From Rosa chinensis (Eukaryota; Streptophyta; Magnoliopsida; Rosales; Rosaceae): a DNA stretch of 64,000 bases. A program made the translations under genes and the position numbers. Under the pieces are notes generated by a model. It worked only from the letters and a program-made list of their open reading frames with translations, was not told the origin of the DNA and ran no database searches. The stretch covers positions 27,564,956 to 27,628,955 of the forward strand of contig NC_037094.1 in assembly GCF_002994745.2 (NCBI RefSeq). Direction: 5' to 3'. Below are positions 1 through 64,000 of this stretch, piece by piece (the stretch's first letter is position 1; the number at the start of each line of letters is the position of its first letter).

Positions 1-1510
1 GATGAGGAACCTTCGGAATCAGCACCAGATAAGTCTTGTTTAACTCTGATAAAAGATTCCCTGTTTGAAAGAAAGAAGTGGTAGCTTGATGAATCACCGA
101 GTTCACAATACTCCAATAAGTTTGGTAGAAGATGCCAGGAAAGCCATCTGGTCCAGGAGCCTTAAGAGCCCCCAATCCAAAAATGGCTTGTTTGACTTCA
201 TCCAATGTTACAGGAGCCAACAGATTATCATTCATTACAGGGGTAACAACCGGGTCAACAAGCAAAAGAATGTCAGCCAAATTTCTTGGTCCTGAGGTAG
301 AGAACAGTTGCTTGTAGTATTGAAGAAAAGTATCAGCTATAGACATGTCAGAGTCTAGCCACAAACCATTGGCATTGCGAAGACGAAGAATCCGGTTACG
401 CTGTCTCCGTTGAGTAGCAGATTGATGAAAAAACTTGGTATTGTTATCACCAAGTTTTAACCAAGAAATTCTTGAACGTTGATGCCAAAATTTTTCTTCC
501 AGCACCCATAAATCTTGAATCTGTTGTGTAACATCCCGAATTTGAGAGCCTGCATCAGGGACTGAGCTATTATGTAAATGATTGAGTTGGATGAACAGAG
601 TATCGACCTGTTTATGAGAGTTGGGGAAAGTCTTCAAGCACCAACTAGATAAGGATTTCTGACAAGCCTTAAGATTGGCCACCCATATAGGCATTGCAAG
701 GTTAGTTGGAGCAGATACCCAGGCAGCAGCAATGATCTGTTCACAAGAGACTACTGAGGTCCAAATATGTTCAAAACGAAAAAGTTTGGGGGTGTGAGTT
801 TCCTTGGGATGAGAATCAAACAGTAGCGGTCGGTGATCAGAGCCGACAATCGGTAAATGGAAAACCTGAGACTGAGGCAAAGCAGCGCACCACTCAGCAT
901 TACCTAAACATCGATCCAATCTTTCCTTCAAAACCAGTTGGTTATGCTGAAAACGAAACCATGTATAACAAGGGCCCTGAAAGTGTAAATCACGGAGACC
1001 AGTGTGATTTAGGAAAGTACGAAAAAGAGCCATTCTCCATTGTTGAGGGGGACAACCTCCCCATTTTTCATCAGACCAAAGAATATCATTAAAATCCCCC
1101 AAACAAAGCCAAGGTAGAGATCGAGCTGAAAAGTATCTACACATGTAACACCAAAACAACTTCTTTTTATTTTCATTAGGGTTGCCATACACCCAAGATA
1201 TGTTACAACGGAAATCCTCATTAACAAAGTACACCATAGTGTCAATGACATTAGGGGTATTATGCAAAATAGATAGTTTAACAGAGGAATTCCACAAAAT
1301 GGCTAAGCCCCCAGAGCTAGTATTTACAGGGTCAACTACAACGTAGTTGTCAAACTGAAGCTGAGTTTTCCAAGAAGAGACTATCTGCTCCTTCTGGTGA
1401 GTTTCCATAAGGAAGATAATCTCAGGGTCATACTTACGCCATAACCGTCGAAGTGCCTTTGCTGTCAAAGATGACCCGAGTCCTTGATAGTTCCAAGAGA
1501 TGAGCCTCAT
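1..1510 (-). CDS. LINE (L1-type) ORF2, partial: endonuclease and start of reverse transcriptase
   Basis: This is the N-terminal half of a plant L1-type ORF2 protein, which nicks target DNA and reverse-transcribes the element RNA. The frame opens at an ATG at 1510-1508 (MRLISWNYQGLG), the usual start of the apurinic-type endonuclease, and I found it open to the window edge (about 503 codons). Visible motifs are an E-T-H segment near residue 40, GDFNDI near 140, and SDHRP near 228, all catalytic landmarks of the exo/endonuclease fold. Towards the left edge the frame reads LGALKAPGPDGF and LVLIPKV, the entry of the LINE reverse-transcriptase domain. The polymerase centre and 3' end lie outside the window. 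The start codon overlaps the ORF1 stop (ATGA). No lesion was seen, so this part may be intact. Confidence 0.9.
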   Translation of the reverse strand, partial: MRLISWNYQGLGSSLTAKALRRLWRKYDPEIIFLMETHQKEQIVSSWKTQLQFDNYVVVDPVNTSSGGLAILWNSSVKLSILHNTPNVIDTMVYFVNEDFRCNISWVYGNPNENKKKLFWCYMCRYFSARSLPWLCLGDFNDILWSDEKWGGCPPQQWRMALFRTFLNHTGLRDLHFQGPCYTWFRFQHNQLVLKERLDRCLGNAEWCAALPQSQVFHLPIVGSDHRPLLFDSHPKETHTPKLFRFEHIWTSVVSCEQIIAAAWVSAPTNLAMPIWVANLKACQKSLSSWCLKTFPNSHKQVDTLFIQLNHLHNSSVPDAGSQIRDVTQQIQDLWVLEEKFWHQRSRISWLKLGDNNTKFFHQSATQRRQRNRILRLRNANGLWLDSDMSIADTFLQYYKQLFSTSGPRNLADILLLVDPVVTPVMNDNLLAPVTLDEVKQAIFGLGALKAPGPDGFPGIFYQTYWSIVNSVIHQATTSFFQTGNLLSELNKTYLVLIPKVPH

Positions 1511-3528
1511 TCCGCACCCGTAGCTGCACCAGGCCAGCTACCTATGCCTTTATCAGCAGTGGATGAAACAAGAGAAACTGAAATGCTTGGTGGTGCAACA
1601 GTAGAAGTACCCATGACCATTGAAGAAACAGCCTGCCCATTACCAAACCCAGAGTGGAGAGGAGGTGCTGGAATAGTTGTAAGTGATGAAGAGATGCCAC
1701 CACTAACCTGGAAATCAGTAATAGAGGATGGTGGGATAGCTTGTGTAGATGCAGCTTTGCGAGGACGGCCCCGACGACCGCTGCCCCGACCCGAAACTGA
1801 AAGAGTTGATTTTCCCCGTGTGGCTTTGGAAGCAGGGATTTTGTGAGAGGTGGGTGGGAGGGTCTCTGGTTCCTGTAATTCCATGGCCTTGTATTTTTTC
1901 AACTGCCTAGTTGTCTCAGCCAAAGCATCCTCCAGACGCTTACGAACACGAAGATGTTGGAATTGATGAGCTAAGGTAGCCAAGGATCCCAAGGGAGGAA
2001 GTGATTGGGAAGGTCCCCCATAAAACCCTGGGTGAAGAGGATCTGGGGTTGGGACGAAAGTGGGAACAGCAGTTGGTGGAAGGGGGTCATAAAAAGGAAC
2101 AGGGTGAGTGAAATTAGGGATTAAGGTTGGGAGGGTCGGATCAAGTAGCATCGGGTTGGCATGGGCCGCAGGAATAGAAGGTGGGGTTGGGTAAAGAAGA
2201 TTTGGATCCAAAAGCAATTCTTGATGGACCAAAGCTGACTGGAGCAAATCAGGAGCTATAGTTGGGCCCATATGCTGCATGACGTTAGAACCTGAATCAG
2301 CAGGATGAGGACCGAAGTGTTGAGAAGGATTCACCACGTCAGCTAGTGAGAGAGATATAGCCAACTGCATGTCCTCCACGTCAGGAGACATAGGGTGATC
2401 AGGCGAAGGTGGTGTGAGTGGTTGGAGCCAATCTTCAACAATCGCTTTGCCCTTATCAACAAAATTGGAGTGGGAAGGACCTGCTGCTGCTGAGGTGGCC
2501 ACAGGGACAGTAGATATTGGTGGATTAATTGGCACATCTTGCCACCTGCCCTGTTGGGGGTGGGCAAGAACTAGGGCTCCCGTCACAGGCAAAGGGTTCA
2601 ATGGCCGGGAACGGTAATTTCCAGCTTGATTATTACGGCGCTCAACATATCGATTCCGGCGGCCCTCAAAGTATTGATTCGGAGGCTGAACCCAGCCTCG
2701 GGGGTTGTCAGCAAGAAGGCGACGAAGGGGTGGAGCAGCCATCCAGGGTCCCAGCTTATCCGAAGAAGGGTGACAACCGAAAGTACAGGTATGGATAGTA
2801 TGTCCCAGTCGACCACAACGAAAGCAGAAATCAGAGAGCTGCTCATATCGAAATTCTGCCCAGATTGCCTCCGTTGCATTACGGCTAAACCAAAAACCTG
2901 GAGAAAGAGGTGATCTAGAATCAAACTAAACACGAATTCTAAGAAAACCTTTGCTACCTGTAGGAGAGTCAGGATCTTCAACAGCCAAGACCTGACCCAC
3001 ACTCTCACCAATCATTGTGGCAGTGGCTTCCGTCATATGACCACGATGGAGCCCATGAATCTGAATCCAAAAGGTGATCAGATGAATGGGAATATCATCA
3101 AGGCGGCAGTTGAGTGGCCAAGGATGCAGAGAGAAACTACAGCCCATAACTGACCAAGGACCCCGATCAAGAAGTTGATCCGCAGCCGCTGCAGAAGGTG
3201 CCGTGATGGAGAACACAGAGGAACCACTGATGAGAGCCATATGAAAGCGTCCTAACTCCATCCAGGCATTAGTGAGAATACGGATGAGAGAAGGGGCATG
3301 CAGTGTACGGTCAGAGATGACCGCACCAACTAAGTGAATACCTTGATCCTGGGCTGGTACAGGGGTAGGGAGGTGGAGGTATAATTCTGCGCCAATCACC
3401 TCCTCCTCAGTAGGGATTGGAGGAGATGATACAGAGTAAGACTTTGGGGGTGAGGGGAGGGATTTGGACTTTGGGGGGGAGAGAGATTTCAGGGGTGATG
3501 GAACTGACTGAGTCGAGGAAATAGCCAT
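1507..3528 (-). pseudogene. LINE ORF1 (DUF4283 / zinc-knuckle nucleic-acid-binding protein) with one in-frame amber stop
   Basis: ORF1 of the same LINE is the RNA-binding partner of ORF2. I place the start at 3528 (MAISSTQ) because it precedes the conserved region; an in-frame ATG also exists at 3630. The first 200 residues look like the plant LINE DUF4283 domain (ending SKGFLRIRV). A CCHC zinc knuckle follows (FCFRCGRLGHTIHTC, about 2800-2845), then a long Pro/Ser/Gln-rich tail with a basic RGRGRRGRPRK-like patch. A single TAG at 2926-2928 interrupts the frame just before the knuckle. The frame is otherwise continuous on both sides, so this is one nonsense mutation and not a frameshift. The stop TGA at 1509-1507 overlaps the ORF2 ATG. 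Confidence 0.85.
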
Positions 3529-4133
3529 GGTGATCATATGAAACTGAAAGTGTGAAAGGTGAGGATGGTGAGGGTGGAAAGAATTCGTACATGGATTTAT
3601 ACGCATGCGAGGCAAATCCATGCAGACCATGCACGAAGGGAGGAAAGGACACGCATAATCGTAGGGAGATAAAGATTAGGGGGAGGTGTTACAGATGGAA
3701 TTAGCGGGGAGAACAGGTGTTAAGAGACTAAAGAACAAAGAACAAAGATGAAGTGCATGAAGAACAGGTGTTAAGGAAGATGATAGGGGGCTGCCAAGTA
3801 ACCTAAGGAATGATTACAAGGAAAAATTAATCAAGAAGTGAGTGAAAGTATAGTGTAATAATAGGTACTATGTGACGTCCCGAACCCGAATTCACCGGTT
3901 TACTAGTCATTTGGACGGTAAACAACTTTTACTTTCACTTTTACTGTCATTTCAATGCTTTTAGGGGGCCCTAAAAGTTGACTTTTTGTTCAGGTCAAAA
4001 TTTGAGAAAATTTCCTTCATGAAAGTTGTAAAGGACGTTAAACCGAGCGCGTGCATATGTGGTACGTAAAAATCGGAGTTCGTATGCAAAAGTTATAAGC
4101 GAAATGGTAAAATTACTGTTCATGGTAAGTTTC

Positions 4134-4142
4134 TATAAATAG
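4134..4142 (+). promoter_or_regulatory. TATA box of the 5' LTR
   Basis: TATAAATAG lies about 265 bp into the LTR, the expected U3 position. It recurs at the same offset in the 3' LTR (about 9679), and the diverged solo LTR has TATATATA at about 53010. Confidence 0.6.
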
Positions 4143-5114
4143 GACGAGTTACTGTGGTAAGTTTCCATTTTCGGAAACTTACCGAGCCGTCTCCTTTCTC
4201 TCTCCCCGACTCTCTCTTCCTCTCCGACCTCGTCACCTTCTTCCGGCCATAACTCCTCCATCCGGCGACGGATTTTGACGTCAACGAGAAGAAGATGACG
4301 GTCACTGTAGCATTTTTGAGGCAGCGTCGATATTTTCCGATTCCGGCAGTCTCCGGCCACCAAATTGGCGTCGAAGGGTTCTTGGAGTTTTCGGGAAAAA
4401 TTTCACCGGCCTAATTGGAGCTCTTCCAGGGCGACGTACCGAGCTATTGCTCGACGAAGGAACTCGTATGCATGGTCGCCTAAACAGTATTGTGAGTGGA
4501 CATTTGTTTTTAAATTAATTCCGCATGCAATATTATTATTATTTTCTTCCAATTGAGATTTAATTATGTTTTGAATATTTGAGATTTAGTTTATCGAGAT
4601 TTATTTATAGATTACGAGATTAGTATTGAAATTTCCTTCCCGAGGGCTTTTAGTAGATTTTTGAGATAGTCATTCATGAGTTATTGAATTGAGGAATGAT
4701 TTTCGGGAAGTGACTGATTCAGAAAATATTATGAGAATTTTGGATTTCGAATATCGGTTTTTATGAGGATTCACGAGTACGAATGTTTCATCGAATATTT
4801 GAGCATGATTGATTTATCGAGATTTATTGAGCTTTGAGCTCCGTACTTATCAGCTTTGAAGTTAGATTGAGTTTTCTTCCGAAAGCATTTATTGATTTAC
4901 AGAGTATTTGATTTTATGCTTTCGAGGATTTATTGAGATATTGAGGTTTGATTTAGTGAGTTAATCCTGAGTTATGCTTTCGGTGAATTATTCTTGATTT
5001 ATTGAAGTAATACCGAGTTTCTTTCCGAAAGCAAGTAATTGAAAGAGGTTATTTTCAGTTTCTTGAGGAGGCTATTCAGTTTATTAAGGAGGCCAGTTTT
5101 GGCGCATGCGTATC

Positions 5115-5426
5115 TTACCTAGTTGGAAGTCCCTTCTAGGTAATGGTCTGGTTGGCAGTCCCTTCCAGACTACAGCTCGGTTGGCAGTCCCATCCGATGC
5201 GTCACCTGGTTGGCAGTTCCTTCCAGATGACATGAGGTAGTTGGTCGGCAGTCCCGTCTATTACCTGTGGTTAGTCGGCAGTCCCGTCTACTACATGTGG
5301 CTAGTTGGCAGTCCCATCTATCCACCGCCTCCTATTCCGGTTGGCAGTCCCTTCTGATGCGTCATCTGGGTGGCAGTCCCTCCTAGATGGCATGAGATGA
5401 CTAGACAGCAGTCCTTTCTAGTCATC
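5115..5426 (+). repeat. Array of about nine stem-loops with shared loop core (5' LTR)
   Basis: Tandem degenerate units of about 25-45 bp each carry the core TTGGCAGTCCC flanked by short complementary arms. Examples are TTACCTAG/CTAGGTAA, GTCTGG/CCAGAC, CATCTGGG/CCTAGATG (one G-T pair) and GATGACTAGA/TCTAGTCATC. Arm sequences differ from unit to unit while pairing is kept in most; two units pair weakly. The array lies about 1 kb downstream of the TATA box and so would be in the RNA leader. Confidence 0.85.
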
Positions 5427-6078
5427 AAACGAGCCTCATGAAAAGGATGTTTTTATAAGGATTGAGGATGAGATTTTAAGAGGTTTCAAGATGTTCTTGT
5501 TATGTGATTGAGATTTCAGTAAAGAGGATGATTAAGAGTGTTTTCAAGATTGTTACTGCATGCGAGGTTTTAGAGAATAACTTGGGAAAGCATTAAGTTT
5601 TACTTATTCATTTGAAATTACTTATTTTTCGTCCACTCACTCTAACGGATTTTAAATGTTTTCCCCTGGGCCCTTCGGTTTTAAATGCCCAGTTTGCAGG
5701 CCAGTTTAGCTTGAGGTCGAGCGTACTTGGGGTTGAGGCATAGCTGTCATAGCTTCTGCATTATAAAAGCATCGGTCATTTATCTTGCTTTCTATTCTCT
5801 TGTTCGCCTGTATATTAGATTGCTCTGATAACCTATGAGATTAATATTCTTAAGTTTCAGAATTGTTTGGTGATATGAGAGATGTTGTGATATAGGGAGC
5901 AGGGTGGCTCCAGGAGAATAAGGATGGATGATTTAGAAGTGTAATTGTTTTTCTACAGGTTTTGGGTTGTCCATTTTTAGGGGAAGTTCTGTCAAATTTT
6001 TGGTAGAATTTCTTCTAAGGTGGGCCCCGCAGGGCCTCTTCGGATTTCAGGGTGAAATCCGGGGCGGGTCCTGTCAGT

Positions 6079-6090
6079 TGGTATCAGAGC
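6079..6090 (+). other. Primer-binding site (initiator Met-tRNA)
   Basis: TGGTATCAGAGC begins two bases after the 5' LTR end. This is the standard plant retroelement minus-strand primer site. Confidence 0.9.
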
Positions 6091-9000
6091 ACTAGGTTTT
6101 AAGATTCTGTAGACTTGTTTCGATCTGGTTACCTTATATGCTTGATGTTACTCAGTACCTCCCGAGTGATGGCCCGACTGCAGCGGTTCCCCATCGTTTA
6201 CTCTTCGGTGCTGAAGTATTCATCAAGTATGTAAGGTACGTAGTTAGTTGATTTTCCTTCAGGTGCTATGCCTCTTATACGCCGACCTCATAGGGATCTG
6301 TCTGCATATCAGATTGTTTAAGTGTCTTGCACCTTTTCATGGTGATGGTGATGTTAGATTACCTTACAGGGTTGAGTTATGCTACGAAATGTGATCCGAG
6401 GGAATGTGGTGGTTATCTCTCCCTCGATGCCAACAAGTTTGTTGGGGTAAGGTTTAAGGTGCAAGACTGGAGTTCGATTTCGTGTTTGATTGTTAGAGTT
6501 GAGTGGGCATAGATTTGGGTTGTCTCAGTTTACTATAAATTGCTTTAGAATCAGAATTTTTGATGGAAATGGAACTAGTAATATTAGTGGTTCTGACGTT
6601 GAACCAAGTTTCAGGAGATGTGTTACGTGATGTGATATGGCATGTATGTGACATTTGTGATATCATTGATAGTTGTTGGAGATTACTTGGAAATCATGAC
6701 TGGTTATCTTGGCTCTTTGACCTAACCATGATATTTGGATTTTGTTTTGTTCAGATTGGAAGGAATTGATTTTTGATACATTGACTTATAATTGATCCTT
6801 TTGAAGTTGTGGATCGTATTGAGTAAGGAGATAGACAGAATTTAGGTTTGATATAGTTTTATGTTTGAAACTTGAGTATTTAGTTGGACGCATAGAGCTT
6901 TACCGTCGAGTTACGATCTTTGCCAGTATTTAATTGAGAAGATTAGAAACATCTTTTGTATATGAGATTGTGCCTATGCGTGTACTAAATTGGTTATCCG
7001 TTTTGGCTGAAATGGTTGTACCTAAAAATTGGAGAATAGTGGTAGTGATCTCGTTGGGTATTCATAATGGTGCAAGTGGAATTACTTGTGATACGGAGTA
7101 TGATTTGAGTTATAAATTGTGGAGCCTTAAAGATTAATTGTGATAGATCCTTGGTGAAGTTTTTGCTAGACAGTTAGATTGGGATATTGTAAGAGTGGTT
7201 AGTGGAATAACTTTGAGGAAATAAGTTTCTCAGTTGGCTCCAGAAATATTTTAGATTAAGGTTTGACCATAATTCTTGTTATATGTGGGTCAGACGTAAT
7301 GCGGTTTGTCTTGGCAGTGACGTATTTCAACAGTGATTAAATGGAGGAATTGGATTGCCAGGTGGTTGGAAAAATTTCAGATCCAGGTACCGCTTTGTGT
7401 GAAATGAGATGTTGGACGGGTGTCTGTTTTACATCAAGGTTGTTGTTCGAGGAAAGACTCTGTGAACGGTGTTTGTCATCTAGGAATTTTGGTGGTTGCT
7501 TGAGTTGCATACATACACTAACAGATTGCTTTGAAGGAATTAAGTGAATTTTACTACCTTGGTACCGTTACTGGTGGAATTGGTTAAACTGTTTGAGATT
7601 TAATTCACACTTTAATTGATATTTCTACCGTATGGTGGCCCATATTTGGAGAAGTACAGGAAGTTGTTAGTACGATTGATATTCGGTCACCATCACGGGT
7701 TTATAGGTACGTTGACTTAGCGGGATGTTGGAGTTGAGTTTGGAAATTACTTGTTTGGACCTTGGGTTTTATCAAGGGTTTCAATTTACTCTTGAAGTAC
7801 TAAATTGTTGAGCGAGTATGGTTGAGTTGTGTTGTTGGATTTATGCTTAGCGAGATGAGGATTGAGAAATTTTGGTGCAATCTTAGTTAGCGCGGATTAG
7901 TTTTTGAAATTGTTGTTGTAGCTGGAATATTATTGAATAAGTGTGTTAGAGGGTGGATCTTCAGCTACTTTATCCGCAGTTTAGCGATGACAGCGTCGCT
8001 TGGGGATACCGGCTTTGAGCCAGGCCAGGAGAGTTCGCTATACTCTAGTACTTGCAAGTTTAACGTTGATTATTGGAAGATTATGGTGTGGAAACATAGA
8101 GAAGAAAGAATGGACTATCTTGCTAGCAGTCTGGTACAGAATTTTGAACATAAACAGGTGTGTGAAATGTGTCGCCTTATGGCCAGCAGGGTATGTATCA
8201 AAGAAGTTTCTCTAGTTGACTTAGATGTCATCTCAAGGCTTTGATCAATGTTTTAGTCAGGTATCAAAGTAGCGCAATGAAAGTGTAGTGGCCCCATAAC
8301 ATGCATGATTAAGAACTTATAGGTTGGATCGAGGCTACTCTTTGATATGCTTGACAACTATGGGATCTCTACGTGCACGACATTTGATCAGAAATTTAAG
8401 CACAAACAGACAAAAAGGAAGTGTGGTTTTTGTGGTTGCTAAGGAAATTGGTTGTTTAAGACATGTGGGTTATCAGTGAGCATCTTGTGGTGTTTTATTA
8501 ACTGTTGGACTTTCCATAACCCGTGTACGAATTGAAATTGTTTTAAGTGTGAGTAAATGTATTATCATATTGTTGGTGAACAAAGTGGATCTTCACTGTA
8601 CGAGTTATATGAAAAGGTATGAATGCTACTATTCAAACTGCATAGTTTGTGATATTGATACCATGAGTCATCTGAACTATTATTTGACCTAAATTTCTTG
8701 ACGTCGAAGTTGTGTACTTGTGAGTATGTACTATTACATAGTTAGGTAAGACAAGGGTATCCAACTTGGAACATTGATACATTTGGGATTCTAAGTATAT
8801 GTTTTGGTTGCTTGTGTAATCGAGATTGTCGAGATTATCAGCTACTCCAGTCGTTGACTTAAAATTGCAAAGGGAAACTTAATCCAAAGAAGATTTGATT
8901 TTCGTTATGCAGTTTCAAGGTGTAGTTCGTTCAAGTAACCGACCTTGATTTAGCCTTGAGTCTTTATTCTGAGAATTTTAGTAGGTGTTTCTGCTCACAT

Positions 9001-9415
9001 AGTTGAACAGTTTACAGGTTGCTTCAAACATAATGCTTTGACGATGTTCTCCCTTAGTTGTTAAGGACTGTCAGTAATGAGTGGAAGTAAATCTATCTAC
9101 TAAGACACTGAATTTAGTAAGAACGCTGTGGGAATTATTCAGATCGCAATAATTGGCTAGATTTCAGCTAGAGAATTGTTTCTTATAAGGGTTGATCTCC
9201 ATGTTCTAATTGGTCAAGTTTTGGATCAGTTTTGAAGGTAATTTCTACATGATTTGAGCAGACTTGCACATCTTTTCTGTGCCTTATCATCGCCACGGCC
9301 GTACGATTGATGTGCTATTCATCTTGTGACTGTTTACTATGGATTGGCGTGTGCACCCATCTCTACTTCAACAGTATGGAATTTCGAGGACGACATTTTT
9401 ATAAGGTGGGGAGAT
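6091..9415 (+). other. Non-coding interior of the LTR element
   Basis: About 3.3 kb with no frame longer than about 100 codons and no recognisable gag, protease, RT, RNase H or integrase motif. A purine run (AAGGTGGGGAGA, about 9402-9413) just before the 3' LTR is a plausible polypurine tract. Confidence 0.7.
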
Positions 9416-11611
9416 TGTGACGTCCCGAACCCGAATTCACCGGTTTACTAGTCATTTGGACGGTAAACAACTTTTACTTTCACTTTTACTGTCATTTCAA
9501 TGCTTTTAGGGGGCCCTAAAAGTTGACTTTTTGTTCAGGTCAAAATTTGAGAAAATTTCCTTCATGAAAGTTGTAAAGGATGTTAAACCGAGCGCGTGCA
9601 TATGTGGTACGTAAAAATCGGAGTTCGTATGCAAAAGTTATAAGCGAAATGGTAAAGTTACTGTTCATGGTAAGTTTCTATAAATAGGACGAGTTACTGT
9701 GGTAAGTTTCCATTTTCGGAAACTTACCGAGCCGTCTCCTTTCTCTCTCCCCGACTCTCTCTTCCTCTCCGACCTCGTCACCTTCTTCCGGCCATAACTC
9801 CTCCATCCGGCGACGGATTTTGACGTCAACGAGAAGAAGATGACGGTCACTGTAGCATTTTTGAGGCAGCGTCGATATTTTCCGATTCCGGCAGTCTCCG
9901 GCCACCAAATTGGCGTCGAAGGGTTCTTGGAGTTTTCGGGAAAAATTTCACCGGCCTAATTGGAGCTCTTCCAGGGTGACGTACCGAGCTATTGCTCGAC
10001 GAAGGAACTCGTATGCATGGTCGCCTAAACAGTATTGTGAGTGGACATTTGTTTTTAAATTAATTCCGCATGCAATATTATTATTATTTTCTTCCAATTG
10101 AGATTTAATTATGTTTTGAATATTTGAGATTTAGTTTATCGAGATTTATTTATAGATTACGAGATTAGTATTGAAATTTCCTTCCCGAGGGCTTTTAGTA
10201 GATTTTTGAGATAGTCATTCATGAGTTATTGAATTGAGGAATGATTTTCGGGAAGTGACTGATTCAGAAAATATTATGAGAATTTTGGATTTCGAATATC
10301 GGTTTTTATGAGGATTCACGAATACGAATGTTTCATCGAATATTTGAGCATGATTGATTTATCGAGATTTATTGAGCTTTGAGCTCCGTACTTATCAGCT
10401 TTGAAGTTAGATTGAGTTTTCTTCCGAAAGCATTTATTGATTTACAGAGTATTTGATTTTATGCTTTCGAGGATTTATTGAGATAATGAGGTTTGATTTA
10501 GTGAGTTAATCCTGAGTTATGCTTTCGGTGAATTATTCTTGATTTATTGAAGTAATACCGAGTTTCTTTCCGAAAGCAAGTAATTGAAAGAGGTTATTTT
10601 CAGTTTCTTGAGGAGGCTATTCAGTTTATTAAGGAGGCCAGTTTTGGCGCATGCGTATCTTACCTAGTTGGCAGTCCCTTCTAGGTAATGGTCTGGTTGG
10701 CAGTCCCTTCCAGACTACAGCTCGGTTGGCAGTCCCATCCGATGCGTCACCTGGTTGGCAGTTCCTTCCAGATGACATGAGATAGTTGGTCGGCAGTCCC
10801 GTCTATTACCTGTGGTTAGTCGGCAGTCCCGTCTACTACATGTGGCTAGTTGGCAGTCCCATCTATCCACCGCCTCCTATTCCGGTTGGCAGTCCCTTCT
10901 GATGCGTCATCTGGGTGGCAGTCCCTCCTAGATGGCATGAGATGACTAGACAGCAGTCCTTTCTAGTCATCAAACGAGCCTCATGAAAAGGATGTTTTTA
11001 TAAGGATTGAGGATGAGATTTTAAGAGGTTTCAAGATGTTCTTGTTATGTGATTGAGATTTCAGTAAAGAGGATGATTAAGAGTGTTTTCAAGATTGTTA
11101 CTGCATGCGAGGTTTTAGAGAATAACTTGGGAAAGCATTAAGTTTTACTTATTCATTTGAAATTACTTATTTTTCGTCCACTCACTCTAACGGATTTTAA
11201 ATGTTTTCCCCTGGGCCCTTCGGTTTTAAATGCCCAGTTTGCAGGCCAGTTTAGCTTGAGGTCGAGCGTACTTGGGGTTGAGGCATAGCTGTCATAGCTT
11301 CCGCATTATAAAAGCATCGGTCATTTATCTTGCTTTCTATTCTCTTGTTCGCCTGTATATTAGATTGCTCTGATAACCTATGAGATTAATATTCTTAAGT
11401 TTCAGAATTGTTTGGTGATATGAGAGATGTTGTGATATAGGGAGCAGGGTGGCTCCAGGAGAATAAGGATGGATGATTTAGAAGTGTAATTGTTTTTCTA
11501 CAGGTTTTGGGTTGTCCATTTTTAGGGGAAGTTCTGTCAAATTTTTGGTAGAATTTCTTCTAAGGTGGGCCCCGCAGGGCCTCTTCCTGAAATCCGGGGC
11601 GGGTCCTGTCA
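9416..11611 (+). repeat. 3' LTR (2196 bp)
   Basis: Near-identical to the 5' LTR, including the hairpin array at 10660-10971. It lacks about 10 bp near its 3' end (around 11587) that the 5' LTR has. Confidence 0.93.
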
Positions 11612-11616
11612 TACTA

Positions 11617-12307
11617 AACCAAGTTGCATGAGAAAAGGTTGGGTGAAAAAAAGGAGGAGCGAAATAAGCTATCCAAGTTAAAAAAGAGAAGGAATTAGCC
11701 AAGAAGTAGGTAATAGGAGGAGTTGATAGGGGAACAGACGGGAAAGTTCAGAGGGAAACTGATGAACTAAGGACAAGGAGCACTAACTACAGTGCGGGTA
11801 TGCACTAGCTACAGTGCGGGTTGCTCAGTAGGGGCAAGGTGCTCTCATGCTAGAGAGAGAATTTTTAGCCAGTTTTATTCTTAACAAATGGCATAGCTTT
11901 CTTAACGGAATGAAACTTAAGGTATGCAAATGCAAAATTTAATAATTGGATGTGAAAATAAAATTAGCCTCAATTCTGGGGCTATTTTGTAATTAATCTC
12001 ATTACCAATGTCTCTGCCGACCTCAGCAATAAAGGTTTGCCAAAAGTCTTTCAAGGATAGAAAATGTCTACATAGAATGCTCCACCTTAATGCTTGTAAT
12101 TCAAAAGCAACCAGCTTTCGGTTCCCTCCGCAAATCATGCATGTTCACCATGACAATTTTTACACATATATCGAAGCTAGCCAAATGATTAAACCAGTAA
12201 TTTTAAATCCCTAATTAGTCACAAAGTGAAAATTCACAAGAAAAAAGAAACGAAATCTTCTCATACAAACCGTCAATTACAGAGCATATGACATCGATCT
12301 ATTGCAA
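11617..12307. other. Intergenic, with a short tandem repeat
   Basis: No gene seen. A unit of about 22 bp containing CTACAGTGCGGGT occurs twice at about 11787-11822. This stretch may include the displaced 5' UTR of the LINE. Confidence 0.5.
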
Positions 12308-13656
12308 TTAGGTATAGCCCTGTTTGTATTTGCGGAAAAGGTCTTCTGTTTTGGCATTCCTAAAAGCACAGCACCCTATCAAATAAACCGAAATGAGAGC
12401 AACTAGAGTAATGAGCAATATTATGTCTGTTCTTCTCCACTCTCTCTTCAGATTGGCAAGCAATCCGGCTTTGCAAGAATCGCAGTTGAAGCAAAGCTGT
12501 GTCTGGTCATTGTTCCACTGCAAGCAATCCATGTCGGCCGCATTGTTAATGGGGCTAATCCAATAGGTCGGGTTCACAAAGGTGTAGCCACACTGTGTTG
12601 GTGGTTTACAGCATCCTGACTGTAATAAAGCAAAAGCACCACAGTAAGGAATAAAACATAAAGATAAAGATGATGCACCACATGGTTATGAAGAATCTCC
12701 AAAGTGGTTTGTCTGGGTTCCTCATGAGGACTATAGGCTGTTCGCTTTTCTATATAAAATAGTACGATTACCATAATTCATGCATGAAGTCTTGAAGGTG
12801 GTTGTTAATCTAAGACTAATAGTTTGAGGCAAAGAATATAACTCAACTTAATCTTTGTTTTTACGCTTCAAGCAAATGGTACAGTACTGTAGAAGCTTCT
12901 TTCAAAAACCAAATAATCCAAGAACTCATAAGCTACTCAAAAATTTCAGTGATTTAATATGTACGTACTTCATTAATTCAAGAATTTAAGATACAGCTTT
13001 AAGCTGTGATTAGTGCAATTCTTTGTTACTCATTGTTAAACATACATAAGGGTTATGTCAGTACTAAAATTTCATTCAGGCTGAATTATATATTGTTGGA
13101 AGAAAATGATCAAAAATTCAAAAATATGATTGAACTTGAGAACAATGTACTCGTTTACCTGCAAGGGCGTAAGGTGCGCGTTAAAGAAATCCTGAGCCAT
13201 TCGATAACTCTGATTCAACTCAGCACACATATTCGTTGAGCTAAGACAAGCTCTGATGCGATCCCACTTAAGAGGGGTTCGAACTCTCCGGCGAAGCCAA
13301 CCGGAGTAGTCATCAAGATGATACTCCAAGTAAGACCGGCTCGGCTCAAGGTGGCCGGAGCCCCTCATGGTGACCATGTAGATGAAAACCACCAAACAAG
13401 CAAGCAAGACTATGAGGATGAGCATGGCAATAAGGTAAGAGACAAGGAGCCACGGGATCCTCCAAAACGCCCCCACAAAGCCAGCAATGGCCACAACTAA
13501 GAACAATATGCCCAAGATGATGACAGGCCATTGTAGAATCTTTACGCAAGAGTTGTCAGGTTCAGTGGCGAGCCAGATTCCGGCACCGATGATTGGGATG
13601 GAGAGGAGCATTGCAACAAAGTTGATGGCCGCAATGACATTGTTGCTAAGTGCCAT
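12308..13656 (-). CDS. TET2: Tetraspanin (TET2-like), two exons
   Basis: Tetraspanins are four-pass membrane proteins that organise plasma-membrane and endomembrane microdomains. Exon 1 is 13656-13159 (166 codons) and exon 2 is 12619-12308. The 539-bp intron has GT (13158-13157) and AG (12621-12620) ends in phase 0, giving 269 residues, the usual plant length. The start at 13656 (MALSNN) matches the family; an upstream in-frame ATG at 13686 adds ten unconserved residues. TM1 is at about 8-28, TM2 and TM3 about 43-95, and TM4 (about 230-252) is followed by CCAFRN. The large extracellular loop carries the plant GCCKPP signature at the exon junction, plus CGYTFVNP and CFNCDSCKAGLL. The C-terminus (TEDLFRKYKQG) resembles Arabidopsis TET2. 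No lesion is seen, so the gene is probably functional. Confidence 0.9.
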
Positions 13657-14431
13657 TTTTTTGGGCGGAAAGAGGGAATGGAACAAATAATGTCTAAGGT
13701 GCCTTTTCTTTGCTATATGATCACAGTGGCTGGCTTAATGTGCCTTACCTTGGATCCATGTAAGCACGATATTTTTTTTTTTTTTTTATCAATAGTAAAG
13801 CACGATAGTAAAGCTTAAAGTAGTGAATTATAATGATTTGTAAAGCTGTTATCAAAAAAAAAAAAAAAAAAAGCAAGAGATTTGTAAAGCGCGTTTTGAT
13901 CTTTAGTTCCAATCACGTTTTGAAAAGCTAGGAATACCTTGTATGGGGAGAAGGGAAAAAAGAGACAAAAGATGTTGGTTGCAAGCAACGACAAATATGT
14001 ATATATATAATTATATACATCGTGGAAAGGATTTAGAAGAAAGGGAACCCGATACATGTGGATGCATTACTTGTGATCTATGTATTCAATTATCTTTCAG
14101 GTCTGAAGACGATTTCTGACAAATTGACCTATTGCGTATGAGCTCGAATTTTTCAACAACGCACCGCATCTTCAGTAACAAAGCTTATCTCTACATCGGC
14201 ATTTTGTCGATATGAGTTTTCTTAGTTGATACTACTATATTTCTGGTCCCATTATGTTTCGGTCCGTTGGTCTGACATTTGTTACGAATCGTCTATTATT
14301 AGTGGCTCTTGTTTGTATTATTCATTCATGTTAATTATGACTTCTTTGATATGAATGCACTTATTTAATAAATAAATAAACATATCTCCTTAAAAAAAAA
14401 AAAACATATCTTTCTTTATAAAGTGTACCTC
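13657..14431. other. 5' flank of the tetraspanin gene with three poly(A) micro-insertions
   Basis: AT-rich sequence without genes. It holds a poly(T) insert (13772-13797) between copies of AAGCACGATA, a poly(A) insert (13847-13878) between copies of GATTTGTAAAGC, and a 14-bp A-rich insert (14388-14401) between copies of AAACATATCT. This flank would contain the tetraspanin promoter. Confidence 0.7.
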
Positions 14432-15076
14432 TTTTTTTTTTTTAAGAAGATAAAATTCCATTAATAACCAAACATATTACATAGTAATAAATCCATAGTT
14501 ATGAGACCGTCAACATAAGTGACTTCCATGAGCCAAATAGGCTCAACCCCTAACCAAATTTTACGCTCCTACCCGCGAGCTATAATGAGTACCAAAACTC
14601 TTGTAAATTGTTGGACTCCACAACTAAAGGGATAGGAAACCATCAACAACGGCAACTTCCAAACCAATTTTAAGACAAAAGAGTTAAAATAGAGATATCG
14701 ATCATATGTCTCGATTTTAGCTGCAGCACCCACAGGTAAACTATCATAGGCATCACTGCATCCATCCCTCGCATGTCAAGCCCATGGCGAATTTCAGTAG
14801 CACCATGAACAAGTAGTTTATACTTTATACCAATAGAGGGAGAAGCCACTGTTCTGTAGGTACTGTCCTATTGTTGGACACTTTTTGACGGATGTCATAC
14901 ACAGCACAATGAGCACAATCCCTCCGAACAGAAAAACACACTTTGCACCAAAGCTTCAGGTAATTAATGTAGGATTAGCCCCATGCATGAATTGATTCCT
15001 ATCAAACCACAAATACTAACATAAATAAATAAAGCTAGACGTACTAGTCCTCACCAAGGAACGATGTATGTACCGT
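14432..15076 (-). mobile_element. Possible 3' fragment of a retroposon with poly(A) tail
   Basis: On the minus strand this stretch ends ATTAATGGAATTTTATC followed by a short A run (the T run at about 14432-14443). That resembles the 3' end of plant LINEs. The upstream sequence has no intact frame or recognisable domain, so the assignment rests on the tail alone. Confidence 0.3.
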
Positions 15077-15081
15077 TTACA

Positions 15082-15243
15082 AGTCAAATATAAGAAGATT
15101 GAGAGAATGAATTGTCTGATATTCTATTCATCTCACTGTGGAGGTAGATAAAGAAGATTACAAGAGTACAATAGGTAAGTATTAACTACGAAATAATTAC
15201 AATATATTCTATTCCTAACGTTACGCTATGACTCACGCTAACA
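15082..15243 (-). repeat. Copia 3' LTR
   Basis: 162 bp direct repeat of 20325-20487. It directly follows the polypurine tract GAGGGGGAG (rc of 15244-15252). Confidence 0.93.
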
Positions 15244-15252
15244 CTCCCCCTC
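15244..15252 (-). other. Copia polypurine tract
   Basis: GAGGGGGAG on the minus strand directly abuts the 3' LTR, the expected plus-strand primer site. Confidence 0.8.
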
Positions 15253-18200
15253 AAGTTGGCGCATACACATCAACCATGCCCAACTTGCTTAGTGAGTCAT
15301 AAAACGCCTTTCTGGAAACTCCTTTGGTAAGCATATCTGCAAGTTGCTCTTCGGTTGGAACAAAAGGAAAGCTAATAATTTTGGCATCTAGCTTCTCCTT
15401 TATAAAGTGACGATCAACCTCGACATGTTTAGTACGATCATGTTGTACTGGATTATGTGATATGTCAATGGCTGCCTTGTTGTCACAATACAACTACATA
15501 GTACCTTTGAGTTTGAAACCCAGATCACGTAACAGATTTCTCAGCCACAACAATTCACATACTCCGTGAGCCATACCTCTGTACTCGGCCTCAGCACTAG
15601 ATCGTGCCACAACTTTCTGTTTCTTACTCTTCCACGTAACCAAATTACCTCCCACAAAGGTAAAGTAACCTGATGTTGACCTCCTATCTGTAATATTTCC
15701 AGCCCAATCTGCATCTGTAAAGCCAAAAACCTCAAGGATGTTGTTGTGTTTAGAAAACAATACTCCCCTTCCTGGAGCTGACTTCAGGTACTTCAAAATT
15801 CGCATAACAGCATCCATGTGACTCTCACTCGGGTTATGCATGAACTGACTCACCACACTCACTGCATATGAAACATCTGGTCTAGTATGAGCCAAATAAA
15901 TCAAGCGCCCAACTAACCTCTGATAGCGAGCACGATCAGTAGGTACCTGATCAGGATACTCAGCTAAACAATGATTCTGCTCAATAGGAGTATCAATAGG
16001 TCTGCAATCCAACAAACCTGTCTCTGTTAGCAAGTCAAGAACGTACTTCCTCTGGCACAGATAGATCCCTTCTCTCCCCCTGGCTACCTCAATTCCTAAG
16101 AAGTACTTAAGTTCACCCAAGTCCTTCATCTCAAACTCAGAGGCTAGCTGTCTATGCAGCCTATCCATCTCAACAGTATCATTGCCGGTGATTACCATAT
16201 CATCCACATAAATAATTAGAGCTGTTACCTTCCCTTGTTGATGCTTGAGGAATAAGGTATGATCTGAGTTGCTCTGTTTGTAACCAACCTTCCGCATGAA
16301 CTGTGAAAATCGCCCAAACCAAGCACGAGGCGACTGTTTGAGACCATACAGAGACTTTCTCAATTTGCATACAAAATCACCAGGAGAAGCAACTACATAC
16401 CCAGGTGGAAGGCTCATGTACACTTCCTCGGCTAACTCTCCATGAAGAAATGCATTCTTGACATCAAACTGTCGGAGTGGCCAGTTTAAACTAGCAGCAA
16501 ACGAGAGCAGAACCCGAATAGTGTTCATCTTGGCAACAGGAGCAAATGTTTCATCGTAGTCTATACCATACGTCTGAGTAAACCCCTTTGCTACAAGGCG
16601 TGCTTTATACCGATTCACTGATCCATCTGGATTATGTTTCACAGTAAACACCCATCGACAACCTACAGCCTTCTTGCCGTGTGGTGGAGACACAAGTTGC
16701 CAAGTATTGTTCTTCTGCAATGCCTCCATGTCTTCCTCCATTGCCTTCCTCCACTTTGGATCCCCCAATGCATCCTGCACTCTGTTAGGTACTGATACAG
16801 CAGATATTTGATTCACAAATGATTCATATGACTTAGACAACCTCCTAGTGGACATATAATTGGCTACTGGGTATTTTGATTTGGCAGTAAGAGTAGGTTC
16901 ATATCTTTTGGCTGATTGACCTCGAGTGGTCCTATTTGGTAACACATATTGCTCAACATTAGACTCATTATTGCTAGTACCAGTGGGTTGACATACCTCA
17001 AATGGGTGATCTTCAGTACCAGGAAGTTGTGGGTCAGGGGTAGAAGTGATGGCAGGAGGGGCAGTTGTGTCTTCAACTGCAGTTTCAATGCTTGAGACTG
17101 GTGTCTGGACGTCTGGAGCCTCTGCTTCTGGAGGTGAGGAGCTGATGCTCTCAACTGGATCCGGCAAAGTGCCTCCTGCCTGTGCGACTTCTCCATTTTC
17201 TGATTCCTCCCCCTCTCCATGATACAGCTCTTCAAAATATGAAGTCTCCCCCTGAAGGGCTGTAGTTGAGGAGGAAAAATAACTCATGTCCTCAAAGAAA
17301 GTAACATCCATAGTGACATAGTACTTTCTGGTGGGTGGATGATAACACTTGTACCCTTTCTGATAACCGCCGTAGCCCACAAACACGCACTTCAGTGCTC
17401 GGGCATCCAATTTAGACCGCTGGTTTTTAGGAATATGGACAAAAACAACACAACCAAAGACACGAGCTGGAAGATTATGAAAGGAAGGTAAGGAAACATG
17501 AGATGCAAGAACCTCAAATGGAATTCGTCCCTGAAGGACACTAGATGGAAGACGATTGATAAGATGAGAGGAAGCATGAATGGCATCGCCCCAAAGATAC
17601 TTAGGCATATGAGCACTAAAGAGAAGGGCACGAGCCATATCAAGTAAATGACGGTTTTTCCTTTCAGACACTCCATTTTGTTCTGGTGTTTGTGGACATG
17701 TGGTTTGGTGAACAATCCCATGGGTTTTGAAAAACTCTTGGAAAACATGATTAACATATTCTCCCCCATTGTCAGAACGAAGAACTTTAATGGTGCTATG
17801 GTATTGTGTTTGAACAAGAGTACGAAAAGTTTGAAAAGCTGGAAAGACTTCATCTTTGGTTTTAAGAAGAGCAACCCATGACAATCTCGTACAATCATCA
17901 ATAAACAACACAAAATATCTCATACCAAACACAGTGGGTTCTCTAGAAGGTCCCCAAACATCAGAATGAATCAACTCAAAAGGAATAATACTTTTATTAG
18001 AAACACTAGGAGAATAAGTAGCACGATGACTCTTGGCCAAGACACATGTTTCACAATGTAAAGCAGACTCATCCACACCAATAAACAGGGTAGGCATGGT
18101 TTTTCTCATAAGACTAAAAGATGGATGCCCTAAATGGCGATGCCACAACCAAATTTCACTTAGCTTATCAGAATTCGAAGTCAAAGCGGTGCGGGACTGT

Positions 18201-19636
18201 GCTCCTGGTTTCTCCCTTGCGTATGTCTGATCCAGATGGAACAACCTGCCCCTCAGATACCCCCGACCAATTAACTCCCTGGTGAGAAGATCCTGAAAAA
18301 TCACATACATAGGATAAAAAGTTATGGAGCATTTAGACTCAGTATTCAACTGTGGAACAGATATCAAGTGATGAGACAAGTCAGGCACATATAACACATT
18401 ATGAAGTTCTAAAGTGGGAGTAATACGCACTGACCCTGACCCTAACACAGGAAAAGCCTCACCATTGGCATTGGTGACATAGGACACTGGTGGGGAAGAT
18501 AATTCAGTAAAATATGATTTATCATAAGTCATATGGTCAGAGGCACCAGAATCAATAATCCATGTATCAGAACCAACAAAGTTAGAAACCTTTAAAGCCA
18601 TACCAATCTTACCACGACCAGCTATAGAGGCTGTAGGAAGAGCCCCTCCTGCCGTATGATGATCTTGTCCAGCCACTCCATAGAAATCTGGTTCTTGAAC
18701 CAATTGAACAGCAGATGCTCTCGCCTTAGGACGATAACCTTGCTTTTTAGGTTTAAGATGCGGGTGCAATTTCCAACAAGTCTCTCTAACATGGCCAATA
18801 TAATTGCAATAAGAACACTGAGGACGAGGGCGGTGGGCAAAAGCTGGCGGAGGTCCTTGTTGATGAAGTGGGACCGAAGGCTGCTGTTGGAGGAAAGGTG
18901 TTGGTGCTTGAATGGCGAGGCTAGAAACTTCAACTTGTGCATGTTTGAGACTGTCCTGCTGAGATTCATCCTTACGAATATAGGTAAAAGCTGTGGTCAA
19001 GCTAGGAGAGTCTGGCATTCTAAGCAACTCTCCCTTGGCACTATTATGTGTTGCATCAAGTCCTCTCAAGAATGCATGAACCCGCTCAAGTTCCTTCTCT
19101 TTCTGGTACCATGCAATATCCTCCTGATTCTTGATCTTACAAGGACGCTTCTGATCAATTTCAGCCCACACATTCTTCAGCTTGGTAAAAAACACTGACA
19201 CTGGTTGCCCATGCTGTTGCATTCCTACAGCTTTGCACATCAGTTCATGAACCTGTATAAAATCAGACTCATTTGTATAGAGATCTCCCAGTGTCTTCCA
19301 TATTGCCTCAGCGGTTTCACACTCCTCCACCATCTGTAGCACATCCTCAGTCATGGCTCGAAATAGAATTGACATTACAAACCCATCATCGTCTTCCCAC
19401 TTAGCATAAGCTTCCACATCATCTTCACTAGGAGCCTTGATTGTTCCAGTCACATGCCCCATCTTGTGTATCCCACGGAGATAAACAGACATAATCTTCT
19501 TCCATGTTCGGAAATTGGTACCGATAAGTTTGGTACTCCCAAAAGATCCACCTTCTGAGCTTTTTACAGAAACTTCAACCTTCTGGACCTCACTGGTCTT
19601 AGAATTGGAACTCTGATCATCTTTCGTTTCTCCCAT
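15251..19636 (-). pseudogene. Copia gag-pol polyprotein with one in-frame stop in RNase H
   Basis: A single frame of about 1460 codons. I start it at MGETKDD (19636); an in-frame ATG at 19663 adds nine hydrophobic residues. Order: Gag of the UBN2/retrotran_gag type (FRTWKKIMSVYL, about 50-240); zinc knuckle CSYCNYIGHVRETC; aspartic protease WIIDSGASDHMT; GAG-pre-integrase HRHLGHPSF; integrase core with D...D...E (HSDVWGP, RSDNGGEY, QNGVSERKN); RT with YVDDMVITGND; RNase H with TDADWAG and SSAEAEYRG. A TAG at 15494-15496 separates the last 80 codons (YCDNKAAIDISHN onward), which continue in the same frame. It removes the end of RNase H, so self-mobility is doubtful without readthrough. LTR identity shows the insertion is young. 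Confidence 0.93.
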
Positions 19637-19663
19637 TGAAATAAGCAACAACAATACAGACAA

Positions 19664-20312
19664 ATCTCAAAGTAGGCAGCGGAAATAAGACAAACAGAAG
19701 GCTCCAAAAAATAATAGTAACAGATTTTTTTTTTTTTTTTGTGGAACCTGTTAGAATTGACTGGGTTGACCGAGTTTGAGATGAGTTGACTCACTGACCG
19801 AGTTGGGGCGAGTTGACGAGTTGACTCACTGAGGAGCAAACCCGGTCTGATAGAGCGATGGAGAACGCTGACAATCTGGACGACGTTGGCTGAAGAACGA
19901 TGTTGGGTGGACTGCAACTGGACTGGGCTGCGACGAATTGGACGGAGAAGAGTGACGGCGGTCCCTGAAGACGAAGCTGATCGAAGATGAGCGCCGGTGA
20001 TCGTGAACTGAAGATGAAGCCGAGCTGGACGAGGATGAAGCCGATCTGGAAGGGAGACGGAGCCCGCGATCTGAACAGAGGGAGGCGGTCTGAACAGAGG
20101 GAGCCGGTGTGGCCGGGTGGACGGAGCGGACCTGGTTTGGATTGATCGGGAAACAGCACCAGGTCGGTCTCTAAGGAGACGAAGACCAGTATTTGATGAA
20201 GACCGGAAAAAAAAAAAAAGGCAAAACAAAACCCAAACAAAGGGGTTTAGTTATGTATAAGTGTCTCGAAAAAAAAAAGAAAACTAACGAGACAAAGTCC
20301 TTTCGGATCTTT
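19664..20312 (-). other. Copia 5' leader
   Basis: About 650 bp between the primer site and gag, with T/A runs and Arg/Ser-rich open frames (for example 19791-20240) that match no family. Read as untranslated leader. Confidence 0.6.
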
Positions 20313-20324
20313 GCTCTGATACCA
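20313..20324 (-). other. Copia primer-binding site (initiator Met-tRNA)
   Basis: TGGTATCAGAGC on the minus strand abuts the 5' LTR without spacer. Confidence 0.92.
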
Positions 20325-20487
20325 AGTCAAATATAAGAAGATTGAGAGAATAAATTGTCTGATATTCTATTCATCTCACTGTGGAGGTATATAAAGAAGA
20401 TTACAAGAGTACAATAGGTAAGTATTAACTACGAAATAATTACAATATATTCTATTTCCTAACGTTACGCTATGACTCACGCTAACA
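20325..20487 (-). repeat. Copia 5' LTR
   Basis: 163 bp. Its outer end is TGTTAGCG on the minus strand, followed by the TSD TTACA. Confidence 0.93.
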
Positions 20488-20492
20488 TTACA

Positions 20493-20940
20493 TTGTTGAA
20501 GAATAATGCCCAAAGCTAGCCCCGATTAATTGGTGAAATAACAATCCCATGCGTACCTTGGAACTCAATCTCAATGGGCATGACCGCATGTTATGTAGTG
20601 TCACTTCAACCTCTCCTCGAAAAACGGCAATAGGATACGAGAAAGAACAAAGTGTGAAACTCATATAGAAATGCGGGCTTGAGTTTAGAACTTTAGATGC
20701 ATGAAAATAATTATCGGCTTGACATGTCCCTCTTATAGTTGGGTATGATTTTACTTGGCACCAACAAGGCTCTAGACTTGTATGGTGTGCTTTGCAAAAC
20801 TGCAATTAGTATTGTCATTACTATATACTCCTCTAAACCCGTGACCCGTCTAATTTAAATTCTCAAAAAAAATATAAAAAAAAACCAAAAAACAAAAAAC
20901 AAAAACCTCTCATTCTCTAAACCATCCACCCCCTTAACCC
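20493..20940. other. Intergenic
   Basis: A minus-strand open frame (20805-20488) runs into the Copia TSD but matches no family I recognise. The rest is A-rich. Nothing else seen. Confidence 0.5.
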
Positions 20941-21296
20941 TGTTGAGATTATAGATCCCAAAAGGAAAAAATGGGACCCTGTCTATAGGTTTATAAGGGT
21001 TTGAGTCACTATATCCATTGCCAATTGGTTTTGGATGTGAACCCCATATTACTTTATCATGGTATCAGAACGGGTTATCCCACGTGTGAAAACTTAACGG
21101 TCACACGGGCTCCACGTCACCCAATATAAGTTGTCCACGTGTATAACTTGAAAATTCGCCACACGTGCGGAGGCATGTTAAGATTATAGATCCCACATAG
21201 GAAAAATGGGACATTGCCTATGAATTTATAAGAGTTTGGGTCACTTCATCCATTGCCAATTAATTTTAAATGTAAACCCCATATATTACTTTATCA
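20941..21296 (+). mobile_element. Complete TRIM (miniature LTR retrotransposon)
   Basis: Two LTRs of about 120 bp (20941-21059 and 21176-21296) both start TGTT(G/A)AGATTATAG and end TTTATCA. They flank a 116-bp interior that begins with the Met-tRNA primer site TGGTATCAGAACGGG (21060-21074) and ends with a purine tract (GCGGAGGCA). No coding capacity. The flanks (AACCC left, AAACC right) are not an exact duplication, and the LTRs are clearly diverged, so it is older than the Copia. Confidence 0.85.
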
Positions 21297-22301
21297 AAAC
21301 CTTTGTATTAATACTCAATTTCCATTCCTTCTATTTCCCACAATTTTCTTTTCACTTCTCCCCAACCGACTGCATGTCAATTGCCTAGCTAGTAAGTCGT
21401 AACTTGTAAACATGAGCTACCATGTCAACTTGTAGAATTAGAAATTAATTAGCCAAAAATAAACTTTGCCATGATTATAGCTCTAAGTAACCCATGCACG
21501 TCAATTTGAGTTTTTATATGCATGAAAGTGGTAGTTGTGAAAATTGATGACGAAGTTATAATATGAAATCAGGTTGTAAAAGAAATTATATATATGTTGT
21601 TGTCCAACTCGGCCTATTTGCTAAATTAATAACCAAGGATCGGATAACCAATACAATACAAAAGTAGGGAAATATGTAACATATATTTTTTGAAGTAAAT
21701 GTCACAAACAGATATTGAAGTTTGGGTCATTTAACCCTTTGATCGGTTTCCATCATTCTAAACCCAAGAGCATTTTCGTCTCTCTCTCTCTCTCTGCCCC
21801 ACAAATCCATCGCATCTTGATTGAGATAATTAATTATTGATCACTAACTAAAAATTTAAAAAATTAATGCAAGCATAAATAGTACTAGTGTATGCAAAAC
21901 GAGAACGTAATTTGGATTAACTACTAATTTACTAACCTAAGAGAGAGAAAGAGGAAAATGCCCTTGACAAAAAAGAGAGGAGTTTACACTGATATTTGTG
22001 AAAAAATACTAAAAGTATGTTGGAGATTAATTTTGAGGCACTAATGTGATAGTTTTAGAATATCAGAAACCAAAATATAAAATGACTCAAACTTCGAGGT
22101 CAGTGTATTATAAAAACTATCTTCTTATAAAATGTCTTTCTTTGATTACATTGGGTGAGAAACGAACCCTTCGATCAATCCAATCCTAACTCAATACTCA
22201 ACCTCACTCTCATCACCAAGGGGAAAAGTACTAAAACTTAGCTTCAACTTTGATTCTCTAGTAATCTTAACCTTTAAAGTTTAAGTTAACTAAGTATCTA
22301 A
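21297..22301. other. Intergenic
   Basis: AT-rich with a (TC)n run near 21780. Sequences around 21680-21740 and 22060-22130 share an inverted, diverged GAAGTTTG(A/G)GTCATTT motif and may be ends of an old small DNA element. No gene seen. Confidence 0.4.
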
Positions 22302-23085
22302 GAGCAACTCCAACAGTTTCTCTATAATATTTGTATCATAGGGAAGCAAAAGTCAAAATTTTTCATAATTTTTTTTCTCCAACTCCAACATATTCCCTAT
22401 TTTACAACAATCTCTAAAATCTTCATAATTCTTCCTTAAAATTTTAGAGATTGCTGTAAATTTATTTAATTTCATTTTCTCTTTCCTCACTATCTTTAAA
22501 ATGATCGAAAATAGTTATAGAGAATCTGTTCGAGCAAAAGAGACTCATTTTTCCTTAAAATAGAGAAAACACTACTAGCAAAAATAGCTATACACACTGA
22601 TTGAAATCAGTGTGTATAAAACCTAATAGCTACTGAAATCTGTATGGGAAGCCCATTGGCTACCCTACACTCACAGATGCTACGTCTGTTCCATTTGGTG
22701 GGGTGGTCTTTGGTCTTCCCCCACTGATAAAAAAATCAGTGTGAGTTTTTTAGTGGGACCCATTAATACTACACATGACACAATTAAAATTAGGGTTAAT
22801 GCTCATACACCCTGATCTAGGCAAAATACTTCCTAGAAACCCCAACAAAATACTTTTGTTCCTCTCCACCCAGACTTCTGTCATTTTCCTTCCTTTTCAC
22901 CCAACTTGTCATCTTTCTCTTCCATCAGTACCCTTCTGATAACTTTTTGCATAGTACGTTTTTTTTTTTTTATGAAACGTGGTGGGCCCATTTTTTATTT
23001 GTTTAAATAGAAGCATGATAAATATTCATCCTCTATCTCAAAGGTAAACAGTACGTTTTTACTATTCATAATTTCGATCGTCGAC

Positions 23086-23319
23086 AGACTTGAATTAGTT
23101 GCTATCTGTAGAAGTACTAGCAAAGAATTACAAAAAGAAAGAGAAAAACTGAGAAAGCTGAAAGCCTATAGAGATAGTCTTAATAGAGCTTCACCTAACT
23201 ATTGGGACATTATTTATAGACTTCATACTAGAATCTATAAAATAGAAGAAGAGATAGAAAATCTCTTATATGTTCTAGAAGAGGAACAAAAACCTCTTGA
23301 TTATTTGAGCATTGGTTAG
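23086..23319 (+). CDS. Small coiled-coil frame of unit A, no ATG
   Basis: A 78-codon open frame of highly charged, heptad-like sequence (KELQKEREKLRKLK; IYKIEEEIENLLYVLEEE) that ends in TAG 14 bases before the primer site. The same frame exists in copies B and C, which argues for selection before integration. No ATG starts it in any copy. A non-AUG start (as in ORF I of rice tungro bacilliform virus) or a spliced leader could supply one. Function unknown. Confidence 0.5.
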   Translation, partial: RLELVAICRSTSKELQKEREKLRKLKAYRDSLNRASPNYWDIIYRLHTRIYKIEEEIENLLYVLEEEQKPLDYLSIG

Positions 23320-23332
23320 ATCCGCACATCAC

Positions 23333-23344
23333 TGGTATCAGAGC
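23333..23344 (+). other. Primer-binding site of unit A
   Basis: TGGTATCAGAGC, complementary to initiator Met-tRNA, lies between the small frame and the polyprotein ATG. Same position in B and C. Confidence 0.9.
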
Positions 23345-23376
23345 TTGTAAAATAGCTCAAGGAGAACCCATCCTTA

Positions 23377-26300
23377 ATGGGGACAATGTCAGAATTGTTA
23401 TTAGAGAAAATAAATTCTCTACTGAAAACTTCTGATGAGAAATATCAGAAGCTGTTACTAGAAATATCTAGATGTCAGTCGACTCTAGAAAAATTACCTG
23501 CTATAATCCACCAATTGGAAAGATTGGAAAACAAACTGGATTATATCAAAGAACTTCCAAAAACGGAAGAAGAAAAACTAACGAGTGTTAGTAGAAAAAT
23601 CAAAGAACAACAAAAAAAGCTAGATTCTATACTAAAGGACAAAAAAGTGCCTACAGTAAAAAAGAAGACTAATAGATTCAAACCATTAAAGAAACCAAAC
23701 TCAAATCGTGTTCCAAACATGATTTTTCTGGAACCATCTACTAGTCAGACTAGTATCCGGTATGAAAACCCAGAAAAAAGAGAAATGAAGATGTTAAGCA
23801 TCTTTGGAAAAAAGAAAGGAGTATAACTCCTGAATTCTGAAGAATTTGAATACAATGAAATCGAGCATGAGGTAAAAAACGCCTCAATTCCAAAGCTAGA
23901 TTTCAAACAGATCTACAGAAGGGGAACATTTGACCTGATGGACAGCCATCACTTCAAAGTACTTGAATTCACAACCCCCTCAACATCTGGAGAGACAGAT
24001 CTCTTGATGATCACTCCAGCGGAAGTTGCCCGAGCACAAGCAAAGAAGTATCAATTTATGCATATTGGAGCAGTCCAAGTCGGCATAAAGCTATTGGCAA
24101 GAGAAGGCATCAACTGTTCAGTCCTATGCGTCCTGCAAGACAACAGACTGACAGACTTCCAAGCTAGTCTGTTGGGAACTCTAGAAGCATCACTGTGCAA
24201 CCAAGTAGCATATTTCAACTGCTTCCCCAACTTCTCAACCAGCCTGAAGGATGCAGCCCACTGTCTCCGACTGAGAGTCAAGACAGATGGCATATCAATG
24301 AAAAATGATATGCAAGAATTGGCGATAGTATACAGAATATACTATAAACTGATGAGCACCACAGTAGAGCCGAAGACACGGATTTCCAACATCCCTGGTC
24401 TCACTACTGGATTCCTCACCAGCCAGAAGAACCATTCACAGCAGATTCACAAAGTTGCTTGGAATGAAGTAACTTTTCCTATTGAATGGAAATTATCCGG
24501 TCCAAAGCTACCAGCAGAAAGTGCAAAAGCAAAAATCTACGAAAGTAGAAGAACTGGAGAAATCAGCCTCAACTTCAACAACCACAGGAAAAGTGATGTC
24601 GGTCCTGAAAATTTCAGGATAAACAACAACCTTCTGAGAATGAGCTACAGCACTAGAGAAGCTAGTGTCAGTGGTACAAAATCCACCATCGAAGAGCCAA
24701 TATCAGAGGAAGATCTGGAAGCTGATCTAAACAGACCAGTCCATATGTTCAGAGCTGAGAGGCTCTATGATCTTTACAAAGAAGCTGAGAATTGTGAAAA
24801 TCCTGAACGATTAGAAAAACTAATCGAAGAAATGAAAGAATTCAAAATCAGAAAGACGAGAAAAGTCTTTCCTTATCAAGATCTTGAAATGGAAGATGGA
24901 GAGAGCTCCAGAACTTTCATTAGCAAAGAAAAAGGGAAAGTAAAACTCCCATTACAGAAAGCCCCCACGGGTAAAAAAGGGGAAAGAAATTCCCAAAGAT
25001 TCGTCCCTGAGGACAATCTGCCAAGAGTTCCGATCACGAACTATGGCATCTGGTTGAATCTAGACAAGAGTCTAGACAAAAGAAAAACCATTGACCAATG
25101 GGTAGATAGCCTAATGATGGCTTCTGCACTTACCCTTGGTAAATTTGAAGCACCAGATTTGCAGGTGTACTATGAGACTACTCTCACAGGAGTGGCAAAA
25201 AAGTACTACCTATCTTTCAAGGAAACTGCCAGAGGAAGAGACTGGCTTGAAGAGATAAAAAATTCCAAGTCTCCGTATGATTTTGCAGTACCCCTGTACG
25301 ATCAGTTCTGTGGAGATCTCTCAAATCTGAGTGAGAAAGCCAAAGAAACGGCAAAGTCGAATATCTATGCTCTCAAAATCTGTGACATGAGATATTTCGA
25401 AGAATACCTGAATGAATTTCAGGAATATTACTGTACAATTGGGGAACTAGAGAATACTGATCTAGTTAATCTGTTGCACAGAAAGCTCCCTGAACCCTGG
25501 AGGACAGCTGTGAGAGAAAGCATAGCTGAGAAACCAATTGAAAGATTTTCAGTTGGACGAATGGCCGACAGAATCCGGCAATTACTGAAGGAGCAATGCA
25601 AAGCCAATCTTAGAGCTAAGATGGCCAAGAAGCAACTCAAAGGAGTTGAAAATTTCTGTTATGGAATATTGGATATGCCCACAAACTGGGGATGCCATGA
25701 ATCCAAATTCCACAAAAAGAAGAAAAAAAATTATTACTCTAAAAAATTCAAAAAGAGTAATCAAAAGAAAGATTGGAAATTCAAGAGAAGTTCCAACTAC
25801 AAGAAACAGCAGGATGAAGATCCTAAGAAGAAGTTCTTCAAGAAAAAGAAGAATTCTCATCAGCATAAACAACAACCGAGCAAGAAAGCTTGCAGATGTT
25901 GGTTATGTAAAGCTGAAGGGCACTATGCCAATGAATGCCCGGAAAAGGATAAAAGATCTACTAAAGCTCTCTTCGAAGAATATGAGCAAATAGTAGAAGT
26001 AGCAAACATGAAAGGCTACGAAATAGCCTATTCTGATGATGAAGAAGATGACAGGTCAGTCTACTCTGCCTGGTCTGAAGATGAAGATTCATCAAAAGAG
26101 TCTGAGAAAGATTCTGAAGAAGAGTACTTCGAATCCAGACAAATGAATGTTTTGAGAATCAAAAACTGGGAAGAAAGCAAGACAGAATCCTTCATGTCTT
26201 CTTATCAGGTGAACCCTGGTACATTCGTTTGTGACTACTGCTTATGTCAGGAAAAGAATGGTCTCCCTATGTTTTGTGAAGAGTCTAAGAAGACTTATCA

Positions 26301-29300
26301 CAAAGAATGCTTCATAGCTGAAGCAAGAAGAAAAACCAAGAATGGTCTTGTCAACCAGTTGGTTGAGCAAGAATATGAAGAGTATTTCGCTGAGCAAAAG
26401 GCGAAAGAAGTTGAAACTCTGTTCCAGGAAACCATGGAACCCTCTTCCTCGAAAAAGGAAGAAATCATCGATGAAGAAAAAATCGATGAAGATATTGAAC
26501 TGGTTGAAATACCAGAAAATGTAAAACTGGTAAAACTACCAGAAACTGTTCATGTCTTAGAACGACAAGAGGATACTGCAACATGGGATCTACTTGGCCA
26601 ACCATCCGGCAAGTTTGATTATAAAGTCAGATATGACCCTCCGTCATGATTCAGTAATCCAGACATCAAAGAGATAATTCCTACAGATTGGGATGATGGT
26701 TCTGACAAATCACCCACTCAGGAAAATATTCCAGAAGAATGTAAACCGTTCATTCCAACAGAACAAGCTCAAGAAAACGAGCTTCATCAATCGAAGGTCG
26801 TCTCTACAAGTAGATACAGCAACTACATAGAGATCGGACTAAAATTCCCAGATCACAGAAAGTATCATCTACATGCCTTTGTAGATAATGGATCGGGATT
26901 TACTGTTGCAAAGAGATTTGCAATTCCAGATGAACTCTGGAAAGAAGATAAGAAAAAATCAGCTACTGGTGTCACATTTGATGGAAGCCATCTCACCATG
27001 AAGATAGTAGCAAAAAATGTTCACATCACCATTGGTGGAGGAACATTCATCATCCCGAATGTTTGGCAATCTGAAGGCCAAGGATCTAATTTCTTGTTGG
27101 GAAATGATTTTATTCTCCAACAAAGATTCATTCAGGATGCAGAAGCGATAGGCTTCAGAAAAGGAGAACGGGTGTTCTGGGCAGACCGACTCACACAGGC
27201 AAAAAGTGTGGTAGGTCCCGGTTTTACTACTCAATATCAGAGATCGCAACAGAATAGTGGTGATCTTACCCCCTACAAACCCAAATTTGAGCCCATACTC
27301 CAAATCAAACAACAAGAAGAGTTGCTTGTTGAAGAATCTTTAGAAGAAGAAGAAACCAGTAAAGATGAAGAAGCTAGTTTCATCCATGAGCACAACCTCA
27401 AGCATTTTCAGAACAAGCTTGAGTCTCAACAAATTCCCACTCTTGAAAAAATCAAGAAACTACTAGAGCAGAATGTTGATACAAATCCTCAGAAGTTTTG
27501 GGAAAAAGACCCAGTGGTCTGTGAATTAAGACTACATGACATGAATGTCATCTGTCATGTCAAACCCATTCCTCAGTACAAAGAGGAAGATCAGAAAGAA
27601 TTCAGAAGTGATATTGAAGATCTCCTGAAGAAGAGATTAATTCAACCTTCCACTAGCCCTCATCATGCTCCAGCATTCTACGTGAGAAATCATGCAGAGA
27701 ATCTACGAGGAAAAGCTAGAATGGTTATTGACTACAGAGATGTCAATAAGAAGACTGTCAAAGACGGTTATCAGATCGCTCAAGTTAGAGTATTGATCAA
27801 CCAGCTCAGAGGAGCTAAAGTCTTTTCGAAATTCGATGCAAAGTCAGGTTTCTGGCAGGTCAAGATGCATCCTGAGAGCATTCCTCTCACTGCATTTGGA
27901 ACGCCTCAAGGTCATTACGAGTGGTTGGTAATGCCTTTTGGTCTAAAGCAAGCTCCCTCAATCTTCCAGAGAAAGATGGACAATATTTTCAAGCATGTAG
28001 TGGAGTTCTGCGTCGTCTACATAGATGACATCCTGGTCTTCTCCAAAAACAGAGAAGAACACATGAAACACCTCCATGAGGTAGTAAAGCTGATAGTTCA
28101 GCATGGAATTATCCTAGGCGAGAAGAAAATCTTCTTTATCCTTGATGAAGTTGATTTCCTAGGGATAAACATCAAGAATGGAGTCATAAAGCTTCAACCA
28201 CATATCCTTGAAAAAATCTGGAAATTCCCAGACAGAATCCCTGATGCTAAGAGTCTAGAGAGATTCCTTGGTGTCATAAATTATGGGAGAGATTTCATCC
28301 CCAAGATCTCGGGGTTAACAGCAATGTTATCTCCTAAGACAAGTTCCAAAAGAAAATGGAACTTCACAGAAGATGATGAAAAGATCGTGAAGCAGATAAA
28401 AAATCTCTGCAAAAACCTCCCTCCTCTTCAACAACCAGAAGAGAATGATGAAATTATCCTCCAGACAAATGCGAGTGATAATTACTGATCCGGTGTTGTT
28501 CTGGCAAGAGCGCCCGGAACTAACATTGAAAAGATCTGCAAATTTTGTAGTGGCAAGTTCAGCCCTGCAGAACTGAATTATCCCACAGGGGAAAAAGAAA
28601 TTTTGGCTGTCAAGAAAACGATTTTAAATTCTCCAGCTTATCTTGGAAAACCCTTTACTGTCCGCACTGATTGTGCAAGAGTAAAGAATTTTAAAAATTT
28701 TAAACTTGACAAAGCTGCTGATAGAGGAAGATTAGCAAACTGGCAATTATTTCTTAACCAATATGATTATACTGTTGAATTAATTGCAGGAAACAAGAAC
28801 TATCTTCCAGACGCATTGACCAGAGAAATGGCAATGTTCAGCCAAAGAGAAGACGACGACGGTCGTAATCCCAGAAGCAGAAGGACTGGGAAAGAACAGG
28901 AACCTGAAGAGGATCCAAAAGAAACCAAGGAAAAAATCCTTAAAAGGTTTCTGCTAAGCTCAAAAGGCTTGGCCTCAACTAATCAATCCCAGGGTAAAGG
29001 ATTGGCTAGCCCGTCTCAAACGGCAGACGGTAAAGGCTCATCAAGACCGTTGACAGCTGCTGCTTTGCCAAAAAGCAGACCAACTCTCAGTGGAGTTATA
29101 AATGTTTTTAATTACGAATTAAGAACTTTTGATACTCCTGTGTTCAGAACTGGCAGGAGACTGGCTTATCACCAGAAGGCAATCCTGGATAATCTCCTAT
29201 TTGCCTTCCAAGAAAGAAGCAGTGGTCTAATGTTCCCGACACTCTTTGCTCTAGCTGAAGAACTTTATGAGAATGCCAGACCACAGACTGAAGAAATCCA

Positions 29301-30138
29301 TATGTAGCAGAGTGCTGTAAGAAAAGAAAAAATTTTCTTCCTTGAAAGTCCAGAAAGTGCTAAGGTCCCTATCATGGCACTTAATGAATCAGATTGGCAT
29401 GAATTCCACAATCTGATAGGAAGGCACAATTCAGAAGACCTGGTTCCTCCAACCCTCTTCATTGTCTTAGGACCATATGTTGGAAGATACCTGGTAAATG
29501 TTCAGAGTGAACATCCCCAAGAACACAAGTTTTGGCTTGTTGAAAATGGTTTTGTCCATAATCTGTGGACCAAAACAAATGATGATCTGAAAGGTTTGCC
29601 GCCCATAATCGTCAACACAGTCAAAAATATCAGAAAGAATGACTGTACACTTCGTCTAAAGTTCAGATCCACTCCTCCAGAATGGATCCAGAAGGCAAAC
29701 GGTGAAGTTGAATATATTTCTCCCTATCATTATGTGAGAATAATCCCAAGGAAATATCTTCAACCAGCCTGTGTAGGGTACAATGGTCAACCAAATTCAA
29801 GCATTCCTTGGATGAAGGCCATGGCCCTGGAATACATGAAAAAGATCATCGCTGAAGATATCAGCAATACCTTCCTGGCAGCAGGAGAGAAAACAATTAT
29901 CACTGCATACGATCATCCTGACGTAGTCAGCAGTGACCTATTCCTATCTCTCACCAGAAAAGAGATAGATTCGACTATGGCATGCATGCACTGGGTGGAA
30001 AAGCTTGAAAATGACAACCACTATAAAATGTATGTCGATACAGATGTCGAAGATAATGCTACCACTGTTAGAATAGCCCAGGCAGACAACAGCTCCTTTG
30101 TCTTTGGCTATCATTCAGAAACAGACGAGAATATGTAG
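23377..30138 (+). pseudogene. Unit A caulimovirid polyprotein, four in-frame nonsense codons
   Basis: One frame of 2254 codons from MGTMSEL to the TAG at 30136-30138, without any frameshift. Domains by codon: coiled coil 1-90; 30K-type movement protein about 188-345 (IGAVQVGIKLLAREGIN); capsid/gag-like region about 548-760; lysine-rich stretch; zinc knuckle CRCWLCKAEGHYANEC about 838; acidic Ser/Glu tract; second Cys cluster about 951-975; protease-like FVDNGSGFTV about 1170; RT with YIDDILVFSKN about 1548; RNase H about 1695-1800; unassigned C-terminus of about 450 residues. Stops lie at 23824-23826 (TAA), 26647-26649 (TGA), 28486-28488 (TGA) and 29305-29307 (TAG); B and C have sense codons there. 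The first RNase H aspartate is also lost (TNASD here, TDASD in B and C). The single-polyprotein layout resembles petuviruses. Non-functional. Confidence 0.92.
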
Positions 30139-30245
30139 CATCACGGGTGAAGCTACAGGTGAAGGAAGAAAAATTCCAAATAAGTAACTGTAGTACTTTT
30201 GACCTTTTAAAAGTTAAAAGCTACTTTTGCTTTCAAAAAGAAGAA
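30139..30245 (+). promoter_or_regulatory. Start of unit A intergenic region, up to the unit B insertion
   Basis: Follows the polyprotein stop and matches the same region of B and C (GTGAAGCTACAGGTGAA). It continues at 38637 after unit B. The last nine bases (30237-30245) are the left AAAGAAGAA of unit B. Confidence 0.75.
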
Positions 30246-30726
30246 GGGGTAATTCCCGCATACCCAAAAATTCTTGGTATTTTTCCCAACTGCCCAACAC
30301 TTTGGTATTTCACTATTGATGAAAGACAAAGACTAACAGGGATAGTTTTAACAAACAAATGCCATCTGTATCCTATGTTGACCTTAGATTCTTCTACCGT
30401 TCTATTCAGTCAAAAGGAAACAATAAAAAACATTAAAACAAAAACAAGACTAGCCTTCAACATGCCACATTTCGCCTAACGACTTCCTGTCTAAACGGCT
30501 ACTCACAGGGCGGAATCACTGCTGCTTGTCCTAATTTTTCTGTTTTAAAACTGATTCTTTTGGCTGAACAGTAAAGCTTTAGAACTTTAGCTTTCCATGG
30601 GATGCATGCATTCGAATGTTCAAACTTTGACATAGTAAACTTATGCATGATAAAGATGATTACAAAATGTAAAGATAATGACATAGATATTTATAAATTA
30701 AAGAAGTGGGTGAACATCCATCTGAA

Positions 30727-30965
30727 TTTATTTATTCAAATATACATATAAAACTTTAAACAATCAGAGCCTCATTCTCAGGTAAACAGCAAAAGCTGTT
30801 TAGCTATCCATAAGAATGAGAACAGTTACTTACTTGTAATGGAAGCACACTACTTCACATCTAAATAGGAAAGGAAGCACACTGCTATTCTATTTTTATT
30901 TTCAGAGAGGTTTTTCTGATCTCAACTTCCAATGCCTTCTAAGAGAAGCTGAAGCTCCATATATA
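30727..30965 (-). promoter_or_regulatory. Unit B promoter and leader: TATA box, hairpin, poly(A) signal
   Basis: On the minus strand: TATATAT at 30965-30959, a long stem-loop at 30820-30771 (outer arms CTCATTCT/AGAATGAG, inner AAACAGC/GCTGTTT), then AATAAATAAA at 30736-30727. Promoter after the last gene and a poly(A) signal about 200 bp downstream is the caulimovirid arrangement for a terminally redundant RNA on a circular genome. In this linear unit it points out of B and into unit A. Confidence 0.7.
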
Positions 30966-31197
30966 GGGAGCGGAACTCAAACTAGAATTCAAATTACAAA
31001 AATGTACAGGACAACTCCGTGACTTCTGCTTTTCGTAGTGCTCCTGCTGGTGGAGGTCGGTCAGGGAAAAGCAAAAGGAAAAAGTGAAATGTTTTTCACT
31101 TAACCTTTTCTTTTTGAAAAGGAAAAAGCAAAAGTAGCTTTAGAAAAGTCTAAAGTTATACAGTTGCTATTTTGGTGCTGATTCTTCACCTGTAGCT

Positions 31198-34100
31198 TCA
31201 CATGTTCTCGTTCGTTTCAGAATGGTGGCCAAAGACAAAGGAGTTGTTGTCTGCCTGGGCCATACGAGTTGTTGTTGCATTATCCTCGACGTCTGTATCA
31301 ACATACATCTTGTAGTGGTTGTCATTTTCAAGCTTTTCCACCCAACGCATGCATGCCATTGTCGAGTCTATCTCTTTTCTGGTTAGAGATAGGAATATAT
31401 CGCTGCTGACTACGTCAGGATGATCGTAAGCAGTGATGATTGTCTTTTCTCCTGCTGCCAGGAATGTGTTGTTGATGTCTTCAGAGATGATCTTTTTGAT
31501 GTAGTCAAGAGCCATGGCCTTCATCCAGGGAATGCTAGAATTCGGTTGGCCGTTGTATGCTACACAGGCTGGTTGAAGATATCTTCTTTGAATAATTCTC
31601 ACATAATGATACGGAGGAATATATTCAACTTCACCATCTGTCTTCTGGATCCATTCAGGAGGTGTGGATCTGAACTTCAGACGAAGCATACAGTTGTCTT
31701 TTCTGATGTTCTTGACCGTGTTGACAATAATAGGCGGCAAGCCTCTCAGATCATCATTAGTTTTAGTCCATAAATTATGGACAAAACCATTTTCAACAAG
31801 CCATAGCTTGTGTTCTTGAGGATGTTCACTCTGAACATTTACCAGGTATCTTCCAACATATGGTCCTGAGACAATAAAGAGGGTTGGAGGAACTAGGTTT
31901 TCAGGATTGTGCCTTCCTATCAGATTATGGAATTCATACCAGTCTGATTCATTGAGTGCTATGATAGGGACCCTAGCACTTTCTGGACTTTCAAGGAAGG
32001 ATAGTTTCTCTTTCCTTACAGCACTCTGCTGTGTATGAAGCTCTTCACCTTGTGGTCTACCATTCTCGTAGAGTTCTTCAGCTAATGCAAACAGAGCTGG
32101 GAACATTAATCCACTGCTTCTTTCTTGAAAGGCAAATAAGAGATTGTCCAGGATTGCCTTCTGGTGATACGCTAGTCTCCTGCCAGTTCTGAACACAGGA
32201 GTATCAAAAGTTCTTAATTCATAATTAAAAACATTTATAACTCCACTAGGAGTTGGTCTGCTTTTTGGCAAAGCAGCAGCCGTCAACGGTCTTGATGTGC
32301 CTTTACCGTCTGCCGTTTGAGACGGGCTAGCCAATCCTTTACCCTGGGATTGATCAGTTGAGGCCAAGCCTTTTGAGCTTAGCAGAAACCTTTTAAGGAT
32401 CTTCTCCTTGGTTTCTTTTGGATCTTCTTCAGATTCCTGTTCTTTCCCAGTCCTTCTGCTTCTGGGATTACGACCTTCGTCGTCTTCTCTTTGGCTGAAC
32501 ATTGCCAGTTCTCTGGTCAATGCGTCTGGAAGATAGTTCTTGTTTCCTGCAATTAATTCAACAGTATAATCATATTGGTTAAGAAACAATTGCCAGTTGG
32601 CTAATCTTCCTCTATCAGCAGCTTTGTCAAGTTTAAAATTTTTAAAATTCTTTACTCTAGCACAATCGGTGCGGACAGTAAAGGTTTTTCCCAGATAAGC
32701 TGGAGAATTTAAAATCGTTTTCTTGACAGCTAAAATTTCTTTTTCCCCTGTGGGATAATTCAGTTCTGCAGGGCTGAACTTGCCACTACAAAATTTGCAG
32801 ATCTTTTCAATGTTAGTTCCAGGCGCTCTCGCCAGAACAACACCGGACCAGTAATTATCACTCGCATCTGTCTGGAGGATAATTTCATCATTCTCTTCTG
32901 GTTGTTGAAGAGGAGGGAGGTTCTTGCAGAGGTCTTTTATCTGCTTCACGATCTTTTCATCATCTTCTGTGAAGTTCCATTTCCTTTTGGAACTTGTCTT
33001 GGGAGATAACATTGCTGTTAACCCTGAGATTCTAGGGATGAAATCTCTCCCATAATTTATGACACCAAGGAATCTCTCTAGACTCTTAGCATCAGGAATT
33101 TTGTCTGGGAACTTCCAGATCTTTTCAAGGATGTGAGGTTGGAGCTTTATGACTCCATTCTTGATGTTTATTCCTAGGAAATCAACTTCATCGAGGATAA
33201 AGAAGATTTTCTTCTCACCTAGGATAATTCCATGCTGGACTATCAGCTTTGTTACCTCGTGGAGGTGCTTCATGTGTTCTTCTCTGTTTTTGGAGAAGAC
33301 CAGGATGTCATCTATGTAGACGACGCAGAACTCCGCTACATGCTTGAAGATGTTGTCCATCTTTCTTTGAAAGATTGAGGGAGCTTGCTTGAGACCAAAA
33401 GGCATTACTAGCCACTCGTAATGACCTTGTGGTGTTCCAAATGCAGTGAGAGGTACACTCTCAGGATGCATCTTGACCTGCCAGAAACCCGACTTTGCAT
33501 CGAATTTCGAAAAGACTTTAGCTCCTCTGAGCTGGTTGATCAGGACTCTGACTTGAGCGATCTGATATCCGTCTTTGACAGTCTTCTTATTGACATCTCT
33601 ATAGTCAATAACCATTCTAGCTTTTCCTCTTAGATTCTCTGCATGATTTCTCACGTAGAATGCTGGAGCATGATGAGGGCTAGTGGAAGGTTGAATTAAT
33701 CTCTTCTTCAGGAGATCTTCAATATCACTTCTGAATTCTTTTTGATCTTCCTCTTTGTACTGAGGAATGGCTTTGACATGGCAGATAGCATTCATGTCAT
33801 GCAATCTCAATTCACAGACCACTGGGTCTTTTTCCCAAAACTTCTGAGGATTTGTATCCACATTCTGCTCGAGTAGTTTCTTGATTTTGTCAAGAGTGGG
33901 AGTTTGTTGAGACTCAAGCTTGTTCTGAAAGTGCTTGAGGTTGTGCTCGTGGATGAAACTAGCTTCTTCATCTTTACTAGCTTCTTCTTCTCCTTCTGAA
34001 GATTCTTCAACAAGCAGTTCTTCTTGTTGTTTGATTTGGAGTATGGGTTGAAATTTGGGTTTGTAGGGGGTAAGATCACCACTATTCTGTTGCGATCTCT

Positions 34101-37100
34101 GATACTGAGTAGTAAAACCGGGACCGGCCACACTGAATGCATGTGTGAGGCGGTCAGCCCAGAACACCCGTTCTCCTTTTCTGAAGCCTATCGCTTCTTC
34201 ATCCTGAATGAATCGTTGTTGGAGAATAAAATCATTGCCCAACAAGAAATCAGATCCGTGGCCTTCAGATTGCCAAACATTCTGGATGATAAATGTTCCT
34301 CCACCAATGGTGATATGAACATTTTTTGCTACTTTCTTCATGGTGAGATGGCTTCCATCAAATGTAACACCAGTAGCTGACTTTTTCTTGTCTTCGTTCC
34401 AGAGTTCTTCTGGAATTGCAAATCTCTTTGCAACAGTAAAACCTGATCCATTATCTACAAAAGCATGTAGATGATATTTCCTGTGATCAGGGAACTTGAG
34501 TCCGATCTCTATGTAGTTGCTGTATCTACTTGTAGAGACGACTTTCGATTGGTGAAGCTCATTTTCTTGAGCTTGTTCCGTTGGAATGAATGGTTTACAT
34601 TCTTCTGGAACATTTTCCTGAGTGGGTGATTTGTCATCATCATCCCAATCTGTAGGAGTTATCTTCTTGCTGTCTGGATTACTGAACCAGGGGGAGGATC
34701 ATATCTGACTTTGTAATCAAACTTGCCGGAAGGTTGGCCAAGTAGATCCCATGTACCAGTATCCGCAGCTATCTCTTGTCTTTCTAAGAGATGAACATTT
34801 TCTGGTATTTCAACCAGTTCAATATCTTCATCGATTGTTTCTTCACCGATGATTTCTTCCTTTATTTCTGAGGAAGATGGTTGTTCCATAGTCGTTTCTT
34901 GGACTACAGTTGTTGCAACATTCTTTGTTTGTTCCATGGTTTCCTGGAACAGAGTTTCAACTTCTTTCGCTTTTTTCTCAGCGAAATACTCTTCATATTC
35001 TTGCTCAACCCATTGGCTGACAAGACCATTCTTGGTTTTTCTTCTTGCTTCAGCTATGAAGCATTCTTTGTGATACGTCTTTTTAGACTCTTCACAGAAC
35101 ATAGGGAGACCATTCTTCTCGTGACATAAACAGTAGTCACAGACGAATGAACCAGGGTTCACCTGATAAGAAGACATGAAGGATTCTGTCTTGCTTTCTT
35201 CCCAGTTTTTGACTTTCAAAACGTTCATTTGTCTGGATTCGAAGTACTCTACTTCAGAATCTATCTCAGACTCTTCTGATGAACTTTCTTCTTCTTCAGA
35301 CCAGGCAGAATAGACTGACCTGTCGTCATCTTCATCATCAGAATAGGCTATTTCGTAGCCTTTCATGTTTGCTATCTCTACTATTTGCTCATATTCTTCA
35401 AAGAGAGCTTTAGTAGATCTGTTACCCTTTTCTGGGCATTCATTGGCATAGTGCCCTTCAGCTTTACACAACCAACATCTGCAAGCTTTCTTGCTAGGTT
35501 GTTTATGCTGCTGAGTATTCTTCTTTTTCTTGAAGAATTTCTTTTTTGGATCTTCATCCTGTTGCTTCTTGTAATTGGAGCTCTTCTTGAATTTCCAATT
35601 CTTTCTCTGATTACTCTTTTTGAATTTTTTAGAGTAATATTTTTCTTTTTTCTTCTTTCTGTGGAATTTGGATTCATGACATCCCCAGTTAGTGGGCATA
35701 TCCAGTATTCCGTAACAGAAATTTTCAACTCCTTTGAGTTGCTTCTTGGCCATCTTAGCTCTAAGATTGGCTTTGCATTGCTCCTTCAGTAGTTGCCGGA
35801 TTCTGTCGGCAATTCCTCCAACTGAAAATCTTTCAATTGGCTTTTCAGCTATGCTTTCTCTCACAGCTGTTCTCCATGGTTCAGGGAGCTTTCTGTGCAA
35901 CAGATTAACTAGATCAGTATTCTCTAGTTCACCAATTGTACAGTAATATTCCTGAAATTCATTCAGGTATTCTTCGAAATATCTCATGTCACAGATCTTG
36001 AGAGCATAGATATTCGACTTTGCCGTTTCTTTGGCTTTCTCACTCAGATTTGAGAGATCTCCACAGAATTGATCGTACAGGGGTACTGCAAAATCATACG
36101 GAGACTTTGAATTTTTTATCTCTTCAAGCCAGTCTCTTCCTCTGGTAGTTTCCTTGAAGGATAGGTAGTACTTTTTTGCTACTCCGGTGAGAGTAGTTTC
36201 ATAGTACACCTGCAAATCTGGTGCTTCAAATTTTCCAAGGGTCAGTGCAGAGGCCATCATCAGGCTATCTACCCATTGGTCAATAGTTTTTCTTTTGTCT
36301 AGACTCTTGTCTAGATTCAGCCAGATGCCATAGTTCGTGATTGGAACTCTTGGCAGATTGTCCTCGGGGACGAATCTTTGAGAATTTCTTTCTCCTTTTT
36401 TACCCGTGGGGGCTTTCTGAACTGGGAGTTTTATTTCCCTCGTTTCTTTTTTTATGAAAGTTCTGGAGCTTCCTCCTTCTTCCATTTCAACATCTTGGTA
36501 AGGAAAGACTTTTCTTGTCTTTCTGCATTTGAATTCTTTCATTTCCTCGATTAGTTTTTCTAATCGTTCAGGACTTTCACAATTCTCAGCTTCTTTGTAA
36601 AGATCATAGAGCTTCTCAGCTCTGAGCATATGGACTGGTCTGCATAGATCAGCTTCCAGATCTTCTTCTGATATTGGTTCTTCAATAGTGGGTTTTGTAC
36701 CACTGACACCGGCTTCTCTGGTGCTGTAGCTTCTTCTCAGAAGATTGCTGTTTATCCTGATGTTTTCAGGACAGACATCACTTTTCCTGTGATCTTCAAA
36801 GTTGAGGCTGATTTCTCCAGTGCGTCTACTCTCGTAGATCTTTGCTTTTGCTCTTTCCGGCAGCCTTTTTGGACCGGACAGTTTCCATTCAAGAGGAAAA
36901 GTTACTTCATTCCAAGCAACCTTGTGAATCTGCTGTGAATGGTTCTTCTGGTTGGTGAGGAATCCAGTAGTGAGACCAGGGATGTTGGAGATCCTTGTCT
37001 TTGGTTCCACTGTGGTGCTCATCAGTTTATAGTACACTCTGTATACTATTGCCAATTCTTGCATTTCTTCTTTCATTGAGATCCCGTCTGTCTTGACTCT

Positions 37101-38006
37101 CAGTCTGAGGCAGTGGGCTGCATCCTTCAAGCTGGTTGAAAAGTTGGGGAAGCAGTTGAAATATGCTACTTGGTTGCATAGTGATGCTTCTAGAGTTCCC
37201 AACAGACTAGCTTGGAAGTCTGTCAATCTGTTGTCTTGCAGGACACATAGGACTGAACAGTTGATGCCTTCTCTTGCCAACAGTTTTATGCCGACTTGGA
37301 CTGCTCCAATGTGCATAAATTGATACTGCTTTGCTTGTGCTCTGGCAACTTCAGCAGGGGTGATCAACAAGAGATCTGTTTCTCCTGTTGTTGAGGGGGT
37401 TGTGAATTCAAGTATTTTGAAATGATGGCTGTCCATCAGGTCAAATGTTCCCCGTCGGTAGATCTGTTTGAAATCTAGCTTTGGAATTGAGGAGTTTTTT
37501 ACCTCATGCTCGATTTCATTGTATTCAAACTCTTCAGAATTTAGGAGTTGAACTCCTTTCTTTTTTCCAAAGATGCTTAACATCTTCATTTCTCTTTTTT
37601 CTGTATTCTCCGGATTTTCATACCGGATACTAGTATGACTAGTAGATGGTTCCAGAAAAATCATGTTAGGAACACGATTTGAGTCTGGTTTCTCTAATGG
37701 TTTGAACCCATTAGTCTTCTTTTTTACTGTAGGCAATTTCTTGTCCTTCAGTATAGATTCCAGCGTTTTTTGCTGTTCTTTGATTTTTCTACTGACACTT
37801 GTCAGTCTTTCTTCTTCCGTTTTTGGAAGATCTTTGATATAATCCAGTTTGTTTTCCAATCTTTCTAATTGGTGGATTATAGCAGGTATTGTTTCTAGTG
37901 TCGACTGACATCTAGATATTTCTAGTAACATCTTCTGATATTTCTCATCAGAAGCTTTTAGTAGAGAATTTATCTTCTCTAGTAACAATTCGGACATTGT
38001 CCCCAT
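31198..38006 (-). pseudogene. Unit B caulimovirid polyprotein, one frameshift
   Basis: Same domain order as in unit A. The first frame (38006-34659, 1115 residues) covers coiled coil, movement protein, capsid, zinc knuckle and second Cys cluster. The second frame (from about 34690 to 31198) covers protease-like, RT (YIDDILVFSKN), RNase H (TDASD, EKEILA, TDCAR) and the C-terminal region. They are separated by a one-base loss in a G run at 34690-34694 (five G, six in unit C). No nonsense codons. Because the lesion is in a homopolymer, it could be an assembly error; read support at that run would decide. Confidence 0.92.
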
Positions 38007-38038
38007 TAAGGAGGGGTTCTCCTTTGAGCCTTTTACAA

Positions 38039-38050
38039 GCTCTGATACCA
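38039..38050 (-). other. Primer-binding site of unit B
   Basis: TGGTATCAGAGC on the minus strand, between the small frame and the polyprotein. Confidence 0.9.
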
Positions 38051-38063
38051 GTTGGGTGCGGAT

Positions 38064-38297
38064 CTAACCAATGCTCAAATAATTCAGAGGTTTTTGTTCC
38101 TCTTCCAGAACATATAGGAGATTTTCTATCTCTTCTTCTATTTTATAGATTCTAGTCTGAAGTCTATAAATAATATCCCAGTAATTGGGAGACTCTCTAT
38201 CAAGGTTGTCTCGATAGGTTTTTAGTTTTCTCAGTTTTTCTCTCTCTTTCTGCAGTTCTTTTAGTAGTATGTTTGCATATAGCAACAAGCTCAAGTC
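38064..38297 (-). pseudogene. Small coiled-coil frame of unit B, frameshifted near its start
   Basis: Equivalent of 23086-23319, with 14 bases between its TAG and the primer site. An extra T in the run near 38266 shifts the first codons relative to unit C. No ATG start. Confidence 0.5.
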
Positions 38298-38636
38298 TGT
38301 CTACAATTGAAATTATGAATAGTAATTTGTACTGTTTACCTTTCGAATTAGAGGATGACTGTCAGCTTCATACATATATTCAAATGAAACAAACTCTGAT
38401 GGGCCCACCACGTTTCTAAAACAACATATATAAATTTATGAAAGAGACATATGCAGATGCAAACTCTAACAGACCAAAACAACAAAGGGGTACTAATGGT
38501 AGAGATTTTGAAAAGACGAGTAGGTAGGAAAGAAAGTGAGAAAAAGTTGTGTAAAAGGGAACAAAAATAATACACTGGGGTGTATGAGAAGTATTTTCCC
38601 AAATTTGGGGTGTATGAGCATTAACCCAAAGAAGAA

Positions 38637-39461
38637 ACACTTCACCTACCAGAAGAAACATTTCACCTACCTGCTTTTGTTTTTCTCTATCCGACCTCCA
38701 CCAGCAGGAGCACTCAGAAAAGCAAAAGTTCACGGAGCTGTCCTGTACATTTTTATGTTTTGAATTCCAGTTTGAGTTTCGCTCTCTATATAAGGAACTT
38801 TAAGTTTCATTTGTAAGGCATCGAAAAATTAAGTAGAAGAGTCTTCTCTCAAAGAGTACGAAAGCCATAGTAGCAGTGTGTTTCCTGTGCTTTCATTACA
38901 AGTAAGTATCCGTTCTCATTCTCATGGGTAGCTAAACAGCCTTTTGCTGTTTACCTGAGGATGAGGCTCTGAATTTCTAGAATGTATTCTGTTGAATAAA
39001 TAAAGGATACCCACCTCTATTTTGTCAAAAAGAAGCAATAGTAAATATCATTTTAATCTGTGTTGCATATTCTATCTATCGCTATCTGTTTCTTAATCCT
39101 GCATTCCAGCTAGAACCATCACTATCTAGTTCTTATAATTATTCTGAAGTTTGAAAAGTCTTTGCCTATCAGAAAAAATCAGTTTTAAAAACTAAAATTA
39201 AGACAAGCAGCAGTGATTCCGCCTGTTAAAGTATCCGTTAGGCAGGGAGCCGTTAGGAGAAAAACTTGGGCATGTTGAAGGCTAGCCTTGTTTTCGTTTT
39301 TGTTTTTTTTATGAAGTTTTTAAAGAAGACAAACACTCTAAAGCTCAGGATAGCATAGGAACTACCCCTTTTAGTCTTTTCACAAAAGAATAGTAAGATA
39401 CATAAATACGTGTGTATCTGAGAAAAATACCTGAAATACCTGGGTAAACGGGAAATAGCCC
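38637..39461 (+). promoter_or_regulatory. Unit A promoter, leader and right end (after unit B)
   Basis: Continuation of unit A: TATATAAG at 38787-38794, stem-loop at 38915-38965, AATAAATAAA at 38995-39004, then leader to the right terminus at 39461. Same order as in B and C but diverged. Transcription would run rightward into unit C, antisense to it. Confidence 0.75.
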
Positions 39462-39954
39462 TTAAAATTATAAGGGGTAATTCCCGCATACCCAAAAATT
39501 CTTGGTATTTTTCCCAACTGCCCAACACTTTGGTATTTCACTATTGATGAAAGACAAAGACTAACAGGGATAGTTTTAACAAACAAATGCCATCTGTATC
39601 CTATGTTGACCTTAGATTCTTCTACCGTTCTATTCAGTCAAAAGGAAACAATAAAAAACATTAAAACAAAAACAAGACTAGCCTTCAACATGCCACATTT
39701 CGCCTAACGACTTCCTGTCTAAACGGCTACTCACAGGGCGGAATCACTGCTGCTTGTCCTAATTTTTCTGTTTTAAAACTGATTCTTTTGGCTGAACAGT
39801 AAAGCTTTAGAACTTTAGCTTTCCATGGGATGCATGCATTCGAATGTTCAAACTTTGACATAGTAAACTTATGCATGATAAAGATGATTACAAAATGTAA
39901 AGATAATGACATAGATATTTATAAATTAAAGAAGTGGGTGAACATCCATCTGAA

Positions 39955-40193
39955 TTTATTTATTCAAATATACATATAAAACTTTAAACAATCAGAGCCT
40001 CATTCTCAGGTAAACAGCAAAAGCTGTTTAGCTATCCATAAGAATGAGAACAGTTACTTACTTGTAATGGAAGCACACTACTTCACATCTAAATAGGAAA
40101 GGAAGCACACTGCTATTCTATTTTTATTTTCAGAGAGGTTTTTCTGATCTCAACTTCCAATGCCTTCTAAGAGAAGCTGAAGCTCCATATATA
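39955..40193 (-). promoter_or_regulatory. Unit C promoter and leader
   Basis: TATATAT at 40193-40187, stem-loop at 40048-39999 and AATAAATAAA at 39964-39955, identical in layout to unit B. Transcription would run leftward across the end of A and then enter unit B in sense. Confidence 0.7.
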
Positions 40194-40425
40194 GGGAGCG
40201 GAACTCAAACTAGAATTCAAATTACAAAAATGTACAGGACAACTCCGTGACTTCTGCTTTTCGTAGTGCTCCTGCTGGTGGAGGTCGGTCAGGGAAAAGC
40301 AAAAGGAAAAAGTGAAATGTTTTTCACTTAACCTTTTCTTTTTGAAAAGGAAAAAGCAAAAGTAGCTTTAGAAAAGTCTAAAGTTATACAGTTGCTATTT
40401 TGGTGCTGATTCTTCACCTGTAGCT

Positions 40426-43400
40426 TCACATGTTCTCGTCCGTTTCAGAATAGTGGCCAAAGACAAAGGAGTTGTTGTCTGCCTGGGCCATACGAGTTGT
40501 TGTTGCATTATCCTCGACGTCTGTATCAACATACATCTTGTAGTGGTTGTCATTTTCAAGCTTTTCCACCCAACGCATGCATGCCATTGTCGAGTCTATC
40601 TCTTTTCTGGTTAGAGATAGGAATATATCGCTGCTGACTACGTCAGGATGATCGTAAGCAGTGATGATTGTCTTTTCTCCTGCTGCCAGGAATGTGTTGT
40701 TGATGTCTTCAGAGATGATCTTTTTGATGTAGTCAAGAGCCATGGCCTTCATCCAGGGAATGCTAGAATTCGGTTGGCCGTTGTATGCTACACAGGCTGG
40801 TTGAAGATATCTTCTTTGAATAATTCTCACATAATGATACGGAGGAATATATTCAACTTCACCATCTGTCTTCTGGATCCATTCAGGAGGTGTGGATCTG
40901 AACTTCAGACGAAGCATACAGTTGTCTTTTCTGATATTCTTGACCGTGTTGACAATAATAGGCGGCAAGCCTCTCAGATCATCATTAGTTTTAGTCCATA
41001 AATTATGGACAAAACCATTTTCAACAAGCCATAGCTTGTGTTCTTGAGGATGTTCACTCTGAACATTTACCAGGTATCTTCCAACATATGGTCCTGAGAC
41101 AATAAAGAGGGTTGGAGGAACTAGGTTTTCAGGATTGTGCCTTCCTATCAGATTATGGAATTCATACCAGTCTGATTCATTGAGTGCTATGATAGGGACC
41201 CTAGCACTTTCTGGACTTTCAAGGAAGGATAGTTTCTCTTTCCTTACAGCACTCTGCTGTGTATGAAGCTCTTCACCTTGTGGTCTACCATTCTCGTAGA
41301 GTTCTTCAGCTAATGCAAACAGAGCTGGGAACATTAATCCACTGCTTCTTTCTTGAAAGGCAAATAAGAGATTGTCCAGGATTGCCTTCTGGTGATACGC
41401 TAGTCTCCTGCCAGTTCTGAACACAGGAGTATCAAAAGTTCTTAATTCATAATTAAAAACATTTATAACTCCACTAGGAGTTGGTCTGCTTTTTGGCAAA
41501 GCAGCAGCCGTCAACGGTCTTGATGTGCCTTTACCGTCTGCCGTTTGAGACGGGCTAGCCAATCCTTTACCCTGGGATTGATCAGTTGAGGCCAAGCCTT
41601 TTGAGCTTAGCAGAAACCTTTTAAGGATCTTCTCCTTGGTTTCTTTTGGATCTTCTTCAGATTCCTGTTCTTTCCCAGTCCTTCTGCTTCTGGGATTACG
41701 ACCTTCGTCGTCTTCTCTTTGGCTGAACATTGCCAGTTCTCTGGTCAATGCGTCTGGAAGATAGTTCTTGTTTCCTGCAATTAATTCAACAGTATAATCA
41801 TATTGGTTAAGAAACAATTGCCAGTTGGCTAATCTTCCTCTATCAGCAGCTTTGTCAAGTTTAAAATTTTTAAAATTCTTTACTCTAGCACAATCGGTGC
41901 GGACAGTAAAGGTTTTTCCCAGATAAGCTGGAGAATTTAAAATCGTTTTCTTGACAGCTAAAATTTCTTTTTCCCCTGTGGGATAATTCAGTTCTGCAGG
42001 GCTGAACTTGCCACTACAAAATTTGCAGATCTTTTCAATGTTAGTTCCAGGCGCTCTCGCCAGAACAACACCGGACCAGTAATTATCACTCGCATCTGTC
42101 TGGAGGATAATTTCATCATTCTCTTCTGGTTGTTGAAGAGGAGGGAGGTTCTTGCAGAGGTCTTTTATCTGCTTCACGATCTTTTCATCATCTTCTGTGA
42201 AGTTCCATTTCCTTTTGGAACTTGTCTTGGGAGATAACATTGCTGTTAACCCTGAGATTCTAGGGATGAAATCTCTCCCATAATTTATGACACCAAGGAA
42301 TCTCTCTAGACTCTTAGCATCAGGAATTTTGTCTGGGAACTTCCAGATCTTTTCAAGGATGTGAGGTTGGAGCTTTATGACTCCATTCTTGATGTTTATT
42401 CCTAGGAAATCAACTTCATCGAGGATAAAGAAGATTTTCTTCTCACCTAGGATAATTCCATGCTGGACTATCAGCTTTGTTACCTCGTGGAGGTGCTTCA
42501 TGTGTTCTTCTCTGTTTTTGGAGAAGACCAGGATGTCATCTATGTAGACGACGCAGAACTCCGCTACATGCTTGAAGATGTTGTCCATCTTTCTTTGAAA
42601 GATTGAGGGAGCTTGCTTGAGACCAAAAGGCATTACTAGCCACTCGTAATGACCTTGTGGTGTTCCAAATGCAGTGAGAGGTACACTCTCAGGATGCATC
42701 TTGACCTGCCAGAAACCCGACTTTGCATCGAATTTCGAAAAGACTTTAGCTCCTCTGAGCTGGTTGATCAGGACTCTGACTTGAGCGATCTGATATCCGT
42801 CTTTGACAGTCTTCTTATTGACATCTCTATAGTCAATAACCATTCTAGCTTTTCCTCTTAGATTCTCTGCATGATTTCTCACGTAGAATGCTGGAGCATG
42901 ATGAGGGCTAGTGGAAGGTTGAATTAATCTCTTCTTCAGGAGATCTTCAATATCACTTCTGAATTCTTTTTGATCTTCCTCTTTGTACTGAGGAATGGCT
43001 TTGACATGGCAGATAGCATTCATGTCATGCAATCTCAATTCACAGACCACTGGGTCTTTTTCCCAAAACTTCTGAGGATTTGTATCCACATTCTGCTCGA
43101 GTAGTTTCTTGATTTTGTCAAGAGTGGGAGTTTGTTGAGACTCAAGCTTGTTCTGAAAGTGCTTGAGGTTGTGCTCGTGGATGAAACTAGCTTCTTCATC
43201 TTTACTAGCTTCTTCTTCTCCTTCTGAAGATTCTTCAACAAGCAATTCTTCTTGTTGTTTGATTTGGAGTATGGGTTGAAATTTGGGTTTGTAGGGGGTA
43301 AGATCACCACTATTCTGTTGCGATCTCTGATACTGAGTAGTAAAACCGGGACCGGCCACACTGAATGCATGTGTGAGGCGGTCAGCCCAGAACACCCGTT

Positions 43401-46400
43401 CTCCTTTTCTGAAGCCTATCGCTTCTTCATCCTGAATGAATCGTTGTTGGAGAATAAAATCATTGCCCAACAAGAAATCAGATCCTTGGCCTTCAGATTG
43501 CCAAACATTCTGGATGATAAATGTTCCTCCACCAATGGTGATATGAACATTTTTTGCTACTTTCTTCATGGTGAGATGGCTTCCATCAAATGTAACACCA
43601 GTAGCTGACTTTTTCTTGTCTTCGTTCCAGAGTTCTTCTGGAATTGCAAATCTCTTTGCAACAGTAAAACCTGATCCATTATCTACAAAAGCATGTAGAT
43701 GATATTTCCTGTGATCAGGGAACTTGAGTCCGATCTCTATGTAGTTGCTGTATCTACTTGTAGAGACGACTTTCGATTGGTGAAGCTCATTTTCTTGAGC
43801 TTGTTCCGTTGGAATGAATGGTTTACATTCTTCTGGAACATTTTCCTGAGTGGGTGATTTGTCATCATCATCCCAATCTGTAGGAGTTATCTTCTTGCTG
43901 TCTGGATTACTGAACCAGGGGGGAGGATCATATCTGACTTTGTAATCAAACTTGCCGGAAGGTTGGCCAAGTAGATCCCATGTACCAGTATCCGCAGCTA
44001 TCTCTTGTCTTTCTAAGAGATGAACATTTTCTGGTATTTCAACCAGTTCAATATCTTCATCGATTGTTTCTTCACCGATGATTTCTTCCTTTATTTCTGA
44101 GGAAGATGGTTGTTCCATAGTCGTTTCTTGGACTACAGTTGTTGCAACATTCTTTGTTTGTTCCATGGTTTCCTGGAACAGAGTTTCAACTTCTTTCGCT
44201 TTTTTCTCAGCGAAATACTCTTCATATTCTTGCTCAACCCATTGGCTGACAAGACCATTCTTGGTTTTTCTTCTTGCTTCAGCTATGAAGCATTCTTTGT
44301 GATACGTCTTTTTAGACTCTTCACAGAACATAGGGAGACCATTCTTCTCGTGACATAAACAGTAGTCACAGACGAATGAACCAGGGTTCACCTGATAAGA
44401 AGACATGAAGGATTCTGTCTTGCTTTCTTCCCAGTTTTTGACTTTCAAAACGTTCATTTGTCTGGATTCGAAGTACTCTACTTCAGAATCTATCTCAGAC
44501 TCTTCTGATGAACTTTCTTCTTCTTCAGACCAGGCAGAATAGACTGACCTGTCGTCATCTTCATCATCAGAATAGGCTATTTCGTAGCCTTTCATGTTTG
44601 CTATCTCTACTATTTGCTCATATTCTTCAAAGAGAGCTTTAGTAGATCTGTTACCCTTTTCTGGGCATTCATTGGCATAGTGCCCTTCAGCTTTACACAA
44701 CCAACATCTGCAAGCTTTCTTGCTAGGTTGTTTATGCTGCTGAGTATTCTTCTTTTTCTTGAAGAATTTCTTTTTTGGATCTTCATCCTGTTGCTTCTTG
44801 TAATTGGAGCTCTTCTTGAATTTCCAATTCTTTCTCTGATTACTCTTTTTGAATTTTTAGAGTAATATTTTTCTTTTTTCTTCTTTCTGTGGAATTTGGA
44901 TTCATGACATCCCCAGTTAGTGGGCATATCCAGTATTCCGTAACAGAAATTTTCAACTCCTTTGAGTTGCTTCTTGGCCATCTTAGCTCTAAGATTGGCT
45001 TTGCATTGCTCCTTCAGTAGTTGCCGGATTCTGTCGGCAATTCCTCCAACTGAAAATCTTTCAATTGGCTTTTCAGCTATGCTTTCTCTCACAGCTGTTC
45101 TCCATGGTTCAGGGAGCTTTCTGTGCAACAGATTAACTAGATCAGTATTCTCTAGTTCACCAATTGTACAGTAATATTCCTGAAATTCATTCAGGTATTC
45201 TTCGAAATATCTCATGTCACAGATCTTGAGAGCATAGATATTCGACTTTGCCGTTTCTTTGGCTTTCTCACTCAGATTTGAGAGATCTCCACAGAATTGA
45301 TCGTACAGGGGTACTGCAAAATCATACGGAGACTTTGAATTTTTTATCTCTTCAAGCCAGTCTCTTCCTCTGGTAGTTTCCTTGAAGGATAGGTAGTACT
45401 TTTTTGCTACTCCGGTGAGAGTAGTTTCATAGTACACCTGCAAATCTGGTGCTTCAAATTTTCCAAGGGTCAGTGCAGAGGCCATCATCAGGCTATCTAC
45501 CCATTGGTCAATAGTTTTTCTTTTGTCTAGACTCTTGTCTAGATTCAGCCAGATGCCATAGTTCGTGATTGGAACTCTTGGCAGATTGTCCTCGGGGACG
45601 AATCTTTGAGAATTTCTTTCTCCTTTTTTACCCGTGGGGGCTTTCTGAACTGGGAGTTTTATTTCCCTCGTTTCTTTTTTATGAAAGTTCTGGAGCTTCC
45701 TCCTTCTTCCATTTCAACATCTTGGTAAGGAAAGACTTTTCTTGTCTTTCTGCATTTGAATTCTTTCATTTCCTCGATTAGTTTTTCTAATCGTTCAGGA
45801 CTTTCACAATTCTCAGCTTCTTTGTAAAGATCATAGAGCTTCTCAGCTCTGAGCATATGGACTGGTCTGCATAGATCAGCTTCCAGATCTTCTTCTGATA
45901 TTGGTTCTTCAATAGTGGGTTTTGTACCACTGACACCGGCTTCTCTGGTGCTGTAGCTTCTTCTCAGAAGATTGCTGTTTATCCTGATGTTTTCAGGACA
46001 GACATCACTTTTCCTGTGATCTTCAAAGTTGAGGCTGATTTCTCCAGTGCGTCTACTCTCGTAGATCTTTGCTTTTGCTCTTTCCGGCAGCCTTTTTGGA
46101 CCGGACAGTTTCCATTCAAGAGGAAAAGTTACTTCATTCCAAGCAACCTTGTGAATCTGCTGTGAATGGTTCTTCTGGTTGGTGAGGAATCCAGTAGTGA
46201 GACCAGGGATGTTGGAGATCCTTGTCTTTGGTTCCACTGTGGTGCTCATCAGTTTATAGTATACTCTGTATACTATTGCCAATTCTTGCATTTCTTCTTT
46301 CATTGAGATCCCGTCTGTCTTGACTCTCAGTCTGAGGCAGTGGGCTGCATCTTTCAAGCTGGTTGAAAAGTTGGGGAAGCAGTTGAAATATGCTACCTGG

Positions 46401-47233
46401 TTGCATAATGATGCTTCTAAAGTCCCAAACAGACTAGCTTGGAAGTCTGTCAGTCTGTTGTCTTGCAGGACACATAGGACTGAACAGTTGATGCCTTCTC
46501 TTGCCAATAGTTTTATGCCGACTTGGACTGCTCCAATGTGCATAAATTGGTATTGCTTTGCTTGTGCTCTGGCAACTTCAGCAGGGGTGATCATCAAGAG
46601 ATCTGTTTCTCCTGTTGTTGAGGGGGTTGTGAATTCAAGTATTTTGAAATGATGGCTGTCCATCAGGTCAAATGTTCCCCGTCGGTAGATCTGTTTGAAA
46701 TCTAGCTTTGGAATTGAGGAGTTTTTTACCTCATGCTCGATTTCATTGTATTCAAACTCTTCAGAATTTAGGAGTTGAACTCCTTTCTTTTTTCCAAAGA
46801 TGCTTAACATCTTCATTTCTCTTTTTTCTGTATTCTCCGGATTTTCATACCGGATACTAGTATGACTAGTAGATGGTTCCAGAAAAATCATGTTAGGAAC
46901 ACGATTTGAGTCTGGTTTCTCTAATGGTTTGAACCCATTAGTCTTCTTTTTTACTGTAGGCAATTTCTTGTCCTTCAGTATAGATTCCAGCGTTTTTTGC
47001 TGTTCTTTGATTTTTCTACTGACACTTGTCAGTCTTTTTTCTTCCGTTTTTGGAAGATCTTTGATATAATCCAGTTTGTTTTCCAATCTTTCTAATTGGT
47101 GGATTATAGCAGGTATTGTTTCTAGTGTCGACTGACATCTAGATATTTCTAGTAACATCTTCTGATATTTCTCATCAGAAGCTTTTAGTAGAGAATTTAT
47201 CTTCTCTAGTAACAATTCGGACATTGTCCCCAT
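40426..47233 (-). pseudogene. Unit C caulimovirid polyprotein, two frameshifts
   Basis: Nominal length 2269 residues, domains as in A and B. Three frame segments: 47233 to about 45670 (coiled coil, movement protein), about 45670 to 44855 (capsid), and 44855 to 40426 (zinc knuckle, second Cys cluster, protease-like, RT, RNase H, C-terminus). Each break is a one-base loss in a T run (about 45675-45680 and 44853-44857) relative to unit B. The G run that is short in B is full length here, so the protease-to-capsid linkage is continuous. No nonsense codons. Sequencing error in homopolymers is a real alternative for both breaks. Confidence 0.92.
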
Positions 47234-47265
47234 TAAGGAGGGGTTCTCCTTTGAGCCTTTTACAA

Positions 47266-47277
47266 GCTCTGATACCA
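47266..47277 (-). other. Primer-binding site of unit C
   Basis: TGGTATCAGAGC on the minus strand, same context as in A and B. Confidence 0.9.
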
Positions 47278-47290
47278 GTTGGGTGCGGAT

Positions 47291-47524
47291 CTAACCAATG
47301 CTCAAATAATTCAGAGGTTTTTGTTCCTCTTCCAGAACATATAGGAGATTTTCTATCTCTTCTTCTATTTTATAGATTCTAGTCTGAAGTCTATAAATAA
47401 TATCCCAGTAATTGGGAGACTCTCTATCAAGGTTGTCTCGATAGGTTTTTAGTTTTCTCAGTTTTTCTCTCTCTTTCTGCAGTTCTTTAGTAGTATGTTT
47501 GCATATAGCAACAAGCTCAAGTCT
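47291..47524 (-). CDS. Small coiled-coil frame of unit C, no ATG, intact
   Basis: 78 codons from the conserved RLELVAIC to a TAG before the primer site. The frame remains open upstream for about 27 more codons to a TGA, with no ATG. A CAG at the exon-like edge (GTAGACAG, also present in A) could be a splice acceptor. Charged and heptad-rich; function unknown. Confidence 0.5.
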   Translation of the reverse strand, partial: RLELVAICKHTTKELQKEREKLRKLKTYRDNLDRESPNYWDIIYRLQTRIYKIEEEIENLLYVLEEEQKPLNYLSIG

Positions 47525-48289
47525 GTCTACATTTGAAATTATGAATAGTAATTTGTACTGTTTACCTTTCGAATTAGAGGATGACTGTCAGCTTCATACA
47601 TATATTCAAATGAAACAAACTCTGATGGGCCCACCACGTTTCTAAAACAACATATATAAATTTATGAAAGAGACATATGCAGATGCAAACTCTAACAGAC
47701 CAAAACAACAAAGGGGTACTAATGGTAGAGATTTTGAAAAGACGAGTAGGTAGGAAAGAAAGTGAGAAAAAGTTGTGTAAAAGGGAACAAAAATAATACA
47801 CTGGGGTGTATGAGAAGTATTTTCCCAAATTTGGGGTGTATGAGCATTAACCCAAATTATAATTATAGTTGATACTTGACATCAGTGTGAACTGATGTAT
47901 TTTCTACGGGGATCCATCTCTACACATATACAATTAAGGATATCATTTTAGCAATTTTGTTTTTCTTAATTTACTTTAAAGATTAATTAATATAATCACA
48001 ATTAGTGATAATAATTTCCTGAGTCAAATCCCATGAGATAATATTCTTTTTTAGTCATAATTTCCAGATTTGTTCAGATGTGTTCTTCAGCAAGCATCAT
48101 CCGCTTCATTGTCATCAGATCCCAGATCCATAGAGATCGATCTGAATCTAGTGTTTCTTTCATTCCTGCTAGTAAACAAACAATAGTAAGAAGTTACCAA
48201 ATAAGTATAATATCAATTCAAAATGAGGTGATGAATTTATGCCTTTACCTGGAGATCTGGATCAATGAAGAACGAGTTACCATTCTGGC

Positions 48290-48811
48290 ACCCAGTTGAT
48301 TCAAGGTACAACGTACCATCTCCTTCTTGAAAAATTTGGCTTCACCTGAAGGCCAAAGTTATGCAACCCAATGATTGATCAATGAGAAGATAAACAACTG
48401 AGACCAAAACACCAAAAAAATTGATTTTTACAAAAATGGCTACCAGAAGATAAGTTAAACCAAAAACCAGATTTCAAAACCGAAACTTTTCAAGCTTTTC
48501 ATTCACAGCATAAACAAATACCCATCCATTATTTAAACAAAAGAGAACGGGGTTTGAGAAATGAGTACCTCTTGCATGAAAAGATTGTTGGGTGTGATGT
48601 TAAACCCATTAAGAGAGCTATTTTCGTCAGACCCAGAAGCCCTGGTGGCCAGCCGGCCATGCTTAGCCAGGCCAAAACGTTTTACTCTCTGTAAAACAGA
48701 ACCAATCAATCAGCACCAAAAATTGAGCCAAAGACAGTAGTGGAAGAAATGAAAAGGTGAGCTTCGACGATAAGAGACGGCAAGGAAGCGTAGAGGGATC
48801 GAGATCGCCAT
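48290..48811 (-). pseudogene. Exon-like host gene fragments captured by CACTA-1
   Basis: On the minus strand an ATG at 48811 opens MAISIPLRFLAVSYRRSS, which looks like a plastid transit peptide. A second exon-like block (about 48690-48570) follows an acceptor (TTTTACAG) and reads RVKRFGLAKHGRLATRASG, ending at a GT donor after NLFMQE. A third block (about 48345-48260) reads GDGTLYLESTGCQNG and FFIDPDLQ before a GTAAAGG donor. Intron-like spacers are kept, so this would be genomic capture. I do not recognise the gene. Exon phases were not fully reconciled. Confidence 0.4.
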
Positions 48812-49053
48812 TGATGAAGCAGACAAGAGCTTGTGAAATTACTGCAAGCGCAGTCCATGAGAGACTCTTTTAAGAGTCTTGGAAAAAGCTATCCGATGAT
48901 CAGAAGATAAGAAAAATTGTGGCGCTGTGGCTAAGGTCAGTAGGTTAAGTTATTTTATTGTTTTTTTTCTTTTCTTTTCTAACAAAGAACAGTGAAATTA
49001 GAGTAAACAACAGTAGTGAAATTATGCATCATCTTTTTCAAGATAAATATTTG

Positions 49054-49293
49054 TATTTAACTCTCACTCACACAGATAAGTGTATGACATACAAACACTA
49101 CATACACAAATATATGTGTGAGATAGACATTTATATTTAACTCTCACTCACACAGATAACTGTATGACATACTAACACTACATACACAAATATATGTGTG
49201 AGATAAACATTTATATTTAACTCTCACTCACACAGATAACTGTATGACATACTAACACTACATACACAGATATATGTGTAAGATAGTTATTGT
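49054..49293. repeat. Three 80-bp tandem repeats in the CACTA-1 subterminal region
   Basis: Units start at 49054, 49134 and 49214 with TATTTAACTCTCACTCACAC and contain ACACAGATAA and ATATATGTGTG. The second and third are nearly identical. Confidence 0.85.
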
Positions 49294-49958
49294 CACAGAT
49301 ATATGTGGATCTACATTTTATTTAATATTGTATTATACTTGTTGTACTATAAATAAATTCACATTTATACAGATATCCGTATGCATCTACAGTTTTGCAT
49401 ATATTGATAGAATTTTACATACTGATATCTATTAGTATTCTGAATCACACAGATTTTTGTATGTATGATCATGAATATATTTTCTACGGAGTCCATTTAA
49501 ATTTATTGATATCAGTACCACTTGATACTTCACACAGATATCTCTAGCTAGTAGAAATAAGTATATAAAAAATAACTTATTACTCACTAATATCTGTGTG
49601 TAAAACATTTATCACTGATATCTGTGAGTATAAAATTATTTAATAAATTATATTTTATTTATCACTCACAATTATCCGTGTGTAAAACCGTTCTCACAGA
49701 TGTCAGTATCTGCTGATTGTGTAGGACACACGGATATCTGTGAGAAATTTTATGTCACACTGATTTCAGTAGGCAATAGTGTGAACATGTGCTTCTGTAG
49801 GGTCCAGTTGATCAATTCACACTGATATCTATATCTATAAGTCAAATCCCACGGATGTTTTATCAGTGTGAAAGTCAGTGTGTACAAAATCAGTGTGGGT
49901 TGCTCATTTCGCTAGTAGTGAAAATTAAAATATAGAGAAACTGTTAGAGTTGCTTTAA

Positions 49959-51284
49959 CTCAACTATCATCACATTTAAAATCCCAAGATGATTTTTTTT
50001 TTTTAGAATAAAAATCCCAAGATGATTGAATTTTCAAAATCACTTTAGTTATCAATTATTTAGCTGTCTGGAGCTCAATTTTCTCTAAACGGTGCCAAGT
50101 ACCCAGGATAGAAAGTCATATGCTTAAAAAATCATGTGTGACGACGAAGTTCATATGTTTAAGTCCTTTTGGCTAAAAACAAAAAATATTACGTACCAGT
50201 CTACTTGGTCGTTTATGAGTTTGGAGAAGCTAACTTGTCGAAAAAAGAAATCCATATGGGACATGAGTATTGAATTTTAAGGGACACCATGAAGAGGGAA
50301 ACGTAGTATTTAAAAGGGGCAGGGAATTAGACGGATCATGCATTGCAGGATCGATCCAAAGATGGAAGATGATAAAAAGCCAACTATGCACTCACAAAAC
50401 CAACTCAACTTCAGGACCTCAAAATCCAGCAGGAGGAAAGTCAAATACTGATAATCAAGTAAGTGGTAATTGTTAGATCGAGTACATGATATTGTTGTTA
50501 GCCTGGTGATAATCAACACGAGGAATTGTTAGACCGAACTCATAATCTAGCAGGAACAAATGAACAGATCGATGACAAACGTTATCAGTAATCCTTCTCT
50601 CATACTAGGGTTTAGGTTTTGGGTAATTCATACTGTGTACTTAATGCATAATATACAGGAAGAAGTAAAAACGCTTTCAGTGAAAAAGCCGGGTCTGAAT
50701 ACAGGGAGTCCTGCTCAGACCCAATAAAATAGGAAACTGATCAATTAATCACTCAACGAAGAGACTCTTGGCTATTTGATGGATGAGGAAGTATGCCCCT
50801 GAGCTACGTACTTCGATGTGCTGTGTATATCATATGTAGAGATATACTTGGATGTTCGGTACATTCAATCAGCTGTTTAATCGCTAGTTTTGTTTTGTTA
50901 TTGTATTTGGTTGTTCGTAATAAGCTAAACGTGTGACTTTCTGTTTTGGTTTATTTTATTACAAGATCATGTAATAGTTGTGAGCTCAATAAAGTGTGAT
51001 CTTTTTTGTTGTTACTTAATTTGGAAAGTCTTTTATGAGAAATATAGATGAGTTATAAAAGCCATAGCGGCACATATCAACTTCCAAGACTAAATGTATA
51101 TATAAGAGCCAAGCGATCGAGTCAATTGATAATTAAAATTGACAAACACCTCTCGTTAATTAAGACATGATAGCTCGTTTATTCAACGAACATATATATA
51201 GAAGACAAGAAGTCTCAAGTAACGTACACATAATCAAATTAGTGAATCTTCAGACGTCCCTTAGACACTAAATTCTGGTGTAAT
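49959..51284. other. Intergenic
   Basis: AT-rich, no gene recognised. A 68-codon open frame near 50270-50476 matches nothing I know. Confidence 0.5.
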
Positions 51285-51493
51285 TAAATTCATGAGTTAA
51301 TTACTGGTTACTTCTTATACTTATAGGGTTTCGTCGTTTCAGTCCCTGACCTTCAAATTTCACCTAAAAAGTCCATGAACTCTCAATTTTCTCCCATTTC
51401 GTCCCTGCCATCAGACTCCGTCCAAATTACCGTTAAATTGCTTACTTAGCATCCATTTCACGCCAAAATGTCTATTTTACCCTCAATTACTTT

Positions 51494-51533
51494 TTTTTTT
51501 TTTGCTCTTTTTCCTTTTTTACCTCTTCTTCTT

Positions 51534-51583
<50 letters not shown>

Positions 51584-52732
51584 CTAAACAAATGTTAACG
51601 ACCTCCCGTGTGGGCAGTCCTAGACGGTGGCGGCGCGACGCTGTTTTGGTGGATTTGAAGTGCTTCTAAAGTACTTGGTTCCATTCCAATCAGTACAACA
51701 GTACATCAACTATGCTTCGCAAAATCATAACAACTCAATTTCTCAATTCTGCATGATATAACTAGTTATCCAAGAATGAAACCAAGTCCAATTCCTCAAT
51801 CTCATAACACGAATTACAGTGAGCATCAACATGAACAACCAGAATTTCAAACACTCTCATGATCCACAAAATTTCCAAACATAACCCAACTGACCTTAAT
51901 ACTAAATGAAAGCCAAGCAGTACTTCAATTTACCTTCGATTTGAAACACAAACTCTAAGCAGAAGCATCCTAACCAGAAATCAAAAACTCGGCTACTCTT
52001 CCACTGCCCAAATCATGAGATTAACTGGACCAAGCATCGATTAGTGTTCTAGGACGAGAACCATCATCAAAAACAAAGCCCAGACGTTCCAGAATTCACC
52101 GCCATGCACAGCAACGCCAACGAGGCCGAAGACACCCAAAACATCAGTCCATCAAACCCAACCAAAATCGAAAACTAATTATACACAGACGCAGATATCG
52201 TCGAGAGGATTTCGTTTCGTACCTCAGACAACCCAAACGGTGGCCGGAGTTGCCGGAAAGTCAGAAATTGCCGAAAGAGCTTCACACCTTCTGAGCTTTG
52301 AATCTCCCTTCACGAACTGTGCATGGATGATCCATCACCATAGGCACGTCGGTGATGACGAGACGAGAACAATGCCGGTGGTCCAGCTTGGAGAGGTGGC
52401 CAGACGGAGGAGTTTTGTCTGGGTCGTGGCTTCGGGTCGTCGAGGAGCAGAAACGGGTCGAGAACTTTGATCGTTTCTGGAATGGTAGTCCGCCGCGGCG
52501 GGAATGGGTCGGGATTGGTTTTGAGGCAGGACAACACCAGTAGTTCTCGGGAGAGACAATAGTCGGCTGGTCGAGCTTTCGGGTCAGGTTGTTGTTGTTG
52601 TTGTTGTTGCAACGTCTGGGTTTGGTGTTCCACTGTTGATGGGGGTGAGCTTTGAGAGCAATAGTAGTAGATGTGGTTGTTGCCAAGAAATTGAATAAAT
52701 TAACGCGAGAAAAACATAGTGAAATCCAGCAA
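51494..52732 (-). other. MULE interior, possible captured sequence
   Basis: Holds a (CT)n tract (about 51540-51580) and GC-richer sequence with overlapping minus-strand frames (52686-52282; 52633-52310), including a short Gln run from a (GTT)n microsatellite. No family recognised. The composition differs from the AT-rich surroundings and could reflect host-gene capture. Confidence 0.35.
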
Positions 52733-55518
52733 TATAACGTCCCGAATCTAAATTCACCGATTTACTAGTCATTTGGACAGTAAACGACAATTTGTTTTAC
52801 CTTTACTCTTTTTTTTCGGTAGCTTTAGTGGCCCTAAATTGTTGACCTTTTGTTCGGGTCAAAATTTGAGAAAGTTTTCTTCATGAAAGTTGTAGAGGAA
52901 GTTAAACCGAGCGCGTGCATATGTGGTACGTAAAAATCAGAGTTCGTACGTGAAAGTTATAAGCAAAAGATTAAAGTACTGTTCACGGTTACTGTTCATG
53001 GTAACTTTCTATATATATGGAGAGTTACTGTGGTAGGTTTTCTCTCTCTTTCCTCTTTCTCCCCGCGTCGGCCCTCATCCCTTTCTCCTTCGATTTGTCG
53101 TCGTCCGGCCATCAATCGGCGAGACCCTGGTGGCTGCCGACTCGCCTCCTCCTCCTCTACATGCTGGTGGTCGTGGGTTGTCACGATTTGGCCGGAGAAG
53201 CACGATTTGAAGCTTGGAAATTTACTGTAGCAATTGACGTTTTCCGGCAATTTCCGGCGATTTCGGCCATTTCCGGCCACCAAACCACTGTCGAAGGCGC
53301 GGTTTTTGCCAAGGATCGTTTTGCCCCTAGCCTTGAGCCACGATTTGCAGTGTAGAAGGAGAATCAAGGAGAACCCGATTCTAGGGTTCTTGGGTTTTCT
53401 GGGCTTGTGTTCAACGGCCAAATTAGAGCTCTTTCAGGTAAAATTGGAACTTGTTGTAGTTGAGAAAGAGGTTGGGTTTGTTGAGTAGATGGTGCTGCCA
53501 AATTTTGGTGGCCATCGGAGGTGGTTGCCGGTGGCGCGTGGGGCCCACGCGCTGCCACTGTTGGTGGCGCGTGGAGGCGTGTAGGGCAGTGTTTTAATTC
53601 CGGTTTTTAGCCCATTAAATCCTATAAATTGTGTAGAGCTTGCATGTGAAGTTTGGTAATTTTTGGAGAAACTTAGAATTAATTATGAATTTTGAAGTTT
53701 AGGGTTTCGATTATTGAATTACAAGAATCTGACCATCGGATATCTCTCGGTTCTGACTTGGAACCTTTAAGATAATGAATTAGTATTAGAGGTAAAATTT
53801 GGGTTGAATCCGAGAACAAGTGGAGAGTTGATTGGTGAGGGTTTGATTATGGGATTCGTATTAAATTGTCGAATTATCGCTTACGGAATATAATCGTGTA
53901 CAGGGCGACGTACCGAGCTCTGGCTCGATGAAGGAACTCGTATACGTGATCGTCGGAATAGTACTGTGAGTGGACTTTTGTTTTTAAGTAAATGATGCAT
54001 GCATTTATTTCTTTGAATATGCTCTATTTATTTATCAATTTACATTTCGAGCGTGTGATTTTAATCTCAGAGATTGATTTCGCTTGATCTCATATAAGTG
54101 ATTTCGATAATGATTTGTTTCCGAAGTTGATTATGATTTATAATCTTATTTGACGAATTATTTATTTCCGAGGTGATTTAATCTATTTCTATTTGAGACT
54201 TTTAAAGGATTTTCAAAATGGGATTTCGATGGAGTTATATTTCTTATTTATTTATCGACTTCGGTTTTGGCATTGGGAATGCCTTGATGATGATTTTGAA
54301 ATTGGTTTTGTTTCGGTTTACGGAAAACATGCTTATTATTATTTTCTTCCTATTTATTTGAATTTGAGATTATCTTGGCGTGTGGGACACGTCATTGGAA
54401 ATTCTTTTACGAGAGATGGGGAAGCCTTATGTATTTATGGATTTACTTGGTTTTTGGATTTCTGTTGCCATACTTTGGGTGACTATTATCATTGCTAGCA
54501 TTGATCTTCCGCCTTTGTGGCGAGGTGATGGGATCACTGAAGCCCTCCGCCTTTGTGGCGCTGGTTACTGTCTCTGTGACAGTAATTCTCAAGCCCAGTA
54601 TCCTATCGCTACACATAGTGGCGTAAGGGTATATTACGGGAGTAATGGGAGTACTTTAGCCTGGGAGGCTATCACCCAATCCTGGGAGGCTCACTCGTAT
54701 GGCTATCATCTTCCCCTACTCATTATATTCTTGACTAGCGGGGCTAGTCCAATTTTCCGTTTAACCAGCGGGCACTACTACAATAAGTTAATCAGACGAA
54801 GGGTATTTATAGTTGTGTGATGACCAGCCTCACTGTGGTCTAAACGAGTGTTGTGTGATTGAAAAATCAGACAACGGTGATTTCACCGTTGTGTGACAAT
54901 ACTTTGCTCAACAGAATATCTGTTTCCGTTGTGTGAATTCTACGCGGGCATGTGCCTTGCATGGCATGCACGGGGATGTGTCGGTACATTCAGACAACAG
55001 AAGAAGGAATTCACCGTTGTGTGAGATTCATAACACACAACAGATATAACTCATTCTTTGTTGTCTGAGGTTCATAACACACAACAAATATTACTCATTC
55101 TTTGTTGTCTGAGATATGTAACACACAACAGATATTACTCATCCTTTGTTGTCTGATATTAATAACACACAATTGAAGTGAAATTATCTCCCTTGTCTGT
55201 TGATTACTCAGACAACAGATATGATTTCATTTCTGTTGTGTGTTATGAATCTCACACAACAGAACTTTGTTTTCTTTTGTTGTTGGTTGTTAGTTCACAC
55301 AACTACTCTATTTGGTTAGCTGTGGTGTGAATATTGTAATCAAATTTGGTAGTAATTACCACAAAAACAATACTCTAATTCATATCATTCCATTACCATT
55401 TTTCAAACATCCATACATTCAAGTAACTAGATAATGTACCAAACAAGAAATCATTCCTAGCTGCGTACACTTGAATCAAAAGCTGATATAAAATTATTCT
55501 TAGACATCATTCCAAATG

Positions 55519-55600
55519 TTGTTCCACTAACAACTACTTGGTGACCTGATCTGCAACTGCTTTGATGAGCCCCTCAATATCAGCATCTTCATTTTTTGCA
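55519..55600 (-). pseudogene. Exon-like C-terminal fragment in CACTA-2
   Basis: After an acceptor-like CTCATAGCAG the minus strand reads NDAKNEDADIEGLIKAVADQ and ends with a stop. It could be the last exon of a captured gene. Family not recognised. Confidence 0.3.
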
Positions 55601-55800
55601 TCATTTTCTGCTATGAGATGCCAAAATGACATGGAATAAGCCATTTTGATACATCAAACAAACTTCAATTGATTCACCATATACAATTTTATAAGCATTG
55701 CAATAAATTTCAATTGATTCACTGTATTCTTGTTACAAAATTGAAATCACGAATCAAGACATGAACAAAAGTGAGGAAACCAGGAAGCAATTTTGGGTAC

Positions 55801-55926
55801 CTTCCATCCATGCCAATGATCATGATGGTATTCTTCCGCTTGCCAAAGGCAACAATATGCTGCAGACCTTCCTGCAAGTGAAATTTGGCGACTGACCATT
55901 CTGAGCTGAAATACTTTGGCAGCACA
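55801..55926 (-). pseudogene. Captured ATG18 (PROPPIN) exon inside CACTA-2
   Basis: The minus strand encodes [17 protein letters not shown] and [16 protein letters not shown], the C-terminal beta-propeller segment of plant ATG18, a PI3P-binding autophagy protein. The exon ends GGAAG before a GT donor at 55800-55799. I recall the same boundary (GMDG then Ser) in ATG18 genes, but that is memory. The downstream exon (FYRC...) is not found next to it. The retained splice site indicates genomic capture. Confidence 0.7.
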
Positions 55927-58900
55927 CTTGCAAAAGATGAAACCCAGAAAATGGCAGATCAATAAAACATGTAATGAGGTCTTGAGAGTTGGTAGAAGAG
56001 GCAGACTAGATAACTATCAGATTAACCAAAAACTTAGAATTGCAATCAGTCAATTTGTCAACTATACCCTAACCAATCAGAAAAGTGGGAAATATTGACG
56101 TAAAGCAATGTAAAGGGAAAGTGCCATCATGAGATTGTTTATTGATATACAAGCACAATAAAGATTATACAAATTTGGCAACACAATCTGCTGCTGAACA
56201 TTTAAAGATTAATGACGCATGTAAAAACGTGACATTAACTGCAGCTTATTAACAAAATGCCAAAAATCCACTAGCTATAAGCTCCAAGGAGTAATTTTGC
56301 ATAAGAGTATTTATAAGAGTTCCTATCACATACATAGGCCAATAGACTCCAACAAGTTTCATTCATTCTGTCACTAAGGAAATGACAATCATATGCATAT
56401 ACTAATGAGCCTTTAATATTTTAAACAGACCATTAGTGACTCCATCAACCATAAGCTAGCTGTAAAACTATAACACCTAGTGAGGGGAGATCAATAATAT
56501 ATCTTTATCCAGAACTTAACATAGATTATTTACCAAACATCAGTTTAATTTACATGTCGAAGACAACATGATCACTTGTAAATGTTGTTTAGTTTGATAT
56601 CCCCTGCAACAAGCCAAGATTCAAATAGTTATTTCAATAATTTAAGATTCAAACTCTAGAGTCCAAGGAATAAAAATAAAAAAAATAAAAAAAAACAGGT
56701 GAAATACACTGATAAATAGAAATCAAATACAAAATTTTAAGGGCCACAAAGGAAAGGAGAAGAGGGGAGGGGGGTTAGTTCACAGCTTTATGAAAGGTCA
56801 AACTAACTCTCCTATAAGAGCTGTTGCTGCTCCTCAAAGTGAATGCATCACTATGTATCCAGTTGCTTAAAATTAAATATATTTGGCTAGTAAATATATT
56901 GCTTAACAGTAAAAACATGTGAGCATGGAGACTTTGGCTAGTAATCTCAGGTTTAACTACTCATACCAATCCAGTAGGACAACAACACAAGGGCATCAAT
57001 TAAACTCATAGTTTTACCCAACATTAGCAACTAGAACAATTTCACTACCCAACTAATAGACTAAACTACTAAACTTCAACAGAATAAGAGCCTGATATTT
57101 AGCAGTCTTTCATATATATCACACATCCAATACCAGAAGGGAAGGCACACAACAACAACAAAAAAACAATCTAGCTATTACCCTATTTCAAAAGCATGTC
57201 TAGGTCCATGTTTCATGACAAAAGAAGCACAACAGAATCATATACACATGAAGAGACAAAAATACATACTGAAGTAGATATTGTCTTGATCCCTTAACTT
57301 GCATGGATAAGACATCTGTATATCACTATCTTGACCAGCAGTTTTCATTTTATTCCTCTGCACCTTGGACTTCAAGGATGCTGAAATAACAAGATTGAAA
57401 AGTAATTAGCCATTTGAAATAATACTACTAAGACAATTCTCGACAGCATTCTGAGGAGCTACTAAGACAAACAGGTCATTAGTCTCATCTACATATTTGG
57501 CACCTGCACTTGCAAAAAAAGAAGCTAAGGCCATGGCATACAATCATTTATTAGAGAGCTGAATGATGAACTCAACAGGAACACAAACACAAACACAACA
57601 CTAAAAGAATGAAATCCTTGAAATCAAATAGGAACACAAAATGTCTATATACCACCTCACGAGATGCCACAATCCATTACCTAAAGAAATTTCTCTGAGT
57701 TGAAAAGGAACATCTCCAACAGAAAATTACCATTTGATATACCAGTTGCATAGCTTCTTGACCTAGGAGATATCTGCACATATAGCAACATGTCAGGAAT
57801 TGACACAAGCTGGACATGCACTTCCAACAAAACAGAGGAAGGAAAACAAACGAGCTCACGCATTAAGATATTATCTTACGTGTAGTTTCTATGCACACAT
57901 ATTGTAATGGACAAAGAAGAAGCTTGATGTAAACCCAATAGAAAAAACATACCACTTTAATCCTTGAGCTACAGATTCAAACTTATTTAAGATCCAAATA
58001 AGCCTATAGAAGCCCATATAAGTTTTAAATGGCAGCACAAGGCCTTAAGACTTATTTCAGATTCAAAGAAACTCAGACCAAGCAAAAAAATAAACTAAGG
58101 AGTTGCTTCTTCAGTCCAGACCATACTCGAGAGACAAGAACAACAAATAAAAGTACTTGAAATTTAAAAAGCATCTCAGAAGTTGATTACTAGGTTGTCC
58201 GGACTCACATTCTTTATCCCATATCTGCAAAGGTTTGCTCCTAATTATCCAGAAAAATGCACAGCTTAAGCATCAAAATTACAACAAGTATGATAAACGA
58301 AAACTAAAAACACAAGAGCGAAAGACGATGAGGCATACCCAAGGCTGCATAGAATGGAGAGAAACCCAGATTGGAATGTGTTCTTGAACATATTTAACTT
58401 GCTTCTAAGTCAAGCTGCAATCAAAGCCATTTACACAATGAGCCATTTAAATGATAGAAAAAGGGTAAATAAAACTGCAGTAACAAGGTAATAGTTGGAT
58501 CTAATATCCAGTCCATCTCATTAGAAACAAAAAAAGAAAAGAAAACAAACAAACAAAGCCACAAAAGGTGTCAAGAAATTGCCTTTGGGGTAAATTTCTG
58601 CCAACCTAGTCAACTATGGACAACGAAAAGCACTAGGCTCCTTTTGCTAGATAGCACATTCTACGTAAATTCATGTAAAACTATAATATAGTTTAAAGAT
58701 AGAACTCTCACACAAATTTTAATGGCCCATATCATTAATACTCTTATATAGTTATGTGGCAAAATCATACAGCTTTCATTTGTATTTTCTGCAATGTAAA
58801 GTATCAAATTATCACTGCAACCTAAGGGCCTGAATGGAAATGAGGTAATATAGTTTGAAACAAACCCTAAAAGCTTAACAACTAGATTGAATGCAATTCC

Positions 58901-60500
58901 TAAGTAAAGCTCCAACAATTCAAATTTATGCAATTGATTAAACAATTCCAATCTACCTCTCCTACAATGGCAGAACGATCAAACACAAGTTATTTGACAC
59001 AAAAAACTACAATTGACCCTCACAAAAAGTAAAACAAAAAAGAAAAAGAGAGGTACCATCATCCGAAGAACCATTGCAAGGAGAAGAGCCCTGTGATTTC
59101 GTTGAGTTTTCAACATGTCCTTGACCAATAGAACAAAAGCTCATTAAGTATTCAGATACAATCTCAATTCAAGTAACTGCAATGAGTTCTGATAATGCAT
59201 ATATGATCAGTTTTTTGGTTAATGAAACTACGACTGCTCCAGATACTCATATATAAACTAAACAGAGGACAAAAATGAAGAGAGAGCACCATCTATTGAA
59301 TGCTTTCCAGGCATCAAGCTCTGCTTCTCTATAGCAACACTGAAATCAAATTAAAATTTTAAGTCTAGACTTTTTTCTTTTCCTACAATTATTGGCAATT
59401 AAACACGACATTAAAGAAAAAGAGTGAGTGCCCTGAAGAGGAAGAGTGACGAAGGTTGATGAGGGAAGCGCAAGACTGAAGGTGAATTCTAGATTAACTA
59501 AAACACATCTTCAGTATCATTTCCTCTCAATTCCATTAATCACAATACAAAATCTAAAATGAACACATCAATTAAAACTTGACCAAAAAAGCACCATACT
59601 TCGAAAAAGAAGGAAGAGATAAGCTAGTACATACCTTCTGGAGGTGGCCTTGCTAATCCAGATTCGGCATCAAAATGCTCTCGTAGGCCTCGTTCCCGCC
59701 GTCCTTCACCGGCGATGCCTTGTCGTTCAGCCCAAACTGGTGGAGCCTGGACGACGACCGACACGGAATGAATCTGTTGCTACACATCGAGGTCTTCGAC
59801 GAAGACGACTAGAGGCTCGAGATTCCCCAAACGTGTCGAGTCGCAGATGGCTAGACTCAACCCATCTCAACGCCAGAAGAATCGAAAATTTAAACTCTCT
59901 GGGTTGTTGCTCATCTCACTGCTGCTCGATTACTTGGAACCCTAGAATGTTCAATTCGCAATCCCATTTTTTCAATTGAGGAAAAATTTGGTATGGATTT
60001 CCAAAAATTGAGAGGAAAATGGGGAAAATTGAGGGATTGAATTAGTGGTTTGGATTAGAAGTGAGGAGGGCACAGGAATTTCATTTTGTATAAGAAGCGG
60101 AAGAGAAAGTGGTGAAGAAGATGACTGAGAGGGTTGAGAGCTGGTCGAGAGAGGTTTTGTTTTCTTTCTTTCTATAGAATCGGAGAAACTGAAGAGTCTT
60201 CTGCATCTCTTTGGATTTAGAGGCGAGGAGGAGAGAGAAAGTGGATCTAGGGGACTCTATCTCCTCCATCGCTAAAGAAGATTTGGATTTCAGGAGATAA
60301 AGAATAGAAGCAAGGAAGTTGGGGTAGGCGGACCTAGGAGTGGAGGAGGCGGTGAGAGAAGGCTTGGCTAGCGACGACATCTTCCTGGAGAGGAAGGTGG
60401 TGAAGGTGTGAGGGAAAGGATAGAGTGAGAGATAAGGGAGTATTGAGAGAGAGGGCGAGAGAGAGAGTCGGGGAAGACATAGAAGTTTATTGAAACATGG
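55927..60500 (-). other. CACTA-2 interior: unassigned, exon-like islands
   Basis: Mostly AT-rich and intron-like. Possible coding islands on the minus strand: 60380-60081 (MSSLAKPSLTASSTPRSAYP, Ser/Lys-rich), about 59330-59280 (EKQSLMPGKHSIDG), about 59105-59055 (STKSQGSSPCNGSSDDG), and about 57385-57285 (KSKVQRNKMKTAGQDSDIQ). Their order suggests one or more captured genes read right to left. None is recognised. Confidence 0.35.
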
Positions 60501-62184
60501 TCGTGGGTAAGCTAGTGATTTTTAGACAGACAACGTATGGTTAAGAATCTGTTGTGTGAATGTATATAGGTAAAAATTTAGACAAACAAGGGGAGGGAAA
60601 ATTTCCGCCTATGCCTACATATGTTTGATTTGAGTGAAACTTTGCCGCGCTCTGCAACCAAGTTCCATGATCAGACAACAGATCTTTAACAATCTGTTGT
60701 ACAAATTTGTGCATCTTGCACAAGGTACACCTAGTAGGATTTTTCGAACTTCATACAACATTCAATCACACAACGAATAAGAAAAAACTGTTGTGTGTAG
60801 AGTTCAAATTCCATGTTTGTGAGCTTGTTCTGAGAGGGAATTATGAGCTCAGAATGGAGGGAAATCAGCTTCCCATTTACACAACAGAAACGTCTTAACT
60901 CAGTTGTGTGATATCTTCCTAATTTTTTTTTTTCAATTTGCTTACATTCACACAACAGAAACAGAATTGTACCGTTGTCTGACAGAGTTTGTGTTAACAC
61001 ACAACAGCGGATTTCTATTCCGTTGTGTGATGAGTGTTGTGTGTTTCGATTTTTGTAGTAGTGGGGGCTAGTCTTATTTCTTGAGTATCGGAGTTTCAAT
61101 TTTTTCTTATCGTTGCTTGACTAGCGGGGCTAGTCCGATTTTCACTATAGCTAACGGGGCTAGTCTTATCTTCTTGAGAAATGAGATTTCAGTTTTACGA
61201 TATATCTTTTCGAATGTTGTGACTAGCGAGGCTAGTCAGTTTATCGTTTGAAATCCTCGGATTTAAAGCTAATTGTGTTTTCTAATTGTTGCATGCATCG
61301 GTTTTTAATGAAATAAATGTGGGAAAGTATGAATTTCTTTTCCTTTAAAATTGTTTATTTTTGTCCACTCACGCTAACGTTTTTTGTCTACTTTCCCCTG
61401 AGCCCTTCGGTTTCAAACGCCCAGTTTGCAGGCAAAATTAGTTGAGGTCAGGCGTACATGGAGTTGAGGCATAGTCAACTGCACGGCTTCTGCGTTTGCC
61501 TTTGAATTAGGTTTTCCTTATTTACCTTTCTATTAGAATTGCTCTGATTACCTGTGGGATTAATGTTATTCAAGTTGTATTTTGTGTTATGTGAATTGGA
61601 CGATGTTGTGATTTGGGGAGTAGGGTGGCTCCAGGAGAATAAGGATGAATGACTTAGAAGTGTAAATTTCCTTTCTACAGGTTTTGGGTAGTCCATTTTA
61701 GGGGAAGTTCTGCCAAATTTTTGGAAGAATTTCTTCTAAGGTGGGCCCCGCAGGGCCACCTCGGATTTCAGGGTGAAATCTGGGTCGGGTCCTGTCAGGC
61801 AATGTTTGTTAGGCATATTTATCTCCAAAGAAGAAGAGATAGAGAGAGAAAGAGAGAGCTGGGTTTGGGTTTGCTTTTAGAAGAAGAAGATGGAGATAAA
61901 CAGAGCAGGAAAGATAGCATGCAGGAAGAAGAAGAGGTAAAAAGGAGAGAGAGAGAGAGAGAGAGTTAAAAAAAAAAACAATTGAGGGTAAAATAGACAT
62001 TTTGAAGTGAAATGGATGCCACGTCAACAATTTAACGGTTAATTTGGACGAAGCCTGATGGCAGGGACTAATTGTGAGGAAATTGAGAGTTTCAGGAGTT
62101 TTTAGGTGAAATTCGAACATCAGGGACTGAAACGACGAAACCCTATAAGTATAGGGAGTAACTAGTATTTAATCCTAAATTCAT

Positions 62185-62876
62185 TAACTAAATGACTATG
62201 GCAAACTATTGCTGGAAAAAAAATGACTATGCCAAACTTGTTCACTTCTATAGACTAAAACTCGAGCATTATGTGATAGGCAAGGATGACAAGGCACCCC
62301 AGCTCCCTGAGGAGTGAGGCCTAACAAACTGAGATAACAAAAATGGTTGTATTCCTAGGTTATTGGGCATCACTAGGCTAACAGTTATTGCAAAATGAAA
62401 CTTAGGGTTGCAGCTTGAGTTGAGTTCTATTTTAAGATTGATAATGAATTCGATCCTAATCTACAATCGCAATATGACTAAAATCCTAATCAATTCAGTC
62501 AGTACATAGCTTGGCTATTGTTGGTGGCTGATCTCATTTACCAAACTTCATACATCACACAAAATATGTTGATGCAGTAGAACCCTTTAAAGAGGTGCAC
62601 AACTACGGGTACTATGTCTGTGAACAATTCACTATGATAAAGAATCTAAAAACTTATGGTTACTTGTCTTCTACCAGGAAGACAGCTTAATGTCGTCATT
62701 GTCACTAAGTTTGATGATTCGATCATCTTTGTCAATTATGAGATCACATAACTCTTTACTTGATTGTTAATCACCTCAAGGTACAAATTATATGGGAACC
62801 ATGCAACACGCATGAAAGCACAAAACTAAAGAAAAAACTTTAAGAAAAAATCTTTAGAGTTGAGACAATCTTTTAA
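62185..62876. other. Intergenic
   Basis: AT-rich with no gene seen. Confidence 0.5.
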
Positions 62877-63036
62877 GGGATTGTCTACGGTACATTAATG
62901 TATCTGTACATCAAGTAGACTAGTTCAATACAAAAGTAGACCAATTCAAGCTAGTCTACTTATTCATGGAATCAGTCTACTTTTATATCAAATCTAGTCT
63001 ACTAGATATATTGGTACATTGATGTACCGTAGAATT
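62877..63036. mobile_element. Small foldback (MITE-like) element
   Basis: Inverted ends TCTACGGTACATTAATGTA (about 62884) and its near-complement ending about 63033 enclose about 110 bp rich in AGTCTACT motifs. No clear TSD. It abuts the receptor-kinase pseudogene. Confidence 0.5.
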
Positions 63037-63039
63037 TTT

Positions 63040-63525
63040 CATATCCTATTGCATGAAAAAATTTTCCCAAAGTTTTCTGACTTTGGTCTTTCTAAATCTT
63101 GTACAAGGAAGGAGAGCATTATATCAACGTTGGATGCTAGAGGGACAATAGGGTATATAGCTCCATAAGTGTTCTCCAGAAACTTTGGAAGCTAAGAGTG
63201 TCTGCTAAGTCCAATGTCTGTCGTTATGGAATGATGATTCTGGAAATGGTGGGAAGAAGGAAGCTCCACACACCAGTGAAATTTATTTTCCAGATAGGGT
63301 TTATGAGAATCTTGAGCAGGGCAGCAATTTCGGGCTGCTCAATGCGGTGACCGAAAAGGAAAAGGAAATCGCATGGAAGATGATCTTAGTGGGATTGTAT
63401 AGACAAGGCCATTTGATAGACCATCCATGAGTATAGTGATCGAAATGCTGGAAGGAAGCACTGAAGCCTTGCAAATACCACCAAAGCCTGTACTATCTTC
63501 TCTTGTAAGATCACCACCAGAAGCT
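63040..63525 (+). pseudogene. Receptor-like kinase C-terminal pseudogene (LRK10L-2 type)
   Basis: The plus strand keeps the late kinase subdomains in several frames: PKFSDFGLSKSCTRKESI (the DFG motif), TLDARGTIGYIAP (P+1 loop, stop where the APE glutamate belongs), MMILEMVG, and RPSMS/EMLEGSTEALQIPPKP-type sequence to about 63510. The order matches LEAF RUST 10-like receptor kinases. Stops and frameshifts throughout, and no N-terminal half. Confidence 0.75.
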
Positions 63526-64000
63526 TCCACCTTATCAACATTAAGTTGATATCTTCTCTAGATTGATATATAACTCAATACCTGCTATGTAAAGAGTATT
63601 TAACTAATAATCTTTACCCTTATACATTTATTATTGTCAGAGCCATTATGTTGTCTAGTACTTTTTGTTTTTCATGTGAGAAGTGAAGTAATTTACTTGC
63701 ACAGTATCAGAAATTAGCTACTGTACAAAACCCTATAGAATCTACAACATTGCAATCTGCATTTTGTAGAGTTTCTTCCAGTCTGGTTTGAAAATATCAG
63801 TTCTGAAAACTATGACATGACAATGTAGTCTGTTTTGCAGTTTCTGTTATGGTTGTCTGCCTTTTTTTTGTCATTTTAAGAAAAATGAAATGTGATATCC
63901 AGTAAGCTTAACTTAAATTTTTTTTACTGTTTACTGTTAGTTGTTTAATTTTGTCTATGTTTTGTTTTATCTATTGGTTTTAAAATAAATATATTTATGT
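63526..64000. other. Intergenic
   Basis: AT-rich sequence, nothing recognised. Confidence 0.5.

What the first reader, a model, noticed from the sequence alone, without database searches (positions are those of the whole stretch)
22784..47862. Three endogenous pararetrovirus units with fixed ends, inverted termini and perfect 9-bp target duplications
Seen: units A, B and C each begin GGGTTAATGCTCATACACCC and end at the same place, with inward-read right ends GGGCTATTTCCCGTTTACCC (A) or GGGGTAATTCCCGCATACCC (B, C), an imperfect inverted repeat of about 20 bp. Each has its own exact 9-bp duplication: TTAAAATTA, AAAGAAGAA, AAATTATAA. Known: caulimovirids lack integrase, and their genomic copies normally have irregular ends and no TSD; 9-bp TSDs with GGGTTAA-like ends are typical of Mutator-like elements. 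Inference: a pararetrovirus genome was captured by, or evolved into, a DNA-transposon-like unit that has moved at least three times. I know of no described equivalent.
Basis: partly seen in the sequence, partly recalled or inferred. Interest (0 to 1): 0.96.

Follow-up and report, generated by a model that had tools for sequence, protein, structure and literature searches.

The report
Pararetrovirus inserted like a jumping gene
In a plant genome that is likely a rose's, copies of a virus of the cauliflower mosaic virus family start and stop at the same two points and most checked ones carry an exact 9-letter repeat of host DNA on both sides, so they were likely inserted by the machinery of Mutator-type jumping genes and not by accidental DNA repair.

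Summary
Units A, B and C have the stated ends and exact 9-bp duplications. In the window's own genome (515 Mb, likely Rosa) the 20-bp left end occurs 209 times. I checked the first 36 listed places plus A, B, C: a right end was found for 32 of 39, and of these 27 have an exact 9-bp duplication, 2 have 8 of 9, 3 have none; mispaired flanks match exactly in 4 of 992. The cargo has the caulimovirid gene order (MP, CP, protease, RT, RNase H). Five coding pieces are under purifying selection between A and B (dN/dS 0.09-0.17), as are RT and MP pieces among copies. So the ends most likely travel with a replicating virus lineage, not with passive captured cargo. Predicted promoter and poly(A) signals lie at the right end, after the ORF, as in a circular genome opened inside its leader. 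Best reading: virus DNA inserted by Mutator-type transposition, probably by a host MULE transposase. No MULE with the same ends was seen in the little I could inspect, so the enzyme is unidentified.

The parts
22784..22792 (.). left 9-bp target duplication of unit A (TTAAAATTA)
22793..22812 (+). left end of unit A, 20 bp
22793..39461 (+). unit A, interrupted by unit B
23333..23344 (+). tRNA-Met-type primer binding site of A, 540 bp inside the left end (motif recalled)
23356..30138 (+). A coding region (MP, CP, weak zinc knuckle, protease A3, RT, RNase H, orphan C-terminal part); split by in-frame stops
30237..30245 (.). left-hand copy of B's duplication (AAAGAAGAA), inside A
30246..38627 (-). 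unit B, 8382 bp, inserted in A just past A's ORF
30246..30265 (+). right end of B (inward-read GGGGTAATTCCCGCATACCC)
30731..30736 (-). AATAAA in B, 491 bp from the right end; predicted poly(A) signal
30959..30965 (-). TATATAT in B, 720 bp from the right end; predicted core promoter, downstream of the ORF
31198..38063 (-). B coding region in two overlapping frames (1134 and 1166 aa)
31201..32571 (-). C-terminal 457 aa after RNase H: no Pfam match; the matching piece of A shows dN/dS 0.09 against B
38039..38050 (-). primer binding site of B
38608..38627 (-). left end of B
38628..38636 (.). second copy of B's duplication
39442..39461 (-). right end of A (inward-read GGGCTATTTCCCGTTTACCC)
39462..39470 (.). 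right 9-bp duplication of A
39465..39473 (.). first copy of C's duplication (AAATTATAA), overlapping A's
39474..47853 (-). unit C, 8380 bp, 99.7-100% identical to B in 13 of 14 pieces and 98% in one
39474..39493 (+). right end of C
40426..47290 (-). C coding region in three frames
47266..47277 (-). primer binding site of C
47834..47853 (-). left end of C
47854..47862 (.). second copy of C's duplication

Best explanation
These are integrated copies of a caulimovirid (likely a zendovirus) whose DNA, apparently opened at one fixed point of its leader, was likely inserted by Mutator-type transposition, probably by a transposase that the host's own MULE transposons supply. Shown: both fixed ends in 32 of 39 units examined, 9-bp duplications in A/T-rich targets, viral gene content and order, and purifying selection on RT and MP among copies. 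Predicted from sequence signals: promoter and poly(A) site lie after the ORF, so a genome-length RNA would be made only when the two ends are joined, that is from a circle. Inferred: the virus multiplies as a circle by reverse transcription; in the nucleus a MULE-type transposase recognises the two ends, which would lie back to back in the circle (or at the tips of a linear form), and inserts the unit with a 9-bp stagger; copies then decay in place.
For: Ends and duplications: (27 of 32 exact, 29 of 32 with at most one mismatch; control 4 of 992). Exact 9-mers are 95% A+T against 69% in the 21 nt outside the left end. A and B share the left 20-mer exactly while positions 21-150 are about 64% alike (83 of 130 columns). 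Genes and order. Selection: A against B 0.09-0.17 in five coding pieces; 253 pairs of RT pieces 0.07-0.17 by distance class; 231 pairs of MP pieces 0.13-0.32. Primer site 541-620 bp from the left end in A, B, C and 7 of 8 fetched loci. AATAAA 448-509 bp before the right end in 24 of 24 stretches longer than 510 bp; TATA-like motif 675-741 bp before it in 7 of 8 stretches longer than 725 bp. 0 of 49 left ends examined have a right end within up to 60 nt outside, so these are not tandem or permuted copies. MULE precedent for GGG...CCC, 9 bp, TA-rich targets: PMC9168764 (passages). MULE transposase genes are common here: all 150 scored of 816 candidates match PF10551.
Against: No MULE with the same ends was found in 30 MULE loci with about 1.5 kb each side, though their ends were mostly out of view. 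Inverted ends are short and imperfect (11-15 of 20), unlike long-TIR MULEs. 3 of 32 units lack the duplication and 7 of 39 lack a right end in the stretch fetched. No circular form was seen. Places were found by an exact left-end match, which favours young copies and makes the constancy of the left end partly a matter of how they were sought. Close pairs rest on few changes (RT 3 synonymous and 2 nonsynonymous; MP 3 and 5, 6 and 8). B against C in their longest shared frame shows 2.5 synonymous and 6.5 nonsynonymous changes, so a recent hop of one from the other is not excluded.
Confidence: 0.7

Rival explanations
1. Pack-MULE-like capture: a MULE once took up a whole viral genome and the unit has since hopped from chromosome to chromosome as passive cargo.
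For: Ends and duplications are those of a transposon; B and C are almost identical and adjacent; in B against C the longest frame shows no excess of synonymous change.
Against: Passive cargo would drift neutrally, but ratios are 0.07-0.17 in every RT distance class and 0.13-0.19 in every MP class but the closest (0.32, two pairs), and 0.09 in the orphan C-terminal part of A against B.
Confidence: 0.12
2. The virus lineage encodes its own integration enzyme or end-binding factor, for example in the ~400-aa C-terminal orphan domain.
For: The domain has no Pfam match; a search limited to proteins of about 900-2900 aa found it in 8 proteins (query included), all from Fragaria x ananassa, and the Rosa protein P0002 has it too; dN/dS 0.09 between A and B.
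Against: No family match to a nuclease; structure models are of very low confidence (mean pLDDT 35.1 and 34.5), so they speak neither for nor against.
Confidence: 0.13
3. Ordinary endogenous pararetrovirus: accidental capture by end joining or by an LTR-retrotransposon integrase.
For: These are the two widely held views for the family (PMC10377300 section 3.1).
Against: Both fixed ends in 32 of 39 units and 9-bp duplications in 29 of 32 (one mismatch allowed); LTR integrases leave other ends and 4-6 bp (recalled); no integrase domain found.
Confidence: 0.02

Closest known systems
Endogenous zendoviruses of Rosaceae (Caulimoviridae)
   Same: Host group: Zendovirus-01 is confined to Potentilleae and Roseae, with ten identical RT sequences in Rosa chinensis (PMC9794742, passages), and zendoviruses make up 60.85% of strawberry endogenous pararetroviruses (PMC11359110, passages). 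The RT groups with Fragaria proteins at 100/99 support.
   Different: The passages seen mention no fixed ends, inverted termini or target duplications. No labelled zendovirus RT was available to me, so membership is likely, not tested.
Mutator-like elements, e.g. Abermu (PMC9168764, passages)
   Same: GGG...CCC ends, mostly 9-bp duplications, TA-rich targets.
   Different: No transposase domain found in the unit, short imperfect inverted ends, and the cargo is a viral genome under selection.
Teratorn (herpesvirus fused with a piggyBac transposon; PMC10175614, passages)
   Same: A virus with transposon ends and so a precise route into the genome.
   Different: Herpesvirus, TTAA targets, transposase gene carried inside; here a reverse-transcribing virus with no recognisable transposase.
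Petunia vein clearing virus and other petuviruses
   Same: One long polyprotein with these domains and integrated copies (recalled).
   Different: An integrase-like core has been claimed there (PMC10741241, passage and reference title); precise ends with 9-bp duplications were not mentioned in what I saw.

Membership tests
Caulimoviridae | MP, CP, aspartic protease, RT, RNase H | tested here: met
Caulimoviridae | no integrase, no LTR | tested here: met
   no integrase match in the pieces; no long direct repeat between the ends of B
Caulimoviridae | tRNA-Met primer binding site | tested here: met
   (motif recalled)
Caulimoviridae | RT within the family tree | tested here: met
   27 rows
Caulimoviridae | circular DNA genome outside the chromosome | not testable with these tools
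   only inferred from the order of signals
Zendovirus | RT groups with labelled zendovirus sequences | tested here: inconclusive
   groups with Fragaria proteins, but none of them is labelled zendovirus
Mutator-like elements | target duplication of 7-12 bp, often 9 | tested here: met
   definition from PMC9168764
Mutator-like elements | terminal inverted repeats | tested here: inconclusive
   20 bp, 11-15 of 20 matching; short for the family
Mutator-like elements | MURA-type transposase inside (autonomous elements) | tested here: not met
Mutator-like elements | autonomous partner in the same genome with the same ends | tested here: inconclusive
   30 MULE loci seen in part
Pack-MULE | captured cargo not needed for spread (neutral) | tested here: not met
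LTR retrotransposon | LTRs, integrase, 4-6 bp duplication (size recalled) | tested here: not met

The most novel reading that the evidence does not exclude
A reverse-transcribing plant virus lineage with a regular proviral stage made by a DNA-transposon reaction: its circular genome carries a back-to-back pair of Mutator-type ends in the RNA leader, and a viral protein (perhaps the orphan C-terminal domain) recruits or replaces the transposase, so that it is at once pararetrovirus and DNA transposon.
Probability: 0.2. Interest if true: 0.97.

Novelty: new variant of a known kind. Interest (0 to 1): 0.9.

Why it matters
How caulimovirids enter plant chromosomes is called speculative in a 2023 review of the field (PMC10377300 section 3.1, read). 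Here is a family of copies with a precise, testable signature that points to a DNA-transposon reaction. If right, a pararetrovirus can have a true proviral stage without an integrase, plant genomes hold a virus-transposon partnership comparable to Teratorn in fish, and the large zendovirus copy numbers of roses and strawberries may have a mechanism.

Tried and rejected
Tandem or permuted integration of circular DNA: not seen, 0 of 49 left ends examined have a right end within up to 60 nt outside; a genome-wide search for the joined ends did not complete. Self-encoded nuclease: two structure predictions of the C-terminal part were useless (mean pLDDT 35.1 and 34.5), so no fold search was made. 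Viral contigs: a protein scan matched 21 stretches, none confirmed, and a left-end scan found none. A repeat of the end motif about 30 bp further in is only suggestive (shuffles that reach the observed value, of 5000: B left 55, B right 104, unit 3 left 3788, unit 3 right 75). Mapping A's two flanks of B separately on contiguous relatives gave overlaps of 10, 10, 10, 22 and 2 bp in 5 sequences, at 70-86% identity: compatible with one copy of the 9-mer, but weak, and B and C are not independent. In one search the value for C2 against B1 (0.53) looks like an alignment artefact at a frame break and was set aside. In one search matches to the inner copy of the end motif were discarded before right ends were chosen; units 1, 6, 7 and 8 had been given a second fetched stretch after the first look.
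Full report
What is there. Three units of about 8.3-8.4 kb lie at 22793-47853. B sits inside A and C in A's right-hand duplication; each has its own exact 9-bp duplication. A without B and one duplication copy is 8278 bp by arithmetic. In 600-base pieces of B, C is 99.7-100% identical in 13 of 14 and 98.0% in one, which holds 12 of the mismatches; A is 88-96% identical in 10 of the 11 pieces from 600 to 7200 bases inside the left end, 79% in the other (a gapped stretch), and about 75-83% nearer the two ends.

Content. Coding pieces match, in order, viral movement protein, caulimovirus coat domain, a weak zinc knuckle (below Pfam's cut-off), A3 protease, reverse transcriptase and RNase H, followed by some 457 aa with no Pfam match. 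A is split by in-frame stops, B has one frame break and C two. A search with residues 1250-1651 of a Fragaria relative, limited by the tool to proteins of about 900-2900 aa, found 8 proteins including the query, all from Fragaria x ananassa; the Rosa protein P0002 (720 aa) also carries that part. In a tree of 27 rows the RT forms a 100/99 group with three Fragaria proteins among the caulimovirids. That Rosa chinensis protein is 92% identical over 88% of the query; with 515 Mb in the assembly the host is likely a Rosa, probably R. chinensis. Zendoviruses are the abundant caulimovirids of this plant group: Zendovirus-01 is confined to Potentilleae and Roseae, with ten identical RT sequences in R. 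chinensis (PMC9794742, passages), and zendoviruses make up 60.85% of those in strawberries (PMC11359110, passages).

The ends in the whole genome. The exact left 20-mer occurs 209 times, the reversed control pattern 0 times; 100 places are listed. The first 8 places, seen with 1.5 kb on each side, all run into viral leader, and in 7 of 8 the similarity covers at least 695 of B's first 700 bp; one is interrupted. For the first 36 listed places I have left flanks and stretches of 1-2.5 kb around the expected right end. With A, B and C that is 39 units. A right end, chosen by motif without regard to the duplication, was found in 32; 27 have an exact 9-bp duplication, 2 one mismatch, 3 none (numbers 5, 8 and 32). 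Seven had no right end in the stretch (6, 7, 17, 23, 28, 30, 36). Left flanks paired with other units' right flanks match exactly in 4 of 992. Duplicates abutting both ends number 27 at length 9, against 4 at 8 and 4 at 10. The exact 9-mers are 95% A+T, the 21 nt outside the left end 69%; T stands first in 22 of 27; four are homopolymers. Lengths without A run 7822-9174 bp, median 8383, and there are 14 right-end variants. In the 29 pairs with at most one mismatch there are 2 mismatches in 261 positions, which suggests mostly young insertions; the exact left-end search favours such copies.

Not passive cargo. Between A and B dN/dS is 0.14 (MP and CP piece), 0.09, 0.09, 0.09 (C-terminal part) and 0.17 (N-terminal piece). 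For 20 of the first 26 sampled units I fetched an RT piece and an MP piece. With A, B, C all 253 RT pairs give 0.07-0.17 by class of distance; 231 MP pairs (unit 14 dropped for a gap) give 0.13-0.32, the 0.32 resting on two pairs. Pairs overlap, but 11 disjoint pairs pooled give 0.11 for RT and 0.18 for MP. The 41 RT pairs with dS under 0.05 give 0.17 and 0.07 in their two classes; each rests on few changes (for example 3 synonymous and 2 nonsynonymous), and some of the closest MP pairs have 3 and 5 or 6 and 8, so part of their difference may be decay after insertion. B against C gives 13 synonymous and 5 nonsynonymous changes in one frame and 2.5 and 6.5 in the longest. Taken together, most divergence among copies likely arose in a replicating lineage that needed its polymerase and its movement protein, and insertions followed. 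That fits a virus and speaks against a transposon that captured a viral genome once. The B/C patch fits recombination; gene conversion is possible.

Circle opened in the leader. The primer site is 541-620 bp from the left end in A, B, C and 7 of 8 fetched loci (one mismatch allowed in 87). In B the TATA-like motif is 720 bp and AATAAA 491 bp before the right end, on the coding strand and after the ORF. AATAAA lies 448-509 bp before the right end in 24 of 24 stretches longer than 510 bp, and the TATA-like motif at 675-741 bp in 7 of 8 longer than 725 bp. So promoter, poly(A) signal, leader and primer site follow one another only if right end and left end are joined. This is a prediction from sequence signals; no RNA and no circle was seen. 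None of 49 left ends examined (36 sampled and 13 on C3) has a right end within up to 60 nt outside.

Enzyme. GGG...CCC ends, mostly 9-bp duplications and TA-rich targets are those of Mutator-like elements such as Abermu (PMC9168764, passages). This genome has many MULE transposase genes: all 150 scored of 816 candidates match. None of the 30 fetched loci shows the viral ends within about 1.5 kb (only short weak matches), but MULE ends were mostly out of view, so this is inconclusive. The units themselves show no MULE domain. Hence the enzyme is inferred, not shown.

Literature. Searches of the open PMC library listed no paper that I could see to describe a caulimovirid with inverted ends or target duplications, judged from titles, abstract starts and passages; one search listed 20 of 730 papers, the others all they found. 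I read section 3.1 of PMC10377300 whole and passages of it and of PMC11359110, PMC9794742, PMC4241990, PMC5766536, PMC13308828, PMC10741241, PMC10175614 and PMC9168764. That review names break repair and LTR-retrotransposon machinery as the two widely held views and mentions a suggested hijack of a transposon-derived integrase, so the general idea has been voiced. Subscription papers were not searched.

Verdict. The ends and duplications are firm, the viral selection well supported; Mutator-type transposition is the best-supported mechanism; a host transposase in trans is judged more likely than a viral one; the joined-end circle is inferred.

Noticed in passing
window 15497-19666 (-): Open 1390-aa Ty1/copia polyprotein with a primer binding site near 20313 (-), perhaps a recent LTR retrotransposon.
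   Followed up: no
window 1510-3675 (-): DUF4283 and zf-CCHC_4 matches in neighbouring open frames, of the kind found in plant LINE-type elements (family link recalled).
   Followed up: no
window 13075-13734 (-): Tetraspanin family match, likely a host gene piece.
   Followed up: no
L117 1-278 (G000:C3:38958700-38959900): A unit's left end abuts viral sequence about 150 nt past an ORF end: apparently a second insertion into that region of a fellow unit, like B in A; its right end was not fetched.
   Followed up: partly
roughly window 38051-38330 (-) and 23090-23330 (+): A short reading frame just upstream of the primer binding site looks conserved between A and B (read by eye); its selection was not measured.
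   Followed up: no
P0122 (Fragaria x ananassa, 2186 aa, 28 member sequences): A long polyprotein relative with 28 members in the database, perhaps a sign of high copy number in strawberry too.
   Followed up: no
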